A DNA stretch of 64,000 nucleotides, taken from Mesorhizobium sp. 113-3-3. Its GTDB lineage: Bacteria; Pseudomonadota; Alphaproteobacteria; Rhizobiales; Rhizobiaceae. Location of the stretch: positions 2,546,501-2,610,500 of the forward strand of contig NZ_AP023243.1 in NCBI RefSeq assembly GCF_016756495.1. The letters are read 5' to 3'. Positions within the stretch are counted from its first letter, which is position 1. Each line of letters begins with the position of its first letter. Both the position numbers and the translations under genes were made by a program. Below the pieces are notes generated by a model. It ran no database searches and had not been told where the DNA came from. It saw nothing but the letters and a program-made list of their open reading frames with translations. Positions 1 to 64,000 of the stretch are shown piece by piece.

Positions 1-24
1 GGTGCAAACAGGGAGGGGCCTGAC

Positions 25-894
25 ATGCCAAACATTGTCTTGATCGTCGGCAGCGGCCCGGACGCGGTTCGATGCAGGGATTGGCCTCGAACGGCGTTTT
101 CCTCGATTGTCGTCATCAACAATGCCTGGAGAGTGCGGCCCGACTGGGATTATTTGATTCACCCCGATGATTTTCCTGATGAACGCCTGCCGAGCGACCA
201 GCGTTCCCGAGCCGCGTCGATCGTAAAATCGGATGCTTTTGTCCCTGCCCAAAACGCATTCGGTGGTTTTGTCTATGCGGGCGGCACAATGGCCTTCACC
301 GCTGGCTATTGGGTTCTGAAGGCCCTCCGACCTGATGTCATAGCGTTCCTGGGCTGCGATATGATTTATCCCAACAACGCGCCGACGCATTTCTATGGCT
401 TTGGAACTGCTGACCCGCTGCGCGACGATTTGACGTTGAGGGACTTGGAAGCGAAGTCTGGAAGGCTGTTCGCCAAAGCCCTGCGTTACGGAACAGTCTG
501 CCTGAACCTTTCAAATCTTCCTGAAAGTCGCCTTGCCATACCGCGTGTGAACCTGCGGTTTATCGAGCGCCTTAGCCCGCTTCGGATCAAGGCGCTCAGA
601 GCGATGCTTGAGGGCGCTATCGATCCGATTTCCATCGAGACCGCCGACACGCTCGAGGCTGAGCTCGGCTATTTTGTCGAACATGGGAGGTACTGGGAAC
701 ACGTCTCGGATTTCGATGAAGCCGCGCTGGAGAAAATCGATCAACGCTGGCGTTCGTCGGTAGGCCAGCTGCCATTGTCGGTTCCTCCGAGCGATGCTTG
801 CTGGGGACGCAGTCGGGCGCGCAAGGCCGATATCGTTCAACAGGAGCGTCGGGTTGGTCGCGACGTCTCCTCCCATATCGTCGAAGGCGCGTAA
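25..894 (+). CDS. Hypothetical protein, possibly glycosyltransferase-like
   Basis: A 289-residue protein with a strong Shine-Dalgarno (GGGAGGGG) just before the ATG. I do not recognise it firmly. The N-terminus (VLIVGSGPDAV, then VVINNAW) and a central GGTMAFTAGYW / VIAFLGCDMIYP stretch resemble the nucleotide-binding layout of GT42 sialyltransferase-like and DUF115-like proteins. Those families place a GxGPS-type loop first and a GxDxY-type strand later. No signal peptide or membrane segment is visible, so it should be cytoplasmic. It ends 41 bases before an ECF sigma gene on the same strand, so the two may be cotranscribed. The function is an inference from fold resemblance only. Confidence 0.6.
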   Translation: MPNIVLIVGSGPDAVRCRDWPRTAFSSIVVINNAWRVRPDWDYLIHPDDFPDERLPSDQRSRAASIVKSDAFVPAQNAFGGFVYAGGTMAFTAGYWVLKALRPDVIAFLGCDMIYPNNAPTHFYGFGTADPLRDDLTLRDLEAKSGRLFAKALRYGTVCLNLSNLPESRLAIPRVNLRFIERLSPLRIKALRAMLEGAIDPISIETADTLEAELGYFVEHGRYWEHVSDFDEAALEKIDQRWRSSVGQLPLSVPPSDACWGRSRARKADIVQQERRVGRDVSSHIVEGA

Positions 895-935
895 GTGGCT
901 GGAGGACAGGAGCCGCTTGGGAAGAGGGCTGCGTC

Positions 936-1478
936 ATGCTGACTCGAGACGACATAACAAAGCTCATCTTGCGAACAAGCATGCGTGATCGGGCGGCGTT
1001 CGATCTGCTTTACAAGCATACATGCGCGAAATTGTTCGGTGTATGCCTGCGTATTTTGGGCGACAGAGGGGAAGCTGAGGAGGCGTTGCAAGAAGTCTAC
1101 GTAAAGATATGGACCAAGGCTGACCGATATGCGGCCTCGCAACTCAGCCCGATCTCCTGGCTTGTGGCGATTGCACGCAATCATTCCATCGATCTTATCA
1201 GAGCGCGCCGCCCTCCAACTGTCGACCTGGCGGCCGCGGGCGATATAGCCGACACGACGCCTTGGGCCGAGGAATTGCTGATTGAAAGCGACCAGCGAGC
1301 CAGTCTTGCCCGATGCATAGACAACCTGAGCAAGGACAAGGCCGCAGCAGTCAGGGGCGCGTATCAGGAGGGCGTCTCCTACGCAGAGCTTGCCAAGCGT
1401 CACAACGTGCCGCTCAACACAATGCGAACCTGGCTTCGGCGCAGCCTGATCCAACTACGGGCGAGCGTTGAGCAATGA
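936..1478 (+). CDS. RNA polymerase ECF-type sigma factor
   Basis: An extracytoplasmic-function sigma-70 factor of 180 residues. Region 2 spans about residues 18-85 (AFDLLYKHTCAKLFGVCLR, then AEEALQEVYVKIW and the ARNHSIDLIRARRP helix). Region 4 spans about 125-175 and has a helix-turn-helix (GVSYAELAKRHNVPLNTMRTW). I chose the ATG at 936 because a purine-rich GAAGAGGG lies just upstream and the protein then starts at the usual distance before region 2; the frame stays open back to 798. ECF factors of this type normally have an anti-sigma gene directly downstream, but here a LysR gene on the opposite strand follows after 76 bases. Confidence 0.9.
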   Translation: MLTRDDITKLILRTSMRDRAAFDLLYKHTCAKLFGVCLRILGDRGEAEEALQEVYVKIWTKADRYAASQLSPISWLVAIARNHSIDLIRARRPPTVDLAAAGDIADTTPWAEELLIESDQRASLARCIDNLSKDKAAAVRGAYQEGVSYAELAKRHNVPLNTMRTWLRRSLIQLRASVEQ

Positions 1479-1554
1479 CTTTCAGAATGGAGCCAGCGCC
1501 AGCTTTCGTTGTTTTTTGCCTAGGCTTCTCTGCGCCCGGAAGCCGCTTCGGTCA

Positions 1555-2445
1555 TCACCTGCCAATATAGGCGGCCAGTTCGTCCGGCGTGCCATTCGGG
1601 AAGGCCTGTTTTAAAAAGTCCAAGAACGCCGACACGCGCGCGCTGAGCAGCCGCCGCGATGGGTAGAGCGTCCATAAAGAGATTTCGGGACCGTCAATAT
1701 CCCCCCAATTCACCAGTGTGCCGTCAGCCAGGTCGTGGCTCACCAACGAAATGGGAAGACGTCCTGCGCCGACGCCGGCGCGCACGGCATCCCGGACCAT
1801 GATGAGCGTCGACAAAACGAGGACCGGCTCGATTGTAATTGTTGACCGGCCGCCTTGTGTCTTCACGTGCCATGTTTGCGGTTCGCCTGTCCCGCGCGCG
1901 ACGCCAGGAGCGGCACGCTCACCGGTCGTGCGAGGAAGGTCGGGGCTCGCCACAACAACCAGACGGTCGCGGAGAAATGCCCGTCCCACCAGGCTTTCGT
2001 CGGGGTCTGGATTGACCCGGATTACCAGATCGTAGCCTTCCTCGATCATGTCGACAGGCCGGTCCTCAGTCGTCACTTCAAGCTTCACCTCAGGGTACTT
2101 AAGGGCAAAGCCCGCGGCGATCCTTCCCATCGCGGTCTGCGAAAAATGTAAAGGTGCGCTGATCCGTAATCTCCCCTTGGGTCTCTGGGCGCCCGAGGCA
2201 ATCTCCGAAGTCGTCTCGTCCAATTCGGCAAGCAACGCTCCCGTCCGCTCGAACAACGCCCGTCCTTCTTCGGTGAGCTTGAGGTTGCGCGCACCGCGTT
2301 CAAACAGGCGCAGATCAAGACTGCTTTCCAACTCTCCAACGCGCCGGGACAGCGTTGCCTTGGGCCGGCCGGTGGCCCTTGCCGCTTTGCCGAAGCCACC
2401 ATGGCGGGCAACGAGATTGAAATCGGCGAGCGCAAGAAGATCCAT
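1555..2445 (-). CDS. LysR-family transcriptional regulator
   Basis: A 296-residue LysR regulator. Residues 3-60 form the winged HTH (DFNLVARHGGFGKAARATG, then KATLSRRVGELESSLDLRLF), and the rest is the periplasmic-binding-like effector domain, of standard family length. It is divergent from the NmrA-type oxidoreductase at 2549 across about 100 bases that contain an inverted repeat. The usual inference is that it controls that gene and itself. The closest functional relatives are LysR proteins that regulate neighbouring quinone or NAD(P)H oxidoreductases; the effector is unknown. Confidence 0.9.
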   Translation of the reverse strand: MDLLALADFNLVARHGGFGKAARATGRPKATLSRRVGELESSLDLRLFERGARNLKLTEEGRALFERTGALLAELDETTSEIASGAQRPKGRLRISAPLHFSQTAMGRIAAGFALKYPEVKLEVTTEDRPVDMIEEGYDLVIRVNPDPDESLVGRAFLRDRLVVVASPDLPRTTGERAAPGVARGTGEPQTWHVKTQGGRSTITIEPVLVLSTLIMVRDAVRAGVGAGRLPISLVSHDLADGTLVNWGDIDGPEISLWTLYPSRRLLSARVSAFLDFLKQAFPNGTPDELAAYIGR

Positions 2446-2461
2446 GGGTGTTCCACCAGTG

Positions 2462-2487
2462 AGACGGAGCGTCTAGAATTTCCGTCT
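2462..2487. promoter_or_regulatory. Inverted repeat between LysR and NmrA genes
   Basis: AGACGGA at 2462-2468 and TCCGTCT at 2481-2487 are perfect 7-base arms with a 12-base spacer, centred in the divergent promoter gap. The size and position fit a LysR-type operator; the assignment is an inference. Confidence 0.5.
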
Positions 2488-2548
2488 ATTAGGCTCTCAG
2501 TGAGCCACACATATTGGAGGTGTCAAGCAACCCAACAGGAGAAATTTC

Positions 2549-3439
2549 ATGACCATTCTCGTTACCGGCGCCACCGGCAATATTGGCCGCCAAGTCGTCG
2601 AACACCTCGTCAAGCGCGGCGCCGATGTCCGTGCTCTCGTCCGCGATCCGTCGAAAGCCAGCTTCCCGGCGGGCGTATCCGTCGTGCAAGGCGACTTTCT
2701 CGATGTCGATTCGCTGCGCAAAGCCATGTCAGGCGTTTCCACCCTGTTCCTCCTGAACGCCGTGGTACCGGACGAATTCACCCAGGCATTGATCGCGCTT
2801 AACGTCGCCCGGTCGGCCGGCATCGAGCGCATCGTCTATCTGTCGGTGATCCACGCCGACGTCTATGTGAACGTGCCGCATTTCGCGGGCAAGTTCGGCG
2901 TTGAGCGAATGATCGAGCAGATGGACTTCAAGGCTACGATCTTGCGCCCGGCCTACTTCATGCAGAACGATCTGATGATCGAAGACGCCATCACCGGCTA
3001 CGGCACCTACCCAATGCCGATCGGCGCCAAGGGTCTCGCCATGATCGACGCCCGTGATATCGCCGAGATCGCCGCCCTGGAGCTGCTGCGCCGCGAACAG
3101 TCCGCAGAGCCGCTTGCGCTCGACCGGATCAACCTCGTCGGTCCGCAGACACTGACTGGGACGGATATCGCCGCCATCTGGTCGGACGTGCTCGCCCGCC
3201 CGATCCATTACGGCGGCGATAATGCAGAGGGCTTTGAGCAAAATCTGAAGCAGTTCTTGCCCGCCTGGATGGCCTACGACATGCGCCTGATGGGCGAGCG
3301 CTTCTTCACCGACGGGATGCTGCCTGAGGACGGCGACGTCGAGCGACTGACCGCGCTTCTGGGCCGCCCACTGCGCCCGTACCGCAACTTCGCCTCAGCA
3401 ATCGCTGGTTCGCAGGCGATAGAGGCGGCAGCGAGCTGA
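2549..3439 (+). CDS. NmrA/SDR-family NAD(P)-binding oxidoreductase
   Basis: A 296-residue atypical short-chain dehydrogenase. The N-terminus carries the Rossmann signature ILVTGATGNIGRQVVEHL, followed by ALVRDPSKA, typical of the NmrA/HSCARG/QorB group that binds NADP and often acts as a quinone reductase or redox sensor. The classical YxxxK motif is replaced by an NmrA-like layout (VPHFAGKFGVERMIEQ, where the lysine is kept). A ribosome-binding site (ACAGGAGAAA) precedes the ATG. Transcription is probably controlled by the divergent LysR gene. The substrate cannot be told from sequence. Confidence 0.85.
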   Translation: MTILVTGATGNIGRQVVEHLVKRGADVRALVRDPSKASFPAGVSVVQGDFLDVDSLRKAMSGVSTLFLLNAVVPDEFTQALIALNVARSAGIERIVYLSVIHADVYVNVPHFAGKFGVERMIEQMDFKATILRPAYFMQNDLMIEDAITGYGTYPMPIGAKGLAMIDARDIAEIAALELLRREQSAEPLALDRINLVGPQTLTGTDIAAIWSDVLARPIHYGGDNAEGFEQNLKQFLPAWMAYDMRLMGERFFTDGMLPEDGDVERLTALLGRPLRPYRNFASAIAGSQAIEAAAS

Positions 3440-3684
3440 GGAGTAAGGCCGGCTGGCTCCACAATGCCTTGATCAATTCCTCAAACCGCCAGCGAATATC
3501 CCAGATCGCGCGGTGCAGCCGGCGCACCCGCTCTCCGGTGGCGGGCGTTGCCGAGTGCCGGCGTGGGGCATTGACCCTTGTTGGTGATAGCCGCTGCCTC
3601 GCAGGCAGTCTTTGACCAGCCGCCGCCCGAAATCACCGCCGACGCGGTTCGCGGCCGGTCTCGCCGGATTATCTCCGACCCTCC

Positions 3685-3709
3685 GGAACAAAGCTGACTG
3701 GCGCAGGTT
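3685..3709 (+). promoter_or_regulatory. Candidate EcfG/RpoE2-type general stress promoter
   Basis: GGAAC at 3685-3689 is followed after exactly 18 bases by TT at 3708-3709. This matches the core of the alphaproteobacterial general stress response consensus (GGAAC-N18/19-TT) and lies 40 bases before the DUF4142 start codon. The -10 reads GGTT rather than the preferred CGTT, so the match is imperfect. The rest of the 310-base gap 3440-3749 shows no convincing gene. Confidence 0.4.
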
Positions 3710-3749
3710 AGATCCCCAGCACATGTGTGCATGAAAAGGATCTGCCTAA

Positions 3750-4499
3750 ATGAAAACCCGCCTATTCCTGGCCTCACTGGCCACAGCCACAGCCATGGCT
3801 TTTGCCCTGCCTGCATTCGCCGCCGACAGCGCTCAGGACTTCGTCAACAAGGCCGCCGCAGGCGGCATGTTCGAGGTCGATTCCAGCAAGATTGCCGAAG
3901 GCAAGGCGCAGGATCAGAGCGTCAAGGATTTTGCCCGCAAGATGATCGAGGACCACGGTGCCGCCAATGCAAAGCTGGAGACGATCGCCGGCGAGCAGAA
4001 GCTGACGGTTCCGAAGGAATTGGACGCCAAGCACAAGGGCGACGTCGATACCCTGCAGAACGGCAAGGATCCGATCGACGGCCCCTACGTCCAGCTGCAG
4101 CGCGACGCGCACGCCGATGCCGTGAAGCTGTTCGAAAGCTACGCCAAGGACGGCGACAATGCCGAGCTGAAGACGTTCGCCCAGCAGACGGTGCCGACGC
4201 TCAAGATGCACCAGGAGATGATCGAAAAGATCGCGGCGACCGCGGGCACCCAGTCCTCAACTTCGCAGACGCCCAAGGTCACGGTCGGTGACAAGCCCGA
4301 ACAGCTCCCGCCGCTTCCCGGTGCAAACAGCTTTACCGAGGATCAGGCGAAGGGCCGCATCCAGGATGCCGGCTTCGCCGACGTGTCGAAGCTGACCAAG
4401 GACGACCAGGGCATCTGGCGCGGCCAGGCCAACAAGGACGGCAAGAACACCACCGTAGCGCTCGACTACAAGGGCAACGTCGTTGCCGGCACCAACTGA
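3750..4499 (+). CDS. Secreted DUF4142-domain protein
   Basis: A 249-residue exported protein. A Sec signal peptide covers about residues 1-24 (hydrophobic core ending in ALPAFAA). A DUF4142 four-helix domain follows at about 27-165 (DFVNKAAAGGMFEVDSSKIA, DFARKMIEDHGAANAKLE). This ferritin-like periplasmic domain is common in rhizobia and has no firm function. A C-terminal module at about 190-249 (SFTEDQAKGRIQDAGFADVS...TTVALDYKGNVV) resembles PepSY/SH3-like periplasmic add-ons. The next gene starts 24 bases downstream, so the two probably form an operon. A stress-sigma-like promoter lies upstream. Confidence 0.85.
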   Translation: MKTRLFLASLATATAMAFALPAFAADSAQDFVNKAAAGGMFEVDSSKIAEGKAQDQSVKDFARKMIEDHGAANAKLETIAGEQKLTVPKELDAKHKGDVDTLQNGKDPIDGPYVQLQRDAHADAVKLFESYAKDGDNAELKTFAQQTVPTLKMHQEMIEKIAATAGTQSSTSQTPKVTVGDKPEQLPPLPGANSFTEDQAKGRIQDAGFADVSKLTKDDQGIWRGQANKDGKNTTVALDYKGNVVAGTN

Positions 4500-4523
4500 A
4501 ACTGAGATCCAGGAGATCAAATC

Positions 4524-5126
4524 ATGAAGACCGTAACCGGACTTTTCGACAATTACGATGACGCTTCCGATGCCGTTGGTGAATTGGAAGCCAGCGGTGT
4601 TGCGCATGACGATATCAGCATCGTTTCCAGCAATTCGGACAATCAGCACGACAATGACGGCTCCAAGGCCGCCGATGACGCGGCCGGCGGCGCCGGACTG
4701 GGTGCGGCGATCGGCGGAGCGGGGGGACTGCTTGCCGGACTTGGCCTGATGGCCATTCCGGGCGTTGGTCCGGTGGTGGCTGCCGGATGGCTGGCCGCAA
4801 CTGCCGTCGGTGCCGTTGGCGGCGCGGTGGTTGGCGGCGCGGCCGGCGGCATCGTCGGCGCGCTCACCGATTCCGGTGTCCCGGAAAATGATGCCCACGT
4901 CTACGCCGAGGGCGTGCGCCGCGGCGGCACCCTGGTCACAGCCAAGGTCGACGAGCAGCTGGTGCCGGAGGCCGAAAGGATCCTGGGACAGGCTACATCT
5001 GTCAACCTGCAGGAGCGGCGTGGCGAATACCAGGCCGACGGTTGGACCGGTTTCGATCCAAAAGCGGAGAACTACCGCTCGAACGAAATCGGCCGCGACG
5101 GCGCCCGGGATGTAAACCGGGTCTAA
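4524..5126 (+). CDS. General stress protein 17M-like protein with glycine-zipper
   Basis: A 200-residue protein with an N-terminal heat-induced/general stress protein 17M-like domain (TGLFDNYDDASDAVGELEASG, about 3-45). A long Gly/Ala-rich hydrophobic hairpin follows at about 55-120 (GLGAAIGGAGGLLAGLG, then GAVGGAVVGGAAGGIVGAL), typical of glycine-zipper membrane-inserting segments. A second alpha/beta piece follows (NDAHVYAEGVRRGGTLVTAKV). Such proteins are induced by stress in alphaproteobacteria, but the biochemical role is unknown. It follows the DUF4142 gene in the same probable operon and is closed by a hairpin terminator. Confidence 0.85.
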   Translation: MKTVTGLFDNYDDASDAVGELEASGVAHDDISIVSSNSDNQHDNDGSKAADDAAGGAGLGAAIGGAGGLLAGLGLMAIPGVGPVVAAGWLAATAVGAVGGAVVGGAAGGIVGALTDSGVPENDAHVYAEGVRRGGTLVTAKVDEQLVPEAERILGQATSVNLQERRGEYQADGWTGFDPKAENYRSNEIGRDGARDVNRV

Positions 5127-5133
5127 TCGACAA

Positions 5134-5166
5134 GGCCTCGCTGCCGAAAGGCGGCGGGGCCATTTT
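5134..5166 (+). terminator. Rho-independent terminator
   Basis: A 12-bp stem with three G-U pairs (GGCCTCGCTGCC at 5134-5145 and GGCGGCGGGGCC at 5150-5161) has a GAAA loop and is followed by ATTTTG. It sits just after the stress operon and before the convergent esterase gene. Confidence 0.7.
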
Positions 5167-5182
5167 GCCGAACAGCCCTTGG

Positions 5183-6349
5183 CTAACGCATCAAGCCGGC
5201 TGCACGAAGCGCATCCTCAATAGTCTTGCCAATGCCTACAGGAGAAGCGCGTGAGCCGTCTGGAGGCGGCTGTCCGGCAGGTTCGACCCTGGCTGGTCTT
5301 GATTTTTCAGTCGCAATGTATGTGTCCAAAGCTGTGCCTGCGGCAGGATTGGCCGCGCCAGCAGCAGGCTGGGGCTCCCCTCGAGCACCTCGGCCTGCGA
5401 TATTCCAGAAGGCCGCTATCCTGCGCGTCGAAGATATTCCGACATCCAGCATGAACGGAGCGGCGTGGCCCAGGCCGTCCTCACCCGCCGTCTTCAAGGG
5501 GGCGCCATGGCCCATACCGGCAATGGTGTATTTTTCGATCACCTCATTGCCATCGACGTCGCACCAGACCTGCCGCGTTTGCCCATCGACAGCCTCCGTT
5601 CGACCATGGCCCGCACCGGCGCGGTGAACACCTTGCCATTGGGCGACAAGGGCGTCCGCGTTGGATGGCGCCACCGTGCGATCGGCCGTGCCCTGCCAGA
5701 TCGAAATCTTCGGCCAATTCCCCTTGTGCGATGATGCCTGCGCCAGGCGCCGCTGGAGTTCCGACTTAGACGGGCCGCCATGGCCACGCATGCGATCGAA
5801 CGCTTCCGGGATCGTCGATGCGCTGCCATAGGCAAGTCCCGCAAGGATTGCGCCGCCGGCGAACACGTCCGGATAAGTCGCCAGCATTGCCGCCGCCATG
5901 GCACCGCCGGCGGAAAGGCCGGTGATGAAAATGCGCCGGCGGTCGAGGCCATGCGTCGTCACCATGGCCTCGATCATCTGGCGGATGGAGAGCGCCTCGC
6001 CGCGATCGCGGGTGACATCTTCGGGCACGAACCAGTTGAAGCAGAGGTTGGCATTGTTGGCGCGCTGCTGCTCCGGGAACAACACCGCGAACCCTTCTTC
6101 CGCCGCCAGGCGCGACCAGCCGGATCCGTGATCATAGGAGGCGGCCGTTTGCGTGCAGCCGTGCAGGACAACGACCAGCGCGGCCCCGCGCGGCAAGTTC
6201 TCAGGAACGTAGAAGCGTGCCCGCAAGGCGCCGGGATTGGATCCGAACTCGGCGAGATCGGACAGACTGTCGAGGTGGCCTTGTGGGTAGAATGCCGTCC
6301 CGCCTCGCATGGCCGAAAGGCGCGCGATCGTATCTGAGATGTTCCGCAA
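5183..6349 (-). CDS. PHB depolymerase-family esterase
   Basis: A 388-residue alpha/beta hydrolase of the poly(3-hydroxybutyrate) depolymerase/LpqC esterase family. Visible elements, counting from the TTG start at 6349, are the oxyanion segment VVLHGCTQTAASYD near residue 60, the nucleophile elbow GLSAGG with Ser146, Asp223 in WQGTADRTV and His281 in AGMGHGAP. The last 70 residues are Pro/Ala-rich linker. No signal peptide is seen, suggesting an intracellular esterase acting on PHB oligomers or similar esters. The TTG start has AGGAT upstream; an in-frame ATG at 6310 is the alternative. Confidence 0.88.
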   Translation of the reverse strand: MRNISDTIARLSAMRGGTAFYPQGHLDSLSDLAEFGSNPGALRARFYVPENLPRGAALVVVLHGCTQTAASYDHGSGWSRLAAEEGFAVLFPEQQRANNANLCFNWFVPEDVTRDRGEALSIRQMIEAMVTTHGLDRRRIFITGLSAGGAMAAAMLATYPDVFAGGAILAGLAYGSASTIPEAFDRMRGHGGPSKSELQRRLAQASSHKGNWPKISIWQGTADRTVAPSNADALVAQWQGVHRAGAGHGRTEAVDGQTRQVWCDVDGNEVIEKYTIAGMGHGAPLKTAGEDGLGHAAPFMLDVGISSTRRIAAFWNIAGRGARGEPQPAAGAANPAAGTALDTYIATEKSRPARVEPAGQPPPDGSRASPVGIGKTIEDALRAAGLMR

Positions 6350-6601
6350 ATCGAGATCCTAGACCGCCGGAATGGCGGAAGCCCGAGCACAATGCACAGA
6401 CAGCAACATCGTTGCTGCACTGCACAATAACAAGCTTACGCTGGGGTAGACGAGATGCGAATGCTCCGTTCCAGGCCGCCCCGGCTTCTTTCGCTGCTGA
6501 AAAAGCCAATGGCGGACCCTGACCATTCCGGATCTATCTAACGGTAGCCGCCGGCATCGGCAGCGGAACACGACGCGAAGCCGGTGCAGCCCGATGCGCG
6601 C

Positions 6602-6638
6602 TTGACTTGCTCATATGTTTGATAATAAATCATACATA
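6602..6638 (+). promoter_or_regulatory. Promoter and palindromic operator of the galactonate-type operon
   Basis: TATGTTTGAT at 6614-6623 and ATCATACATA at 6629-6638 are 10-base inverted arms with one mismatch and a 5-base AT spacer. A -35-like TTGACT starts at 6602, so the dyad covers the spacer and -10 region, as expected of a repressor site. The DgoR-like GntR repressor encoded at the end of this operon is the obvious candidate. The rest of the 325-base gap 6350-6674 holds no gene I can support. Confidence 0.65.
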
Positions 6639-6674
6639 ATAGCTTTTAAAAAGACGACGCTTCCGGGAGCACCC

Positions 6675-7847
6675 ATGAAAATTACGGCCATCAAGGCGCT
6701 CGTCTGCAATGCGGAAATGCGCAACTGGGTTTTCGTTCGGGTCGAAACCGATGAGCCCGGTCTGTTCGGCTGGGGTGAGGCGACGCTGGAGTGGAAGACG
6801 CGTGCGGTCGTCGGCGCGCTTCAGGATCTTGAGGCGCTGCTCATCGGACAGGATCCGCGCAATGTGGAGCAGTGCTACCAGATCCTGACGCGCCATGGTT
6901 TCTGGCGTCTCGGCGTCGAGGGCATGTCGGCCGTCAGCGGCATCGAAATCGCGCTCTGGGACATTCTGGGCAAGTCGCTGGGCGTCCCGGTCTGGCGGCT
7001 TCTCGGCGGCCAGGTCCGCGACTATCTGCGCACCTATACGCATCTCGGCCTTGGCGACATGAAGGCGGTCTATGAGAGCGGGTCGGCGGACACGATCGTC
7101 GAGCGCGGACGCATCGTCACCCAGGCCGGCTACGACGCGGTCAAGGTCGTCTGCATTCCCTACACCCACTATGTCTCGCCGGCGAAGGCGGTCGACTCCG
7201 TCGCCAACATGGTTGGCGCGCTGCGCGAGGCTGTCGGTCCCGATATCGACATCATGGTCGACTTTCACGGACGCCCGGCCTCCGTCAATGCGGCGATGGA
7301 CTATCTCAAGGCGATCGAACCGGCCCGCATCATGTTCGCCGAAGAGCCGGTGCCGCCCGAAGATGTCGCCGGCCTGGCGCATATCACCGCGCGATCGGCG
7401 ATCCCCATCGCGTCCGGCGAGCGGCTGATCGGGCGCCGCGAGTTCACGCAATCGATCGGGGCGCGCGCGTTCAACATTGCCCAGCCCGATATCTGCCACA
7501 CCGGCGGCCTGCTCGAGACCAAGAAGATCGCGGCTCTGGCGGAAACCGCCGGCATCGGCCTTGCGCCGCACAACCCGCTCGGCCCGATCGCCGGCGTCGC
7601 GGCGCTTCACTTCGGCATATCGACGCCAAACGTCATCATCCAGGAGGAGATGTCGGGCGCGGTCGCCTGGTACGATGACGTCGTCACCTGGCCGATCGAT
7701 CGCAAACCCGGCCGCTGGGACGTGCCCGACCTGCCGGGCCTTGGCGTCACCGTGAATGAAGATGTCATCGCGCGCCACCCTTTCAAGCAGGAAGTGCTGC
7801 ATGCCCGCAACGCCGTCATGCCCGACGGCACCGTGGTCGATTGGTGA
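6675..7847 (+). CDS. Galactonate dehydratase-like enolase superfamily protein
   Basis: A 390-residue acid-sugar dehydratase of the mandelate racemase/enolase superfamily, closest by motif to the DgoD/RspA groups. These enzymes remove water from an aldonate to give a 2-keto-3-deoxy acid, using Mg2+. Visible active-site elements are Asp196 and His198 in VDFHGR, Glu223 in AEEPVPP, Glu249 in SGERL, His299 in APHNPLGP and Glu324 in IIQEE. The ATG at 6675 follows a GGGAG ribosome-binding site, and it clears the operator, which an upstream in-frame ATG at 6615 does not. It is the first gene of a six-gene operon. Galactonate is the best substrate guess, but related aldonates are equally possible. Confidence 0.87.
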   Translation: MKITAIKALVCNAEMRNWVFVRVETDEPGLFGWGEATLEWKTRAVVGALQDLEALLIGQDPRNVEQCYQILTRHGFWRLGVEGMSAVSGIEIALWDILGKSLGVPVWRLLGGQVRDYLRTYTHLGLGDMKAVYESGSADTIVERGRIVTQAGYDAVKVVCIPYTHYVSPAKAVDSVANMVGALREAVGPDIDIMVDFHGRPASVNAAMDYLKAIEPARIMFAEEPVPPEDVAGLAHITARSAIPIASGERLIGRREFTQSIGARAFNIAQPDICHTGGLLETKKIAALAETAGIGLAPHNPLGPIAGVAALHFGISTPNVIIQEEMSGAVAWYDDVVTWPIDRKPGRWDVPDLPGLGVTVNEDVIARHPFKQEVLHARNAVMPDGTVVDW

Positions 7848-7852
7848 GCGCC

Positions 7853-8629
7853 ATGACAGGCCGGCTTCAGGGAAAGATCGCAATCGTCACCGGCGCCGGC
7901 CAGGGCATCGGCGCCGCCACCGCCCGGGCCTTTGCGATGCAGGGGGCAAAGACCGTGATTGCCGAGCGCAACGCGGCAACCGGCAAGGCGATCGCCGACG
8001 AATTGCGCGCCAAGGGCACCGATGCCCTTTTCATCGAAACCGATGTCACGGACACGGCGGCAGTGGCCGACATGGTGGCGAAGACGATCGCGGCCCATGG
8101 CGGCGTCGACGTTCTCGTCAACAATGCCGGCGCCAACGTCTTTTACGAACCTTTGCTGATGCCGGACGAGGAATGGGACCGCTGCCTCAGGCTCGACCTT
8201 GAGGCCGCGTGGTTCTGCGCCAGGGCGGTGTTGCCGACGATGCTGGCGAAGGGTTCGGGGTCAATCGTCAACATAGCCAGCTGCCACGCCTTCAAGATCA
8301 TTCCCCACACATTTCCCTATCCGGTCGCCAAGCATGCGCTTGTCGGCCTGACCCGCTCGCTCGGCATCGAATATGCGGCGCGCGGCATCCGCGTGAACGC
8401 GATCGCCCCCGGCTACATCGAGACGCCGATCGCACAAGCCTATTGGAACACGTTTCCAGACCCTGCCGAGGAGAAGCGGCGGGCCTACGACCTTCATCCG
8501 CCCAAGCGCATTGGCCGGCCGGACGAAGTTGCAATGACGGCGGTTTTCCTCGCTTCGGACGAAGCGCCGTTCATCAATGCCGAGACGATCACCATCGATG
8601 GCGGACGCTCGGTTCTCTACCACGACTGA
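7853..8629 (+). CDS. SDR-family sugar dehydrogenase
   Basis: A 258-residue classical short-chain dehydrogenase. The cofactor motif TGAGQGIG is at about 13-20, NNAG at about 90-93, and the catalytic Ser143, Tyr156 and Lys160 lie in IAS and YPVAK. It probably oxidises the sugar or lactone precursor or a deoxy-keto product in the same pathway as the preceding dehydratase. The gene lies 5 bases after the dehydratase stop. A GTG at 7844 overlapping the upstream stop (GTGA) is a possible alternative start, but ATG 7853 has the better upstream GGTGAG. NAD versus NADP preference is not clear. Confidence 0.88.
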   Translation: MTGRLQGKIAIVTGAGQGIGAATARAFAMQGAKTVIAERNAATGKAIADELRAKGTDALFIETDVTDTAAVADMVAKTIAAHGGVDVLVNNAGANVFYEPLLMPDEEWDRCLRLDLEAAWFCARAVLPTMLAKGSGSIVNIASCHAFKIIPHTFPYPVAKHALVGLTRSLGIEYAARGIRVNAIAPGYIETPIAQAYWNTFPDPAEEKRRAYDLHPPKRIGRPDEVAMTAVFLASDEAPFINAETITIDGGRSVLYHD

Positions 8630-8651
8630 CAACCAAGCAGGGAGGATCCAC

Positions 8652-9635
8652 ATGAAAACGACGACAAAGGCTCTGGCAACATTGGCGATACTGGCTGCCG
8701 GACTGATGGCTGGCGCGGCAAGCGCCGACGACATCAAGATCGGCTACATCAACAAGATGGGCGAGCACCCATGGTTCGTCGCCGAAGTCGGCGGCGCCAA
8801 GAAAGCGGCCGAGGCGGCCGGCGCCACCTTCGTGTCGCAAGACGTCCAGTTCGACTCCAATCTGACCATTACCACCTTCGACACGATGGTCGGCGACGGC
8901 GTCAAGGGCATCGCCATCGTCGTTCCCGACAAGGCGCTGGGACCGGTCATCGCCGAGAAGGCCAAGGCGGCGAAAATCCCCCTCGTGGCGGTCGATGACG
9001 ATATCTACTACCAGGACGGCACCCAGGTTCCCTATGTCGGCATGAATGCCTACAATATCGGTGCGCGGGTGGGCGAAGAGCTGGCCAAGCTCTACAAGGC
9101 CGACGGCTGGGCCGGCAAGGAGGTGCGTATCGCCTCGATCGAGGACCGCAAGGCCGACACCTGCATGCAGCGCAACAAGGGTGCCGAGGAAGCGTTCCTG
9201 AAGGCGGTGCCCGACTTCAAGCCGGCAAACATCCTTCGCGTCCCCTATGACAACACGATGGTCAACTCCATCGACGTCATGACCACCACATTGACGGCCA
9301 ATCCCGGCGTCACCAACTGGATCTTCTATTCCTGCAACGATGACGGCGTGCTGGGTGCGGCGCGAGCGCTGGAAAACGCCGGTTATGGCGCGGACCAGGG
9401 CATGGGCATCGGCATTGACGGCAGCCGCGCCTGCGAGGCCTTCGGATCAGGAAAGCCTTCGGCATTCCGTGGTACGATGTGGCTCAATTCGGCAAACCAT
9501 GGCGCGCTGGCGGTGAAAATCCTGCTGGCCTCGATCAAGGACGGAACGAAGCTGCCCGTTCAGTCCTTCACCGACCCGGAATACATCACCGCCGGCAATT
9601 TTGCATCGGACTACAAGGCCAAGCTCTGCCACTGA
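8652..9635 (+). CDS. Sugar ABC transporter substrate-binding protein, AraF-like
   Basis: A 327-residue periplasmic sugar-binding protein of the CUT2 type. A signal peptide (about 1-24, ending AGAASA) is followed by a type I binding fold (IKIGYINKMGEHPWFVAEV...VVPDKALGPVIAEKAK). The layout and several stretches (VDDDIYY, VTNWIFYSCNDDGVLGAARA, YITAGNF) parallel the E. coli L-arabinose-binding protein AraF more than RbsB or ChvE. It feeds the ATPase and permease encoded next. A good ribosome-binding site (GGGAGGATCC) precedes the ATG. The ligand is probably a pentose, galactose-like sugar or sugar acid. Confidence 0.9.
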   Translation: MKTTTKALATLAILAAGLMAGAASADDIKIGYINKMGEHPWFVAEVGGAKKAAEAAGATFVSQDVQFDSNLTITTFDTMVGDGVKGIAIVVPDKALGPVIAEKAKAAKIPLVAVDDDIYYQDGTQVPYVGMNAYNIGARVGEELAKLYKADGWAGKEVRIASIEDRKADTCMQRNKGAEEAFLKAVPDFKPANILRVPYDNTMVNSIDVMTTTLTANPGVTNWIFYSCNDDGVLGAARALENAGYGADQGMGIGIDGSRACEAFGSGKPSAFRGTMWLNSANHGALAVKILLASIKDGTKLPVQSFTDPEYITAGNFASDYKAKLCH

Positions 9636-9710
9636 GCCGGACCCGCGTCATGCGCCTCCAGGGGTGCATGACGCTCTTCAGCTGCTCGGATCGATCCTTG
9701 GGAGTGAGCC

Positions 9711-11234
9711 TTGACGCAATCGGACTTCTTCTCGCTCGACGGCATATCGAAACGCTTCGGCGTCGTGCAGGCGCTCGACAACGTCTCGATCGCTTTCCGG
9801 CCAGGCGAGGTGCTCGCTCTGGTTGGCGAGAACGGGGCCGGCAAATCGACGATGATGCGCATTCTCGAGGGTGTGTTCGGCCCGGACACCGGTACCGTGC
9901 GGCACGGTTCCACGCCGATCGTTTTCGGCGAACCGCGCGACAGCCACCGGGCCGGAATTCGCGTCATCCATCAGGAGCCGGAGATCGTGCCGAACCTGAC
10001 GGTGGCCGAGAACATCTTCGTCGGCGAATTGCCGCGCCTGGCAGGCGTCCTGCTCGACTGGCGCAAGCTGGAGGAGCAGACAGACCGGGTACTTGCGACC
10101 TTCGGCATGCAGCAGGACATGCGGCCACGCCAACTCTGCGGCACGCTCGGCCCGGCGCAACGCCAGATGATCGAGATCATGCGCGCCATCCGCGCCGGTG
10201 GCCGGCTGATCGCCTTCGACGAACCGACCTCGTCGCTGACCGACGATGAAGCGCGTCGCCTGTTTTCCGTCATCCGCCGGCTGCGCGAGAAGGGCACGTC
10301 GATCATCTACATCTCGCACCGGCTGAACGAGGTCATCGACCTCGCCGACCGCATTGTCGTTTTGCGCGACGGCAGGCTGGTCGACGATTCGCCGGCCGCC
10401 GGCGCCAGCGAGCAGACCATCGCCAAGCTCATGGTCGGCCGCGACATCGCCGATCTGTTCACCCGCGAGACCTGGCGGTCCGGCGAACAATTGCTTGATG
10501 TGACGGGATTGACCACCGACCGCGTCAGCGATGTCAGCCTCAGGGTTCGTCGCGGCGAAGTGCTCGGCATCGCCGGGCTCATGGGTGCGGGCCGCTCCGA
10601 ACTGGCAAAGGCGATTGTCGGCTACGACCGGCGCATCGCCGGCACAATAGCCATGAATGGCGTGCCCGTTCTGCCCAACAGTCCGCATGCGGCAATCGTC
10701 GCGGGCATCGGCTTTGCTCCCGAAGACCGCAAGCACGAGGCGCTGCTGCTGTTTCGAAGCATTCTCGACAACGCCGCACTTTGCGTGCCCGACAAGACGT
10801 CGAGCTTCGGCTTCTTCAACCGGCGCAAGGCGCTGGAGATCGTCTCGCCGCTGGCAGCCAAGATGTCGATCAAGGCACCCAACCTCGACGAGCAGGTTTC
10901 GAAACTGTCGGGCGGCAATCAACAGAAGGTCGTCCTGGCGCGCTGGCTTGCCCGACAGCCGATGCTGCTCATCCTCGACGAACCGACGCGCGGCATCGAT
11001 ATCGGCGCCAAGGCGGAAATCTATCGGCTGATCGATGAACTCGCGGCAAGCGGCATCGGTATCATCCTGATTTCCTCGGAAATGCCGGAACTAATCGGTC
11101 TGGCCGACAGGGTTCTTGTCATGGCGGGAGGCCGCATCACGGCGGAACTTGCCCGCCCCGACATAGACGAAGCGACGATCCTCAAACACGCCATGCCGCA
11201 ATCCGCACCATCGCCCGGAGACCACATTCAATGA
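9711..11234 (+). CDS. Sugar ABC transporter ATP-binding protein, AraG/RbsA-type
   Basis: A 507-residue ATPase with two tandem ABC domains, the normal design for CUT2 importers. Domain 1 has Walker A GENGAGKST near residue 43 and Walker B LIAFDEPTS. Its signature region reads CGTLGPAQRQM, a drifted LSGGQ. Domain 2 has a degenerate Walker A (GLMGAGRSEL), an intact LSGGNQQ and Walker B LILDEPTRGID. Asymmetric sites are usual in this family. The start is TTG at 9711, preceded by GGGAG. The gene ends in an ATGA overlap with the permease, so translation is coupled. Confidence 0.9.
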   Translation: MTQSDFFSLDGISKRFGVVQALDNVSIAFRPGEVLALVGENGAGKSTMMRILEGVFGPDTGTVRHGSTPIVFGEPRDSHRAGIRVIHQEPEIVPNLTVAENIFVGELPRLAGVLLDWRKLEEQTDRVLATFGMQQDMRPRQLCGTLGPAQRQMIEIMRAIRAGGRLIAFDEPTSSLTDDEARRLFSVIRRLREKGTSIIYISHRLNEVIDLADRIVVLRDGRLVDDSPAAGASEQTIAKLMVGRDIADLFTRETWRSGEQLLDVTGLTTDRVSDVSLRVRRGEVLGIAGLMGAGRSELAKAIVGYDRRIAGTIAMNGVPVLPNSPHAAIVAGIGFAPEDRKHEALLLFRSILDNAALCVPDKTSSFGFFNRRKALEIVSPLAAKMSIKAPNLDEQVSKLSGGNQQKVVLARWLARQPMLLILDEPTRGIDIGAKAEIYRLIDELAASGIGIILISSEMPELIGLADRVLVMAGGRITAELARPDIDEATILKHAMPQSAPSPGDHIQ

Positions 11235-12232
11235 ACAGCCTCGAGCTTCGCGCATCGAAAGCGCAGACCGACGCCAGGGGCGTTTCCACGCGCCTTGTGG
11301 AGCGCCTTGGCGTCCACAACATCAGCCTTCTGGTGGCTCTCGCCATTCTCGTCGTCATCTTCGGTTCGCTGCGCGGCGATGTGTTCTTCTCCAGCCGAAA
11401 CCTGCTCAACATCGGCCTTGGCGTCACCATTCTCGGTGTGCTGGCGATGAGCCAGACCGTGGTCATCGTCGCCGGCGGTCTGGATATCGCTGTCGGCGCC
11501 ACTGTCGGCCTGACCACGGTCTCGACGGCAATGGCCATCCAGGCGACCGGGTCGCCGGCGGCCGGCATCGTCGCCGGCCTGGTGCTTGGTGGTCTTGCCG
11601 GTCTCGTCAACGGCATCATCATCACCTATGGGCGGGTCAACGCGGTCATTGCCACGCTCGGCACCATGGCGATCTTTCGCGGCATCGCCTTCATCATGTC
11701 GGACGGCCAGTCGATCGCCATCTTCAGCGACACCTTCCGGTTCATCGGCATTGGACGCATCCTCGGCCTGCCGTTGCTGGTCTGGATTCTGGTGCTGACC
11801 GCGATCGCATTCCACCTCTTCCTGGCGCGTTCGATTGTCGGCCGCAACATCTATGCGCTCGGCGGCAATCCCGTTGTCGCCCGCTTCTCCGGCATCAACA
11901 TCAACCGCTACCGCGTCGGCATCTACATCATGAGTGGCGTTGCCGCCGGACTGGCCGGGATCCTGCTGGCTGCCCGTACCGGTTCGGGCCAGCCCGTATC
12001 CGGGTCCCAGGGCCTGGAACTCGAGGCTATCACCGCGGCCGTTCTGGGTGGCTGTGCCTTGCAGGGCGGCAAGGGCACGATTGTCGGCGCGCTGCTCGGT
12101 GTCGCCATCATTGGCGTGCTCAACAACGGAATGATACTGACGTCCGTGCCAACCTTCTATCAATTGCTGGCAAAAGGCTCACTGCTGATCCTTGCTGTGG
12201 TCATTGCCGAGTACCACTTGAACAGGAGATGA
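11231..12232 (+). CDS. Sugar ABC transporter permease, AraH/RbsC-type
   Basis: A 333-residue inner-membrane permease of the BPD_transp_2 family with about eight to ten hydrophobic segments. Family hallmarks visible are the segment VVIVAGGLDIAVGATVGL near residue 77 and GGNPVVARFSGININRYR near 215, the coupling region for the ATPase. It starts inside the ATPase stop (ATGA) and its own stop overlaps the start of the GntR gene, so importer and regulator are one transcript. Confidence 0.92.
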   Translation: MNSLELRASKAQTDARGVSTRLVERLGVHNISLLVALAILVVIFGSLRGDVFFSSRNLLNIGLGVTILGVLAMSQTVVIVAGGLDIAVGATVGLTTVSTAMAIQATGSPAAGIVAGLVLGGLAGLVNGIIITYGRVNAVIATLGTMAIFRGIAFIMSDGQSIAIFSDTFRFIGIGRILGLPLLVWILVLTAIAFHLFLARSIVGRNIYALGGNPVVARFSGININRYRVGIYIMSGVAAGLAGILLAARTGSGQPVSGSQGLELEAITAAVLGGCALQGGKGTIVGALLGVAIIGVLNNGMILTSVPTFYQLLAKGSLLILAVVIAEYHLNRR

Positions 12233-13029
12233 CGATGGACGCGGCGACCGCTGCAATCGATCAAGGCAAGCAGGACCTTCCTGCCGGGGATGGTACGTCG
12301 TCCCTGAAGGATCGCATCGCACGCGATCTCGGACAGCGCATTCTCGCCGGCACCTACGCGCAGCACGCGGTCCTGCCGACAGAGGCTGAACTGTGCGTCA
12401 TCTACGGCGCCAGCCGCACGGCGCTTCGCGATGCGCTGCTGACGCTTTCGGCCAAGGGACTGATCGAGGCGCGCAAGCGGGCTGGCACGCGTGTGCGCGC
12501 GTCAAGCGAATGGAACAGGCTCGATGCGCAGGTCCTCGAATGGATGCGCGATATCGAGCCCGATCTCGATTTCGTCCGCGGCTTGATCGAGGCGCGGCTG
12601 GTCATCGAGCCGGCCGCCGCCCAGCTTGCGGCCAGGATGGCGACCTCGGGCGATCTCGCGGTGATCGAAGCCGCCTATGAGGCCATGCGCATTGCGCCGC
12701 AGGACGACCTCGCGGCCTGTCTCGATGCCGATGTCCGCTTTCATACGGCCATCCTGCGCGCCAGCCGCAATCCGGTTTTCGCCAATCTCGGCAACATGCT
12801 GGCGGCCGCGCTCAGCTTCTCGTTCCGACTGACCACATCGGCTACCGCCAATTATCAGCAGACGCTCAGCGCCCATGGCGATGTGCTGGAGGCCATCCGC
12901 ATGCGCAGGGCCGACGAGGCTCACGACCAGATGAAAGCGCTGATCGGCATCGCCTCGAACGACCTTCTCGCCGTCGCCCGCAAGGGCCATCACCAACAAA
13001 TCCCAAAGCAGGCGCCTCGGAAGGCGTAG
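12229..13029 (+). CDS. GntR-family (FCD) regulator, DgoR-like
   Basis: A 266-residue FadR-subfamily GntR regulator. The N-terminal winged HTH (about 25-90) contains LPTEAELCVIYGASRTALRDAL, and the C-terminal FCD helical effector domain (about 105-245) keeps the metal-binding pattern DADVRFHTAIL. The HTH-proximal segment (PTEAELC, then WNRLDAQVLEWM) closely parallels E. coli DgoR, the galactonate repressor, which agrees with the dehydratase at the head of the operon. It overlaps the permease by ATGA. The likely target is the palindrome at 6614-6638. Confidence 0.9.
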   Translation: MTMDAATAAIDQGKQDLPAGDGTSSLKDRIARDLGQRILAGTYAQHAVLPTEAELCVIYGASRTALRDALLTLSAKGLIEARKRAGTRVRASSEWNRLDAQVLEWMRDIEPDLDFVRGLIEARLVIEPAAAQLAARMATSGDLAVIEAAYEAMRIAPQDDLAACLDADVRFHTAILRASRNPVFANLGNMLAAALSFSFRLTTSATANYQQTLSAHGDVLEAIRMRRADEAHDQMKALIGIASNDLLAVARKGHHQQIPKQAPRKA

Positions 13030-13139
13030 CCGCGATCAGCTGGCACGACCGTCGCGCACTATGCTCGGCCGCGCGCATCCCTTAAGGCGCAGTCCCGATT
13101 CCCAAGGGCGCGCTTGAAGATCGCCCGCGCGTGGTTCTC

Positions 13140-13370
13140 CTAATCCGAGAACTTCACGCTTACGCCGCGCTGGCGAAAATAGGCCTGCATCAACTTGCGG
13201 CCCGAGCGGTTGCCCTGCGCCAATTTGGCAGGATCGAACACCGCCTCTTTCATCCCCTCTCGTGTCAGCGCGGCCTTGAGCGCCGCGATATGGGCGTCGA
13301 TCTCGGCATTGTCCGCTCGAAGCGATGCATAGATATTCTCGGTCGCCTCGGCCACGGTCAGTTCGCTCAC
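13140..13370 (-). CDS. Small conserved-type hypothetical protein
   Basis: A 76-residue protein of unknown function, soluble and largely helical (TVAEATENIYASLRADNAEI...IAALKAALTREG), with a basic tail RKLMQAYFRQRGVSVKF. I chose the GTG at 13370 because AGAGGA lies upstream; another in-frame GTG at 13409 would add 13 residues. It lies alone between the two sugar operons. Codon use matches its neighbours, which supports a real gene. Confidence 0.55.
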   Translation of the reverse strand: MSELTVAEATENIYASLRADNAEIDAHIAALKAALTREGMKEAVFDPAKLAQGNRSGRKLMQAYFRQRGVSVKFSD

Positions 13371-13484
13371 AGCTGTCGTCCTCTGGTTGATTGGGCGGCG
13401 GCTTAGCACAGATTCGCGGCTCCGCCGATACCGATGCGCACCCGCCAGGCTGGTCAGCTACAGGGATCCGATCAGCCTCGCGCC

Positions 13485-14279
13485 TTAGACCGGGCCGTTC
13501 TTGGCCGATTTGGCCAATTCCTGCTCCAGATCCACCAGCTCCTTGCCGCCGGCCATCAGGTTGAGCAACTGGTCGCGGGTGATTTCGCCCTTGGCGTAGG
13601 TGCCGGTGCTTCTGCCGCGCTTCAACAGCGTGAAGCGGTCGCCGACGACGTAGGCGTGATGGACGTTGTGGGAAATGAAGATGACGCCGATGCCGCGCGC
13701 CTTGGACTGGACGATGAGCTTCAGCACCACGGATGCCTGGTGGACACCCAGCGCCGATGTCGGCTCGTCGAGGATCAGCACCTTGGCGCCGAAATAGACG
13801 GCGCGCGCTATGGCCAGGCATTGGCGTTCGCCGCCTGACAGCGTGCCTACCGGCTGTTCGGGGTCGCGCAGCTGGATGCCCATCGCCTGCATCTCGTCAT
13901 AGGCGGTGCGGTTGGCGAAGTCGGCGTCGAACTGGCTGATCGGCCCGAACTTGCGCATCGGCTCGCGCCCGAGGAAGAAGTTGCGCGCCACGCTCATCAG
14001 CGGCACCAGCGCCAGGTCCTGGTAGACGGTCGCGATGCCGCTGTCGCGCGTATCGGCGGGCGAGGCAAACCGTGTCGGCTTGCCCTGGACGCGGATTTCG
14101 CCTTCGTCAGGCGTGTAGACACCCGACAGCGTCTTGATCAGCGTCGATTTGCCGGCGCCATTGTCGCCGAGCAGGCAATGCACCTCGCCGGGGCAGACAT
14201 CGAAGGACACGTCCTTCAGCGCCACGACCGAGCCGAAATATTTGCTGACCGACTTCAGTTCGACATAGGGCTCGGCCAT
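13485..14279 (-). CDS. Sugar ABC transporter ATP-binding protein, FrcA-like
   Basis: A 264-residue ATPase with a single ABC domain: Walker [10 protein letters not shown] near 40, signature LSGGERQ, Walker [12 protein letters not shown], and switch histidine in ISHNVHHAY. Single-domain ATPases serving CUT2 permeases are typical of the fructose system FrcBCA of Sinorhizobium, unlike the double-domain RbsA type at 9711. The ATG at 14279 shares one base with the permease stop. It is the last gene of the moc-like operon. Confidence 0.9.
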
Positions 14280-15376
14280 CACCGGCTCCTCATGGCGCGG
14301 TTGCGCACATAGCTGTTGAACAGCACCGCGATGACCATCATGGCGCCCATGAACAGCTTGAACCAGTCGGTGTCGATGCCGGTGTAGAAGATGCCCATCT
14401 GCACGACGCCGAAGATCAGGGCGCCGAACATGGCGCCGATGGCCGAGCCATAGCCGCCGGTGAGCAGCGTGCCGCCGATGACGACGGCGATGATGGCCTC
14501 GAACTCCTTCTGCGTGCCGCGCAGCGTGTCGGCCGAGCCGGTGACCAGCACCTGGATCGCCGCGAACAGGGCGGCGGCGAGCGCCGTCATGACGAACAGC
14601 GTGATCTTGGTGCGTGCCACCGGCACGCCGAGATTGCGTGCGGCATTGGCTTCGCCGCCGGCGGCAAAAATCCAGTTCCCGAAGCGGCTGCGCGTCAACA
14701 GCCATGTGCAGGCCAGTGTCAGCACGATCCACCAGACGATCGACACCGGAATGCCTGAGATCGACGGCAGACCATCCGCTCGCTTGCCGATCAGGCCGAT
14801 GTCGGCAAGCCGGGCGATCAGGCCGGGGAACACCTGGCCAGAGAACAGGCTGTTGAGGGGATCATTCTGCGCCAGTTCGTGCACGCCCGACACTTGGGTG
14901 CGCCCCGATATGCCGCGCGTGAGGCCAAGGGTGAGGCCGCGCAGCATGAACAGGCTGCCGAGCGTCACGATGAAGGAGGGCAGGCCGGTCCTGACGACGG
15001 CAAGCCCGTTCAGCGCGCCGATGCCGCCGCAAACGGCGAAGGTGAACAGCAGTGAAAGCCAGATCGGCCAGCCCCAGAACACCGCGGGGATGGCGATGAG
15101 GATGCCGGCAAAGCCGATCATCGAGCCGACCGACAGATCGAACTCGCCGGCGATCATCAGCAGGGCCACGGGTGCGGCGAGAATGCCAAGCTGGGCCGAG
15201 ACTTCGAGGAAGTTGACGATGCCCTTGGCGCTGAACAGTCCCGTGCTTCCCGCCGTGATGGCAAAGAACACGAAGACCAGAACGGTGCCGGCGGCCGCGC
15301 CAAGTTCCGGCCTGCTCAACAGACGGCTCAGGCGTGAGACGGACCGGACCCGCTCGTCGCGAATCTCTGAAACCAT
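14279..15376 (-). CDS. Sugar ABC transporter permease, FrcC-like
   Basis: A 365-residue permease of the BPD_transp_2 family with roughly ten hydrophobic segments. The family segment [19 protein letters not shown] lies near residue 75 and the coupling stretch [19 protein letters not shown] near 245. The ATG at 15376 gives a basic cytoplasmic N-terminus ([10 protein letters not shown]) before the first helix. It lies 50 bases after the binding-protein gene and overlaps the ATPase start by one base. It probably imports the sugar or inositol compound handled by the two enzymes upstream. Confidence 0.9.
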
Positions 15377-15426
15377 GGCGTGACCCCACAAATGGTGCGG
15401 CCGGGGCCGGGCCCCGACCGCCAGTG

Positions 15427-16383
15427 CTAGCGCTTGCCTTGTTTCGACAGCTCGATAACCGAGGCGGCGGTGTCCTTGGTGACGAAGCCGGGGCCGGTCG
15501 GATAGTCGGCGATCGGCATGATCTTGTACTTCTTCCAGAGGTCGAACATCGCGACCGGTATGTAGCCCATGGCATATTGCTGGGCGTCGATGCCCCATTC
15601 CATCTTGCCGGCGACGACGGCCTGCAGGATCGTGGGCGAAAGATCGAACGTGCCGGTCTTGACCTTGCCCGACAGGCCCATTTCATCAAGCGCGGCCAGC
15701 GTCGGCTCGGCGCCGCTGGCGCCGACGGCGAGGATGAACTGAGTATCGGCATGAGCGGTCATGTAGGCGATCACGCGGTTCTTCATTTCGGTCGGGTCGA
15801 TGACGCCGTTCATCACCGGAACGTCGACGCCCAGACCCTTGGCGAAGCCGGCACAGCGGTCGTCGAGGCTGGAATTGCCGACCTCATGGTTGGCGCAGAC
15901 CGCCTTGGTGAGGCCGAGCGCCTTGATGCGCTCGCCGGCCATGACGCCCGCCTGGAATTCATCCTGCCCCATGAACAGCAGGCCGCCAAGATCATGGGTG
16001 AGCTTCGAGCCGCCGGAATCGATGACGATCACCGGGATGCCTGCGGCGATGGCGTTCTTGACCGGGGCCGAGAGGGCGGCCGCGTCGGGGATCGAAACGA
16101 CCATGCCGTCGGGCTTCGAGGCGGCGATGGCGTCGATCATCTGCCCCATCTTGGCCATGTCGAAGGTTTCCGGCGCCAGATATTCGGCCTTGACGCCGAG
16201 CGTCTTGGCGGCATCGTCCATGCCGTTCTTGACGACCGACCAGTAGGGGTCGCCGCTCTGGCCGTGGGTGACGAACACCACGCGCGTTTCGTCGGCGGCC
16301 GCAAGGCTCGTGGCCGCCGCCATCATCGTGAAGCCGGCCATCAGACCGAGTGCAGGCTTTATCAATTTCGCAAGCGAAAACAT
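15427..16383 (-). CDS. Periplasmic sugar/inositol-binding protein, MocB/FrcB-type
   Basis: A 318-residue type I periplasmic binding protein with a signal peptide (about 1-30, ending SLAAA) and the fold VVFVTHGQSGDPYWSVVKNG...VVSIPDAAALSAPVKNA. It has a CAGFAKGL / VCANHEVG cysteine pair. The start has a strong GGAGG six bases upstream. It is third in an operon after a MocA-type and an IolE/MocC-type gene, which is the family set found in rhizopine catabolism loci, where MocB is the binding protein. The ligand may therefore be an inosamine, inositol or related polyol; fructose-type sugars are the alternative. Confidence 0.88.
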   Translation of the reverse strand: MFSLAKLIKPALGLMAGFTMMAAATSLAAADETRVVFVTHGQSGDPYWSVVKNGMDDAAKTLGVKAEYLAPETFDMAKMGQMIDAIAASKPDGMVVSIPDAAALSAPVKNAIAAGIPVIVIDSGGSKLTHDLGGLLFMGQDEFQAGVMAGERIKALGLTKAVCANHEVGNSSLDDRCAGFAKGLGVDVPVMNGVIDPTEMKNRVIAYMTAHADTQFILAVGASGAEPTLAALDEMGLSGKVKTGTFDLSPTILQAVVAGKMEWGIDAQQYAMGYIPVAMFDLWKKYKIMPIADYPTGPGFVTKDTAASVIELSKQGKR

Positions 16384-16497
16384 AACAACCTCCTGTTTGT
16401 TTTCCGCCGCCGCAATTACGGTCGGCAGTCCAGTTGCCCCTTCATTCCAGTTTCATTCCTCAGCACTGGTTCCCTGGAGGCCGAATAGTGGCCTCGA

Positions 16498-17397
16498 TCA
16501 TTCCATGACGGTAAATCCGGCTTGCCTCGCCATGCGTGACAGGTTCTGGAATCCCATCGTCGCATAGGTCAGCGGATTAGCCTTGTTCGGATCCTGCTCG
16601 GCCTCGACCACCAGCCAGCCGCTGTAGCCATTGTCGGCCAGCACGCGCAAAATGGCGGGGTAGTCGATGAAGCCGTCGCCGGGCACGGTGAAGATCCCGT
16701 CCATGACCGCGCCCATGAAACTCCTGTCCTCGGCGCGCGCGTGGTCAAGCACGGTTTTGCGCGCGTCCTTGCAGTGCACATGCACGACGCGTTTGAACTG
16801 CGCCTTGATCAGGGTCAGCGGGTCGCCGCCCGAGAAGACCGAATGGCCGGTGTCGTAGAGCAGGCCGACCGCTTCGCCGGTGTGCCGCATCAACAGGCCG
16901 ACCTCGGCATCGGTCTCGACGATGGTTCCCATATGATGATGAAAGGCCATACGCACGCCGAAATCCGCCATTCTTTCAGCGAGTGCAGTCAGCTTGCGGC
17001 CATAGGCCGGCCATTCTTCCGCGCTCAGGGCAGGGCGCTGCGAGATCGGTCTCCAGATGGCATTGTGACGTCCGCGCGAGGTGTCGGCATAGACGACATG
17101 GGTGGAGCCCATATCCTTCAGAAGCTGGAGATGCGGCGTGATCGCATCCATTTCCGCGCCGAGGTCGTTCTCGTCGCAGCGGCCGTCATACCAGCCGGAA
17201 ATCACCGCGAGGCCATAGCGGTCCATTATCGGCTTCAGTTCGGCCGAGCGGCGCGGAAACTTGCCGCCAAGTTCGGTGCCGGCATAGCCGGCCTGCCTGG
17301 TTTCGCTGAGGCAGACTTCAAGCGGCGTGTCGCCGCCGAGTTCCGGCACGTCATCATTGGTCCAGGTGATCGGATTGATGCCGATGCGAACCGTCAC
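16498..17397 (-). CDS. IolE/MocC-family inosose dehydratase-like TIM-barrel protein
   Basis: A 299-residue AP-endonuclease-2-like TIM barrel, closest to myo-inosose-2 dehydratase IolE and rhizopine protein MocC. Visible family motifs are GINPITWTNDDVPELGG at the N-terminus, AFHHHMGTIVETDAEV near 150, LLYDTGHSVFSGGD near 180, VVHVHCKD near 205 and VVEAEQDPNKANPL near 270, which supply the metal ligands and substrate residues. The expected reaction is dehydration of a keto-inositol in the cytoplasm. It overlaps the upstream oxidoreductase gene by ATGA. A 114-base gap separates it from the binding-protein gene. Confidence 0.88.
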   Translation of the reverse strand: MTVRIGINPITWTNDDVPELGGDTPLEVCLSETRQAGYAGTELGGKFPRRSAELKPIMDRYGLAVISGWYDGRCDENDLGAEMDAITPHLQLLKDMGSTHVVYADTSRGRHNAIWRPISQRPALSAEEWPAYGRKLTALAERMADFGVRMAFHHHMGTIVETDAEVGLLMRHTGEAVGLLYDTGHSVFSGGDPLTLIKAQFKRVVHVHCKDARKTVLDHARAEDRSFMGAVMDGIFTVPGDGFIDYPAILRVLADNGYSGWLVVEAEQDPNKANPLTYATMGFQNLSRMARQAGFTVME

Positions 17398-18512
17398 GGG
17401 CGAACTCCTGATTGTTTCGATTGGGCAAGGTGATGGCGGGTCAGCCCGGCCAGCAGCGTCATGTCGCGGCGGGCATGCTCGGCGGTGTTGCGCACGGCTG
17501 CGCCTTCGACGATCGCCGACCAGAAACCTTTCAGCTCCTCGACGAATGCCTCTTCATAGCCGCAGCGGATGTCGCTGCTTGAAAGCGTGTGGCCGTCGCC
17601 AGTGCGGATGGTCAGCCGCGTCGGCTGGTGGTTGAGATAGGGCGACGGGAATTCCAGCTCGAGCGAGGCGTCGTCGAAATGGAGCGTGATGCGCTCGCGA
17701 TAATCGGGCAGCCTGGGAACGGCGACATGGACCATGTTCCACAATGCCTGACCGCCGAGCAGCCGGACAGTGCCCTGGCCGCCTTCGCCTTTGGCGAAGA
17801 GCGAGGCGCCGACGATTTCACCATCGGCGACGCCGAGTGCGTCAAGCAAGCCATGGACAGCGTTCACGTCATGCACGATCGAGGAACAATAGGCGCCGAC
17901 GAAGCCGCGAAAGGCGTCGGGATCGTGGAGCCCCGGCACCGCGCGGTCGACCTGCTCGCGCTGCCTGGCTTCGGTCGAGGCAATCAATTCCGCCGCGACG
18001 TCATCACCCCGGCAAGTGGAGGCGTGCCGGACGAAGGGCCAAGCGTCGGGATCGTTGACCTCGACCGAAATGTAGCGAAGCGTCCGCGCCGTGCCCGGCA
18101 GCATTTTCAGCGCCGCCTCGTAGCTCGGATCGAAACGCTTCATGTAGCCGACCTGGAGCACCTTTCCGGCGCGATCCCTGGCCGCGATCAATTCGTCGAT
18201 GTCCTGCGCACCATAACAAAGCGGCTTTTCGCAGAAGACATGCAGGCCCCTGGCGAAGGCGGCGAGGCTTTGTTCGTGGTGCAGCGCATCCGGCGAGGCG
18301 ATGACCACGGCATCAAGCGGCATGGCGAGAAGTGTGTCGAGATCGGAGAATGTTTCGAGGCCGAATTCCTCGCCGACGAAGGCGCGCACTTTTCGCGACG
18401 GATCGTAAACGCCGACGATCTTGAACTGCCGGTGCAGCTTGAGCAGGTTCGGAATGTGCTCGACCTGGGCGACGCCGCCCGCCCCGATCACTCCCACCCT
18501 TATGCACTGCAT
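17394..18512 (-). CDS. Gfo/Idh/MocA-family oxidoreductase
   Basis: A 372-residue NAD(P)-dependent dehydrogenase of the Gfo/Idh/MocA family. The N-terminal Rossmann fold has VGVIGAGGVAQVEHIPNL and the conserved CEKPL near residue 93; the C-terminal domain binds substrate. Family members oxidise inositols, inosamines and sugars. Paired with an IolE/MocC protein, the sensible route is oxidation of an inositol-like ring to the ketone, followed by dehydration. It is the first gene of the leftward operon, divergent from a MocR-type regulator, with direct and inverted repeats between them. Confidence 0.9.
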   Translation of the reverse strand: MQCIRVGVIGAGGVAQVEHIPNLLKLHRQFKIVGVYDPSRKVRAFVGEEFGLETFSDLDTLLAMPLDAVVIASPDALHHEQSLAAFARGLHVFCEKPLCYGAQDIDELIAARDRAGKVLQVGYMKRFDPSYEAALKMLPGTARTLRYISVEVNDPDAWPFVRHASTCRGDDVAAELIASTEARQREQVDRAVPGLHDPDAFRGFVGAYCSSIVHDVNAVHGLLDALGVADGEIVGASLFAKGEGGQGTVRLLGGQALWNMVHVAVPRLPDYRERITLHFDDASLELEFPSPYLNHQPTRLTIRTGDGHTLSSSDIRCGYEEAFVEELKGFWSAIVEGAAVRNTAEHARRDMTLLAGLTRHHLAQSKQSGVRP

Positions 18513-18564
18513 CGGCCAGCCCCATCTGAACCCGAACGCTTTTTTCTTGAGGGTAGGCCGCCTT

Positions 18565-18611
18565 TGGTTCCATTGTTAGAACCAGATTCCATTGATTTTT
18601 GGGAACCAGAT
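18565..18611. promoter_or_regulatory. Repeat-rich operator of the MocR-type regulator
   Basis: The gap carries a perfect palindrome TGGTTC-N8-GAACCA (18565-18584). It also has two direct repeats: GAACCAGAT at 18579-18587 and 18603-18611, and TTCCATTG at 18568-18575 and 18587-18594. MocR/PdxR proteins are known to bind pairs of short direct repeats. The second copy overlaps the regulator's own start codon, which would allow autorepression. Confidence 0.6.
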
Positions 18612-20061
18612 GAAGACCAGCTTTCCCGTCGACGGCATCGCGCTCGATCGCGGCAGCCCCGCCAATCTGCACCGGCAGCTCTATGTCCAGCTGCGCGGCC
18701 TGATCGAACGGCGCGTGCTGCCGAGCGGCCATGCGCTGCCGTCGACACGGGTCATGGCGCGGGATTTGAATGTCGGGCGCAACACGGTGATTGCCGCCTG
18801 CGACCAGCTGGCGCTGGAGGGCTATCTGGCGATAAGGCCGCGCAGGCCCTCGGTCGTCATGGACCTGCCGACCCGCTCGGTGGCGGCGGAAGATGTGTCA
18901 GTCGAGGACGCCAATCCACTGTCGCGGCGCGGACAGACCATGCTTGCGCAACCCTATCACCATGGCCGGCCGGGCATGCTTGCCTTCCATCCCGGCATGC
19001 CGGACCCGGACAATTTTCCGTTCAATACCTGGTCGAAACTGCTCAGCCGCCGCGCCAAATTCGCTCATATCGATCTTTTCGGCACCTATCACGTCAAAGG
19101 CTATCCGCCGCTTTGCGAGGCGATTGCGCGCTACCTCACCGCCTCGCGCGGCGTGAAGTGCACCGCCGAGCAGATCGTCGTGACCAACGGCGCGCAGTCG
19201 GCTTTCGATCTCCTGGCCCGGCTGCTGATCGATGACGGCGACACGGTGTGGATGGAGGAGCCAGGCTATTACGGCGCCGGTTCGGCCTTCGTCTCGGCCG
19301 GCGCGAAACTGGCGCCGCTGCGCGTCAGCAAGGCCGGCTGGGACCTCGATCCCCCTGATGTCGTGCCCCGCATGATCTTCGTGACGCCCTCCTGCCATCA
19401 CCCGCTCGGCATAACCATGCCGATGGAGCAGCGGCTCAATCTCCTGCACATGGCCGAGAGCTGGCGCGCCTGGATCATCGAGGACGACTATGACGGCGAA
19501 TACCGTTTTCAGGGGCAGCCCATTCCGGCGCTGCAAGGCATCGGCGCGTCGAACCGCGTGGTCTATGTCGGCACCTTCGCCAAGATCCTTTTCCCGGCCA
19601 TGCGGCTGGGCTTCCTGGTGGCGCCCAAGGCGATCGATCATACGATCGTCTCGGCGCTGAGCGTGAGCGGCCAGTTCGCCCCCTTGCTGACCCAGGCCGC
19701 GCTGGCGGACTTCATGAATGAGGGGCATTTCACCCGCCATCTCAGGCGCATGCGGCGCCTCTACGCGGAGCGACGGCAGTTCTTCCTGGAAAGCGCGCAA
19801 AGGCATCTGGGAGAATGGCTGGATTTCCACACCACCGAATCCGGCATTCAAGTCGTCGGCATTTTCCGCGACGGATGCAGCGACAGGGCGGTTGCCGAGG
19901 CGGCCCTCCAGCAGGGCATCAACGTCTCGGCCCTGTCGATCCAGTACCGTCACGGCACGGAGCAGAACGGTCTTGTCATGGGCTTTGCGGCGGCCGACGC
20001 GCAGACGACCGAAAAGACGATGCAGAAGTTCCGCACCGTGCTGCAAAGCCATTTTTTGTAA
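18610..20061 (+). CDS. MocR/PdxR-type regulator (GntR HTH fused to aminotransferase fold)
   Basis: A 483-residue chimera. Residues about 15-85 are a GntR winged HTH (ALPSTRVMARDLNVGRNTVI). A linker of about 30 residues leads to a fold-type I aminotransferase-like domain (about 120-480) that binds PLP: TNGAQSAFDLLARLL, EDDYDGEYRF, and the Schiff-base lysine Lys325 in GTFAKIL. The family name comes from MocR of the rhizopine locus, and most members control a divergent gene, here the MocA-type operon. Other MocR proteins govern PLP, GABA or taurine genes, so the ligand is inferred from context. ATG 18610 is preferred over TTG 18592. Confidence 0.9.
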   Translation: MKTSFPVDGIALDRGSPANLHRQLYVQLRGLIERRVLPSGHALPSTRVMARDLNVGRNTVIAACDQLALEGYLAIRPRRPSVVMDLPTRSVAAEDVSVEDANPLSRRGQTMLAQPYHHGRPGMLAFHPGMPDPDNFPFNTWSKLLSRRAKFAHIDLFGTYHVKGYPPLCEAIARYLTASRGVKCTAEQIVVTNGAQSAFDLLARLLIDDGDTVWMEEPGYYGAGSAFVSAGAKLAPLRVSKAGWDLDPPDVVPRMIFVTPSCHHPLGITMPMEQRLNLLHMAESWRAWIIEDDYDGEYRFQGQPIPALQGIGASNRVVYVGTFAKILFPAMRLGFLVAPKAIDHTIVSALSVSGQFAPLLTQAALADFMNEGHFTRHLRRMRRLYAERRQFFLESAQRHLGEWLDFHTTESGIQVVGIFRDGCSDRAVAEAALQQGINVSALSIQYRHGTEQNGLVMGFAAADAQTTEKTMQKFRTVLQSHFL

Positions 20062-20070
20062 GCGAACAAA

Positions 20071-20100
20071 CCCAGGTAAGAAGCTGGGGCTATTTGTTTT
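20071..20100 (+). terminator. Possible terminator between convergent genes
   Basis: A short CCCAG (20071-20075)/CTGGG (20084-20088) stem is followed by CTATTTGTTTTTT. The stem is weak, but the T-run and the position after the MocR-type gene fit. Confidence 0.4.
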
Positions 20101-21828
20101 TTAAGCTGTTGCCAGCCCGGAATCCGCCATCCGTGCCCGACAGCGCACCTCGTCGATCGGCCTACCGAGCGCGGCGAAGCGCGAGGCTGCTTCCTCGAAC
20201 GCCGCAACGGCCCGGGTTTCGTTACGCTCGGCCCGGCGCTGCACGCCGCGCGCTTCCCACACGGCCGCCACCCAGGGGCCGCCGTTCCACATGCCGGCGA
20301 CCCGCTCAGCCTCGTCGAGCCGGCGGTTGACCTGCTCGATCTCGCCCGCCTCGGCCTGTGCGACGGCAGCCGCGGTACGGAAGGTCATTGAGCAAGGCTG
20401 GCAATTGCAGCCCGATGACAGCATGCGGTCACCTTCGCGAATGGTCTCGGCGATCCTCTCGGGGGTGGTGGCGGCGCGCACCTCGAGCCCTTTCAGGCTG
20501 ATCAGCAAATGCGGCGCCAGCCAGGAAGAATGGGCAAGGGTGGTGGCGCGGTGGATCAGCCGTCCCGCCTGCCATTTCTGGCGGCGGGCAAGCGCGAGTT
20601 CCGTCAGGCGCTGGAGCGCCAGTACGCGGCCGGCCACGGCTCCTACCTGCGCGTAGAGTCTTTCGGCCTCGGTCAACATGCGTTCGGCCTCGGCCAACTG
20701 GCCCGAGAAGAGCGCTGCTTCGCCGAGCACGAGCGAGGCCAGGCCACGCCCGGCGACCGAGCCGGCGCCCTCGGCCACCGACAGCAGCTCTCGGGCCGAG
20801 GCGGCGATGTCGTGGTGGCCCTTGGCGCTGCAGAGGCAGAATTCGGCCAGGCACAGATGCCCGTCAAAAACGTTGGAGACGAAGGCTGGCTTGGAGCGGA
20901 CCCATTCGATAAACTCCGCGCGGAACAGTTCGCGCCATTGGCCCTGCATGTGGGCCACCAGGCCGATCAGGGCGCTGGCCTCGCCAACCTCGCGGGCCAA
21001 GCCCGCGCCCATCGCCAGTTCGCGGGTTTCCCGGCCAACCTGGCCGGCCCTGGCGAAGTCGCCGCTTTGCAGGTGCAGCAGGCCCCAGGCCAGCGAGGCA
21101 CGGATGCGGTCGCTCAAGCCGACAGGGTCGATAGAGGGCACGGCCAGCGCCTTTTCGTAGAGCTTCACGGTTTCGGCGCCCGGGCCGACACCAAGATCGA
21201 TGCGCAGGCTTTGGCTGAGCTGATTGAACAGCCTGATTGCTTCGGCCCTGTTGCCGGCGTCGAGTGCTGCCTGCATCAGGGCGCACTGCGCCTGCTCGTC
21301 GGCCGGGTCCAGCGCGATCAGGCGCTGCCAGAGCTTGCCGGCCCGCAGCACGTCGGCATAGCGCTGCCGCAGAGCCTGGCGGGGCGTTTCGAACCAGTCG
21401 ACATAGGGATCGTCCGGCAGCAGGTCTCCCGTGTAGAGATCGGCGGCCGCTTCGCAGGCGGCAGGGTCGGAGCCTCGCAAGGCAAGTTTGGCGGCGGCCT
21501 CGAAAGCGTCAGCGTCGATTTCAAGATCGGCCGCCGGGGCAAGGGCGATGACATCGGCCGTCTGCTCGATCAGGTCATGCGCACCCAAGGCACGGCGGGC
21601 GAAGTGGATGGCCTTGCGCAGGTTCGCTCCGGCCGCCTCCGGATCGAGATCGGGCCAAAAGGCCTCCATCACCTGTTCGCGGTGAATGCGATGCGAGCGG
21701 GTGACGGCCAGCAGCTTCACCAGTGCCGCGCCACGGTCCCGCCGCCACGCCGCGGCCGGAATGACTTGACCTTCAACACCGACACTGAACCCGCCGAGCA
21801 ATTGAACCTGAACGCGCACTCGAAGCAT
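20101..21828 (-). CDS. BTAD/SARP-type transcriptional activator with TPR-like tail
   Basis: A 575-residue regulator. Residues about 5-95 form an OmpR-like winged HTH (LLGGFSVGVEGQVI, LVKLLAVTRSHRIHREQVMEAFWPD). A bacterial transcriptional activation domain follows at about 100-240 (YVDWFETPRQALRQRYADVL), and the rest is helical TPR-like repeats. This is the architecture of SARP-like activators, best known in actinomycetes and present in rhizobia as large orphan regulators. It is divergent from the peroxiredoxin/flavoprotein pair across 135 bases, so it may control them. No ATPase (STAND) domain is present. Confidence 0.82.
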   Translation of the reverse strand: MLRVRVQVQLLGGFSVGVEGQVIPAAAWRRDRGAALVKLLAVTRSHRIHREQVMEAFWPDLDPEAAGANLRKAIHFARRALGAHDLIEQTADVIALAPAADLEIDADAFEAAAKLALRGSDPAACEAAADLYTGDLLPDDPYVDWFETPRQALRQRYADVLRAGKLWQRLIALDPADEQAQCALMQAALDAGNRAEAIRLFNQLSQSLRIDLGVGPGAETVKLYEKALAVPSIDPVGLSDRIRASLAWGLLHLQSGDFARAGQVGRETRELAMGAGLAREVGEASALIGLVAHMQGQWRELFRAEFIEWVRSKPAFVSNVFDGHLCLAEFCLCSAKGHHDIAASARELLSVAEGAGSVAGRGLASLVLGEAALFSGQLAEAERMLTEAERLYAQVGAVAGRVLALQRLTELALARRQKWQAGRLIHRATTLAHSSWLAPHLLISLKGLEVRAATTPERIAETIREGDRMLSSGCNCQPCSMTFRTAAAVAQAEAGEIEQVNRRLDEAERVAGMWNGGPWVAAVWEARGVQRRAERNETRAVAAFEEAASRFAALGRPIDEVRCRARMADSGLATA

Positions 21829-21963
21829 CCTTCAGCATGCGATCCGCCGTTGCCGCCCAAAACGGCCGTCACAAGCGCCTGTGGGGCAGGGAACGCTGGC
21901 GGAACATAGGTTGCCTAGTCTGCACCCGTAGTCAATTCCAACCATCTCTCGCAGGAGGATCAA

Positions 21964-22632
21964 ATGTCTCTTCGTATCGCCGACATGGCCCCCGACTTCA
22001 CCGCCGAAACCACCCATGGCCCAATCAGCTTCCACGACTGGCTGGGCAGTTCATGGGGCATCCTGTTTTCCCATCCCAAGGATTTTACCCCCGTCTGCAC
22101 GACCGAGCTTGGCTACATGGCCAGGCTGAAGCCCGAGTTCGACAAGCGCGGCGTCAAGATCATCGGGCTCTCCGTCGACCCGGTCGAGCGTCATGCCGGA
22201 TGGGCTGACGACATCGCCGAGACCCAGGGACACGCGCCGAATTTCCCGATGATCGGTGACCCGATGCTGGCCATTGCCAAGCTCTACGACATGCTGCCCG
22301 CCACGGCCGGCGACAACGCCGAGGGGCGTACGGCGGCCGACAACCAGACGGTGCGCCATGTCTACGTCATCGGGCCCGACAAGAAGATCAAGCTGATGAT
22401 CGCCTATCCGATGACCACCGGGCGGAACTTCGACGAGATCCTGCGCGTGGTGGACTCCATGCAACTGACCGCCAAGCATCGCGTCGCCACGCCGGTGAAC
22501 TGGCGGCAGGGCGACGACGTGATCATCGCGGGCTCGGTTTCGAACGATGAGGCCAAGGTGCTCTATCCCGAGGGCTGGAAGCAGCCCAAGCCCTATATCC
22601 GCATCGTCCCGCAGCCGCACGGCAACGCCTGA
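21964..22632 (+). CDS. 1-Cys peroxiredoxin (Prx6-type)
   Basis: A 222-residue thiol peroxidase of the Prx6/LsfA type. The peroxidatic Cys45 lies in FTPVCTTE and is the only cysteine in the protein, so no resolving cysteine exists and an external thiol must recycle it. The C-terminal extension (about 150-222, VATPVNWRQGDDVII) is the normal Prx6 dimer domain. It reduces H2O2 and organic hydroperoxides in the cytosol. The start follows GCAGGAGGATCAA. A flavoprotein gene follows after 37 bases in the same direction and could form a redox pair with it. Confidence 0.93.
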   Translation: MSLRIADMAPDFTAETTHGPISFHDWLGSSWGILFSHPKDFTPVCTTELGYMARLKPEFDKRGVKIIGLSVDPVERHAGWADDIAETQGHAPNFPMIGDPMLAIAKLYDMLPATAGDNAEGRTAADNQTVRHVYVIGPDKKIKLMIAYPMTTGRNFDEILRVVDSMQLTAKHRVATPVNWRQGDDVIIAGSVSNDEAKVLYPEGWKQPKPYIRIVPQPHGNA

Positions 22633-22669
22633 GCCTTCTTCCAGGCATCCGGCAACAAGAGGTGACAGT

Positions 22670-23803
22670 ATGAAAACCCGTATCCTTATCCTTGGCGCCG
22701 GTTTCGGCGGGCTCGAACTCAGCACGTCCTTGTCCGAAGCTTTGGGTGACAGCATTGCTGTCACCCTGATCGACAAGTCGGATGCCTTCGTGTTCGGCTT
22801 TGCCAAGCTCGATGTGATGTTCGGCCGCGCGACCGAAGCGGCTGTGCGGCTGCCCTACGCCGACTACGCCAAGGCCGGCGTCACGATGAAGCGCGAGACC
22901 GTCACCGCCATCGACCCGGAACGGCGGCGCGTGACGACGGACAAAGGGGTGCACGAGGCGGACATATTGGTGATCGCTCTCGGCGCTGACTATGACGTCT
23001 CGGCCACACCCGGCATCACGCTCGGCCGCAACGAATTCTACTCGGTTCCGGGCGCCGCCCACATGGCCAAGGTGCTGCCCGGTTTCACCCGCGGTCATGC
23101 CGTGATCGGTGTCTGCTGCGCGCCATACAAATGCCCGCCCGCGCCCAGCGAATGCGCCTTGATGCTGCATGACTACCTGACCGAGAGGGGTGTGCGAGGC
23201 GACTGCCAGATCACCTATGTGAACCCGATGTCGAGCCCGGTGCCGCCTTCTCCCGAAACGTCGAGGGCGCTCCTGGCCGCCTTCGCCGAGCGCGGCATCA
23301 CCTTCATCCCCAGCACCCGCGTGGTTTCCGTGGACGAGGGCCGCAAGGTTGTGACGCTCGACAATGGCGGCGAACTGCCCTGCGATCTGTTCCTGGGCGT
23401 GCCCCGGAACCGCGCGCCCGATGTCGTCGTCGAGGCCGGCATCACCGAGGGCGGCTGGGTCACCATCGATCCGCGCACACTCGAAACCCGCTTTCCCGGC
23501 GTCTACGCGCTGGGGGACCTGGCCAATACGGGCGCGCCGAAGGCGGGCGTCTTTGCCGAGGGCGCCGCGCGCACCGTTGCGGCGAACCTGATCGCCAGGC
23601 TGCGCCATGAGGAGCAAACGGCCAGGAACCCGGGCGCGGGATCCTGCTACATCGAGTTCGGCGCCAACAGGATCGCCAGAGTGGACGTGGATTTCTTCTC
23701 CGGCCCAAAACCCACCGGCGCCTTCTATGAACCGTCGGAGGCCTTACGGGTCGACAAGGTGAATTTCGGCTCCAGCCGCAAGGCCCGCTGGTTCGGGCAT
23801 TGA
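22670..23803 (+). CDS. SQR/flavocytochrome c-like FAD-dependent oxidoreductase
   Basis: A 377-residue pyridine-nucleotide-disulfide-fold flavoprotein. FAD-binding LGAGFGGLE is at about residue 8, the ATG-like ALGADYD near 104, and the second FAD segment GVYALGDLANTGAPKAG near 280. A Cys-rich segment (VCCAPYKCPPAPSEC near residue 147) resembles the CPPGPYERA region of sulfide:quinone oxidoreductases and flavocytochrome c sulfide dehydrogenases. Sulfide or polysulfide oxidation is thus plausible but not shown; a quinone or NADH dehydrogenase role is possible. It forms a probable operon with the 1-Cys peroxiredoxin. The ATG at 22670 follows AAGAGGTGAC. Confidence 0.8.
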   Translation: MKTRILILGAGFGGLELSTSLSEALGDSIAVTLIDKSDAFVFGFAKLDVMFGRATEAAVRLPYADYAKAGVTMKRETVTAIDPERRRVTTDKGVHEADILVIALGADYDVSATPGITLGRNEFYSVPGAAHMAKVLPGFTRGHAVIGVCCAPYKCPPAPSECALMLHDYLTERGVRGDCQITYVNPMSSPVPPSPETSRALLAAFAERGITFIPSTRVVSVDEGRKVVTLDNGGELPCDLFLGVPRNRAPDVVVEAGITEGGWVTIDPRTLETRFPGVYALGDLANTGAPKAGVFAEGAARTVAANLIARLRHEEQTARNPGAGSCYIEFGANRIARVDVDFFSGPKPTGAFYEPSEALRVDKVNFGSSRKARWFGH

Positions 23804-23809
23804 GCTTCG

Positions 23810-23848
23810 AAAAAGGCGGGCGCTGAGGGATTATCACCAGCGCCCGCC
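23810..23848 (-). terminator. Rho-independent terminator between convergent genes
   Basis: An 11-bp perfect stem (GGCGGGCGCTG at 23815-23825, CAGCGCCCGCC at 23838-23848) is followed on the minus strand by TTTTT (23814-23810). It serves the MFS gene and may also stop the flavoprotein transcript. Confidence 0.8.
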
Positions 23849-23855
23849 ATCGGCT

Positions 23856-25061
23856 TCAGGCCGCCTGCAATTCTTCCCGTCGCGGCAGCGGCGGGAAGGC
23901 GATCGCTATGCCCGCGGCACCCAGGCCGATCAGGGCCGAGCCGATGAACAGCCAGTGGTAGCTGGCATAGGCATCGAACACCATGCCGCCGGCGAGCGGG
24001 CCGAGCGCCATGCCGAGACTTGACAGCATGGTGGCGGCGCCGAACACGGCGCCGAGGATGCGCTGGCCGAAATATTCGCGCGCCAGCACCGCATAGAGCG
24101 GCATGACGCCGCCATAGGTGGCGCCGAAGATGACGGCCAGCACATAGAACTGGTCGAGCTGGCTGACCGAGAGATAGGCGGCAATGACGACCGCCTGGAT
24201 CGCCAGGCCCGCGATCAGCACCGGCTTGACGCCGAGCCGGTCGGCCAGCACGCCGTAGAGAAGCCTGCCGCCCAAGCCGGCGAGACCCTCGACGCTGTAG
24301 ATCGTGACCGCCGCCATGGGGGCGACGCCGCACAGCATGGCGTAGCTGACCATATGGAAGATCGGCCCGGAATGGGCAGCACAGCAGGCGAAAAAGGTCA
24401 GCCCCAGCACGATGAACTGCGGCGAACGCAGCGCCTGGGCCACACTCATGTTGTCACCCTCGGCGACCGGCGCGGAAGCCCCGCCCGCCACGGCGGGCTT
24501 TGGCGGCTGGCGCACCAGAAGCACCGCCGGCAGCAACAGCACCCAGGCCATGATGCCGATGTCGAACATGGCGGTACGCCATTCATAGGCCGAGATCAGC
24601 CAGCGGGCGAAAGGCGAGATCGTCATCGGGGCGACGCCCATCCCGGCCGAGACCAGCGAAACCGCAAGGCTGCGGTTGGTGTCGAACCAGGCCGTCGTCA
24701 GCGCGATCATCGGCGCGAAGAAGGCGCTGGCGGCAAGTCCGACAAGCACGCCATAGCTGATCTGGAACGTCAGCAGCGAGCCGGCGCGGCTCGCCACCAC
24801 CAGCGCCAGGCCGAGCAGCGCCGCACCGATCGCCACGACGATGCGGGCGCCGAAACGGTCGGACAGGGCGCCCCAGGCGAAGCCGCCGAGGCCCATAACC
24901 AGGAAATTGAGCGTCATGGCGCTCGAAATGCCGGCGCGCGACCACTGCGTGTCGATCGCCATCGGTTCGAGAAAGATCGCCAGCGAAAACATCGTGCCGA
25001 TGGCGACACAGGACATCAGCGCGCCTGCCGCGACGATGACCCAACGATAGGAAAGGTTCAT
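23856..25061 (-). CDS. MFS transporter, monocarboxylate/OFA-like
   Basis: A 401-residue major facilitator with twelve hydrophobic segments in two halves and the loop 2-3 motif GALSDRFGAR near residue 60. The second half begins after a central cytoplasmic loop of about 30 residues (RQPPKPAVAGGASAPVAEGD). The overall pattern resembles MCT/oxalate-formate antiporter-like carriers of small organic acids; the substrate is not evident. The start at 25061 (MNLSYRW) is chosen because GGGAG lies 8 bases upstream, whereas longer forms lack this. Confidence 0.85.
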   Translation of the reverse strand: MNLSYRWVIVAAGALMSCVAIGTMFSLAIFLEPMAIDTQWSRAGISSAMTLNFLVMGLGGFAWGALSDRFGARIVVAIGAALLGLALVVASRAGSLLTFQISYGVLVGLAASAFFAPMIALTTAWFDTNRSLAVSLVSAGMGVAPMTISPFARWLISAYEWRTAMFDIGIMAWVLLLPAVLLVRQPPKPAVAGGASAPVAEGDNMSVAQALRSPQFIVLGLTFFACCAAHSGPIFHMVSYAMLCGVAPMAAVTIYSVEGLAGLGGRLLYGVLADRLGVKPVLIAGLAIQAVVIAAYLSVSQLDQFYVLAVIFGATYGGVMPLYAVLAREYFGQRILGAVFGAATMLSSLGMALGPLAGGMVFDAYASYHWLFIGSALIGLGAAGIAIAFPPLPRREELQAA

Positions 25062-25307
25062 GCAAATCTCCCATGCCAAAGGGCAGCGCTTGGCGCTGCT
25101 TGCGTCCGAAGGACGCCGGCACCGAAGCCGATCCTACAATCTGGTTGCATTTTTTATCCAGTCTGGACTGGCGTCCTTTTCCTGGCCGCGCCACGCGGCT
25201 TTCCGCCGCCATTTGTCACGATCGGTGTGGCATCGGTCGACTTGCTACGGTATTCGACGGGGCGATCCCTCTACAAGGCGGCCGGACAAGGCCAAGACAT
25301 CCGTTTC

Positions 25308-26144
25308 ATGATCCTGGTCTTCAAGCTTCTCAGCACGCCGCTCCTTATCCTCTGTCTCACCTTGCTCAGCCGGCGTTTCGGGCCGGCGGTGGGCGGGCTG
25401 CTGATGGGGATACCCTTGGTGACCGGCCCTGTGTCGGTCTTCACCGCATTGGAAAACGGTGCGGCGTTCGCCCGGCACGCGGCGGTGGGCAATCTGGTGG
25501 GCCAGGTTTCGACCTGCATTTTCTGCTTCGTCTACGCCCGCGCGGCAAGGCGCCTCAACTGCTGGGTCAGCATGATCGCAGGGGTCTGCGCCTTCTTTCT
25601 CGCTACCTTTGTATGGAACCTCGCCAGCTGGACATTCGCGCAGGCCATCGGGCTGCTTCTGGTGACGTTGTTGCTTCTGTCCTTCCTCACCAAACCGGTG
25701 AACATGGAAGCGCTTGCCGGGATAGCGCCGAGATGGGACCTTCCCGCCCGGATGGTCGTTTCGACGGGCTTCGTCTTCCTGATCACCATGTCGACCAGGT
25801 ACCTTGGGCCGCAGCTCAGTGGGCTCGTGGCGCCGTTTCCCGTGTTCGTCCTTGTCCTGGCGATGTTCACGCATCATCAGCGGGGCGCGCCGGCAGCCGC
25901 CAATCTGTTGCGCGGCGTTATCGTCGGGTCGTTTTCTTTCGCGGCTTTTTTCACCGTCGTGGCTTGGGCGTTGTCCGACCGCTGGCTGGCGTTTGCCTAT
26001 GGATTCGCGACGCTGGCGAGCATGGCAACCACCTCTGCGATTTACCTCCGCACACGCGCCGCTCCCCTTGCCGGGGCTACTCCATTGATTGGTCCAGTCG
26101 CCCAGCTTAACCCGAGCATCTCGCGGGAGAATGGTTCGCCCTGA
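25308..26144 (+). CDS. Integral membrane protein of unknown function
   Basis: A 278-residue protein with about eight hydrophobic segments (ILVFKLLSTPLLILCLTLLS, GPAVGGLLMGIPLVTGPVSV, IGLLLVTLLLLSFL and others) and few polar loops, so it sits in the inner membrane. I do not recognise a family. The glycine-rich GGLLMGIPLVTGP stretch near residue 28 suggests a small transporter-like core. No good ribosome-binding site is seen at ATG 25308, and the frame is open upstream, so the start is uncertain. It is divergent from the MFS gene across 246 bases. Confidence 0.65.
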   Translation: MILVFKLLSTPLLILCLTLLSRRFGPAVGGLLMGIPLVTGPVSVFTALENGAAFARHAAVGNLVGQVSTCIFCFVYARAARRLNCWVSMIAGVCAFFLATFVWNLASWTFAQAIGLLLVTLLLLSFLTKPVNMEALAGIAPRWDLPARMVVSTGFVFLITMSTRYLGPQLSGLVAPFPVFVLVLAMFTHHQRGAPAAANLLRGVIVGSFSFAAFFTVVAWALSDRWLAFAYGFATLASMATTSAIYLRTRAAPLAGATPLIGPVAQLNPSISRENGSP

Positions 26145-26181
26145 AAGCGGAAGGCCGACGCCAAGGCGCCTGTGACAGGCC

Positions 26182-26640
26182 TCAGATCGGCAGTTCCGAT
26201 GTGTATTTGATCGTCCAGCTCGGCACGTCGGTCTTGACGTTCTGGACGCCCTTGATGCGGCTCAGATGCTCAGACTGGAAGCGGCGATAGTCGTTGAGGT
26301 CGGCCGCCACCACGCGCACCAGGGCATCGCAGTCGCCGAGCATCAGGTAGCATTCCATGACCTGCGGCAGCTTGGCCACTTCGGTGGCGAAGTGCTGGAC
26401 CGTGTCCTCGTCCTGCGTTTTCAGCCAGATGCGGGTGAAGAAGGTGAGGCCCTTGCCGATGCTGGCCGGGTTGAGCACGGCGACATAGTGGTCGATGACG
26501 CCGGCCTCTTCCAAGAGCTTGACGCGCCGCAGGCAAGGCGAGGGCGACAGGCCGACCTCGTTGGCGAGATCATTGTTGGCCATGCGGCCGTCACGCTGCA
26601 GCGCCCGCAGGATGCGCCTGTCGATGTCGTCGAGTTTCAT
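26182..26640 (-). CDS. Lrp/AsnC-family transcriptional regulator
   Basis: A 152-residue Lrp/AsnC regulator. The HTH (LDDIDRRILRALQRDGRMANNDLANEVGLSPS...) lies at about 2-50, and the ligand-binding RAM domain at about 65-145 (VMECYLMLGDCDALVRVV). It is divergent from azlCD, the branched-chain amino-acid exporter, a pairing known from other bacteria in which the Lrp-type protein responds to amino acids. ATG 26640 gives the usual length with GGAA upstream; ATG 26655 is also possible. Confidence 0.92.
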   Translation of the reverse strand: MKLDDIDRRILRALQRDGRMANNDLANEVGLSPSPCLRRVKLLEEAGVIDHYVAVLNPASIGKGLTFFTRIWLKTQDEDTVQHFATEVAKLPQVMECYLMLGDCDALVRVVAADLNDYRRFQSEHLSRIKGVQNVKTDVPSWTIKYTSELPI

Positions 26641-26710
26641 GGCTGTGAATTCCATATGTTTGGTGAATGGCGGCATTGAATGCCAAAATAATGGCAAAGA
26701 CAACAATCTT

Positions 26711-26725
26711 CGCAACCAAATTGCG
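26711..26725. promoter_or_regulatory. Candidate Lrp-type operator upstream of azlC
   Basis: CGCAA (26711-26715), spacer CCAAA, TTGCG (26721-26725) form a perfect 15-base dyad midway between the Lrp gene and azlC, the size range of Lrp/AsnC sites. Confidence 0.5.
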
Positions 26726-26812
26726 AGGCCAACTTTATATGGTTGCGTCGACACCATCACCATCGGAAGCCTAACCGGAAGCGGTGGCCGCGAGGTCAGC
26801 CTGTGGAAAATC

Positions 26813-27553
26813 ATGAGCGTTTCTGAAGCAACATTGCCCGAGGCGATTGACGGCGGATCGAGTTCGGAGTTCCGGCGCGGGGTCATCTCGTGCCTTCCCG
26901 TCCTGCTCGGCACCATTCCCTATGCGCTGGTGCTGGGCGCGCAGGCGACGCAGAAAGGTCTCAGCGCTGTCGAACTGCCTCTGATGACCGGATTGAATTT
27001 CGCCGGCGGCTCGGAATTCGCGGCGATCCAGCTTTGGACCTCGCCGCCGCACATCGCGCTCATCGTCGCCATTACCTTCCTGGTCAACAGCCGTCACTTC
27101 CTGATGGGGGCAGCCCTGGCGCCATTCCTGGGGCATTTGCCGCAGCGCAAGGTGTTTCCGGCCCTGTTCTTCCTGTGCGACGAAAGCTGGGCGCTCGGCC
27201 TGGCCGACGCCAAACAGCGTGCCGCGGCGGGCATCACCCCTGCCTTCAGCCCGCGCTACTATATGGGCGCGGCCCTGGCGATGTATCTGGCCTGGGTGGG
27301 CTTCACTGCGGCGGGCGCGCTGCTTGGCCCGATGCTCGGCCATGTCGAGACCTATGGTTTCGACATGGCGTTTCCGGCTGTCTTTCTGGTGCTGATGCGC
27401 GGCATGTGGAAAGGCGTGGCGGCGGCGCGGCCCTGGCTGGTCAGCCTGGTTGTCGCGGCCCTTGTCTATCTCTTCATTCCCGGCGCCTGGTATGTCGCGG
27501 CGGGCGCGATGTCGGGGCTGCTTGCCGCCTGGCTGATGGCAGGTGAGGCATGA
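26813..27553 (+). CDS. azlC: AzlC-family branched-chain amino acid exporter subunit
   Basis: A 246-residue membrane protein of the AzlC family, the large subunit of the AzlCD (YgaZH/BrnFE) exporter for branched-chain amino acids. Family features are the N-terminal FRRGVISCLPVLLGTIPYALVLG, LNFAGGSEFAAIQLW near 65, and NSRHFLMGAALAPFL near 92, spread over about seven segments. The ATG at 26813 has GGAAA upstream. It overlaps azlD by ATGA, so the two subunits are translationally coupled. Confidence 0.92.
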   Translation: MSVSEATLPEAIDGGSSSEFRRGVISCLPVLLGTIPYALVLGAQATQKGLSAVELPLMTGLNFAGGSEFAAIQLWTSPPHIALIVAITFLVNSRHFLMGAALAPFLGHLPQRKVFPALFFLCDESWALGLADAKQRAAAGITPAFSPRYYMGAALAMYLAWVGFTAAGALLGPMLGHVETYGFDMAFPAVFLVLMRGMWKGVAAARPWLVSLVVAALVYLFIPGAWYVAAGAMSGLLAAWLMAGEA

Positions 27554-27849
27554 TCGACATGGCAACCCTTCTCACCATCGTGCTGATGGCCGGCGTCACC
27601 TATCTCACGCGGATCGGCGGCTATGTCGTGCTGCGCAACCGCGTGCTCGGCGCGCGTGCCACGGCGGTGATGGAGGCCGCACCCGGCTGCGTGCTGATCT
27701 CGGTCATCGCGCCGGCCTTCGTGTCGCGCAATCCAGCCGACCTTCTGGCGCTGGCCATCACCTTCATCGCCGCGACACGGCTTTCGATGCTGCCGACCGT
27801 GCTGATCGGCGTCGCTTCGGCCGGCCTGCTCAGGCATTTCATGGGCTAA
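27550..27849 (+). CDS. azlD: AzlD-family exporter subunit
   Basis: A 99-residue membrane protein with three to four hydrophobic segments, the small AzlD subunit. The N-terminal TYLTRIGGYVVLRN and PGCVLISVIAPAFVSRNPAD are characteristic. It starts within the azlC stop codon and is followed directly by a strong bidirectional terminator, closing a two-gene operon under the divergent Lrp-type regulator. Confidence 0.92.
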   Translation: MIDMATLLTIVLMAGVTYLTRIGGYVVLRNRVLGARATAVMEAAPGCVLISVIAPAFVSRNPADLLALAITFIAATRLSMLPTVLIGVASAGLLRHFMG

Positions 27850-27854
27850 ATGAA

Positions 27855-27880
27855 AAAGGCAGGCGCGAACGCCTGCCTTT
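27855..27880. terminator. Bidirectional rho-independent terminator
   Basis: A perfect 11-bp stem AAAGGCAGGCG/CGCCTGCCTTT with a CGAA loop lies between the convergent azlD and azoreductase genes, with A and T runs in the stem base on both strands. Confidence 0.85.
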
Positions 27881-27902
27881 CAAGTTCGGATGATGGAAAG
27901 CC

Positions 27903-28535
27903 TTACGCGGCCGCAGCGACCTGCTGGCTGGCCACCACGGCGTCGACCTTGGCGGTCGCCTTGGCAAGTGCGGCGGTCACCGCGTCAGGGCCCATGCCGA
28001 CGCCTTCGATGCGGATGACGTCGACATCGGTCATGCCGAGGAAGCCGAGCACGCCGCGCAGATACGGGATGGCGTGATCGAACTGCACGGCCGCACCTTC
28101 CGAATAGATGCCGCCCGAAGCCAGCACGATGTAGACCTTCTTGCCGGTGACGAGGCCCTTGGGGCCGCCTTCGCCATAGGCAAAGCTTCTGCCGGAGCGG
28201 GCGATGTGGTCGACCCAGGACTTCAGCGTCGAGGAGATGTTGAAGTTGATGAAGCCGGTGGCGAGGATCACCGTGTCGGCGGCGAACAACTCGTCGAGCA
28301 CGACGTCGGAGACGCCGACGACTTCAGCCTGGCGCGGGGTGCGCGCTTCAACCGGTGTGTAGATGCCGGTCGAATAGTCGGCATCGATATGCGGCAGCGG
28401 GTTGGCGACGAGGTCGCGCACGACAAGCGTGTTCGACGGATCGGCAGCAACGAGCTTTTCGGCGAATTCGGTAGCGATGCGGGTTGAGTGCGAGGCAGCG
28501 CCGCGCGGGCTCGAGGTAACGAGAAGAATGGACAT
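27903..28535 (-). CDS. azoR: FMN-dependent NADH-azoreductase
   Basis: A 210-residue flavodoxin-fold enzyme of the AzoR family, using FMN and NADH to reduce quinones and azo compounds in two-electron steps. Evidence is the N-terminal phosphate loop SSPRGAASHSTRIA, the FMN segment FINFNISSTLKSWVDHIARSG near 95, and YIVLASGGIYSEG near 138. GGAGAG precedes the ATG at 28535. It is divergent from a LysR gene with a dense cluster of dyads between, the standard arrangement for quinone-responsive control. Confidence 0.92.
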   Translation of the reverse strand: MSILLVTSSPRGAASHSTRIATEFAEKLVAADPSNTLVVRDLVANPLPHIDADYSTGIYTPVEARTPRQAEVVGVSDVVLDELFAADTVILATGFINFNISSTLKSWVDHIARSGRSFAYGEGGPKGLVTGKKVYIVLASGGIYSEGAAVQFDHAIPYLRGVLGFLGMTDVDVIRIEGVGMGPDAVTAALAKATAKVDAVVASQQVAAAA

Positions 28536-28580
28536 AGCGGGTCTCTCCAGTGGAATGATTTGTCCCGCCACATATGGGGC

Positions 28581-28637
28581 TATCGATCCATCAGATAAAC
28601 TGGTATATTTTCTATACGATCCATCTATAAAATAGAT
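28581..28637. promoter_or_regulatory. Triple-dyad LysR operator region (azoR/LysR)
   Basis: Three AT-rich dyads follow one another: TATC-N9-GATA (28581-28597), GTATA-N5-TATAC (28603-28617) and ATCTAT-N3-ATAGAT (28623-28637). A direct repeat CGATCCATC occurs at 28584-28592 and 28617-28625. The layout fits a recognition site plus activation sites of a LysR-type regulator. Confidence 0.6.
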
Positions 28638-28643
28638 ACGGTG

Positions 28644-29603
28644 ATGCAGCCCAATCCGACCCTCGACCAGCTTCAGATCCTTGTCGCCGTCGCCGATACC
28701 GGCAGTTTCTCGGCCGCTGGCCGCAAGCTCAACCGGGCGCAATCCGTCATCAGCTACGGCATCGCCAATCTTGAGGCGCAGCTTGGGCTGAAGCTTTTCG
28801 AACGCGAGGGCACGCGCGAGCCGCAACTCACCGAGATCGGCCGGGCGATGCTGGAGGATGCAAGGCGCATGATTGGCGTGCTACAGCGCATGCGCTCGCG
28901 TGTCGATGGCCACCATCACGGGCTGGAGGCCGAAGTGGCGCTGTCGGTCGATGCGTCGTTGCCTTCGGCCGTGCTGGTGCGGGTGCTGAAGGGATTCGAG
29001 GCGCAGTTTCCGACCGTGATGCTGCGCCTGCATATAGGCTCGCTCGGATTGATCCCGGATCACGTCGTCAACGGACAGGCCGATCTCGGCATAGGCGGGC
29101 TGCTGGGCGAGGTCCACGACGTTCACCTTGTGCGCATCGGCTTCATGTCGATCGTGCTGGCTGCCGCGCCCAGCCACCCGCTGGCGCTGCTGCCAAAGCC
29201 ATTGGCGCTCGAGGATGTGCGCGAACACACCCAGCTTGTCGTCACCGACCAGTCCGAACGCACCAAGGGACGCGACTTCGGTGTCTTTGCCTACCGGACC
29301 TGGCGCCTCACGGACATGCGCACCAAGCATATTCTGATGCGCGAGGGGTTGGGCTGGGGTGGTCTGCCGCGTTGGCTGATCGCTGACGATCTGGCAACCG
29401 GCCGGCTGGTGGAACTCGACCTCGAACCCTTCAGCGAGGCGCGCTCGCCGCTGTTTGCCATGCACCGCAACGACAGCAGCCCGAAGCCGGCGGCGGCCTG
29501 GCTGATCGAACGGTTCAAAAGCGGGCTCGGCTGCTTCAACGAGTTCGAGCCGGGCGAGGTGCCTGACGAGGAGTTGGAGACAATCCGTCAATCAGCGCCA
29601 TGA
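28644..29603 (+). CDS. LysR-family transcriptional regulator
   Basis: A 319-residue LysR protein with its HTH at about 5-65 ([43 protein letters not shown]) and a standard effector domain. The unusual segment [10 protein letters not shown] just after the linker helix is His-rich and could bind metal, but this is only an observation. It is divergent from azoR and probably controls it. The adjoining GTG at 28641 is an alternative start. Its last 68 bases overlap the convergent TetR gene. Confidence 0.92.
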
Positions 29604-30162
29604 GCACGGCGCTGTAATCCTGCGCCGAGGCGCCGGCCTCGATGGCGAGTGCTGCGCGGTCGAAGGCGGAGGCAAGCAGCGCCGTCAGGGCATCCACCGG
29701 CAATCTCGTCATCGTGTTGGCCCGCATCGCCGCGACCAGGCCCTCGCGCAGCGACCGATTGCCGTGGCGGTTGTCGATCGCATCCATGGCGGCGCGGCCA
29801 AGCACGGCGGGGCCATCAAGCAGCAACAGCCGCGTGCGGCCGGGCGCGCGCATGGCGGCGAGATAGGCGTCGGAGCCGGCGATCAGCGCATCGCGGGCTT
29901 CGAGCGAGGGCGGCGAAGCGCGGTCGATCTCCTGCGCCACCGCCTGCGCCTCCTGTTCGACCACGGCGGCAAACAGGGCCTGCTTGTCGGCAAAATGGTG
30001 GTAGAGGGCGCCGCGCGTCACGCCGGCCGCGGTGACGATCTCCGGCGTGCCGGTCTCGGCATAGGATTTCTCGGTGAACAGTTTTCGCGCCGCCGCGATC
30101 AAATCGGCGCGTGTCGCCTCGGTGCGGTCGCGGTTGGAACGGCGCGCGGATTCCTGTTGCAT
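29536..30162 (-). CDS. TetR-family transcriptional regulator
   Basis: A 208-residue TetR repressor. The N-terminal HTH ([37 protein letters not shown], about 24-62) is canonical, and the rest is a helical ligand-binding domain. It is divergent from the glyoxalase-family gene, and two copies of a 17-base palindrome lie between them, one touching its own start codon. Its 3-prime end runs 68 bases into the convergent LysR gene. Confidence 0.93.
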
Positions 30163-30207
30163 ACATGCAGCCTGTATGTTAATTCGATTTACATACAGAC
30201 TGTATGT
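30163..30207. promoter_or_regulatory. Tandem TetR operators
   Basis: A perfect palindrome ACATACAG-A-CTGTATGT occupies 30191-30207. A second copy with one mismatch (ACATGCAG-C-CTGTATGT) occupies 30163-30179. The centre-to-centre spacing is 28 bases, so the sites do not face the same side of the helix exactly. They fill the gap between the TetR and glyoxalase genes. Confidence 0.8.
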
Positions 30208-30228
30208 TATGTCCAGGGAGAAAGAAAG

Positions 30229-30654
30229 ATGAAGATATCAAGCTATTATCCGGTGCTGATGACCGGCGACGTCGCCGGCACGGCGGCCTTCTATGTCGAG
30301 CATTTCGACTTCCAGCCGCTGTTTGAAAGCGACTGGTATGTGCACCTGCAATCGGTGGACAGCAAACGCGTCAATCTCGGCATCGTCCAGGGCGACCATG
30401 AGACGATCCCTGAGGAGGGACGGGGGCGCACGTCAGGCCTGCTGATCAATTTCGAGGTTCGCGATCCCGACACGGTCTATGAGCGGATCCTTGCCGCCGG
30501 CCTGCCGGTGCTGCGAACGCTGCGCGACGAGCCCTTCGGCCAGCGCCATTTCATCACCAGGGATCCCAACGGCGTGCTGATCGATGTCATCAAGCCGATC
30601 CCGCCGAGCGAGGAATTCTTGGCGCAGTATGCGGAGGGCGCGGCGGGGGCTTGA
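30229..30654 (+). CDS. Glyoxalase/bleomycin-resistance (VOC) family protein
   Basis: A 141-residue vicinal-oxygen-chelate protein with paired beta-alpha-beta units: [23 protein letters not shown] at the start and [21 protein letters not shown] at the end. The ligand positions keep HF...DPNG...DV. Family members include dioxygenases, isomerases and antibiotic-binding proteins; this one is not assignable. It is preceded by AGGGAGAAAG and controlled, by inference, by the divergent TetR gene. Confidence 0.88.
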
Positions 30655-30657
30655 GCC

Positions 30658-31608
30658 TCAGCCAGCCCTTGCCACCGGCGTCACCGTCACCTGGCTGACG
30701 CCGGTGCGGCGCACCACCGTGCACAGCGTCTCGCGGCCGATACGCTCGGCGTCGAGCATGCGCACGAGGTCGTCGACGCCGGTCACCGGGCGCCCGTCGA
30801 TGGCCGCGATGATGTCGCCTTCCTTGAGGCCGGCCTTGGCCGCCGGGCCGTTCTTTTCGATGCTGCGCAACCGCACGGCGGTGCTGGTCGACACTTGCGA
30901 CAAGAGTGCCGCGCGGCGCGGCAGGTTGGTGGTATCGGCGGATATGCCGATGAAGGCGCGGCGCACGCGGCCGAAGCGGATGATCTCCGAGATGACGAAA
31001 TTGGCGGTGTTGGAGGCGACCGCGAAGGCAATGCCTTGCGCGCCGTGGATCATCGCGGTGTTGACGCCGATGACCTCGCCGGCCGACGACACCAGCGGCC
31101 CGCCGGAATTGCCGGGGTTGAGCGCGGCATCGGTCTGGATGACGTCATCGATCAGCCGGCCGGTCGAAGCGCGCATCGAGCGGCCGAGTGCGGAGACGAC
31201 GCCTGACGTGACCGTCCATTCGAAGCCGAGCGGATTGCCGATGGCGATGGCGATCTGGCCGCGCCGCAGCCGCTTGGAATCGCCGAGCGGCGCGACGTCA
31301 GTGAAGCTGCCGTCGGCGCGCACCAGGGCGATATCGGTGTCGGGATCGCGGCCGAGCACGCGGCCTTCGCTGGAGGCGCCGTCGGGCATCGACACGCGCA
31401 CCGTTTTGGCGTCGCCCACGACATGGAAATTGGTGACGACCAGCCCGTCCGGCGCGATGATGAAGCCGGAGCCATGGCCACCCTGGCCGCCAATGCGCTC
31501 GATGCGGCAGACGGCCGGACCGATGCGGTCGACCGCATCCGCCACCGTCATGGAATAGGCGTCGAGCAGAGTATCATCGGTTTCGAATTTGTGCGCGGCG
31601 AGGGCCAT
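30658..31608 (-). CDS. HtrA/DegP-like serine protease with PDZ domain (cytoplasmic)
   Basis: A 316-residue S1C trypsin-like protease. The catalytic triad is intact: His62 in TNFHVV, Asp92 in DTDIALV and Ser168 in GNSGGP. A PDZ domain follows at about 220-310 (SIEKNGPAAKAGLKEGDIIAAIDG). Unlike DegP/DegQ, no signal peptide or N-terminal anchor is visible, so the enzyme may stay in the cytosol or use another route. It lies divergent, across 168 bases, from a paralogue that has lost all three catalytic residues. Its substrate is unknown. Confidence 0.88.
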   Translation of the reverse strand: MALAAHKFETDDTLLDAYSMTVADAVDRIGPAVCRIERIGGQGGHGSGFIIAPDGLVVTNFHVVGDAKTVRVSMPDGASSEGRVLGRDPDTDIALVRADGSFTDVAPLGDSKRLRRGQIAIAIGNPLGFEWTVTSGVVSALGRSMRASTGRLIDDVIQTDAALNPGNSGGPLVSSAGEVIGVNTAMIHGAQGIAFAVASNTANFVISEIIRFGRVRRAFIGISADTTNLPRRAALLSQVSTSTAVRLRSIEKNGPAAKAGLKEGDIIAAIDGRPVTGVDDLVRMLDAERIGRETLCTVVRRTGVSQVTVTPVARAG

Positions 31609-31776
31609 GGCTGGGCTCCGTGTTTTCAGGCTAATCCGTCACTATATGTGCGGAGCGGCCGGAACCGCCGCGACCTGACCAGATGGCCAGTCAAACCGCC
31701 AACTAGCCGTCAGGCGAGTACCTCCAGGGGCGCCGTCGGGCGATATCTGGGACATGACGAACCCCAGGAGACCATC

Positions 31777-32649
31777 ATGAGTGATTTCAATCTGAATGCG
31801 TTTTCGCAAGCCGTTGCCGACCTTGCCGCCGCGGCGGCACCCGCGACCGCCAGCTTCGCCACGCATCACCACCGCACGGCAAGCGCCTTCCACTGGAGCG
31901 ATGGCTATTTCGTCACCGCCGAAGAGGCTGTCGAGGCCGGCGAGGAGATCGAGCTGACGCTGGCTTCGGGCGACACGGTGAAAGCGGAGCTTATCGGCCG
32001 CGATCCGTCGACGGGCGTGGCCCTGCTGAAGCCCGCGGATGCGGCCGGCGCGCCTGTCCTTGCCAGGGCCGATGCCGTTCGGCCTGGCAATATCGCCATC
32101 GCCATCGGCAACAGCCAGGGCTCGGCGCTGGCCGTGTCGGGCTCGGTCGGCGAAGTCGGGTCGGCCTGGCGCTCGATGCGCGGCGGCACGATCGACCGGC
32201 GTATTCATCTGGCCGTCGGCGCCGGCGGCCGTTTCGAGGGCGGCCCGGTGCTCGACGCCAAGGGCGCGCTGATCGGCATGCTGTTGTTCGGGCCGCGCGG
32301 CCGTGCGCTGGTCATGCCCTATGAGACGATCGAGCGGGCGGTGGCGACATTGCGCGAAAAAGGCCATGTGGCGCGCGGCTATCTCGGCGCCGGCCTGCAT
32401 CCGGTGCGTGACCGCGACGCCCATGGCGCGATGGTGATGAGCCTCGACGACGCCGGTCCGGCCAAGGCCGCCGGCCTGTCGCTGGGCGACATCATCGTGG
32501 CGTGGAACGGCGAGGCCGTGCATGGGCCGCGCGACCTGATCCGCAGGCTCGGGCCCGACAGCGCCGGCGCTTCCGTGGCGCTTGGCGTGGTGCGTGGCGG
32601 CGAACAGCGCGACGTGGCATTGACCATCGGCGAAAAGCCGCTGAGCTGA
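31777..32649 (+). CDS. Catalytically inactive HtrA-like pseudoprotease with PDZ domain
   Basis: A 290-residue protein that aligns along its length with the divergent protease at 30658 (DGYFVTAEEAV against DGLVVTNFHVV; GRDPSTGVALL against GRDPDTDIALV; IAIAIGN in both). The triad positions are replaced: His by Glu50, Asp by Gly80, Ser by Glu154. The PDZ domain (DDAGPAKAAGLSLGDIIVAWNG) is kept, and the frame is open, so this is not decay but a binding-only homologue. It may regulate or deliver substrates to the active protease. A LuxR-type gene follows after 8 bases. No signal peptide is seen. Confidence 0.82.
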   Translation: MSDFNLNAFSQAVADLAAAAAPATASFATHHHRTASAFHWSDGYFVTAEEAVEAGEEIELTLASGDTVKAELIGRDPSTGVALLKPADAAGAPVLARADAVRPGNIAIAIGNSQGSALAVSGSVGEVGSAWRSMRGGTIDRRIHLAVGAGGRFEGGPVLDAKGALIGMLLFGPRGRALVMPYETIERAVATLREKGHVARGYLGAGLHPVRDRDAHGAMVMSLDDAGPAKAAGLSLGDIIVAWNGEAVHGPRDLIRRLGPDSAGASVALGVVRGGEQRDVALTIGEKPLS

Positions 32650-32657
32650 GAGGATTG

Positions 32658-33293
32658 ATGGAAACGCTCGCCGGCGACCGGATCGTGAGCAACAGTGCCG
32701 CTTTGCGGCGGCTGGTGGTGCTGATTGCGCTTGGCGATGCCGCGCGCGCCGAGCGCCTGGCTGCCACTTTTGCCGCCAGCGACGACCTGCTGCCGGTGGT
32801 GGCCGGCGGCGGCAGGGCCGATGTCGCTGTCGTCGACGGCAGGAGCGGGGGTGCCGTGCCGGCCTCCATGCCGCGCGTGCTGCTGTCGGGACGCGCCGGC
32901 GGCGAGCGGCCCGCCGGTGAGGTGTTTGCGGTCATGCCCACGGGTGCGGACGATCTGCTGATCGCCGCGGCGGCGCGGCTGGCGGCGGCCGGCTATCGCG
33001 TCACGGGCGAGGGCGACCGTGGACGCCATGAGGATTTCCATACGGGCGAAAGCGAGCCGTTCGAGGATGACGTCCTGGACGAGCACGCCGCCCGGCCGGC
33101 GCTGTCGCCGCGCGAGGCGGAAGTGCTGGCGCTGCTGGCCGAAGGCGCGCCCAACAAGGTGATCGCGCGGCGGCTCAACATCTCCGTGCACACAGCGAAA
33201 TTCCACGTCGCCGCGATCCTGATCAAGCTCGGGGCCGCCAACCGCACGGATGCCATCGCCATTGCGATGAGGCAGGGGCTGGTGCTGGTTTAG
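32658..33293 (+). CDS. LuxR-family regulator with degenerate receiver-like domain
   Basis: A 211-residue protein with a C-terminal LuxR/NarL HTH (LSPREAEVLALLAEGAPNKVIARRLNISVHTAKFHVAAIL, about 150-205). The N-terminal 120 residues are shaped like a receiver (ADVAVVDGRSG, VLLSGRAGG) but lack the acidic pocket and the conserved lysine, so phosphorylation is doubtful. It starts 8 bases after the pseudoprotease with GAGAGGA upstream, so the two are cotranscribed. Together with the divergent protease they look like one regulatory module. Confidence 0.85.
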   Translation: METLAGDRIVSNSAALRRLVVLIALGDAARAERLAATFAASDDLLPVVAGGGRADVAVVDGRSGGAVPASMPRVLLSGRAGGERPAGEVFAVMPTGADDLLIAAAARLAAAGYRVTGEGDRGRHEDFHTGESEPFEDDVLDEHAARPALSPREAEVLALLAEGAPNKVIARRLNISVHTAKFHVAAILIKLGAANRTDAIAIAMRQGLVLV

Positions 33294-33394
33294 CGTCCGC
33301 TGCGTAACCCACACCGATGCGTCTCGGGCCTTGCGCTATGGTCGCCCGCCGCGCAAAGGTTCGCGCCTGCCATGTTGCAAGGGAGGCGCAAGGA

Positions 33395-34261
<867 letters not shown>

Positions 34262-34387
34262 CTCTTCGACGCAGGGCACATCACTTCGAGATTGGCTCCA
34301 ACAGGCATCGCTTCGCGACGCCGCTGCGCGGCTGCTCCGCCCCAGGATGACGAAGTCTGGGAGGCTTCGGCTCGTCTTTGTCGAGTC

Positions 34388-34909
34388 TCAGCCTATCTCG
34401 TCCTTCTTGCCTTTGCTCAGACCCATCAGCCTGTCGATATAGGCCAGCATCAGCGCCGAGACGACGAAGGCGAGGTGGATGATGGTCAGCCACATCAACT
34501 GGTCGGTCGAATAGGAGGACGAGTTGAGGAACACCTGCAAGAGGTGGATGGAGGAGATGGCGACGATGGTCGAGGCGACCTTGACCTTGAGCGAACCGAC
34601 ATCGATCGTGCCCAGCCAGTGCACGCCGCCGCCATCCTGGTCGTCGAAGCGGCTGACGAAGTTCTCGTAGCCCGAGATGATGACCATCACCACCAGCGAG
34701 GCGACCAGGGCGGCATCGATCAGGCCGAGCATCTTCAGGATGGTGTCGGTGTCGCCGAGCAGGAACACCGTGGTGATGAACTCGTAGAGCTTCTTGCCGA
34801 AGGACAGGGCATAGACGGCCAATGCCAGACCCAGCCCGATATAGAAGGCGACCAGCAGCCAGCGCGAGGCAAGGATGATCGATTCGATGGCGAGTTCGAG
34901 ACGCTTCAT
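34388..34909 (-). CDS. UPF0114 (YqhA/TIGR00645) family membrane protein
   Basis: A 173-residue inner-membrane protein with four hydrophobic segments. The N-terminal ESIILASRWLLVAFYIGLG, the central MVIISGYENFVSR and the HWLGTIDVGSLKVKVASTIVAISSIHLLQVFL signature are typical of UPF0114, widely conserved and of unknown function. It stands alone, flanked by non-coding DNA on both sides. Confidence 0.9.
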   Translation of the reverse strand: MKRLELAIESIILASRWLLVAFYIGLGLALAVYALSFGKKLYEFITTVFLLGDTDTILKMLGLIDAALVASLVVMVIISGYENFVSRFDDQDGGGVHWLGTIDVGSLKVKVASTIVAISSIHLLQVFLNSSSYSTDQLMWLTIIHLAFVVSALMLAYIDRLMGLSKGKKDEIG

Positions 34910-34930
34910 GAATGGTTCCGGTTGTTGCCT

Positions 34931-35040
34931 AGATCATTTCACCGTTTCACGGAAACGGCGAACTGCTCTACCTCTTTGTCTTGACGCAATTCCGGACGGA
35001 AAACCGCACACACTTTCCTGGAATTTGCTCTGGTCGATGT
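34931..35040. repeat. Rhizobial intergenic mosaic-type repeat
   Basis: This block has the look of the dispersed intergenic repeat common in Rhizobiales: a hairpin (CCGTTTC at 34942-34948, GAAACGG at 34952-34958), then an AT-richer stretch with TTGACGCAATTCCGGACGG and a T-rich end. I recognise the type from general knowledge; only one copy lies in this window. The whole 419-base gap 34910-35328 holds this repeat, a terminator and another hairpin, but no gene. Confidence 0.55.
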
Positions 35041-35081
35041 CAGGCCGTATTTCGGCCAGGCTGGCGCTTTTTGCAAGATAG

Positions 35082-35114
35082 CAAAAAGCCCCGCCGGAGA
35101 GGGCCGGCGGGGCT
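35082..35114 (-). terminator. Rho-independent terminator of the ompA-like gene
   Basis: AGCCCCGCCGG (35087-35097) and CCGGCGGGGCT (35104-35114) form an 11-bp stem with a 6-base loop. On the minus strand it runs into TTTTTGC, so it ends leftward transcription from the OmpA-family gene. Confidence 0.75.
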
Positions 35115-35251
35115 CAATGCGTCCCGCTGGAGTCGGGACGGGGCAGGGAACGCCCAGCCCTGAATCTGGGGTGTGTGTGCTTGCGATTCAATGAACCGGT
35201 TCTGATGCCGGTACAAATCTTCTTGAGCCGGGACCCCGGATCTGAGGCTTT

Positions 35252-35278
35252 CCCATCCCCGATCGAGCCGGGGATGGG
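35252..35278. repeat. Strong hairpin downstream of the ompA-like gene
   Basis: CCCATCCCCG (35252-35261) and CGGGGATGGG (35269-35278) form a perfect 10-bp stem with a 7-base loop and no T-run. It could protect the 3-prime end of the OmpA-family transcript or be a small repeat element. Confidence 0.45.
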
Positions 35279-35328
35279 TGCTTCTTGCCTTGAATCCGCA
35301 AACCGGGTCATGGTTTTGAAATCATGAC

Positions 35329-37455
35329 CTATTTGTTGCTGGCGACCGGTGCCACCAGCGAGGTGATGCGGCGGATGGCGACACGCCGGTTCTCGCGGTT
35401 GGGCGCCGGGGTGTTGACCTTCAGATACTCCTCGCCATAGCCCTGCGTCGTCAGGTTCTCCGGCGGGATGCCGAAGGCATTGGTCAGCGCTTCGGCGACC
35501 GCTTCGGCGCGGCGGTCCGACAGAGCAAGGTTCGCTTCCGGCGTGCCGACGGCGTCGGTGTGGCCTTCGATCAGGAAGGTCTCTGCCGGGTTCTTCTTCA
35601 GCAGTTTCTCAATGGCGCTGGCGACGCCCTCGAGCTTCTGCACCTCGGTGTCGGAGATCGAGGAGGAGCCGAATTCGAAGTTCAGCGTGTCGAGGTCGAC
35701 GCGGCGTGCGATGTCGCGCACGCGGGCCGAACGCTTGACCTCGTCGATCGAATACAGACGCTGGACCCTCTCCACCGGCGGCTGGTCGAGGAAGGTGTAG
35801 TAGTCGTCATCGCTTTCGACGTCCTCGGAATCGAGGATGTACTGCCGGCGCGGAATGTTGAGCCGCATCGGCGGCAGGTCGTCGCCGGGATCGCGCCAGT
35901 CGCCCTCATCCTGATAGTCCCGCTCGTCGACATAGCTCAGCACATATTCGCGCCCGTCCGGCGTGATGCGCGAACGCTGGATGACATCGCCGTAACGGTT
36001 GCGGATGGTGACGATCTGGACGCCGTTGTCGCGCTGGACCGTCTCACGGGTACGGCCTTGCGACAGATCCTCGTAATAGACATCCTTGGCGCCGCGGTTC
36101 ATGCGCGGACCGTCATTGCTCTGCACGATCGTCTGGCCGCCGAGCTGAATGATCACGCGGTCGCCGATCTCCTTGAGAACGTCGACGCCCTTGGGACGAC
36201 GGCGGTCGCGGATGTTCTCGTCAGGCGCCCGGTCGAGGCGCTTGCCCTTTTCCTCCGTCACCGGAACGAGCTTTTCGGTCTTGATCTCCTGCTGGGCTGC
36301 CTTGTCGTCGGCTGGAGGCGGACCCTGGTCGACGGGAGCGACCACCGGCTTCTGGCTCTGGTCGCCGCCTTGCTGGGCGTTCTGGCCACCATTCTGCTGC
36401 TGGTCGTTCTGGCCGGCCTTGTCGCCAGGTTTGCGGCCGCCGGCCTTGCGTGCGGCATCCTTCTGGCTGTCGAGGATGGGGGCAGCGTTCTTGTCGGCAG
36501 GCGCTTCGCCCTGCACGGGGGTTTCGCCCTGGACAGGCGCGGCCGTGTTGCCATTGGCGGGCTGTTCACCGGTTGCGGGCTTCTGGCCGTTGGCCGGTTG
36601 CTCGCCCGTCGCGGGCTGTTTGCCGGTCTGCTGTTCGCCTGTCGCCGGCTTCTCGCCAATGGCAGGCTGTTCGCCGGTCGCCGGCTGCTCGCCATTGGCA
36701 GGCTGTTCGCCCGCCGGCTTCTTGCCGTGCTTCTTTGTCTGGGGCTGCTCGCCCTGGGCCGGTTGTTCGCCGGCCGGAGCCGGTTCAACCTTGGGCGTCG
36801 TTGCTTCGCCGGCAGGAGCTTCCTTCGGCGTCGGCGCGGCTTCCGGCGTCACTGCCGGGACCTGCTCGGCGGGCTTCTGCTGGTCCTGCTTGTGTTTCCT
36901 GCCGGGCTTGGTCGGCTGGTTGTCGTTGGCGGGCTCTGCCTGGCCAGCTGGAGCTTGTTCGGCAGGCGCCTGTTCGGTCTGTTGCTGCTGGTCACGCTTC
37001 TTCTTGCGCGGCTGCTGCTCTTCGGCGGGTGCCGCCTGTTCGGCCGGCGCCTGTTCGGTCTGTTGCTGCTGGTCACGCTTCTTCTTGCGCGGCTGCTGCT
37101 CTTCGGCGGGTGCCGCCTGTTCGGCCGGTGCCTGCTCGGTCTGCTGCTGTTGCTCGTGCTTCTTCTTGCGCGGCTGCTGCTCCTCGGCTGCCGGGGCGGG
37201 TTGCTCGGCTGCCGGGGCTGCCTGCTCCGCTGGTGCCTGTTCGGCCTGCTGCTCGTGCTTCTTCTTGCGCGGCTGCTCCTGGTCGGTTGGCTGTGCCGCG
37301 TCGGCAGGGGCGTCCTGCGCCAGGATCAGCGGCGTTCCACCGCCTTGCATGGGGCCGAACGCGGCACCTCCCTGAAGCGGGAACGCGCCCAATGGCGCGG
37401 ACGCCATCAGCAGGCCAAGTGCGGTGCCTGCCAGAATCCATGGTTGGCGTTTCAT
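35329..37455 (-). CDS. OmpA-family outer membrane protein with long repetitive linker
   Basis: A 708-residue envelope protein. A signal peptide covers about residues 1-24 (WILAGTALGLLMASAPLGAF). Residues about 45-400 are low-complexity: first near-perfect 27-residue repeats built on QPRKKKRDQQQQ and TEQAPAEQAAPAEE, then GEQPA(T/N)G repeats. A conserved beta-rich region follows (RVIIQLGGQTIVQSNDGPRM), and the last 120 residues are an OmpA-like peptidoglycan-binding domain (FEFGSSSISD, IEGHTDAVGTPEANLALSDRRA). It should link outer membrane and wall, the linker spanning the periplasm. ATG 37455 has AAGGAG upstream. Confidence 0.9.
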   Translation of the reverse strand: MKRQPWILAGTALGLLMASAPLGAFPLQGGAAFGPMQGGGTPLILAQDAPADAAQPTDQEQPRKKKHEQQAEQAPAEQAAPAAEQPAPAAEEQQPRKKKHEQQQQTEQAPAEQAAPAEEQQPRKKKRDQQQQTEQAPAEQAAPAEEQQPRKKKRDQQQQTEQAPAEQAPAGQAEPANDNQPTKPGRKHKQDQQKPAEQVPAVTPEAAPTPKEAPAGEATTPKVEPAPAGEQPAQGEQPQTKKHGKKPAGEQPANGEQPATGEQPAIGEKPATGEQQTGKQPATGEQPANGQKPATGEQPANGNTAAPVQGETPVQGEAPADKNAAPILDSQKDAARKAGGRKPGDKAGQNDQQQNGGQNAQQGGDQSQKPVVAPVDQGPPPADDKAAQQEIKTEKLVPVTEEKGKRLDRAPDENIRDRRRPKGVDVLKEIGDRVIIQLGGQTIVQSNDGPRMNRGAKDVYYEDLSQGRTRETVQRDNGVQIVTIRNRYGDVIQRSRITPDGREYVLSYVDERDYQDEGDWRDPGDDLPPMRLNIPRRQYILDSEDVESDDDYYTFLDQPPVERVQRLYSIDEVKRSARVRDIARRVDLDTLNFEFGSSSISDTEVQKLEGVASAIEKLLKKNPAETFLIEGHTDAVGTPEANLALSDRRAEAVAEALTNAFGIPPENLTTQGYGEEYLKVNTPAPNRENRRVAIRRITSLVAPVASNK
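36965..37207 (-). repeat. 81-base in-frame tandem repeat in the ompA-like gene
   Basis: Near-identical 81-base units begin at about 36965, 37046 and 37127, with a diverged further copy up to about 37270. Each encodes 27 residues alternating a basic QPRKKK block and an acidic/Ala-Pro block. Exact in-frame units suggest length variation by slippage or recombination. Confidence 0.8.
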
Positions 37456-37653
37456 CGAAAACTCTCCTTGTGGGGTCCCATCCTTGCCGAAACCGATCTT
37501 GGCCCGATTGGTTCCAGTTTGGCTGGGATAGAAGCCGTACGAGGCGATTGGCCGGCCTTTTGAAGGCAACTTCGTGTCATTCGGCCGGGTTGCAGCCGCA
37601 TTTCAACCTTTGCCACGCTTGACCTCGGCGGCCTACGGGGCCACATCCCCAAA

Positions 37654-38100
37654 ATGGAAACGCCGTTCTGGAAAACGAAGACGCTGGAGCAGATGAGCCC
37701 AGCCGAGTGGGAATCGCTGTGCGATGGCTGCGGCAAATGCTGCCTGTCGAAGCTCGAGGACGAGGACACCGGCGAGATTTACTGGACCAGTGTCGGCTGC
37801 CGACTGTTCGACGCGCAGACCTGCCGCTGCGCCGACTATGCCAACCGGCTGGCGCGCGTTCCCGATTGCGTCGGGCTGACGCCGCAGAATGTGCGCACCA
37901 TCAGCTGGCTGCCAAGCACCTGCGCCTACCGGCTGGTGGCCGAGGGCCGCGACCTCTATTGGTGGCACCGGCTGGTGTCGGGCAGTGCCGAAACCGTGCA
38001 CGAGGCCGGCATCTCGATGCGCGGCCGGGTCAAGGCCAGTGAGACCGATCTGGCCGAGCCTGAAGATTATTTTGACTATATGCTCGACGACGAGCCTTGA
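37654..38100 (+). CDS. UPF0260/YcgN-family protein
   Basis: A 148-residue cytoplasmic protein of the YcgN family with a CxxCxxxCC-type cluster ([12 protein letters not shown] near residue 22) and further cysteines ([26 protein letters not shown]), suggesting zinc or iron-sulfur binding. The family also keeps [13 protein letters not shown] near 110. Its molecular role is not established. No clear ribosome-binding site precedes the ATG, so the message may be leaderless or weakly translated. Confidence 0.92.
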
Positions 38101-38306
38101 GGTCCGTGTCCGCACGGCTCCGAACAAGGAACCCGGGCAAGAATATTTTGGGCGCGCATTGTTCGAAACCTGGCGAGGATTTCCTTTTTCCGCCACATGA
38201 ACCGCAGATGAACGGCGGGTTCGTAAACAGTTCAGGCAGGCTGGCGCATTCTCCCATCATCGCTTTCAAGAGGACGGGTGCAAGCCCGCAACAAGGAGAA
38301 AAGACC

Positions 38307-38663
38307 ATGTTCAACACGGTGAAAACGGCAGCCCTCTCGGCCCTGGTAGGCCTCGGCGCGCTGACGGCCATTCCTGCCCATGCCGACAGCCTCTATCTCG
38401 GATTCGGCAACAACCAGGATCCGCGCTTCGGCGTCTACGCCGGCGACGACGGCTATCGGCATCGCCGCGATGAGCGCCGTGACGGCTGGCGCCGCGGCTG
38501 TTCGCCGGATCGCGCCTTGGACAAGGCCGAGCGCATGGGCCTCTATCGCGCCCGCATCGTCGACGCCAACCGCCGCGTGATCAAGGTCGTGGGCCGTCAG
38601 GATGGCGACCGCGTCGTTATCGTATTCGCCAACGAGCGCGGTTGCCCGGTCATCTATCGCTGA
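38307..38663 (+). CDS. Small secreted basic protein, unknown function
   Basis: A 118-residue protein with a clear signal peptide (about 1-26, ending AIPAHA), a low-complexity acidic/aromatic middle (YLGFGNNQDPRFGVYAGDDG), an Arg-rich stretch (RHRRDERRDGWRRG) and a conserved-looking C-terminus with a cysteine pair (GCSPDRAL, ANERGCPVIYR). The type is common in Rhizobiales and not characterised; a periplasmic location is inferred. AACAAGGAGAAAAG precedes the ATG. Confidence 0.75.
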   Translation: MFNTVKTAALSALVGLGALTAIPAHADSLYLGFGNNQDPRFGVYAGDDGYRHRRDERRDGWRRGCSPDRALDKAERMGLYRARIVDANRRVIKVVGRQDGDRVVIVFANERGCPVIYR

Positions 38664-38673
38664 GGCTGCGGGC

Positions 38674-38754
38674 TGACCCTCCGCGAGGGTTAGCGTGGCA
38701 TAACCCTCTGCGAGGGTTAGCGTGGCATAACCCTCTGCGAGGGTTAGCCTGGGG
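38674..38754. repeat. Three tandem 27-base hairpin repeats
   Basis: Units 38674-38700, 38701-38727 and 38728-38754 share the form TAACCCTC-TGC-GAGGGTTA plus a short tail (GCGTGGCA). Each makes a 7-bp hairpin with a 3-base loop. A fourth, diverged hairpin (GACCCC-TGC-GGGGTC, 38759-38773) follows, and an outer pair CCGTCCG/CGGACGG spans 38773-38809. All lie in the 3-prime region of the small secreted-protein gene. Confidence 0.85.
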
Positions 38755-38821
38755 ACATGACCCCTGCGGGGTCCGTCCGGACTAGCGGAGCCCCTGTCCC
38801 ATCGGACGGGTGCGGCTCGAA

Positions 38822-38855
38822 AAAACCCCGCGGGAGCGATCCCGCGGGGTTTTTC
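38822..38855. terminator. Strong bidirectional terminator
   Basis: A perfect 15-bp stem AAAAACCCCGCGGGA/TCCCGCGGGGTTTTT with a GCGA loop lies between the convergent secreted-protein and SIMPL genes. Confidence 0.9.
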
Positions 38856-38913
38856 ATGCGCGGCATTTGCCGTTGGCGTGGCCGGGGAGAGCCCGGCCAC
38901 GCATCCGAATTGC

Positions 38914-39627
38914 CTATTTCAGTTCGAACGTGACGGTGACTTGAACATTGTAGGCGTTCTCGCCGGCCTGCGTCGGCACCGCCGCGCCCGCGGCGGCATC
39001 GAAGGCCTTGGCATTGATCGCCATTGGCGGCGGGGCGATGTTCTGGTCGGAGATTTCAAGCACCCGACCGATGCTGACGCCGGCGGCTTCGGCAAGCGTC
39101 TTGGCCTTGGCGATCGCGTTGGCCACCGCTTTCTTGCGGGCTGCGTCGATGGTTGCCGCCGGATTGTCGTTGGTGAAGGAGATGCCGCCACCCTGGTTGA
39201 CGCCGAGCGACACGGCCTTGTCGAGAATCTCGCCCGTCTTGTCGATGTCGCGCACCCGCACCGCAAGCGTGTTGGTCACCTGGTAGGCGACCAACTCGGC
39301 CTCCTGGCTGCCGTCGGGCTTGTTGGTGTAGTTGTAGCGCGGGTTGATCTGGATGCCCGCCGTCTGCAGGTCGCGGTCCTTGATGCCGGCGGCTTTCATC
39401 GCCGCGATCACGGCGGCCATGGCGTCGTTGTTGGCGTCGAGCGCGGCGCGCGCCGTCTTGGCTTCGCGCATCACGCTGAGCGACAACAACGCCAGATCGG
39501 GAGGGGTGGTCGCTTCGCCTTCACCCGAAACAACAATGCGGGCGGGCGTCGGCGAATCGGCGGCTCCAGCCATCGCCGGAAAGGCGATTGCAGCGGCGAG
39601 CGCGAGGGGCAAAAGATGTCTGGTCAT
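38914..39627 (-). CDS. SIMPL-domain (DUF541) periplasmic protein
   Basis: A 237-residue exported protein with a signal peptide (about 1-22, ending AMAGA) and one SIMPL/DUF541 domain: RIVVSGEGEATTPPDLALLSLSV, LQTAGIQINPRYNYT, GEILDKAVSLGVNQGGGISF and AKTLAEAAGVSIGRVLEI. Members form periplasmic or outer-membrane oligomers linked to oxidative stress tolerance (E. coli YggE), but the mechanism is unknown. AAGGAGATTTT precedes the ATG. It is monocistronic. Confidence 0.92.
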   Translation of the reverse strand: MTRHLLPLALAAAIAFPAMAGAADSPTPARIVVSGEGEATTPPDLALLSLSVMREAKTARAALDANNDAMAAVIAAMKAAGIKDRDLQTAGIQINPRYNYTNKPDGSQEAELVAYQVTNTLAVRVRDIDKTGEILDKAVSLGVNQGGGISFTNDNPAATIDAARKKAVANAIAKAKTLAEAAGVSIGRVLEISDQNIAPPPMAINAKAFDAAAGAAVPTQAGENAYNVQVTVTFELK

Positions 39628-39761
39628 GAAAATCTCCTTGGTCTGCGATCCAGTCGCAGAGGTCGCGTAGAGCGCGATTATGGGTTGATTTGGGCGATCG
39701 GCGAAAGCCGGTCGGGAAAGCCTTGTGCCGGAAAGCGAAAAACATTAATCCAGCCGGCGTG

Positions 39762-39837
39762 GGGCCTGTAGCTCAATGGTTAGAGCCGGCGGCTCATAAC
39801 CGCTTGGTTGGGGGTTCGAGTCCCTCCGGGCCCACCA
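39762..39837 (+). tRNA. tRNA-Ile(CAU), lysidine type, probable
   Basis: 76 bases with an encoded CCA. The acceptor stem GGGCCTG pairs with CGGGCCC, the D-arm is AGCTC...GAGCC, the anticodon loop is CTCATAA (CAT anticodon), and the T-arm is GGGGG-TTCGAGT-CCCTC. Anticodon CAT fits Met or the Ile2 species. The anticodon arm and variable region (GGCGGCTCATAACCGCTTGG) match the E. coli tRNA-Ile2 pattern rather than elongator or initiator Met, so C34 is probably converted to lysidine by TilS. Confidence 0.85.
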
Positions 39838-39884
39838 TTATCGTTATTTATCAATGAGTTACGAGGCGGTTCGCCAGAATTGAT

Positions 39885-40037
39885 TCAAGAAGCTGATCCA
39901 GCCATCTTCTCCCGAATGGCAGCAATGCGCCTCATATGGCCATAGCGATCAGCCTTCCCCACATACCAGAAGCGGACGTCGTCGGCCGGGCGCAGGTCAG
40001 GGTTGCGCCAATACCGGACCGAGTTGCCGCCGGCCAT
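39885..40037 (-). CDS. Possible small hypothetical protein
   Basis: A 50-residue frame downstream of the tRNA with GC-rich third positions and a balanced composition (VRYWRNPDLRPADDVRFWYVGKADRYGH). AGGA lies about ten bases before the ATG. I do not recognise a family; it could be the remnant of a larger gene. The rest of the 389-base stretch 39838-40226 shows nothing I can support. Confidence 0.35.
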   Translation of the reverse strand: MAGGNSVRYWRNPDLRPADDVRFWYVGKADRYGHMRRIAAIREKMAGSAS

Positions 40038-40226
40038 TGGGCAGGAATTCCTGTGTCGGGCGGGCTTCTTGTTTTTGTACGCCTTCGCGTTGGCTTTCAG
40101 CCTCCTGAGCCGAGGGAACAAGAAGCAACAGGATCCCGCCATGCTACCCGGCGAGCGCGATCCGTTGGACGGTCGTTCCGGCCGCCGATAATGCCCTCTG
40201 GCGTGGCCGTTGCGCAGCAACCGTTC

Positions 40227-42752
40227 CTATGCCGCCGGTACAAACCCCGGTGATGGGGTGCAGCCCGCCGCCCGCTCAACCGCCATCAGCAGTTCGTTGA
40301 TGGGCATAGCCCGGCCAAACAGGTAGCCTTGGCCTTCGTGACAGCCGAGAAGACGAAGGGTCGCTGCCTGCTCTTCGCACTCAATTCCCTCGGCGACAAG
40401 TTTGAGCCCAAAGCCCAGAGCCAGGCCAACGATTGCCTTGACGATGGCTGCGTCGCCGACGCTGGTCGCCATTCGGTCGACAAAGGCGCGGTCGATCTTC
40501 AGGCGCGTAAGGGGGTACTCGGTGAGCATGCTAAGCGAGGCATAGCCGGTGCCATAGTCGTCGAAGGCCAAGCCGACGCCAAGTTCACGAATCTTAGTTA
40601 GCGTCACGAGCGTCGCCGGGTCTTGGTTAAGGATTATCTTCTCGGTGATCTCGATCTCCAGCAGTTCTGGAGGCAGCTCGTTTTCCTGGAGCTGCCTCGC
40701 GATCGTCTTTGTCAAACCTCCGGCCTTCATCTGGGCCGAGAATAGATTGACGCCGATACGCAGGGGGCGACCGGCGCGATGGAGCCGCGCCGCAACTGCT
40801 GACGCGGTGGCGATCGTCCAGTCACCGACCGCCGCCGCCACCGGACTCGGCTCCAGGACGGAGAGAAATTCCGCCGGCTGCAGAAGTCCCCTTTCTGGAT
40901 GCCGCCAGCGCAGGAGTGCCTCGGCACCGACCAAGGAGCCGGTGGCGAGGTCGACCTGTGGCTGGTAGTGCAGCTCGAACTCGGCATTGGCGAAGGCTCG
41001 GCGTAGCTCGGCCTCGAGGTCGATTTCCCGCTGAACTTCTTCTTTCATTCCGGGGGTGAAGAATCTCTCCGTTCCCGGCAGCTCCGCCTTCGCCCGATAC
41101 ATTGCGAGATCGGCGTGGGCCATTAGTTCCGCAGCCGAACTTCCGTGGTCCGGGGACCGTGCGATACCGATGCTTGCCGTCAGGAACACCTTTCGCCTCG
41201 GCAGGAAAAAAGGCTCGGCGCACACTTCCCGGATCCGGCCGATGAATTCAGCGAGCGAACCCGTCGTGGATCCCTCAGGTACGAAGACAGCGAACTCGTC
41301 ACCACCCCAACGAGAGACGGTCGCGTCCGGAGGGGTCACCTCTGCCAGCCTTTTCGCCGTCGCGCGGAGCAGCAGGTCGCCGACAGCGTGGCCGGCGGAG
41401 TCATTGACCTTCTTAAACCCGTCAAGGTCAAGGAGGATCACCGCTCCAGCCGCCTTCCGTCTAATTGCCGCATCGACGATCTGGCCGAAATACAGCCGAT
41501 TAGTAATGCCGGTGAGCTGGTCGAAATGGGCGAGTTCGAAAAGGCGGTTCTCGGCAGCTTTGCGCTCCGTGATGTCCTCGGCGACGCCGATCAGTCGGTA
41601 GACGCAGTCTGCTTCGTCCCTGATCGCAACGCTTCGGTCGTGAATCCAGCGAGTCGCGCCATCAGGCCGTGTGATCCTGTATTCGACATCGTAGCCGACC
41701 TCGGCCTGCTGCTTAACCCGCCTTTCCGTTGCCTCGCGGTCCTCGGGCACGATCGCTTCGAGGTACGCGACTGGCCGCTCGTAGACCTCCTCAACGGTCC
41801 GCCCCCAAACGGTCTCATAGGCGGGGCTGATATATTCGACCTTCGTCTTGTCCGCATTCGTGATCCAGAAGACCTCGCTAAGGTTCTCTGCGATCTGGCG
41901 GAAGCGCAACTCGCTGCTTCGAAGTGACTCCTCGGACCGGCACCGTTCGGTGATGTCTTCGCCGGAGCTGAGGATGCCAGTGGCCTTACCGCTGTCATCG
42001 AAAAGGCGCTGATTGTGCCAGCTGATGATCCGCTCTTCCCCGCTCTTGGTAACGATCTCATTCTGGAAATGCTCGACAGCCGGCGTGGTGCCATCGAGAA
42101 ACGAATGGAATGCGGCTCGCATCTCTAATCGCTTCGGCGCGGGGATGAACACGTCGATCCAGTTCCGGCCGAGGAGTTCGTCGGCGGCTCGATAGCCGAG
42201 CACCTCGCACCCCTGCCGGTTGACGAGCGAAATCGTCTCGTCGGCCGCGAAGACCATCATCATTACGCCAGCTACATCGAGATATCGCTGGGCGGTGTCC
42301 CGTTCGCGGGCGATGTGGGCGGCCATCGTCCGCTGGTGTTCACGCTCCTGGATCGCCCGGCGTGTGTCGGTCATCTCGACAAAAGAGGTGGCGAGGGCCG
42401 GCCGGCCGTCGATGGCGATTGTCGTTCCCCGCACCTCCAGATCGATGATCGAGCCGTCTTTCCGAACGCCGCGAAACGAATATTCCGAGGTAGTTGTCTC
42501 GCGGCAGAGGCGCTCGTTCATCCGGTTCCGAACCATCTCCCTATCGGTATCGACGACGAGGTCGAAGGGGGAGAGCTGGATGAATTCTTCTTCTAAGTAG
42601 CCGAACAGCTCGCAGCATTTCTGGTTGGCGTAGAGAAACCGGGCGTCGAGCACGATCGTCATGCCGACCAACGCGTGGTCGGCCAAGTCTTCAAAGACAG
42701 CCGAAAGCTGATTGTGAGAAACGGCCCGGAGGTGATCCATCGTGATACTCAT
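40227..42752 (-). CDS. PAS-PAS-PAS-GGDEF-EAL cyclic-di-GMP signalling protein
   Basis: An 841-residue protein. Three PAS domains (about 10-130, 150-280 and 295-410; e.g. FRQIAENLSEVFWITNAD) precede a GGDEF diguanylate cyclase domain with intact RWGGDEF and an EAL phosphodiesterase domain with intact GAEALLRW, IEITEKI, DDYGTGYASLSML and AEGIECEEQ. Both activities may therefore be possible. No membrane segment is seen, so it senses a cytosolic cue such as oxygen, redox state or a ligand through PAS. The start is uncertain: ATG at 42752 or 42740 lies before the first PAS, and the frame is open to 42818. Confidence 0.92.
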   Translation of the reverse strand: MSITMDHLRAVSHNQLSAVFEDLADHALVGMTIVLDARFLYANQKCCELFGYLEEEFIQLSPFDLVVDTDREMVRNRMNERLCRETTTSEYSFRGVRKDGSIIDLEVRGTTIAIDGRPALATSFVEMTDTRRAIQEREHQRTMAAHIARERDTAQRYLDVAGVMMMVFAADETISLVNRQGCEVLGYRAADELLGRNWIDVFIPAPKRLEMRAAFHSFLDGTTPAVEHFQNEIVTKSGEERIISWHNQRLFDDSGKATGILSSGEDITERCRSEESLRSSELRFRQIAENLSEVFWITNADKTKVEYISPAYETVWGRTVEEVYERPVAYLEAIVPEDREATERRVKQQAEVGYDVEYRITRPDGATRWIHDRSVAIRDEADCVYRLIGVAEDITERKAAENRLFELAHFDQLTGITNRLYFGQIVDAAIRRKAAGAVILLDLDGFKKVNDSAGHAVGDLLLRATAKRLAEVTPPDATVSRWGGDEFAVFVPEGSTTGSLAEFIGRIREVCAEPFFLPRRKVFLTASIGIARSPDHGSSAAELMAHADLAMYRAKAELPGTERFFTPGMKEEVQREIDLEAELRRAFANAEFELHYQPQVDLATGSLVGAEALLRWRHPERGLLQPAEFLSVLEPSPVAAAVGDWTIATASAVAARLHRAGRPLRIGVNLFSAQMKAGGLTKTIARQLQENELPPELLEIEITEKIILNQDPATLVTLTKIRELGVGLAFDDYGTGYASLSMLTEYPLTRLKIDRAFVDRMATSVGDAAIVKAIVGLALGFGLKLVAEGIECEEQAATLRLLGCHEGQGYLFGRAMPINELLMAVERAAGCTPSPGFVPAA

Positions 42753-43119
42753 CGCTGCTCGCAGACAGAGTGGACAGTGAGCGCCATGGCTTAACGAAAG
42801 GTTCGACATTCCGTGCAAGTTGCATCAATGCTCGATGGAAGCGACGCAATTGGGCCATCGCCGAAGCAACGCGCCGCCAGGTACTCGCCGAGCTTAGGTC
42901 ACCCGCATGCGCCGAGACCTTGGCTCGGGGAGGTGCGTGGCAAATATGGCCGGGCGGGCCGGCACGCCCAAACGCCAACTCTCTCGTATTTATTGCCTTT
43001 CGCTTTGCGGACCATCTGGCCGTCTCGGTTGAAGTCGTGAGCGCCGGTTTCCCAGAACTTACGTCATCCAAATCGAGCGTGACGATGTACTGGAGCAGAC
43101 ACCTCCAGCAAGAACCCGC
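42753..43119. other. Intergenic region without a supported gene
   Basis: These 367 bases lie between the response regulator stop and the GGDEF-EAL gene start. Frames are short or have poor codon use. I see no strong operator or terminator; the promoter of the GGDEF-EAL gene should be here. Confidence 0.5.
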
Positions 43120-43737
43120 TCACCTAGCCTCTGCGAGGCTCGCGAGAACAGAAAGCCTGACCGCTTGGCCCAGCTGGTGCACGCCTAGGCGGTCCATCAT
43201 ACGCGAGCGATGAACCTCGACAGTGCGCACACTGATACCGAGATCGAAGGCAATGATCTTGTTTGGCTGCCCGGCTACCAGCGCCTCGAGAACCTGGCGC
43301 TCGCGTGGACTGAGCGTATCGATCAGCGCTTTCGCACCAGCAATTTCATCGGTTCGACCCTTCGCCGTGCCGGTCTTCAGCGCGGACTCAATCGCCGCTA
43401 CCAAGGCGTCGTGGCTATATGGCTTTTCAATGAAGTCCACAGCTCCTGCCTTCATCGCTCGGACCGCGGTCTGTACGTCGCCTTGAGCCGTTATCACAAT
43501 AACCGGCAAGTCCGGGTTTTTCAGCTGAAGGCGAGCCTGAACCTCAAAGCCGTCCATCTCCGGCATGCGAAGATCCAGCAGAACGCAGCCCGCGGCCAAG
43601 TCGCCCGCGACGCCGAGGAATGCCTTCGGCGAGGCATACGACACCACATTGAAACCGATCGCGTCCAGTAGCCGCTCCAACGACCGGCGGATCGCTTGGT
43701 CGTCATCAACAATATAAATGCATCGGTCGGCGCCCAT
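43120..43737 (-). CDS. FixJ/NarL-type response regulator
   Basis: A 205-residue two-component regulator. The receiver (about 5-118) has the acidic pair DDD at 11-13, phospho-acceptor Asp55 in LLDLRMP, and Lys105 in EKPYS. The LuxR-type HTH (about 140-200) has LSPRERQVLEALVAGQPNKIIAFDLGISVRTVEVHRSRMMDRL. The layout and KP(Y/F)S context are of the FixJ type. The gene begins 6 bases after the sensor kinase stop, so the pair is cognate. It is probably a transcriptional activator; whether it drives fixK-type genes is unknown. Confidence 0.92.
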   Translation of the reverse strand: MGADRCIYIVDDDQAIRRSLERLLDAIGFNVVSYASPKAFLGVAGDLAAGCVLLDLRMPEMDGFEVQARLQLKNPDLPVIVITAQGDVQTAVRAMKAGAVDFIEKPYSHDALVAAIESALKTGTAKGRTDEIAGAKALIDTLSPRERQVLEALVAGQPNKIIAFDLGISVRTVEVHRSRMMDRLGVHQLGQAVRLSVLASLAEAR

Positions 43738-43743
43738 CTTCGC

Positions 43744-45447
43744 TCATCGCTCCAACGGGACAGGCAGCGTCACGCGAAAGATTGCTCCACCGCCGCAATT
43801 TGGCTCATATCGCAGCTTGCCGCCGTGGGCCTCCACAATCGAGCGGCAGATCGAGAGGCCTAATCCCATGCCATTGCTTTTTGTGGTGTGAAATGGCTCG
43901 AAGAGGTGGTCGGCAATATAGTCCGGCAGGCCCGAACCACGATCGGCTACAGCGATCTCAATCAACCCGTCATCGAGCCGCGCGGTGGCCACGTCCAATT
44001 CGCGCCGCTCAGTCTCTGCCATCGCCTCATGCGCATTGCGTATCAGGTTGAGCAAGACCTGCTGCAGTTGAATTCGGTTCCCAAACACCGCTTCGGCGCG
44101 CGGATCGAAGCTCAGCCGGACCCGCACGCCGTGCGCTCCGGTTCCCGCGGAGGCAAGAGCACTGGCCTCGCGGATCAAGTCGGGCAGTTTTTCGATCCGC
44201 ATTTCCGTCTCGCCACGCAAAACGAACTGTCGCAGACGCCGAATGATCTCGCCGGCGCGGAGCGCCTGGTCGGCGGCTTCGTCGAGAACATCGCGTACGG
44301 TGTCGACGCTATGCGCGCCGCTTGCGATCATCAGGCGCCCAGCGTTGACCGAATTCGTGAACGCGGTCAGCGGTTGGTTCAATTCATGCGCCAACGCGCC
44401 AGCCATCTGACCCGCTGCGCTCAGCCGCGACGCATGAAGCAGCTCGAGTTGCAGCTCTTGCGATCGGACATCCGCTTGCATGCGCTCCTCGGCTTCGAGC
44501 GTCAGCCGCTGGAGCGCGTCCGCCAATTCCGATGTGCGTTCTGCCACCCGCTGCTCCAGCGATTCGTTGAGGCGTCGAAGGCTCTCTTCAAGTTGTTTCT
44601 GCCCCCTCAGATCGCGGCTGACGGTCGCCATGTTCATAGGGCGACCCGTGCGCAAGTCGTCGATGCGGAACCAATCGACGAGGAACGGAATGTCTTCTCC
44701 AGTTTTGAAGTGTCGCAGATTGAGCTCGCCGAGCCAGCGTCCGGTCCCCATTACCAGTGGGATCAACTCGCGATGCGCCCGGGTCCGCTCATCGGGAGCC
44801 AGGAAATCGACGATGTTAAGCCGCTCCACCTCCTCAATGCCGGAAAGCCCTAGTAGCTCGCAGCCAGCCTTGTTGAGATATTGCGGCGTGCCGTCTAATC
44901 GGGCGAAACCAACGAGCTCGGACGAGCGCTCTATCAGGCTCACCAGACGCCGGTGCTGGGCCTCCGCGTGCCAGCGTTGCATGGCGAGCGTTGCGTGGCT
45001 CGCCGCAATTCCAAGAACCAGTCGATGCGTCTCGCTTGGAAATTTCGGGTTGACGGAACCTGCGATAATTCCGGCGTCGCCGCCAAAGCCCATTGGTACG
45101 GCAGCGATCTGTAACGCTCCCTTCCCAAACGGGTTGTCGATCGCGAATGTCTGCTCGCGGCTATCGAGCCACGCAGCACGAATGATGCGTTCGATGCGAC
45201 CAGGGGATCCAGCGGATACCGCCTGGCTCGTGCGCATCACGTCGACCGCAGCTTCGTCTGGCACCCTCGGTGCAGACACGTAAATGACGTCTGCATTGAG
45301 CATCGAAATCAATCCTGCCGCCACACTGTCGGCGATTTGCCACAAATTGTAGTCTTTCCAGATTGCTGGCAGCGTCGAAAGCGCGACAAGATCGCGGATG
45401 CAGTGCCTGAGCTCTTGCGGCTCAGAAAGCTCATCGACCCAAGGCAT
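43744..45447 (-). CDS. GAF-PAS sensor histidine kinase, partner of the FixJ-type regulator
   Basis: A 567-residue soluble kinase. A GAF-like domain covers about 10-160, a PAS domain about 168-285, then a coiled coil (LEESLRRLNESLEQRVAERTSELADALQRL is part of it), HisKA with His354 in ALAHELNQPL, and a HATPase_c domain with an N-box (NLIRNAHEAM), DRGSGLPD and GMGLGLSI. No transmembrane segments are seen, so the signal is cytosolic. The domain plan is FixL-like in its kinase half, but I cannot confirm a haem-binding PAS. It is cotranscribed with the regulator at 43120. Confidence 0.9.
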   Translation of the reverse strand: MPWVDELSEPQELRHCIRDLVALSTLPAIWKDYNLWQIADSVAAGLISMLNADVIYVSAPRVPDEAAVDVMRTSQAVSAGSPGRIERIIRAAWLDSREQTFAIDNPFGKGALQIAAVPMGFGGDAGIIAGSVNPKFPSETHRLVLGIAASHATLAMQRWHAEAQHRRLVSLIERSSELVGFARLDGTPQYLNKAGCELLGLSGIEEVERLNIVDFLAPDERTRAHRELIPLVMGTGRWLGELNLRHFKTGEDIPFLVDWFRIDDLRTGRPMNMATVSRDLRGQKQLEESLRRLNESLEQRVAERTSELADALQRLTLEAEERMQADVRSQELQLELLHASRLSAAGQMAGALAHELNQPLTAFTNSVNAGRLMIASGAHSVDTVRDVLDEAADQALRAGEIIRRLRQFVLRGETEMRIEKLPDLIREASALASAGTGAHGVRVRLSFDPRAEAVFGNRIQLQQVLLNLIRNAHEAMAETERRELDVATARLDDGLIEIAVADRGSGLPDYIADHLFEPFHTTKSNGMGLGLSICRSIVEAHGGKLRYEPNCGGGAIFRVTLPVPLER

Positions 45448-45947
45448 GTCGCCTGATCCAATACATAACGTACATCGGATCTTCAGCGCTTGTCCTCAAC
45501 GCCGAAGCAGCGGATCTTCGCAGTTGCCGCGCGGCGACGACCGTTTGCGACCACGTAGCAGCCGCATCCCGAGCAAAACCTTACACTACCTATGCCAATT
45601 GCCTAGCGGATTGATTCAAACGTTTGGAACCCTCGATTTCGGGGCAGCGATAATGCCGTCCAAGATCGGATTTCCGATCCGATCAATCCGATCTGGCGCC
45701 CAGGAACCATATCAGGCACGGGCTAATGGCTTATCAGATGTCTTCAGTTGCCAGCGAGTGCTCCTTGCAGGGGGCACAGCCACGTCGCGCAAATGCATTC
45801 ACTGCAGTCACGTGTTGCCGGCTGGCGTGACGAAAAAGTCGATTGCGTAAAATTCCGTAATCCGCCCGCCAGCAATCTCCCATTATAATTTCAGCTATCG
45901 CTCGGCCGCGACAATTTTGGCGTGTTACGGCGCGCTGGGGCACATCG
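45448..45947. other. 500-base divergent intergenic region with a long dyad
   Basis: This gap separates the sensor kinase and the GAF protein. It holds a perfect inverted repeat, AGATCGGATT (45663-45672) and AATCCGATCT (45685-45694), with a 12-base loop that itself repeats CCGATC. It could be a regulator site or an RNA hairpin. Frames in the region have poor codon use and no good start, so I call no gene. Confidence 0.5.
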
Positions 45948-46538
45948 ATGGCAAAACTCACAGAACCGCTCGACGCCACAACTGGGCAACAAATTGACGC
46001 TATCCTGCTGGGGCTAAGAGATTCCCCGGATGTCGGCGCGGGCCTGCTGCAGGCTCTCGATATCGCGATCGACATGATCGGCGCGGACATGGGCACGCTG
46101 CAGCGCTTCGACGCAAGAACCGACTGCCTGACAATTGTTGCCAGCCGCGGGTTCTCAAGCGAAGCCCTGAGCTTTTTCGGCACCGTGCGTCGCGATACCA
46201 ACACCACTTGTGCTGTCGCGCTGATGCGGCGCATGCGTGTGTTCGTCGAAGATGTGACGACGAGCTACCTCTTTGTGGGCACGCGCGAGCTCGATATGTT
46301 GCGTGCCGGCGGCATTGCGGCGGCACAGTCGACGCCGCTGATCAGCAGCCACGGCCGCCTCTGGGGAGTATTAACAACGCACTTTCGCAAACCGCAGACA
46401 AAGCGCGAGTTCGATCATGCTCCGCTGGACAGGCTCGCCGCCCAGATCGCGGACAGCCTGGAGCAACGAGAGGGCCTGGTGTCGAGCCGGCGCTTTCACG
46501 GCAGGCAATTCCCAAAGGACTCTCAACCGCGAGACTGA
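45948..46538 (+). CDS. GAF-domain protein
   Basis: A 196-residue protein consisting of a single GAF domain (about 18-175): LLQALDIAIDMIGADMGTLQRFD, SEALSFFGTVRRDTNTTCAVALMRRMRVFVEDVTT and STPLISSHGRLWGVLTTHF. No output domain is attached, so it probably acts through a partner, perhaps one of the kinases nearby. The type often occurs beside HWE kinases in alphaproteobacteria. The ligand is unknown. Confidence 0.85.
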   Translation: MAKLTEPLDATTGQQIDAILLGLRDSPDVGAGLLQALDIAIDMIGADMGTLQRFDARTDCLTIVASRGFSSEALSFFGTVRRDTNTTCAVALMRRMRVFVEDVTTSYLFVGTRELDMLRAGGIAAAQSTPLISSHGRLWGVLTTHFRKPQTKREFDHAPLDRLAAQIADSLEQREGLVSSRRFHGRQFPKDSQPRD

Positions 46539-46665
46539 CTATGGCTGCAACACCGGAACGCAATCGAGGGCCTTTTGCGCTGAATGACGAATGGACTCCT
46601 AAAAGAAATGAGCGGACAATCGCCTGAGATAACGAAAGCAGAGAAGATCGGATCTGGGGACTGAC

Positions 46666-47313
46666 ATGAAATCAACGACCCAGCCTATTCCTTTTGGCGG
46701 ATCCATGTTGCGTGAGCACAGGCATGTCTGCGCATTCTTCAATTCGGCGGCGGAGGAGTACGACACGTTGCTGCCGTTCATCTGCGACGGCATCAACTGC
46801 GGCCAGCGCGCCTATCATGTCCTCCCTGATAGGCACAAGGAGGATCACTTCCAGAGGTTGCGCAACGCCGGCATCGACGTCGAGAAGGCGATGAAAAGCC
46901 GCCAACTCGAAGTCGCGTTACCGGAGGACACCTATCTCGAGACCGGACGCTTCAACAAGGACGCGATGCTCGTCCTCATCCAAGAGGGCTTGAAGGCCGG
47001 CTCCGAGCTCGGCTTCCCTTTGACGCGGATGATCGCGCATGCCGAAGCGGCCGTAGACGACTGGAAGAGCAGCAATGAATGGGTTGAATACGAGATGCGA
47101 CTCAATAGCGTGCTGCCGAACTACGACGACCCGGTAATTTGCACCTTCGACGCCAATCTGCTCACGGCGCCGCATGCCATCGATATTCTTCGCACGCATC
47201 CGATGGTCATCATCGGGGGCGTTCTGGTCGAGAATAGCTTCTTTACGCGCCCGCAGGACTTCATCCGCGAGGTGCAGTCGCGAACCGAACCAAGGCGATC
47301 CTATATGGGATAG
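46666..47313 (+). CDS. MEDS-domain sensory protein
   Basis: A 215-residue protein covered by a MEDS (methanogen/methylotroph DcmR sensory) domain: HRHVCAFFNSAAEEYDTLLPFICDGINCGQRAYHVLPDR, then LVLIQEGLKAGSELGFPLTRMIAHAEAAV and the ending GGVLVENSFFTRPQDFI. The domain is usually fused to or placed near kinases and transcription factors and is thought to sense small molecules. No output domain is present here. It is a separate gene 127 bases after the GAF protein. Confidence 0.88.
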   Translation: MKSTTQPIPFGGSMLREHRHVCAFFNSAAEEYDTLLPFICDGINCGQRAYHVLPDRHKEDHFQRLRNAGIDVEKAMKSRQLEVALPEDTYLETGRFNKDAMLVLIQEGLKAGSELGFPLTRMIAHAEAAVDDWKSSNEWVEYEMRLNSVLPNYDDPVICTFDANLLTAPHAIDILRTHPMVIIGGVLVENSFFTRPQDFIREVQSRTEPRRSYMG

Positions 47314-47479
47314 CCCTTCGAAGCTCCAAGCCCATTAAATGCCGGCGCGACATCAGAATCTGTCTGCAGGCTGAAGGTGTCGGGCGCGTTCCAGAGAAAG
47401 GTAGCGGCGGTCACGCGAACGGGCTCAGATGAATTTTTGCCGAGGTCGGCCTTTGGCGACGCTCTAACCTAACAGCAAA

Positions 47480-47493
47480 TTGACGGGCATCAA
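47480..47493. promoter_or_regulatory. FNR/FixK-type box upstream of uvrA2-like gene
   Basis: TTGAC-GGGC-ATCAA, nine of ten positions of the FNR consensus TTGAT-N4-ATCAA, centred about 175 bases before the start codon. It is the only notable signal in the 348-base gap 47314-47661. Confidence 0.6.
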
Positions 47494-47661
47494 TTGATGC
47501 GGATCGCATCGCCCCCAATGTTTCTGCCTGCCCGGCCGTGAGCGGCACAGGGCAGCCCGTACGATCCCGGCGCTGGGTGGATCGCTGGACAAATCGATAG
47601 CGATCATTGTGGTCGCGACGGCGCTCTGCCGCAATGGGTTCTACCTGGCCGGTCTAAGCAC

Positions 47662-50244
47662 ATGCTGGAAATCAACAAGCCTCCATTTCAAGCAGCGGCA
47701 GAAGAGCGTCCGCACGGCTTCGTCCGCGTGCGTGGAGCACGCGAGCATAATTTGAAGAACATCGATCTCGTCATTCCCCGCGATGCCCTTGTGGTGTTTA
47801 CCGGCGTCTCCGGCTCTGGAAAGTCGTCGCTGGCCTTCGGCACGCTCTACGCGGAGGCGCAGCGGCGCTATCTCGAATCTGTGTCGCCCTATGCGCGGCG
47901 CTTGTTTCATCAGATGGCGGTTCCCGAGGTCGACGAAATCGATGGTCTGCCGCCGGCCGTGGCCTTGCAGCAGCAGCGCGGCTCGCCTTCTACGCGCTCT
48001 TCCGTCGGCAGCGTGACGACGCTGTCCAACCTCCTTCGGATGCTGTACTCGCGCGCCGGCGACTATCCACGGCACCAAGCGCATCTCGATGCCGAGGCCT
48101 TCTCGCCCAACACGCCGGCGGGAGCCTGTCCCCAATGCCATGGGCTCGGTCGGGTCTACGAGGCGACCGAACGCTCGATGGTGCCGGATGATTCCAAAAG
48201 CATTCGCGAGCGCGCCATTGCCGCCTGGCCGCCTGCTTGGCATGGCGGCAACCTGCGCGACATGCTGACTAGTCTAGGCTACGACGTCGATCGCCCCTGG
48301 CGAGAGCTGCCGAAAGAAGCCCGCGACTGGATCCTGTACACCGACGAGCAGCCGGTGGTCCCGGTCTATATCGGGTATGACCGGGACGAGGCGCGACGCG
48401 CGATCAGGCGCAAGGAGGAGCCGAGTTACCGCGGCAATTTCTCCAGCGCCAGGCGATATGTGCTGAACACCTTTGCCACCACTGAAAGCGCGTCGATCAA
48501 GAAGCGGGTGGCACGCTACATGGTGAGCACCGAGTGCCCGCTCTGTGACGGCAAGCGGCTTCGCCGCGAAGCGCTGTCCGTCAAGTTCGCCGGTTTCGAT
48601 ATTGCCGATATATCGGGGATCCCGCTGGCAAGGCTCGCTGATCTCTTGCGCCCCTATGCGGAAGCCACCGCTGCCACCTTGACCAAGCTTAAGACGCGGC
48701 ATCCGGAGAAGGCGTTGGTAGTGCAGCGGATCGCCGAGGACCTCAGCGGCCGGCTGACGGTTCTGCTCGACCTCGGGCTTGGCTATCTTTCACTGGAGCG
48801 AAGCACCCCGACGCTGTCACCGGGGGAACTTCAGCGCCTGCGACTTGCAACCCAAGTGCGTTCCAATCTGTTCGGCGTCGTCTATGTGCTAGATGAGCCC
48901 TCCGCCGGACTTCATCCTGCGGATACGGAGGCGCTGTTGACGGCGCTCGACCGATTGAAACTCTCAGGCAATTCGCTGTTTGTGGTCGAACACGATATCG
49001 ATGTGATCCGCCATGCGGATTGGATCGTCGACGTCGGCCCAGGTGCCGGCGATCTAGGCGGCCATGTGCTCTACAGCGGTCCGCTGCAAGGGTTCGAGCA
49101 GGCAGAGCAATCGCAGACCCGCCGGTACCTGTTCGGCGACACGATCGTGTCAGATCGAACGCCGCGCCCGCCCAAGGGCTGGTTGCGGCTGCGCGGGGTC
49201 AGCCGGAATAACATCCATGGGCTTGATGTCGATTTTCCGCTGGGAGGATTTACCACCGTGACTGGCGTTTCCGGTTCGGGCAAGTCGAGCTTGGTGAGCC
49301 AGGTCCTGGTGGAATTGATTGCAAAGCAGCTCGGCCATCCCATCCCCTCGATCGATGATGAGGGCGACGAACTCGAGCGGACCGTAGTGACGACACGGGG
49401 CGGTCGGATCGCGGGCGGGGCGCAGGACGTCAAGCGCCTGGTGGTCGTCGACCAGAAAGCGATCGGACGCACACCACGGTCCAATCTCGCCACGTATACG
49501 GGGCTGTTCGACCACGTTCGCAAAATTTTCGCGGCCACCAAGTCGGCGCGCGCCCGCCACTATAACGCTGGACGCTTTTCCTTCAATGTTGCCAAGGGCC
49601 GCTGCGAGACCTGTGAGGGCGAAGGCTTTGTTTGCGTCGAACTGCTGTTCCTGCCCAGCGTCTATGCGCCATGTCCAAGTTGTCATGGCGCGCGCTTCAA
49701 TCCGCAAACCCTGGAGATAGAATACCGCAACAAGAACATCGCCGCGGTCCTGGGAATGACGGTCGATGACGCCTTCGCCTTTTTTACCGAGGAGCCGAAG
49801 GTGCGCCGATCCCTCGAAGTGCTGCGGCAGGTTGGCCTCGGCTATCTGCGGCTTGGCCAGCCGGCGACGGAGCTTTCCGGCGGTGAGGCCCAGCGGATCA
49901 AGCTTGCCTCCGAGCTCCAGCGGCCGCAGCGCGGCGATACGCTCTACATCCTTGACGAGCCCACCACGGGACTACACCCGGCTGACGTCGAGAGGCTCAT
50001 CGCGCAACTCGATGGGCTTGTCGAATCCGGCAATACCGTCATCGTGGTGGAGCACGACATGCGTGTCGCCGCCGGCAGCGACTGGGTCATGGACATTGGC
50101 CCTGGGGCAGGTGACGAAGGCGGTCGTGTGGTCGCGTTCGGCAGGCCAGCCGAGGTCGCGGGATCGTCCATAAGCCGCACGGCGCCATATCTGTCGCGGT
50201 TCAGGGCTCGGCTCGCGCCCAATCGCCTTGAAGCACTTCGGTAG
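47662..50244 (+). CDS. UvrA2-type excinuclease ABC subunit A paralogue
   Basis: An 860-residue UvrA-like ABC ATPase. Both nucleotide sites are complete: [11 protein letters not shown] near residue 48 and again near 535, signature motifs LSPGELQRL and LSGGEAQRI, Walker [14 protein letters not shown] and [12 protein letters not shown]. Zinc modules [16 protein letters not shown] and [16 protein letters not shown] are present. The UvrB-binding insertion of canonical UvrA (normally about 940 residues) is missing, since [10 protein letters not shown] runs almost directly into the first zinc module. Such class II proteins are linked to DNA-damage tolerance or drug resistance rather than standard excision repair. 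Confidence 0.92.
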
Positions 50245-50351
50245 AATCGCGGGGATCCGCTCAAGCGCTCGGCTGTCAACATGAGCAGCACACGGACGGC
50301 GTGCACGACACATACCAGAGGCTCGACGTTGGCGATCGCGCAATTGCCGAG

Positions 50352-50365
50352 TTGACGGTCGTCAA
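50352..50365. promoter_or_regulatory. FNR/FixK-type box upstream of the cNMP/thioredoxin-reductase fusion gene
   Basis: A perfect dyad TTGAC-GGTC-GTCAA, centred about 148 bases before the start codon, in the 262-base gap after the uvrA2-like gene. Confidence 0.65.
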
Positions 50366-50506
50366 TGACAAGGCTCAGCGGGCGCTTAATGGTGGGCTTC
50401 CACTATGCTCGCGACAAGGCGCTCTCACGGCAGACAAGTTCGCGAAATGCTTGTCGCACAGAGGTCGCGCGATCGAGGCCGTGAGAAGAACCCGTGAGGA
50501 TATCTG

Positions 50507-52234
50507 ATGCCGAAGATCGATCCGAGCAATGAGAGGATGTTTCCGAAATTCTCGGCGGCGGAAATCGATCGGCTTTGTCGCTTCGGCCACCACCAGCGTT
50601 ACAGCAAGGGCCAGCCGCTATTCGTGACGGGAGAGATCGCGCCTGGTATGTTTGTGCTCAAGAGCGGTCGCGCCCAGGTCACGCGGCGCGACCTGCTGGG
50701 ACATCTCACTCCGATCGTGGAAGTGACTGCAGGCGATTTCGTCGCCGAAGTGGAACAGCTTTCCGGTCGGCCGGCGCTGGTCGACGTTCACGCGGTCGAC
50801 GATATCGAGGCCATTCTCATTCGGGCTGAGGACCTGCGCAGGGTCATGATCGCGGAGCCCGAGATTGGCGACCGCATCATGCGCGCGTTGATTCTGCGAC
50901 GCATCTCCCTGATTGAAGCGGGCGCCGGCGGACCGGTGCTTATCGGGCCCGAGGACGCTCCCGATGTCGTGCGGCTGCAAGGCTTCCTCGCCCGGAACGC
51001 CTATCCATTTGAGGTGCTCGATCCTGCGAGTGATCGCGATGCCGCGGATCTCGTCAACAAATATGCGCCGGATGCGAGCGACCTTCCCCTGGCGGTGTGT
51101 CCCAAGGGCACCATTTTGAAGAATCCCAGTGAGTCAGACCTGGCACGCGCCCTTGGAATGGTGCGGAGGGACGGTCGAGATCGGACGTACGATGTCGCCA
51201 TCGTGGGGGCCGGCCCCGCGGGTCTTGCCACCGCGGTCTATGCGGCGTCCGAGGGGCTTTCGATCGTGGTCTTCGACGCACACGCGTTCGGAGGACAGGC
51301 CGGCGCGAGCGCGCGGATCGAGAACTACCTCGGATTCCCAACCGGCATATCTGGCCGCGACCTCACCGGGCGTGCCTATGTGCAGGCGCAGAAATTCGGC
51401 GCAGAAATGGCGATTCCGTCCGGCATCGCGCGCCTGGACTGCGGTCAAAATCCGCTGATGCTGGAACTCGCTGACGGAGATCGCACCAAGGTTTCGTCCG
51501 TTGTCATTGCGTCCGGCGCACGCTACCGTCGGCTTGACGTCCCCAATCTTAGCGAGTTCGAAGGGCGAGGCGTGTGGTATTGGGCCTCGCCCATCGAGGC
51601 GCGGCTTTGCCAGCGCGAGGAAATCGTCCTTGTCGGAGGCGGCAACTCCGCGGGACAGGCTGCCGTGTTCTTGCGAGACTACGCCGCCAAGATCTGGCTG
51701 GTCGTGCGTGGGCCAAGCCTGTCCGAAAGCATGTCACAATATCTCATTGACCGGATCTATGCGACCAGCACCATCGAAGTGGTGACCAATACGGAGGTGG
51801 TTGCGCTGTCCGGCTCACCGCAAGGACAGCTTCAGCGCATCCGGTGGCGCAACCGGGTTTCAGGCGAGGAAACGGACAGGTCGACTCGGCATCTGTTTTT
51901 GTTCATCGGAGCCGAGCCGGAGTCTGGGTGGCTGCACGGCTGCGTTTCTCTCGACGCCAAAGGCTTCGTGCAGACGGGTGCGAGCGTGCCGCAGGCGACA
52001 CGCTCCGCCATCGACGGGGCAGAACCGCTGTCACTGCAATCCAGCATCCCTGGCGTCTTTGCGGTCGGGGACGTGCGCTCCGGTTCCGTCAAACGCGTCG
52101 GCGCTGCGATCGGCGAAGGAGCCGAAGTGGTGGCCCAGCTACATACTTATCTCGCCAGCATAGCAAAGGGCGCCGCCGTTCACGCCCCGTCCGCCACCGA
52201 GCTTCCGCCTGTCTCTTCGCCTTCAACAAGGTGA
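50507..52234 (+). CDS. Cyclic-nucleotide-binding domain fused to thioredoxin-reductase-like flavoprotein
   Basis: A 575-residue fusion. Residues about 15-135 are a CRP-type cNMP-binding domain (QPLFVTGEIAPGMFVLKSG). About 140-205 is a small thioredoxin-like module (FLARNAYPFEVLDP, LPLAVCPKGTIL). About 225-550 is a thioredoxin-reductase-like FAD/NAD(P) domain (VAIVGAGPAGLATAVYAASEG, VLVGGGNSAGQAAVFL, GVFAVGDVRSGSVKR). The usual CxxC redox pair is absent: the position reads WYWASPIEA. It therefore cannot work as an ordinary thioredoxin reductase. The fusion type recurs in rhizobia and actinobacteria; its role is unknown. Confidence 0.88.
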   Translation: MPKIDPSNERMFPKFSAAEIDRLCRFGHHQRYSKGQPLFVTGEIAPGMFVLKSGRAQVTRRDLLGHLTPIVEVTAGDFVAEVEQLSGRPALVDVHAVDDIEAILIRAEDLRRVMIAEPEIGDRIMRALILRRISLIEAGAGGPVLIGPEDAPDVVRLQGFLARNAYPFEVLDPASDRDAADLVNKYAPDASDLPLAVCPKGTILKNPSESDLARALGMVRRDGRDRTYDVAIVGAGPAGLATAVYAASEGLSIVVFDAHAFGGQAGASARIENYLGFPTGISGRDLTGRAYVQAQKFGAEMAIPSGIARLDCGQNPLMLELADGDRTKVSSVVIASGARYRRLDVPNLSEFEGRGVWYWASPIEARLCQREEIVLVGGGNSAGQAAVFLRDYAAKIWLVVRGPSLSESMSQYLIDRIYATSTIEVVTNTEVVALSGSPQGQLQRIRWRNRVSGEETDRSTRHLFLFIGAEPESGWLHGCVSLDAKGFVQTGASVPQATRSAIDGAEPLSLQSSIPGVFAVGDVRSGSVKRVGAAIGEGAEVVAQLHTYLASIAKGAAVHAPSATELPPVSSPSTR

Positions 52235-52461
52235 TGTTCGGCCTTGTCGCGGCCTTACGCATCAAGGCAAGGTAACGCCCGTTCGTTTCTTCGACTGGCA
52301 ATACGATCTGGCAATGGGTCTCAACGAGACGGAAGCGAGTACCCGCAGTGGCATCGCAGACATCCCGGCATGAGCGCAACCAACGACTGATGTAAGCGCC
52401 AGAGCGGCAGCACCTATCCGACGCGAGCGTTAGGTATAGAATTGGACCGATGCTGATCTCG

Positions 52462-52881
52462 TTATTCATGCGGTTCTAGCTTTTGGCGCTCGGCTTCAGC
52501 GGCATGCCAATCTCGATCGATCGAACCTTCCGCTGCCTTATGGAAATACTGAGAACAGACGAGCCATCCTTTAAGAGGTCGGAGCAACACTATGCATGCC
52601 CCGATGGTCAGAGGCAGGCTTGTGAGAATGTGAATCCAGAAAGGTGGCTCAAACCGCAACTGCAACCAAAGAGCAAACGCAAGGGCTGGGAACGCAACAA
52701 TCGACATTGAGAAGAATGCAGGCCCGTCAGCGGGATCGGCGAAAGAAAAATCGAGTCCACAGACATCACAACTTGGAGCAAGTTTCAGGTAGCCTGCGAA
52801 CAAGTGTCCCTGCTGACATCGGGGGCACTGACCCTTGAAACCGGTTAGGATCGGATTCGTGGTTTCGTTATATTCAGTCAT
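52462..52881 (-). CDS. DUF983-family membrane protein
   Basis: A 139-residue protein with an N-terminal zinc-ribbon-like pair (CPRCQQGHLF and CDVCGLDFSF) followed by two hydrophobic segments (FFSMSIVAFPALAFALWLQL and IHILTSLPLTIGACIVLLRPL), as in DUF983 of alphaproteobacteria. The function is unknown; in some genomes the family lies near cytochrome oxidase genes. ATG 52881 (MTEYNETT) is chosen over the longer form at 52905. The 227-base gap 52235-52461 before it holds no gene. Confidence 0.85.
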   Translation of the reverse strand: MTEYNETTNPILTGFKGQCPRCQQGHLFAGYLKLAPSCDVCGLDFSFADPADGPAFFSMSIVAFPALAFALWLQLRFEPPFWIHILTSLPLTIGACIVLLRPLKGWLVCSQYFHKAAEGSIDRDWHAAEAERQKLEPHE

Positions 52882-52910
52882 GACCGGACCCCATGGCGCA
52901 ATCAAAATCC

Positions 52911-53534
52911 TCAGAAGATACTGTCGCGGCGGGCCTTGTGCCGTTCCTCGATTAGGGGGCGGCAGGTCTGCTCGACTGCCTTTACTGCAAGGTCAAGCCG
53001 CTTCCTCAGAGCGTCTCCCTCCGTTCCTCCCCAACCGATCGCGGCCTCCCAGTGATCGCGTTCCTGTTCTCGTCCGGCTGACTCATCGCCGTGGGTCCGG
53101 ACCAAATTGCGGGCTGAATCGACAATTTCGTTGTGAATTGCCTTTATCTCATCGAACGGGCGTGCAGCCTCTTCCCCGAAGTAAGCCATGAAGCGGTAAC
53201 GGCTCGCGCGGAGCTCGGAGAACACCTGGCTTTCCTTCGTCAAGCGGTCCACGGGGGCGATGATCTCGCTCTTTTCGGGCCCATCATCGTCCTGGCCGAT
53301 TTCGGGCCGAACAGTTTCACCTTGATCGGCATCCGAGGCGGGAAACCGCGCCCATGTCAAAATATCCCTGGTCCGATAAAACCCAGCCAAAACCTCTTCT
53401 GCAAGTTCGGCCTTCCGCCTGCCGACCGTTTCGGCCCGCCATGCATTGAGCCCGCGCATCCCGGCCCAGCCAGCCAGAAGGGCCGCCATGCCGGTCATTA
53501 GATTGGCCCAAGCGGAAACCCATTCAGGTGACAC
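52911..53534 (-). CDS. Membrane-anchored hypothetical protein
   Basis: A 207-residue protein with one N-terminal hydrophobic segment (LMTGMAALLAGWAGMRGL, about 12-30), followed by a charged, mostly helical cytoplasmic part (RRKAELAEEVLAGFYRTRDILTWARFP ... EAARPFDEIKAIHNEIVDSARNLV). It resembles the many single-pass proteins of unknown function in proteobacteria; I assign no family. It lies 29 bases upstream of the DUF983 start in the same direction, so the two may be cotranscribed. Confidence 0.7.
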   Translation of the reverse strand: MSPEWVSAWANLMTGMAALLAGWAGMRGLNAWRAETVGRRKAELAEEVLAGFYRTRDILTWARFPASDADQGETVRPEIGQDDDGPEKSEIIAPVDRLTKESQVFSELRASRYRFMAYFGEEAARPFDEIKAIHNEIVDSARNLVRTHGDESAGREQERDHWEAAIGWGGTEGDALRKRLDLAVKAVEQTCRPLIEERHKARRDSIF

Positions 53535-53672
53535 GACCGACCTTCCGTGCGTACGCCCCGTTTCCCGCCTGTTGGAGTTTACTGATTGACAGGCGCACTA
53601 CGGAGACGACGCTTCGATCTCATTTGCGCATTCGTCCACCAGGACGACATCGTCGCCTCGGTGGCAATTCCA

Positions 53673-54254
53673 TCAAGAGTTCAGCCTTGGCCTTGGCAAT
53701 ACCGTGTAGACGCGAGTGATAAATGCCTGGAATTCCGCCATGTAGCTGCGAAGGAAATCGGCCGTCGTCTCGTCAGTAACTTCGCCTTCATCGGTGATGA
53801 GGCCAGGCTTGAACTGGATGTAGGCTTCCGGTGCATTCATCTGCGGTGAATTGCAGAAGCTAAGTACGCTGCGCAGGCTTTGCTGGGCCACTGCAGTGCC
53901 GATCGCGCCCGGCGACGTCCCGATTACTGCTGACGGTTTGCGCGCGAACGAGTTGGTCCCGTAGGGACGACTTGCCCAGTCGATGGCGTTTTTCAGACCG
54001 CCGGGGATCGACCGGTTGTACTCCGGTGTCACGAACAGCACCGCATCGACCACTGCGATGGCATGCTTGAAGGCTTTGGCAGGTGGGGGAAAATTGGCGT
54101 CGTAGTCGTAGCTGTAGAGCGGTAGGTCCCTGAAGGAAATTTCCTCCATTTCGAGTTCCGGCGGAGCGAGAGCCACCAGTGCCCGGGCTAGCTTGCGATT
54201 GATGGAGGCCGAAGCCAGGCTTCCTATAAAGTAGCCAACCTTATATGCGGTCAT
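53673..54254 (-). CDS. NADPH-dependent FMN reductase (chromate/quinone reductase-like)
   Basis: A 193-residue flavodoxin-like reductase. The FMN phosphate loop GSLASASINRKLA lies at about 11-23, PEYNRSIPGGLKNAIDWASRP at about 80 and GTSPGAIGTAVAQQSLRSVL near 115, matching the ChrR/YieF group that reduces quinones and, incidentally, chromate. It uses NAD(P)H in the cytosol. AGGAAAGAGG precedes ATG 54254. Upstream on the same strand is a short broken frame with its own strong ribosome-binding site and an FNR-type box. Confidence 0.9.
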   Translation of the reverse strand: MTAYKVGYFIGSLASASINRKLARALVALAPPELEMEEISFRDLPLYSYDYDANFPPPAKAFKHAIAVVDAVLFVTPEYNRSIPGGLKNAIDWASRPYGTNSFARKPSAVIGTSPGAIGTAVAQQSLRSVLSFCNSPQMNAPEAYIQFKPGLITDEGEVTDETTADFLRSYMAEFQAFITRVYTVLPRPRLNS

Positions 54255-54546
54255 GGGACACCTCTTTCCTGGACGTTCATCCGATATGCCGATCTGGCGA
54301 AGACCGCGAAAGGCAAAGACACCGCCTGCGAAGTCCAACGGCCGCGGCGTCGCCTGCGTCGCCCCGGAGGCTGCGCGGTGGAAGCAAAAGGCGTCATTGG
54401 CGTGCTGCGAACGCGGTTCTCTCGCAACGTTGCTCTCTTCTTGGCTGGTCCCGGCGCCGCTGATGTCAACGCCGAACTCCTTGATGCGGCTTTCATGCTG
54501 AGACCGAGCGCGAGGATGCTATCGTGACGATGCTTTTGATGCTCAT
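54255..54546 (-). pseudogene. Possible frameshifted small gene upstream of the FMN reductase
   Basis: A very strong AAGGAGCAAGGC precedes an ATG at 54546 that opens only 17 codons (MSIKSIVTIASSRSVSA, stop at 54493-54495). Coding-like sequence continues in another frame (IKEFGVDISGAGTSQEESNV, then ANDAFCFHRAASG), running open into the reductase frame. This looks like a small gene broken by one or two frameshifts. The other reading is a 17-residue leader peptide. Confidence 0.35.
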
Positions 54547-54626
54547 GCCTTGCTCCTTGGGGGGAAAATCCCAGGACGGGAGTTCTTCTTAGAGGACTCT
54601 GTTTACATCGTGCCGCCGGCACCGCG

Positions 54627-54640
54627 TTGACGGTGGTCAA
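54627..54640. promoter_or_regulatory. FNR/FixK-type box in the FMN reductase/hypothetical divergent gap
   Basis: A perfect dyad TTGAC-GGTG-GTCAA. It is centred about 87 bases before the leftward small frame at 54546 and about 149 bases before the rightward gene at 54783, so it could serve either. Confidence 0.6.
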
Positions 54641-54782
54641 TTTCCGTTCTCAAAGTCCCGGGGCGTGTTGTCGGGACCGCCTTCGGGGCCTTTCCTGTTA
54701 CAAATCCTTAATTTTGCTTTCGCACCCAGCACCAACTATGTTTCCGTTCAAAACCAAATCGTCCCAGAAGGAAACGCTGCCG

Positions 54783-55277
54783 ATGAGCTCTCTTCCTCGT
54801 GTGACCGAATGGACCCGAGAGTTTGTATCAAGGCAATTTGATGATCTCGGGCCGGAGGCATGCCTGGCGGAAATCACCGAGTGCCTGACGCGCGAGAACC
54901 CGGAGCTCCTTGACATGGCGCGCAAGTGCGCTGCCGATGTCGACAACGGCCCGAAAGTCATGGTTGGCTTTGGCATGTTCTATCAGCTCATGGTTTCGGC
55001 GTCGTCCGACACAAACCAGAAGCAAATCTTGCATCCATTGCCCCGCGTGACGGCGAAAACGCGCGATTCGCTCGTGCGCGAAATCGACGAAGAGGGCTCC
55101 GAACGGTTCACAATGCGGACCGTCGAAGACCTGGAGCGCTCCAATCCAGAGCTTATGCAGATGGCGCATGGCTTCGCCTCTCAACATCCGGATTACTTGC
55201 GTGTGATGCAGGGCTTTGCCTTGCTTTACAGATCCCTCGTCGTTCAGTCGGGGGCTGACCGGAAGTATCTGCACTGA
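54783..55277 (+). CDS. Hypothetical protein with an internal duplication
   Basis: A 164-residue soluble protein of unknown function. It has two similar halves of about 75 residues: LPRVTEWTREFVSRQFDDLGPEA...LTRENPELLDMARKCA...MVGFGMFYQLMV, and LPRVTAKTRDSLVREIDEEGSER...LERSNPELMQMAHGFA...MQGFALLYRSLV. This internal repeat suggests a helical, dimer-like fold. ATG 54783 has AGAAGGAAA upstream; an earlier in-frame ATG lies at 54738. An FNR-type box upstream places it with the other redox-responsive genes. Confidence 0.75.
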   Translation: MSSLPRVTEWTREFVSRQFDDLGPEACLAEITECLTRENPELLDMARKCAADVDNGPKVMVGFGMFYQLMVSASSDTNQKQILHPLPRVTAKTRDSLVREIDEEGSERFTMRTVEDLERSNPELMQMAHGFASQHPDYLRVMQGFALLYRSLVVQSGADRKYLH

Positions 55278-55376
55278 GAACCAAGATAAGTGTCATCGCC
55301 GCGCAGCGTGAATAGCTCCGCCTCTTGAGTCCTCGATCGGGTTCTTCCTGGGAGCCCGGCCAGGTGGGACGGCGTG

Positions 55377-55778
55377 CTATGGGCGGCGCAGGCTCCTAAC
55401 AAGAGGTTCATCTGCTATCGGCTTCTGCAAGATCGCCGCTACCTTTCCGCGCGCTAGCGGTGCGTCGGCGTAGCCTGTTAATACTACAGTGTGAATGCCT
55501 GTATCGTGCAGCCGATCGATGAGGGCATAGGACTGCTCACCATTTCGTAGATTGATGTCCACCAACGCAGCATCGATGGCGTGCTCGGAAATCAAACGCA
55601 GACCCTCGGCAACAGTGGCCGCTGGTCCGATCGTTTCCGCCCCGTAAGCCTGAAGGAGCCTCTTCAAGCTTATGCCGACATCCCACGAATCTTCGACGAT
55701 GAGGACACACAAGCCACTTAGGCCCAAGGTGCCTGCTTCAGGCAATCCATCAGCATCCAACGAAGTCATGGGCAACAC
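55377..55778 (-). CDS. Single-domain response regulator (receiver only)
   Basis: A 133-residue receiver with the acidic pair ED at 29-30, phospho-acceptor Asp74 in ALVDINLRNG, and Lys in LQKPIADEPLV. No output domain is present, so it probably relays or quenches phosphate. It begins 30 bases after the HWE kinase stop on the same strand, making a kinase-receiver pair of the kind used in alphaproteobacterial light, redox and general stress pathways. Confidence 0.9.
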   Translation of the reverse strand: MLPMTSLDADGLPEAGTLGLSGLCVLIVEDSWDVGISLKRLLQAYGAETIGPAATVAEGLRLISEHAIDAALVDINLRNGEQSYALIDRLHDTGIHTVVLTGYADAPLARGKVAAILQKPIADEPLVRSLRRP

Positions 55779-55808
55779 GCGGCTCGCTATTTTTGAGAAT
55801 GTCCTCGG

Positions 55809-57299
55809 TTAGCGATTGGTGCCATCGACCGAACACTCAATTCTGCAGCTTACGCCATCTGTTCCGAACGCCAGATCTACCTCGCCTCCGAGCTCGAAGG
55901 GGATCAGATTGCGGATGAGATCGGTGCCGTATCCGACCCGCTTTCCAACTACCACAGTTGGGCCATCCAACTCGCGCCATACGAATTCCAAGTTCGCCGC
56001 ATCACCGTTCGACCCGCGGTTCCATGTGGCCGAGACCCGGCCATTCGGCACCGACAGAGCTCCATACTTCGCGGCATTGGTCGCGAGCTCGTGAAGCACC
56101 CTTGCCACGGCCTGAGTTTCGGCCGCGCCCAGGATGATATCCGGTCCACTGATGATAATATTCGTGCCGTTCACGTATGGCGCAAGCTGGTTGCGAACCA
56201 ACACATCAAGGCCGACCCCCTTCCAACCGCCTTGGCTCAGCAGCGTATGCGCGGCTGCCATACATTGGATGCGCCCATCGAGCGATTGAAGGAAGGTGTC
56301 AGCGGTAAGGCTTCCTTGGTGCGATGACTTTGCGACAGCTGCAACTTGAGCGAGGATGTTCTTTACGCGGTGGTCGAGCTCGGCGAGCAAAAGCTGTTGG
56401 CGCATCTCGATACGCTTGCGCTCGGAAATGTCGCGGCAAATGCTTGACGCCCCAATGATCCTGCCGTTCGGATCAATTATCGGGGAAATCGTCGACGAAA
56501 CATCGACCCGGCCCCCGTTCTTGTCTTGCCGAACCGTTTCAAAATTCTCGATGCCGTCGCCGTATGGGAGACGTTTGAGATTTGCCACTTCATCGGTTGG
56601 CTGATCTGCCGGAAATAGGATCGCGACCGGCTTGCCGATAACTTCCTCGGCCATGTAGCCGAACATTCGGCCCGCGCCCTTGTTCCAACTGATTATCATG
56701 CCATTCAAGTCTTCGCCGAAGATTGCGTCGTGACCGGACTCGACGATGGAGGCGACCCGCTGCACCGCGTTCAGATTGAGCCAAGTCTGATAGGCGGTCG
56801 CTGCGAAGGCACTCAAGCTGGTCATCACGCGCAAGTCTTCCGCATCGAAGCGGCGACTGGTGTCATGCGCGACGACCCAGATTGTGCCGACTGCTTCAGC
56901 CTTGATGTAGAAGGGAATCAGAAGTCCTTCCTCAAGAACAGGCCTGATGGGTTCCCAATAGGGGAAATCGACTTCGGGATGAGAGCATATCATGGCGACG
57001 CCCTGGTCAAGGACCGTGCCGCATGGACCAAAGTTGCGCGGTGTTCCACCGTTTAAGTGAGGAGCCCACTGCCCGGCGATGGCGCGCCAATGAAAATTAC
57101 TCTTCCCGTCACCTTCTTCCAGGATGCTGAGCCCGGCGGAGTGCGCGCGACATAGGCCTAAAGCGGTATCGGCGAGCTTCCGCAAGATGCCTTCGGGCGA
57201 GCTCGCCAATTCATGCGCCAAAGTGATCAGAGCTTGGTTCTCTGCAGCGTAATTGGACGCGCGCGACGGACGCCGCCGCAATTCCTCCGCGGAGATCAT
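55809..57299 (-). CDS. GAF-PAS HWE-family sensor histidine kinase
   Basis: A 496-residue soluble kinase. GAF covers about 22-175, PAS about 180-295, then the HWE kinase core with His310 in LAELDHRVKNILAQV, ELATNAAKYGAL as N-box, and the signature Trp-x-Glu in FVWRELDGP. This family is enriched in Rhizobiales. The partner is probably the receiver at 55377. The cue, sensed in the cytosol, is unknown. Confidence 0.93.
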   Translation of the reverse strand: MISAEELRRRPSRASNYAAENQALITLAHELASSPEGILRKLADTALGLCRAHSAGLSILEEGDGKSNFHWRAIAGQWAPHLNGGTPRNFGPCGTVLDQGVAMICSHPEVDFPYWEPIRPVLEEGLLIPFYIKAEAVGTIWVVAHDTSRRFDAEDLRVMTSLSAFAATAYQTWLNLNAVQRVASIVESGHDAIFGEDLNGMIISWNKGAGRMFGYMAEEVIGKPVAILFPADQPTDEVANLKRLPYGDGIENFETVRQDKNGGRVDVSSTISPIIDPNGRIIGASSICRDISERKRIEMRQQLLLAELDHRVKNILAQVAAVAKSSHQGSLTADTFLQSLDGRIQCMAAAHTLLSQGGWKGVGLDVLVRNQLAPYVNGTNIIISGPDIILGAAETQAVARVLHELATNAAKYGALSVPNGRVSATWNRGSNGDAANLEFVWRELDGPTVVVGKRVGYGTDLIRNLIPFELGGEVDLAFGTDGVSCRIECSVDGTNR

Positions 57300-57599
57300 G
57301 GAACGGACGTTAGGTTTGAGCTGCGGCCAACCGTCGTGGTGCGCTGCTTCGCCGACTGCCTCGCATGCTCGGCTTGCACTTAATCCACCTAACGCCGCGA
57401 CCTGAGCGATAAGTCACATCTCGCGCGGCTTGCCTATCCTAACTTAGATCATTCAGGATGTCATCATTTACGGATGCTATCATGCGCGGTCGAATGTGGA
57501 GAGAATCGATCGAAGCCGGGCTCGGGATACGCGCCGTGCCGAATGTTATGAGACCGCGCCTCAGTCCCCGCATTCCCCGAAAGTGACCTGCCGAACTAA

Positions 57600-57626
57600 C
57601 ACGCCCTGCTGCGATAGCAGGGCGTG
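57600..57626 (-). terminator. Hairpin downstream of the PRC-barrel gene
   Basis: A perfect 11-bp stem CACGCCCTGCT/AGCAGGGCGTG with a 5-base loop lies 20 bases after the PRC-barrel stop codon. The following minus-strand bases (TTAGTT) make only a weak T-run. The 347-base gap 57300-57646 otherwise shows no gene. Confidence 0.6.
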
Positions 57627-57646
57627 GAGGAGGGTGATTACGGCGG

Positions 57647-58078
57647 TTATTTTTGTTGGTATTTGAACTCCGGCATCTTCTGGAGTTCTTCCTTGCTTCC
57701 TTGGGCGAGCACGATATTCGAGCCATCGGAGCTGATATCCAAGGCGTTGTAGGGGATGGCGACGAGGTAGCCGCCGAGACCGAGGAAGCCGCCGACCTGG
57801 AGGACGGCAAACAGCACCTTCTCGCGATCGACGATGAGGTCGTCGATCTTGCCGATCTTCTCGCCTTTCTGGTTTTGGACCTTGGCGCCGACGAGTTCGG
57901 AGGCGCGGTAACCTTTCGCCACAGCCTTTACATCGACGTCCAACACAACGACGTTCTGTGAGAACGCCGGCCGTGTCGCTGAGGGTAGGAAGATGGCGCT
58001 GGTGAGGAGCGTGCTTGCGCCGACCGCAAGCACAAGGTGAAGGCTGAAATACTTGTCGGAGGCGCTTTTCTTGTTCAT
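57647..58078 (-). CDS. Exported PRC-barrel domain protein
   Basis: A 143-residue protein with an N-terminal signal or anchor (LHLVLAVGASTLLTSAIFL, about 14-33). A PRC-barrel follows at about 58-130 (YRASELVGAKVQNQKGEKIGKIDDLIVD, VLFAVLQVGGFLGLGGYLVAIPYNAL). Exported PRC-barrels of this type are stress-induced in rhizobia; the function is unknown. An FNR-type box lies about 115 bases upstream. Confidence 0.88.
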   Translation of the reverse strand: MNKKSASDKYFSLHLVLAVGASTLLTSAIFLPSATRPAFSQNVVVLDVDVKAVAKGYRASELVGAKVQNQKGEKIGKIDDLIVDREKVLFAVLQVGGFLGLGGYLVAIPYNALDISSDGSNIVLAQGSKEELQKMPEFKYQQK

Positions 58079-58186
58079 GACGGATCTCTCTGAGCTTGGG
58101 GAAGCGACGCTGGGGATCGAGGCGACGTGCCCTTCACCTCAGCTTCGCAGGCTCGGTGATCATCAATTGAAGGTGGTTTTTGCGCC

Positions 58187-58200
58187 TTGACGCCTATCAG
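58187..58200. promoter_or_regulatory. FNR/FixK-type box upstream of the PRC-barrel gene
   Basis: TTGAC-GCCT-ATCAG, followed by TTTCGCG. The surrounding 60 bases (58145-58208) resemble the region around the next box (58608-58671), sharing TCGCA(G/A)GCTC(G/C)GTGATC upstream. The two promoters may have been duplicated. Confidence 0.6.
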
Positions 58201-58251
58201 TTTCGCGACTTCCTTGCTGGTCAAGGCACCAGGGGAGTCGCCGCAGAATCT

Positions 58252-58560
58252 TCACTTCGCCGGCTTGTCAGCGATGATAACCAATTTATGAATTTCGGGT
58301 GGCTCTGCGAACATGTCGCCTGCCTTGATCTTCTCCATCAATGCGGCCGCAACCTTTCCGTTGAGATGCGCGTCACGTCCGGCTTCGTCGTCGAATGTAT
58401 CGAATATGGCGAAAGAGGCAGGTCCTCCCTGGATGGCATACCATGAGATGGTGCCTGGTTCGGCGTTGACCAGCGGAACCGCCGATCGCAGGAAGTTCGC
58501 AACCTCTTCCTCCTTGCCGGGCTTGGCTACAATCGGAACGTACAGCGCAAACTTTGTCAT
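58252..58560 (-). CDS. Antibiotic biosynthesis monooxygenase (ABM) family protein
   Basis: A 102-residue dimeric alpha-beta barrel protein: KFALYVPIVAKPGKEEEVANFLRSAVPLVNAEPGTISWYA, then FAIFDTFDDEAGRDAHLNGKVAAALME. The YgiN/ABM family acts on quinol-like or small aromatic substrates without cofactors, but a specific role cannot be read. It has its own FNR-type box about 96 bases upstream and lies after the HdeD-Prx-DsbA operon. Confidence 0.88.
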   Translation of the reverse strand: MTKFALYVPIVAKPGKEEEVANFLRSAVPLVNAEPGTISWYAIQGGPASFAIFDTFDDEAGRDAHLNGKVAAALMEKIKAGDMFAEPPEIHKLVIIADKPAK

Positions 58561-58649
58561 TGTGGTCTCCTGTTGGAATCTTCGCAGATGATTTGGGTTG
58601 CTCGGCCTCGCAAGCTCCGTGATCGTCGATTGCCGTTGGTCTCGGCGCG

Positions 58650-58663
58650 TTGACGCCCATCAG
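58650..58663. promoter_or_regulatory. FNR/FixK-type box upstream of the ABM gene
   Basis: TTGAC-GCCC-ATCAG within GCGTTGACGCCCATCAGTTT, centred about 96 bases before the ABM start. Confidence 0.6.
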
Positions 58664-58684
58664 TTTCGCGCCATATGTTTCCGA

Positions 58685-59227
58685 TCAACGCACCGGGGCA
58701 AGAGCATCCATCACAGTCTGGATCGATGCCGAGAGTTCTGGTGCGCTGTAGCCGCCATTGTAGCGCAACCCGTTGACAAAGAAGGTCGGGGTCCCGTTGA
58801 CGCCGCTGCGGACGCCGCCGATAAAGTCGGCCTGTATTTTGTCGCGGTGGAGCGACCGTGCAATCGAATCTCGAAGCCCCATTTGCGGCAGTTTCAGGGA
58901 CCCGGCCAAGGTGAACAGGAACCGGACGCTGAGCTGATGCTGGTTTGCAAAAATGGCGTCGTGCATTTCCCAGAACAGACCATGATCGGCGGCATATTCC
59001 GCGGCTTCCGCCGCGATCGGAGCGACAGGATGAATTTCCGCCAGGGGAAAGTGCCGGAAGACAATGCGCAGCGCCTGGCCGTACCGGCCCTCCAGGAAAT
59101 GCATCACCGGATTGGCGGCAGCGCAATGAGGGCATTGATAGTCGCCATATTCCACAAGGGTAACGATGGCATTCTGCGCGCCGCGCGCGTGGTCACGCTG
59201 ATTGACGGGCGCTCTTAGGGTCGACAT
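58685..59227 (-). CDS. DsbA-like thioredoxin-fold protein without signal peptide
   Basis: A 180-residue DsbA-family protein. The active site CPHC lies in EYGDYQCPHCAAANP near residue 36, the helical insertion at about 70-140, and the cis-proline loop GTPTFFVNG near 150. No signal peptide is visible from ATG 59227, which follows GGAGAAG, so it probably works in the cytosol as a reductase or isomerase. Its start lies within the 3-prime end of the peroxiredoxin gene (35-base overlap), so the two are coupled and may act together. Confidence 0.88.
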   Translation of the reverse strand: MSTLRAPVNQRDHARGAQNAIVTLVEYGDYQCPHCAAANPVMHFLEGRYGQALRIVFRHFPLAEIHPVAPIAAEAAEYAADHGLFWEMHDAIFANQHQLSVRFLFTLAGSLKLPQMGLRDSIARSLHRDKIQADFIGGVRSGVNGTPTFFVNGLRYNGGYSAPELSASIQTVMDALAPVR

Positions 59228-59705
59228 TTTTCTTCTCCAGACTTGGCATTTGATCCAGGGCGTCCAAAATGCCGTCAGCCCCGGGATTGACTGCGATCGG
59301 CGAGAGATAACTCCAGGCGATGGCGCCCTTTTCGTCGACGATAAAAAGTGCGCGGGCGCTCTCACCGACCTCGTCGCGATAGACTCCATAGGCGCGTGAG
59401 ATTTCTCCCTTGGGATGGAAATCCGCCAGCAAAGGAAAATGGATGTTTCGGTCTCTTGCGAAGGCTTGGTGGCACCATGCTCCGTCCACGGAGATCCCCA
59501 CTAACTCGGCACCCCTTTTGCGGAATTCGGAAAGCACGTGGTTGTAAAGCGTCATCTGATCGCCGCAGACTGGGCTCCAGTCGGCCGGATAGAACGCCAG
59601 GATCACGCGCCTGCCCGCGAATTCTGACAGCGATAGGGTCTGGTCGGGCGTCACATGAAGATTGAAGTCTGGTGCCTTCGTTGCAGGTGCTAGGATTGAT
59701 GGCAT
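59193..59705 (-). CDS. Peroxiredoxin (AhpC/TSA, BCP-like)
   Basis: A 170-residue peroxiredoxin. The peroxidatic Cys47 lies in PADWSPVCGDQ and a second Cys78 in GAWCHQAF could resolve it. The context YP(A)DWSPVC differs from the typical YPxDFTxxC by a Trp. It reduces peroxides in the cytosol, possibly recharged by the DsbA-like protein whose gene overlaps its 3-prime end. It is second in the HdeD-Prx-DsbA operon, 23 bases after HdeD. Confidence 0.9.
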   Translation of the reverse strand: MPSILAPATKAPDFNLHVTPDQTLSLSEFAGRRVILAFYPADWSPVCGDQMTLYNHVLSEFRKRGAELVGISVDGAWCHQAFARDRNIHFPLLADFHPKGEISRAYGVYRDEVGESARALFIVDEKGAIAWSYLSPIAVNPGADGILDALDQMPSLEKKNVDPKSARQSA

Positions 59706-59728
59706 GGTTCGCTCCTTCGAAGATTGCT

Positions 59729-60337
59729 CTAAGCGGCATTGGCGGCAGCCAGATTGCTAGGGCGGGAGGTGCGTTGGGAACGCAATTTGTAGGCCAGCAT
59801 CAGCAGCGTCACGCCCAGAACCAGAGCATGAGCTCCGACCCAGAAGGTGAGGACCAGCGCACCGACAAACGGCGAGATTGTGAGTACTAATCCGAGAAGT
59901 ATGCTTGCGATGCCGGCGATTGCCAACCAGACGCGGCCATGATCGATCTTGAGCCGGAACACAGAAATCAGCATGAATACACCTGAGACAAGCGCCCAGG
60001 CCGCGACAAGAAAGACGAAGGCGAGCACTGTGATGCCCGGCCATAGGATGGCCACGGCGCAGGCTGCGATGCCAAGGATGCCGTTGAGGAGCAGCCAAAC
60101 CCAATGCTCTCCCTTGCGTGCCCCGCGCACTGCCATGATGATCCCGAAGACGCCGTCGATCAAACTGAAGGCGGCAAAGACCACGACCAGCGATAGCATT
60201 GTGACAACAGGCATCGCGAAAGCAGCGATGCCAAAAAGAATCGCGACGACGCCACGTAGCGCGACAGCCCACCAATTGTTGGCGAGTATGTCGTTCATCG
60301 CCTCAGTCCTCGCATTGTCGTACGATGAGATGGTCAT
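59729..60337 (-). CDS. HdeD-family membrane protein
   Basis: A 202-residue inner-membrane protein with six hydrophobic segments in three related hairpins (WWAVALRGVVAILFGIAAFAMP, WLLLNGILGIAACAVAILWPG, WLAIAGIASILLGLVLTISPF), the HdeD/DUF308 pattern. E. coli HdeD is linked to acid resistance; rhizobial members are stress-induced. ATG 60337 follows GGAGAG, and an earlier ATG lies at 60349. It heads an operon with a peroxiredoxin and a DsbA-like gene. Confidence 0.9.
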   Translation of the reverse strand: MTISSYDNARTEAMNDILANNWWAVALRGVVAILFGIAAFAMPVVTMLSLVVVFAAFSLIDGVFGIIMAVRGARKGEHWVWLLLNGILGIAACAVAILWPGITVLAFVFLVAAWALVSGVFMLISVFRLKIDHGRVWLAIAGIASILLGLVLTISPFVGALVLTFWVGAHALVLGVTLLMLAYKLRSQRTSRPSNLAAANAA

Positions 60338-60506
60338 TGTGCTCTCCATTCGGACTTGAGATTGCTGGCCTTCGCTGGTGATGCGACTGTCGACCTTTGT
60401 GACCTCGGGTGCGCTTAGGCAGGGGAGCCTCCCGGTGATTGGCCCTGCCGCATACGCCGGCCAAGCGCTCTATCGCCGACTCCACTTCCCATTTCTCGCA
60501 CTGCCG

Positions 60507-60531
60507 AAGACCAGTTCCTGCGTCAGGTTCC
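60507..60531 (-). promoter_or_regulatory. Weak EcfG/RpoE2-type promoter match upstream of HdeD
   Basis: Read on the minus strand, GGAAC (60531-60527) is followed after 18 bases by TT (60508-60507). The -10 reads TCTT instead of CGTT, and the site is about 170 bases before the start codon. It could be chance. Confidence 0.25.
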
Positions 60532-60585
60532 GCAGCCTTCGGAGCATTTCGCGGTGAACGCTAGAAGACCTTCGCTACCCCGGCG

Positions 60586-60599
60586 TTGATGACCATCAG
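60586..60599. promoter_or_regulatory. FNR/FixK-type box between HdeD and aldo/keto reductase genes
   Basis: TTGAT-GACC-ATCAG, nine of ten consensus positions, centred about 73 bases before the aldo/keto reductase start and about 255 bases before HdeD. The 328-base gap contains no gene. Confidence 0.65.
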
Positions 60600-60665
60600 T
60601 TTTGCGGACATGGCTGTCCGATAGGATCGCAACGATCCGCTAGCGCAGCAGGGGAAAAAGGTTTC

Positions 60666-61514
60666 ATGCCCACGACCATCCTCCGGACAACGCGATTACA
60701 AACCGGCGAAGAGGTTCCGGTTCTCGGCCAGGGGACCTGGGGCATGGGAGAGAAGCCGAACCGTCGCGCCGACGAAGTCTCAGCGCTCAGGCTCGGCCTC
60801 GACCTCGGCATGTCGCTTATCGACACCGCCGAGATGTACGGCGATGGCGGCGCGGAGGAGATTGTCGGTGAGGTCGTCGCCGGACGGCGCGACGAAGTTT
60901 TTATCGTCAGCAAAGTTTTGCCAACCCATGCCTCGCGCCTCGGCGTGGCGACCGCGTGCGCCAACAGCCTGAAACGGTTGCGCACCGACCGGATCGACCT
61001 TTACCTCCTGCATTGGCGTCTCGGGACGCCACTTGCAGAGACGGTCGCGGGTTTCGAGTTGCTCAAAGCTGCGGGAAAAATCCGGCATTGGGGCGTCAGC
61101 AATTTTGATATTGCAGATATGGTCGAACTCGCTGGCGTTGCTGACGGAAAGAGCGCGCAGACGAACCAAGTGCTCTACAACCTGATGAGGCGCGGCATCG
61201 AGTACGATCTTCTGCCTTGGTGTCGTCAGCGCGGAATTCCGATCATGGCCTATTCGCCAGTGGAACAGGGCGTCCTGGCGGACGACGGGCGTCTCGCCAA
61301 GGTCGCCGAGCGGTACGGCGTGAGCCGGTCGCAGATCGCGCTTGCCTGGGTACTGCGCCAAGAGGGCGTCATTGCCGTTGCGAAAGCGAGCAAGCTGGAT
61401 CATGTCCGGGAAAATCGCGCCGCGCATGATATCCGAATCATGCCCGAGGACTTGCATAACCTTGATCGCGCCTTCCCGCCGCCAACCGGGAAGCGCCCGC
61501 TCGAGATACTGTAG
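60666..61514 (+). CDS. Aldo/keto reductase
   Basis: A 282-residue (alpha/beta)8 NADPH-dependent reductase. The catalytic tetrad is visible as Asp and Tyr in LIDTAEMYGDG, Lys in FIVSKVLP and His in YLLHWR. The cofactor end has VAKASKLDHVREN. It resembles the YeaE/2,5-diketogluconate-reductase group. It probably detoxifies reactive aldehydes or reduces keto sugars. An FNR-type box lies about 73 bases upstream. Confidence 0.92.
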   Translation: MPTTILRTTRLQTGEEVPVLGQGTWGMGEKPNRRADEVSALRLGLDLGMSLIDTAEMYGDGGAEEIVGEVVAGRRDEVFIVSKVLPTHASRLGVATACANSLKRLRTDRIDLYLLHWRLGTPLAETVAGFELLKAAGKIRHWGVSNFDIADMVELAGVADGKSAQTNQVLYNLMRRGIEYDLLPWCRQRGIPIMAYSPVEQGVLADDGRLAKVAERYGVSRSQIALAWVLRQEGVIAVAKASKLDHVRENRAAHDIRIMPEDLHNLDRAFPPPTGKRPLEIL

Positions 61515-61599
61515 AGCATATGTGGGTTTAGCTTGGCCGCAAACCACGTGAGGATCAAGGTTTGGGCGAGCAGGACATCGTTCATTCTTATCGCGCCTG

Positions 61600-61785
61600 T
61601 CAGCGACGAGCACGGCTTGGCGTGTCGGAATCAAGCGTCAGGCCAGGGCTTGCCGAGGCGTTGGTCGGCGAATCAGCTTTCCGGGAAGCGCACCTTGCGG
61701 GCATTCCTTTGGTTGCATGTGTGCCCGGCCGGCCGAGACGCACCGAAACCCACGAGGGCGGATCACTCGCTGGGAAGGACTCCAT
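61600..61785 (-). CDS. Possible small protein with ESFPASDPPSW motif
   Basis: A 61-residue frame starting MESFPASDPPSW. This motif (ESFPASDPP) recurs in very short proteobacterial proteins of unknown function, which is the main support. There is no good ribosome-binding site, and the true start may lie upstream. It is the only candidate gene in the 414-base gap 61515-61928. Confidence 0.35.
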   Translation of the reverse strand: MESFPASDPPSWVSVRLGRPGTHATKGMPARCASRKADSPTNASASPGLTLDSDTPSRARR

Positions 61786-61928
61786 GCCGGCCAACGCCAC
61801 CAAGTCAACATCCCTGGCTTCTGGCTGACCTCGATCCTGCCTCGTCTTCCGGTCCAAGCTGCGTTCTCCTTCGTCGAGAGCCGGCCGGACCGTAGTACAG
61901 TCCGGCCGCCCGCGACGGCTTCTCCGGG

Positions 61929-62582
61929 TCACGGAGAAATGGTGATCCGGTTTTCAACCTTGGTAACGCCGGGCGCCCGCCATGCGGCGCGCTCGGCTTC
62001 CTGTCGTTCCGCCCAGGAACGCACCGTGCCGGTCAGGACCACCTCGCCGCCGCTCGCGGAAACGGTAACGCGACCCGCGTCGACTTGCGCCATCCGCTCC
62101 AGTGCATCCTCGATCTTGGCCTTGATCTCGGAAGGAGTGACGCGCGGTTTCAGGACCACCAGGTTCGAGATACCCGTGACGCCCTTGATCTTTCGTACGG
62201 CCGCCTCGGCTCGAGTGCGCTGGTATTCCCACTCGGCATTGCCTTCGAGTGTGAGCCAGCCGTTCTTCACAACGACCTTGATATTCTCGTGGGAATAGGG
62301 AAGCTCGTCCTTGATAGCCTCGACCGCGGCGCGGGCTATCTCCGGATCGGTCCGCCCGTTGCCGGAAGGCAGCCGAACCTCGATGTCATTGGCAACGCCG
62401 AGCACGCCCTTGACGCGCTTGGTTGCCTTTTCGGCTTGGTATTTCTGGCTGTAGCTGCGGACAAATCCACTCAGCGTGACAACGCCACTTTTTACTGCGA
62501 CGCCGATATCGGAGGCGTCGAGGTCGGGATCCCATTTGAGTTCACTTTCCACATCATGCTTGATGTCGCTATCCAGTCTCAT
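61929..62582 (-). CDS. Triple BON-domain protein
   Basis: A 217-residue protein made of three BON domains (about 3-70, 77-148 and 150-216), each with the pattern V..G.VTLSG.V...Y...A......V.GV..V.N (for example [27 protein letters not shown]). BON domains bind phospholipid or outer-membrane partners, as in OsmY, but no signal peptide is seen here, as is common for rhizobial triple-BON stress proteins. An FNR-type box lies about 102 bases upstream. Confidence 0.92.
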
Positions 62583-62677
62583 GTCGCAATCCTCCGTTCT
62601 GAGCTCATGGGCTGTCTGCGTGAAGCAAATCCGCTTGGCGCAGTTCGGCTAGAATATTTCAGGTGCAGGTGAGTGCG

Positions 62678-62691
62678 TTGACGGCTGTCAG
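62678..62691. promoter_or_regulatory. FNR/FixK-type box upstream of the BON gene
   Basis: TTGAC-GGCT-GTCAG, centred about 102 bases before the BON start codon, within GCGTTGACGGCTGTCAGTTT. Confidence 0.6.
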
Positions 62692-62891
62692 TTTCATTGG
62701 TTTGTGGCATTGGGCGTCCAGGAAGAAAAAGCTCGCCGCTGTAGGAAGCGGCGGGCAGTGGCCGTTAAGGAGGGGATAGAGGGATCAACCCGCCCGGACA
62801 GGAATTCGCTTCATGTCAGCCTGCGTTGGCAGATCTTCGATGCCGACACAGCAATGTTCTATTGATGACGTATCCACATGCTGTGAGCGCA

Positions 62892-62905
62892 TTGATGACC
62901 GTCAG
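62892..62905. promoter_or_regulatory. FNR/FixK-type box upstream of the cbpA-like gene
   Basis: TTGAT-GACC-GTCAG, centred about 113 bases before the cbpA-like start, in the 429-base divergent gap that also holds the box at 62678. No gene is seen in the gap. Confidence 0.6.
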
Positions 62906-63011
62906 TTTGAGGTCGACGGAATTCGGCTAATTCCTGTTGGCGTTCCGATGCAATCGGATGGCCTTCACCTCCGGGGCGCTCGCAAAAAAGGGGGGGCCGG
63001 CGGAAATCCCA

Positions 63012-63923
63012 ATGAGTGGCGGCGATCCCTACGAACTCCTTGGCGTCAAACGCGATGCCTCGCAGAAGGAAATCCAGGCGGCCTATCGTCGTCGGGCAAA
63101 GAAGTCCCACCCTGATCTCAATCCCGGTAACAAGCAGGCGGAACAGGATTTCAAGGACCTATCCGCGGCCTACGAAATTCTGCGCGATGAGGAAAAACGC
63201 GACCGTTTCGATCGCGGCGAGATAGACGCGACGGGTGCGGAAAAGCCCCAGCGCCGCTATTATCGGGACTTTGCTGATGCCGGAACAGGCCAGGGAGCTT
63301 ACGAAAACGGCGCGGGCTTCGCGGATCTCGGCGCCGACGATATCTTCTCGCAATTCTTCTCCCGGCGCGGGCGACAAGGTTCCCGCGCGCGTGGCGCCGA
63401 CATCCAGTATTCGATGGAGATCGACTTCCTCGACGCGGTCAACGGCGGCACGCGCCAGGTGACGCTACCTGACGGCAAGACGCTGGACATCCGCATTCCA
63501 CCTGGAGTGCGCGACGGACAGAGGCTCAGGATGCGAGGGAAGGGCAGCGCCGGCGAAGGCGGCGCGGAGACCGGCGACGCTCTTATCGAGATCCATGTGC
63601 GCGCTCATCCCTTCTACCGGCGCGAGGGTGACGACATCCGGTTCGACCTGCCTATCTCGCTTTCCGAGGCGGTGCTTGGCGGCAAGCTCAGGGTACCGAC
63701 CCCCGCCGGTCCGGTGGTCGCGAAAGTGCCCGAGAATTCGTCGAGCGGGAGGACGCTGCGCCTGAAGGGAAAGGGGGTGGCCCGGCGAAACGGCGGCCGC
63801 GGTGACGTCTATGCCACCCTAAAGATCGTCCTTCCGGAAAAGCCGGACCTTGACCTGAAGGCATTTGTTGCCGGCTGGACGGTCGGCAAGTCATACAATC
63901 CACGGCAAGCGATGGGGGTATAA
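63012..63923 (+). CDS. cbpA: CbpA-like DnaJ-class co-chaperone
   Basis: A 303-residue J-domain protein: J domain at about 5-70 with HPD at 33-35 (KKSHPDLNPG), a Gly/Phe-containing linker to about 120 (FADLGADDIFSQFFSRRG), then the two beta-sandwich DnaJ C-terminal domains (YSMEIDFLDAVNGGTRQVTL; FYRREGDDIRFDLPISLSEAVLGGKLRVPT). The Cys-rich zinc domain of DnaJ is absent, which marks the CbpA class. It stimulates DnaK under stress. The frame is open upstream, but ATG 63012 begins right at the J domain. The next frame starts at the base after its stop. Confidence 0.92.
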   Translation: MSGGDPYELLGVKRDASQKEIQAAYRRRAKKSHPDLNPGNKQAEQDFKDLSAAYEILRDEEKRDRFDRGEIDATGAEKPQRRYYRDFADAGTGQGAYENGAGFADLGADDIFSQFFSRRGRQGSRARGADIQYSMEIDFLDAVNGGTRQVTLPDGKTLDIRIPPGVRDGQRLRMRGKGSAGEGGAETGDALIEIHVRAHPFYRREGDDIRFDLPISLSEAVLGGKLRVPTPAGPVVAKVPENSSSGRTLRLKGKGVARRNGGRGDVYATLKIVLPEKPDLDLKAFVAGWTVGKSYNPRQAMGV

Positions 63924-64000
63924 ATGCTCGGCTATCGAAAGTTTGCCCGACATGCTCATATCGAAACAAAAAGGCTGCGGTTTTTCATCGACCGGGGCTG
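63924..64000 (+). CDS. Start of a CbpM-like chaperone modulator (partial)
   Basis: The ATG lies directly after the cbpA stop codon and the frame stays open for 25 codons to the window edge (MLGYRKFARHAHIETKRL, then RFFIDRG). The position and the short MerR-like helix pattern fit CbpM, the inhibitor usually encoded after cbpA. The call rests largely on context. Confidence 0.55.
   Translation, partial: MLGYRKFARHAHIETKRLRFFIDRG

Follow-up and report, generated by a model that had tools for sequence, protein, structure and literature searches.

Do the stress and redox genes of this locus form one regulon, and which regulator works it? In the preliminary description, eight dyads (TTGAY-N4-RTCAR) in promoter gaps were read as FNR/FixK boxes of a single low-oxygen or nitric oxide (NO) regulon. 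The analysis supports one regulon for the cluster, with a smaller scope and sharper limits than was supposed there. Most likely, a shared promoter switch is worked by a dedicated FixK-like regulator rather than by the general low-oxygen network of the cell. The window is the whole stretch of DNA analysed (64 kb).

The boxes and the genes beside them

A sequence check placed all eight dyads exactly where they had been described.

Box 1 (uvrA2): 47480..47493, no strand assigned; -10-like CAATGT at 47516-47521
Box 2 (cNMP-TrxR): 50352..50365, no strand assigned; -10-like AATGGT at 50388-50393
Box 3: 54627..54640, no strand assigned; between the FMN reductase (-) and hypothetical (+) genes
Box 4 (PRC): 58187..58200, +; -10-like GATGAT on the - strand, 58159-58164
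Box 5 (ABM): 58650..58663, +; -10-like GACGAT on the - strand, 58622-58627
Box 6: 60586..60599, +; bidirectional, -10-like TAGCGT toward HdeD and TAGGAT toward the aldo-keto reductase
Box 7 (BON): 62678..62691, +; -10-like TATTCT, one base nearer than usual
Box 8: 62892..62905, +; divergent cbpA; precedes the first hsp20 in relatives with full islands

The following genes accompany the boxes (percentages refer to orthologues in other copies of the island).

45948..46538, +, GAF-domain protein (Pfam; 65%, 69%)
46666..47313, +, MEDS-domain protein (Pfam; 88%, 92%)
47662..50244, +, UvrA-family excinuclease subunit, the UvrA2 of the preliminary description (NCBIfam UvrA models; 72%, 92%)
50507..52234, +, cNMP-binding/thioredoxin-reductase fusion (Pfam)
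53673..54338, -, NADPH-dependent FMN reductase family protein (Pfam; 94% in the sister Mesorhizobium island)
54783..55277 (start 54783 chosen), +, hypothetical protein, recurrent in islands (48-81% matches; no Pfam match)
57647..58078, -, PRC-barrel protein (Pfam; up to 92%)
58252..58560, -, ABM-family protein (Pfam; relatives in islands)
58685..59389, -, DsbA/thioredoxin-4 family protein (Pfam; up to 90%)
59193..59705, -, AhpC/TSA-type peroxiredoxin (Pfam; up to 95%)
59729..60349, -, HdeD-like (DUF308) membrane protein (Pfam; NCBIfam HdeD below cut-off; up to 92%)
60666..61514, +, aldo-keto reductase (Pfam; up to 93%)
61929..62582, -, triple-BON (OsmY-like) protein (Pfam; up to 94%)
63012..63923 (start chosen; listed ORF from 62937), +, CbpA, DnaJ-type co-chaperone (Pfam; up to 92%)

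The UvrA2, CbpA and BON genes do belong to the island, as had been proposed. Among the 25 proteins scanned with Pfam, none was recognised as belonging to respiration, denitrification or NO detoxification. Full copies in relatives additionally carry hsp20 and kefB, and both are absent from this copy: the hsp20 genes are missing beside box 8, and no Hsp20 was found in 110 kb around the island.

Three of the eight boxes (47480, 50352, 54627) had the palindromic form TTGAC-N4-RTCAA. The other five (58187, 58650, 60586, 62678, 62892) had the form TTGAY-N4-RTCAG, all in + orientation. Only one further dyad match was present within the 64 kb (16805). Counted by strand, there were 12 matches, whereas dinucleotide shuffles gave 0.72 on average (maximum of 100 shuffles: 3), and a chance origin was ruled out by this comparison. 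Genome-wide, the bare dyad had 96 + 93 strand-wise matches. At this density, ~0.38 would be expected per 15.4 kb, and the probability of eight or more was 2.9e-9 after removal of 21 palindromes (a number that was assumed, not counted). However, 27 of the first 28 genome loci of the bare dyad (L001-L028) lay inside ORFs of at least 200 aa, which counts against the dyad on its own. The same crude ORF test flagged 3 of 10 cluster boxes, via ORFs taken as spurious.

An extended motif and its promoter spacing

The extended motif TTGAYGNNNRTCARTTT had eight matches in the 7.73 Mb genome, all in 20 kb at this cluster. Seven were window boxes and one lay past the window; box 2 lacks the TTT. The reversed pattern, used as a control, had no match in the genome. 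Read toward the genes, the motif is AAA-CTGACGG-N-C-GTCAA-N-GC. Top motif matches before fixNOQP or hemN had been named as support for the preliminary reading; the strict motif had no match outside the cluster. The form TTGAYNNNNRTCAGTTT was found only at the island in Bosea lupini (4 of 4 matches), Fulvimarina (5 of 5) and Rhizobium BK399 (3 of 3), and 6 of 7 matches in the own genome were in the island.

A -10-like hexamer (NAnnnT) stood at class II spacing from the boxes. Of 10 own boxes, 6 had it at the exact offset, as did 17 of 23 boxes of other genomes; at any other offset, the numbers were at most 3 and 5, respectively. The exact-offset total was 23, whereas the largest value of 5000 shuffles was 8. 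The 35 aligned boxes were hand-picked as adjoining island genes (placed by tblastn), and their direction was set by the gene or, for three boxes without a known target, by the motif. Two were too short for the spacing count. The boxes of L131, L134, L138 and L179 and single boxes of L127 and L137 were left out of the alignment.

An unselected test comprised all TCAG boxes of two genomes not used for deriving the spacing rule (a sister Mesorhizobium and NGR234); the palindromic boxes of both stretches were left out. NAnnnT was at the exact offset in 9 of 16 boxes and within 1 bp in all 16, and 12 of 16 had the AAA flank. Eight of the 16 came from the close relative, in which most shared island proteins are 88-96% identical, so these are partly copies of the window boxes. 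In the control (25 TCAG sites of the own genome outside the cluster, drawn from L001-L028), the values were 1 of 25, 4 of 25 and 0 of 25, respectively. At boxes 3 and 8, neither direction had an NAnnnT at the usual place or 1 bp from it. Overall, the boxes have the TTGA-N6-TCAA core of a FixK regulon at class II distance, with the core as TCA(A/G) and the spacing taken from the -10-like hexamer rather than from a mapped start.

Could the boxes be a dispersed repeat or duplicated promoter fragments with no regulatory role? Boxes 4 and 5 are alike beyond the box, toward their genes, as such copies would be. By eye, however, the flanks of the other window boxes look unlike one another, and the boxes are conserved across genera. 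A dispersed repeat was rejected on the gene-ward orientation and the fixed -10 spacing, and this origin is extremely improbable.

The adjacent regulator and the two-component system

According to the preliminary description, the window encodes no HTH-bearing Crp/Fnr regulator. The family search agrees, with no HTH_Crp_2 match inside the window among those listed. The nearest match was just outside (C1:2614670). The gene corresponds to window-equivalent positions 68155-68829, 4.2 kb past the right end, where the cluster continues and also holds dnaK and grpE.

The regulator consists of a cNMP-binding domain and a Crp HTH. Its closest NCBIfam model was Caulobacter FixK (NF050806; 142.5 bits, below the cut-off of 300), a score that makes it a relative of this equivalog but falls short of placing it in the same orthologue group. 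The closest PDB match was FixK2. The recognition helix is ETVCR, which we take to be as expected for TTGA-type sites. As the only Cys residues are 109, 164 and 196, the first 108 residues hold no FNR-type N-terminal Fe-S motif; FNR was ruled out as the identity of the local regulator, which lacks the N-terminal Cys motif for a [4Fe-4S] cluster. A cNMP-type sensor with a Crp HTH and no such motif fits the FixK subgroup, the missing motif being described as a FixK feature in the part of PMC5582078 available to us.

In a tree that included no named FixK reference, 14 of 15 island regulators formed one clade (97/95). The remaining one (L138) was outside, with the non-island rows L094 and L095 nearby, and the own-genome paralogue L070 grouped apart from the island regulators. 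A single-sequence scan of the genome contigs with the regulator confirmed nothing. Another FixK paralogue of the genome could bind these boxes.

The FixJ-type system had been noted as lying just upstream. Its membership of the island is supported, since in Bosea and Rhizobium close relatives of the system accompany the island genes.

43120..43737, -, FixJ-type response regulator, REC + LuxR-type HTH (Pfam; orthologues 79% in Bosea and 85% in Rhizobium islands)
43744..45447, -, histidine kinase with FixL-like kinase core (Pfam, PAS match below cut-off; orthologues 80%, 83%)

The best PDB matches of the kinase were FixL kinase-core chimeras (261 bits over residues 318-564), and all matched stretches listed begin at residue 282 or later. 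A FixL-like kinase is thus paired with a REC-GerE regulator, as in FixLJ. The motif search found no box before the two-component genes of the window. Upstream of the regulator gene, a 25-base element recurred with 0-7 mismatches in five other genomes; at eight further orthologues it had 9-12 mismatches and is weak or missing. Its 19-base core occurred once in the own genome with up to 2 mismatches allowed.

We consider it highly probable that the boxes are operators of the adjacent FixK-like (Crp/Fnr) activator, which would work in class II fashion and switch on a self-contained stress-survival island. The activator would bind AAA-CTGACGG-N-C-GTCAA-N-GC centred ~41.5 bp before the transcription start and recruit RNA polymerase as class II activators do. 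The predicted targets are the chaperone genes (DnaK/GrpE/CbpA/CbpM) and the genes for DUF1269-like, BON, HdeD, peroxiredoxin, DsbA, PRC-barrel, ABM, aldo-keto reductase, UvrA2 and cNMP-TrxR proteins, probably also the FMN reductase; hsp20 and KefB would be added in other island copies. The FixL/FixJ-like system of the island probably passes on its signal by switching on the activator gene via the conserved element ~75 bp upstream.

What remains of the low-oxygen or NO reading is a single Crp/Fnr-type regulon that joins these genes. A FixK-type regulon is supported, but its low-oxygen or NO character is not, because no respiratory or denitrification gene was recognised and a separate FixK-like locus exists elsewhere. 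The host's ordinary FixK or FNR might drive the genes under microoxia, with the nearby regulator as merely one more input. The core box does fit TTGA-N6-TCAA, and the kinase core of the island is FixL-like. Hsp20 is listed in a table of predicted alphaproteobacterial regulons, in a part read as that of FixK (PMC2908626, seen in part), and the Hsp20 of R. leguminosarum is described as induced microaerobically via FnrN in the accessible part of PMC11784457. We nevertheless regard this as rather unlikely. Another FixK-like gene is encoded elsewhere in this genome, in a fermentation-type locus (phosphoketolase, acetate kinase, ornithine carbamoyltransferase and CydDC-like genes) with palindromic TCAA boxes. 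In the own genome, the extended oriented motif occurs at the island alone, as does the TCAGTTT form in three relatives, and this confinement together with the adjacent Crp/Fnr gene leaves a general FNR/FixK regulon unsupported.

Regulators of the NnrR/DNR type use related boxes, and on this ground an NO-responsive regulon has a very small chance of being right. However, the best family and structure matches of the regulator are to FixK (the DNR chain 3dkw reached only E=1.4e-4), and the 25 scanned proteins included no recognised gene of NO metabolism of the kinds named above.

Distribution and known systems

Relatives of the regulator, with these genes and boxes around them, were found in Bosea, Rhizobium, Fulvimarina, Devosia, another Mesorhizobium and S. 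fredii NGR234, in the last on the megaplasmid. At 13 of 14 named loci, one or more island genes (two-component genes uncounted) lay no more than 10 kb away. Conservation of the boxes before orthologues, predicted for a true regulon, was seen in many relatives, not in all. Three of the 14 loci (L125, L129, L132) had no box in the DNA examined, and the L125 contig stops 241 bases past the matched regulator stretch. TCAGTTT matches were absent in 4 of 14 genomes; within the DNA examined, all matches in G329 and G338 and 3 of 4 in G341 were away from the island.

The stress-survival gene block is patchily distributed: 3 of 146 Mesorhizobium genomes, own included, had the regulator. The NGR234 megaplasmid carrying the island was typed conjugative, and the GC content was 59.9% in the island against 63% in its flanks. 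Rare occurrence, conjugative megaplasmid and GC difference are consistent with horizontal transfer. No element boundary was found. The search for a tRNA as insertion point gave one tRNA-Met in the window (39762, 3.3 kb left of the response regulator) and none in 46 kb of own flank. One tRNA-Thr was present at Bosea lupini L128.

No paper recognisably describing this island was found among open-licence papers. The available portion of the NGR234 bacteroid transcriptome paper does not mention it, and 'heat shock', 'Hsp20' and 'FixK' are missing from its main text. The box list is now a testable regulatory unit, with regulator, operator, promoter geometry and targets named. A broader reading, on which we are evenly divided, is that mobile self-regulated stress islands occur across Hyphomicrobiales and perhaps Azospirillum, each with its own kinase, response regulator and FixK-like activator and with an asymmetric operator orthogonal to host FixK/FNR. 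If true, a single transfer would give a host a complete inducible chaperone, redox and DNA-repair programme. On this reading, with a Cys conserved in the recognition helix, binding to DNA could itself respond to redox state.

Among known systems, FixLJ-FixK of rhizobia and Caulobacter (FixK2 in Bradyrhizobium) shares the FixL-like kinase core and FixJ-type regulator, the activator without N-terminal Cys motif and the box TTGA-N6-TCA(A/G) at class II spacing. For comparison, the parts of the sources seen place the FixK2 nosR box 40.5 bp from one start (PMC5582078) and the pioABC box at -44.5 (PMC3050613). In contrast to FixLJ-FixK, the island targets found are stress and chaperone genes, not those of respiration or nitrogen fixation; here, the apparent role of a FixK-type protein is in protein quality and redox defence, not in respiration. 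The operator is asymmetric (CTGAC half-site with A-tract), the regulator has Ser at the position taken as Cys183 of FixK2 yet Cys in the recognition helix, and the sensor part of the kinase had no match to solved heme-PAS among the matches listed.

In the lxa low-oxygen-activated locus of Burkholderia cenocepacia, stress genes are likewise linked to a FixK/Anr-like regulator, according to the accessible part of PMC6127331. In contrast to the island, lxa holds six universal stress proteins, and its suggested regulator BCAM0049 is, by number, apart from the listed stress proteins M0316 and M0319.

The tLST, or locus of heat resistance, is also a patchy stress-tolerance island, and as far as PMC8290217 was available it shares Hsp20s, HdeD, a thioredoxin-fold protein and KefB with full island copies. 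Unlike the tLST, the island has no clpG-like gene nearby in the own or sister genome (no ClpB_D2-small match) and no Hsp20 here, and it holds DnaK/GrpE/CbpAM, BON and UvrA2. In NGR234, a ClpB_D2-small protein is encoded ~19 kb from the regulator. The island has its own Crp/Fnr regulator, whereas the same portion of PMC8290217 describes a MerR-like Orf1 and constitutive expression for the tLST. Functionally, the system resembles a tLST-style stress island controlled by a FixLJ-FixK-like cascade. It would give plant symbionts and soil bacteria among the Alphaproteobacteria a counterpart to the tLST that has its own inducible switch.

The boxes and their extended motif

All eight dyads TTGAY-N4-RTCAR claimed in the preliminary description were found, at 47480, 50352, 54627, 58187, 58650, 60586, 62678 and 62892 (boxes 1 to 8). 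The bare pattern alone is only modest evidence, because it has 189 strand-wise matches genome-wide and lies inside a long ORF at 27 of the first 28 genome loci. A single further bare match in the window (16805-16818, TTGATCAGGGTCAG) lacks the extended flank.

This extended motif, TTGAYGNNNRTCARTTT, was derived by inspecting the flanks of the boxes. It had eight matches in the 7.73 Mb genome, all within C1:2593977-2613489, and its reversed control had none in the same genome. Seven of the matches are window boxes; box 2 (50352) has no TTT and is therefore outside the set. The boxes past the window are:

2613473, eighth match of TTGAYGNNNRTCARTTT, upstream of dnaK
2614230, tenth box, with one mismatch, upstream of a DUF1269-like gene

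The PRC and ABM promoters (58100-58190 and 58560-58660) are alike beyond the box, which suggests a promoter duplication.

In 60 relatives, a sample that excluded the sister Mesorhizobium (G437), 26 genomes had one or two TTGAYGNNNRTCARTTT matches apiece, and clustered matches were found in none. TTGAYNNNNRTCAGTTT was searched in 14 genomes. All matches were in the island in Bosea lupini (4/4), Fulvimarina (5/5) and Rhizobium BK399 (3/3), as were six of seven in the own genome. Mycoplana and Devosia ZB163 had one match each, both island boxes, and the one match of Devosia RYN_484 was not placed relative to the island. As far as the loci were fetched, matches lay outside the island in G329 and G338 (all) and in G341 (three of four). 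The motif was absent from 4 of the 14 genomes.

Promoter geometry

An alignment of 35 boxes, read in the direction of their genes, gave AAA-CTGACGG-N-C-GTCAA-N-GC, followed by two isolated conserved downstream positions. These correspond to a hexamer NAnnnT whose start lies 36 bases downstream of the box's first base, and the box centre lies 41.5 bp upstream of a start placed seven bases past the hexamer. Of the own boxes, 6 of 10 had NAnnnT at exactly this offset, as did 17 of 23 others, compared with maxima of 3/10 and 5/23 at other offsets and 4/34 in the opposite direction. The largest value in 5000 shuffles was 8, against 23 observed.

In an unselected set (all 16 TCAG boxes in the stretches from NGR234 and the sister Mesorhizobium), the hexamer was exact in 9 and within one base in all 16; the eight sister boxes included are partly near-copies of window boxes. 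The NGR234 boxes alone gave 5/8 and 8/8, and control sites 1/25 and 4/25. Box 6 has -10-like hexamers both ways, toward HdeD and toward the aldo-keto reductase. In boxes 3 and 8, neither direction shows NAnnnT within one base of the expected place. Judged by its spacing, the box-hexamer arrangement is that of a class II Crp/Fnr promoter, an architecture described for FixK boxes in passages of PMC3050613 and PMC5582078.

The regulator and its island in relatives

The cluster continues past the window end. The adjacent 20 kb codes for:

MerR_2-domain protein (named CbpM here)
GrpE
DnaK
DUF1269-like protein, a name that we assume (Pfam gave no match)
224-aa Crp/Fnr protein, the regulator (window-equivalent 68155-68829)

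The closest curated family of the regulator is Caulobacter FixK, with a score under the cut-off, and its closest solved structure is FixK2. FNR was rejected as its identity because the first 108 residues contain no Cys. Cys196 of the regulator (L067 4255-4929) lies in the recognition helix, is shared by 28 of 31 aligned rows and is a possible redox switch; by our own reading of the structure-match alignment, Ser occupies the position of FixK2 Cys183. The own genome has at least nine HTH_Crp_2 matches at E < 1e-9 (150 of 225 candidates scored).

The two-component pair of the window consists of:

43744-45447 (-), kinase with a FixL-like core
43120-43737 (-), FixJ-type response regulator

Among the solved-structure matches listed, all begin at residue 282 of the kinase or later. 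Relatives of the pair adjoin the regulator gene in several islands. A 25-base element lies ~75 bp upstream of the regulator start, and five other genomes conserve it, with 0-7 mismatches. The own genome has its 19-base core pattern at this one place only. The 25-base element was not recognisable in eight further orthologues. It is a putative site of the response regulator. An HWE-type histidine kinase and a lone receiver protein also lie inside the cluster without a box (55377-57299), and other stress signalling could enter there.

The regulator search gave 617 hits, of which the best 120 were listed and 30 were aligned with the query. Fourteen named loci were fetched: 13 had at least one island gene within 10 kb of the regulator relative, and in three of the 14 (L125, L129, L132) no box was found in the fetched DNA. 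The regulator is patchy: at E <= 1e-40 it was found in 3 of 146 Mesorhizobium genomes (own counted), and at E < 1e-50 in only two others in a 297-genome sample of the order. Most of the island set is present in Bosea lupini and Rhizobium BK399, with respective identities of 72 and 92% (UvrA2), 88 and 92% (MEDS), 80 and 83% (kinase) and 79 and 85% (response regulator). In Bosea lupini, a tRNA-Thr (L128 9328-9402) ~600 bp before the regulator gene may mark where the island inserted.

S. fredii NGR234 (pNGR234b) and the sister Mesorhizobium have fuller islands, which also include three hsp20 genes, kefB and an additional BON gene. Their boxes precede dnaK, the hsp20s, BON, HdeD/second BON/AKR and PRC. 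The window lacks kefB and the hsp20 between boxes 7 and 8, and tblastn with Bosea proteins found no copy in 110 kb; loss in the own lineage is the simplest reading. At 62583-63011, two boxes stand 200 bp apart with no gene recognised between them. This looks like a deletion scar because full-island relatives carry two or three hsp20 there.

Signal and known systems

The island proteins that could be recognised comprise chaperones, a UvrA, signalling proteins, and proteins of redox and envelope functions. Nothing in the present analysis demonstrates the oxygen or nitric oxide control proposed in the preliminary description. By analogy, a low-oxygen input is possible because passages of PMC2908626 and PMC11784457 give precedents for Hsp20 under FixK/FnrN control. 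A second FixK-like gene lies at 6.23 Mb, in a locus (L124, C1:6218001-6238000) that has four palindromic TTGAY-N4-RTCAA boxes and is possibly the true microoxic regulon. The genes beside this FixK-like gene code for:

phosphoketolase
acetate kinase
ornithine carbamoyltransferase
arginine-ornithine antiporter
CydDC-like proteins

The cNMP-binding/TrxR fusion (50507-52234) is not island-specific: among the matches listed, many Mesorhizobium genomes have ~55% identical copies, and the own genome has a paralogue (C1:846931, 56%).

An Azospirillum brasilense plasmid (L185) carries a 51% regulator relative in a large stress locus with three palindromic boxes and genes for:

ClpB
DnaK
DegQ
Hsp20
CbpM
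DnaJ-type protein
universal stress protein
TrxC

Identity of the island with tLST, the locus of heat resistance, was rejected because tLST core genes were not found around the island. NGR234 has a ClpB_D2-small protein, a Clp-type ATPase, ~19 kb from the regulator (L184 ~1075-1314), which may bring its island closer to tLST. The interest of the regulatory unit is that it is complete and testable. By analogy, the whole would behave as a FixLJ-FixK cascade with a tLST-like island under its control.
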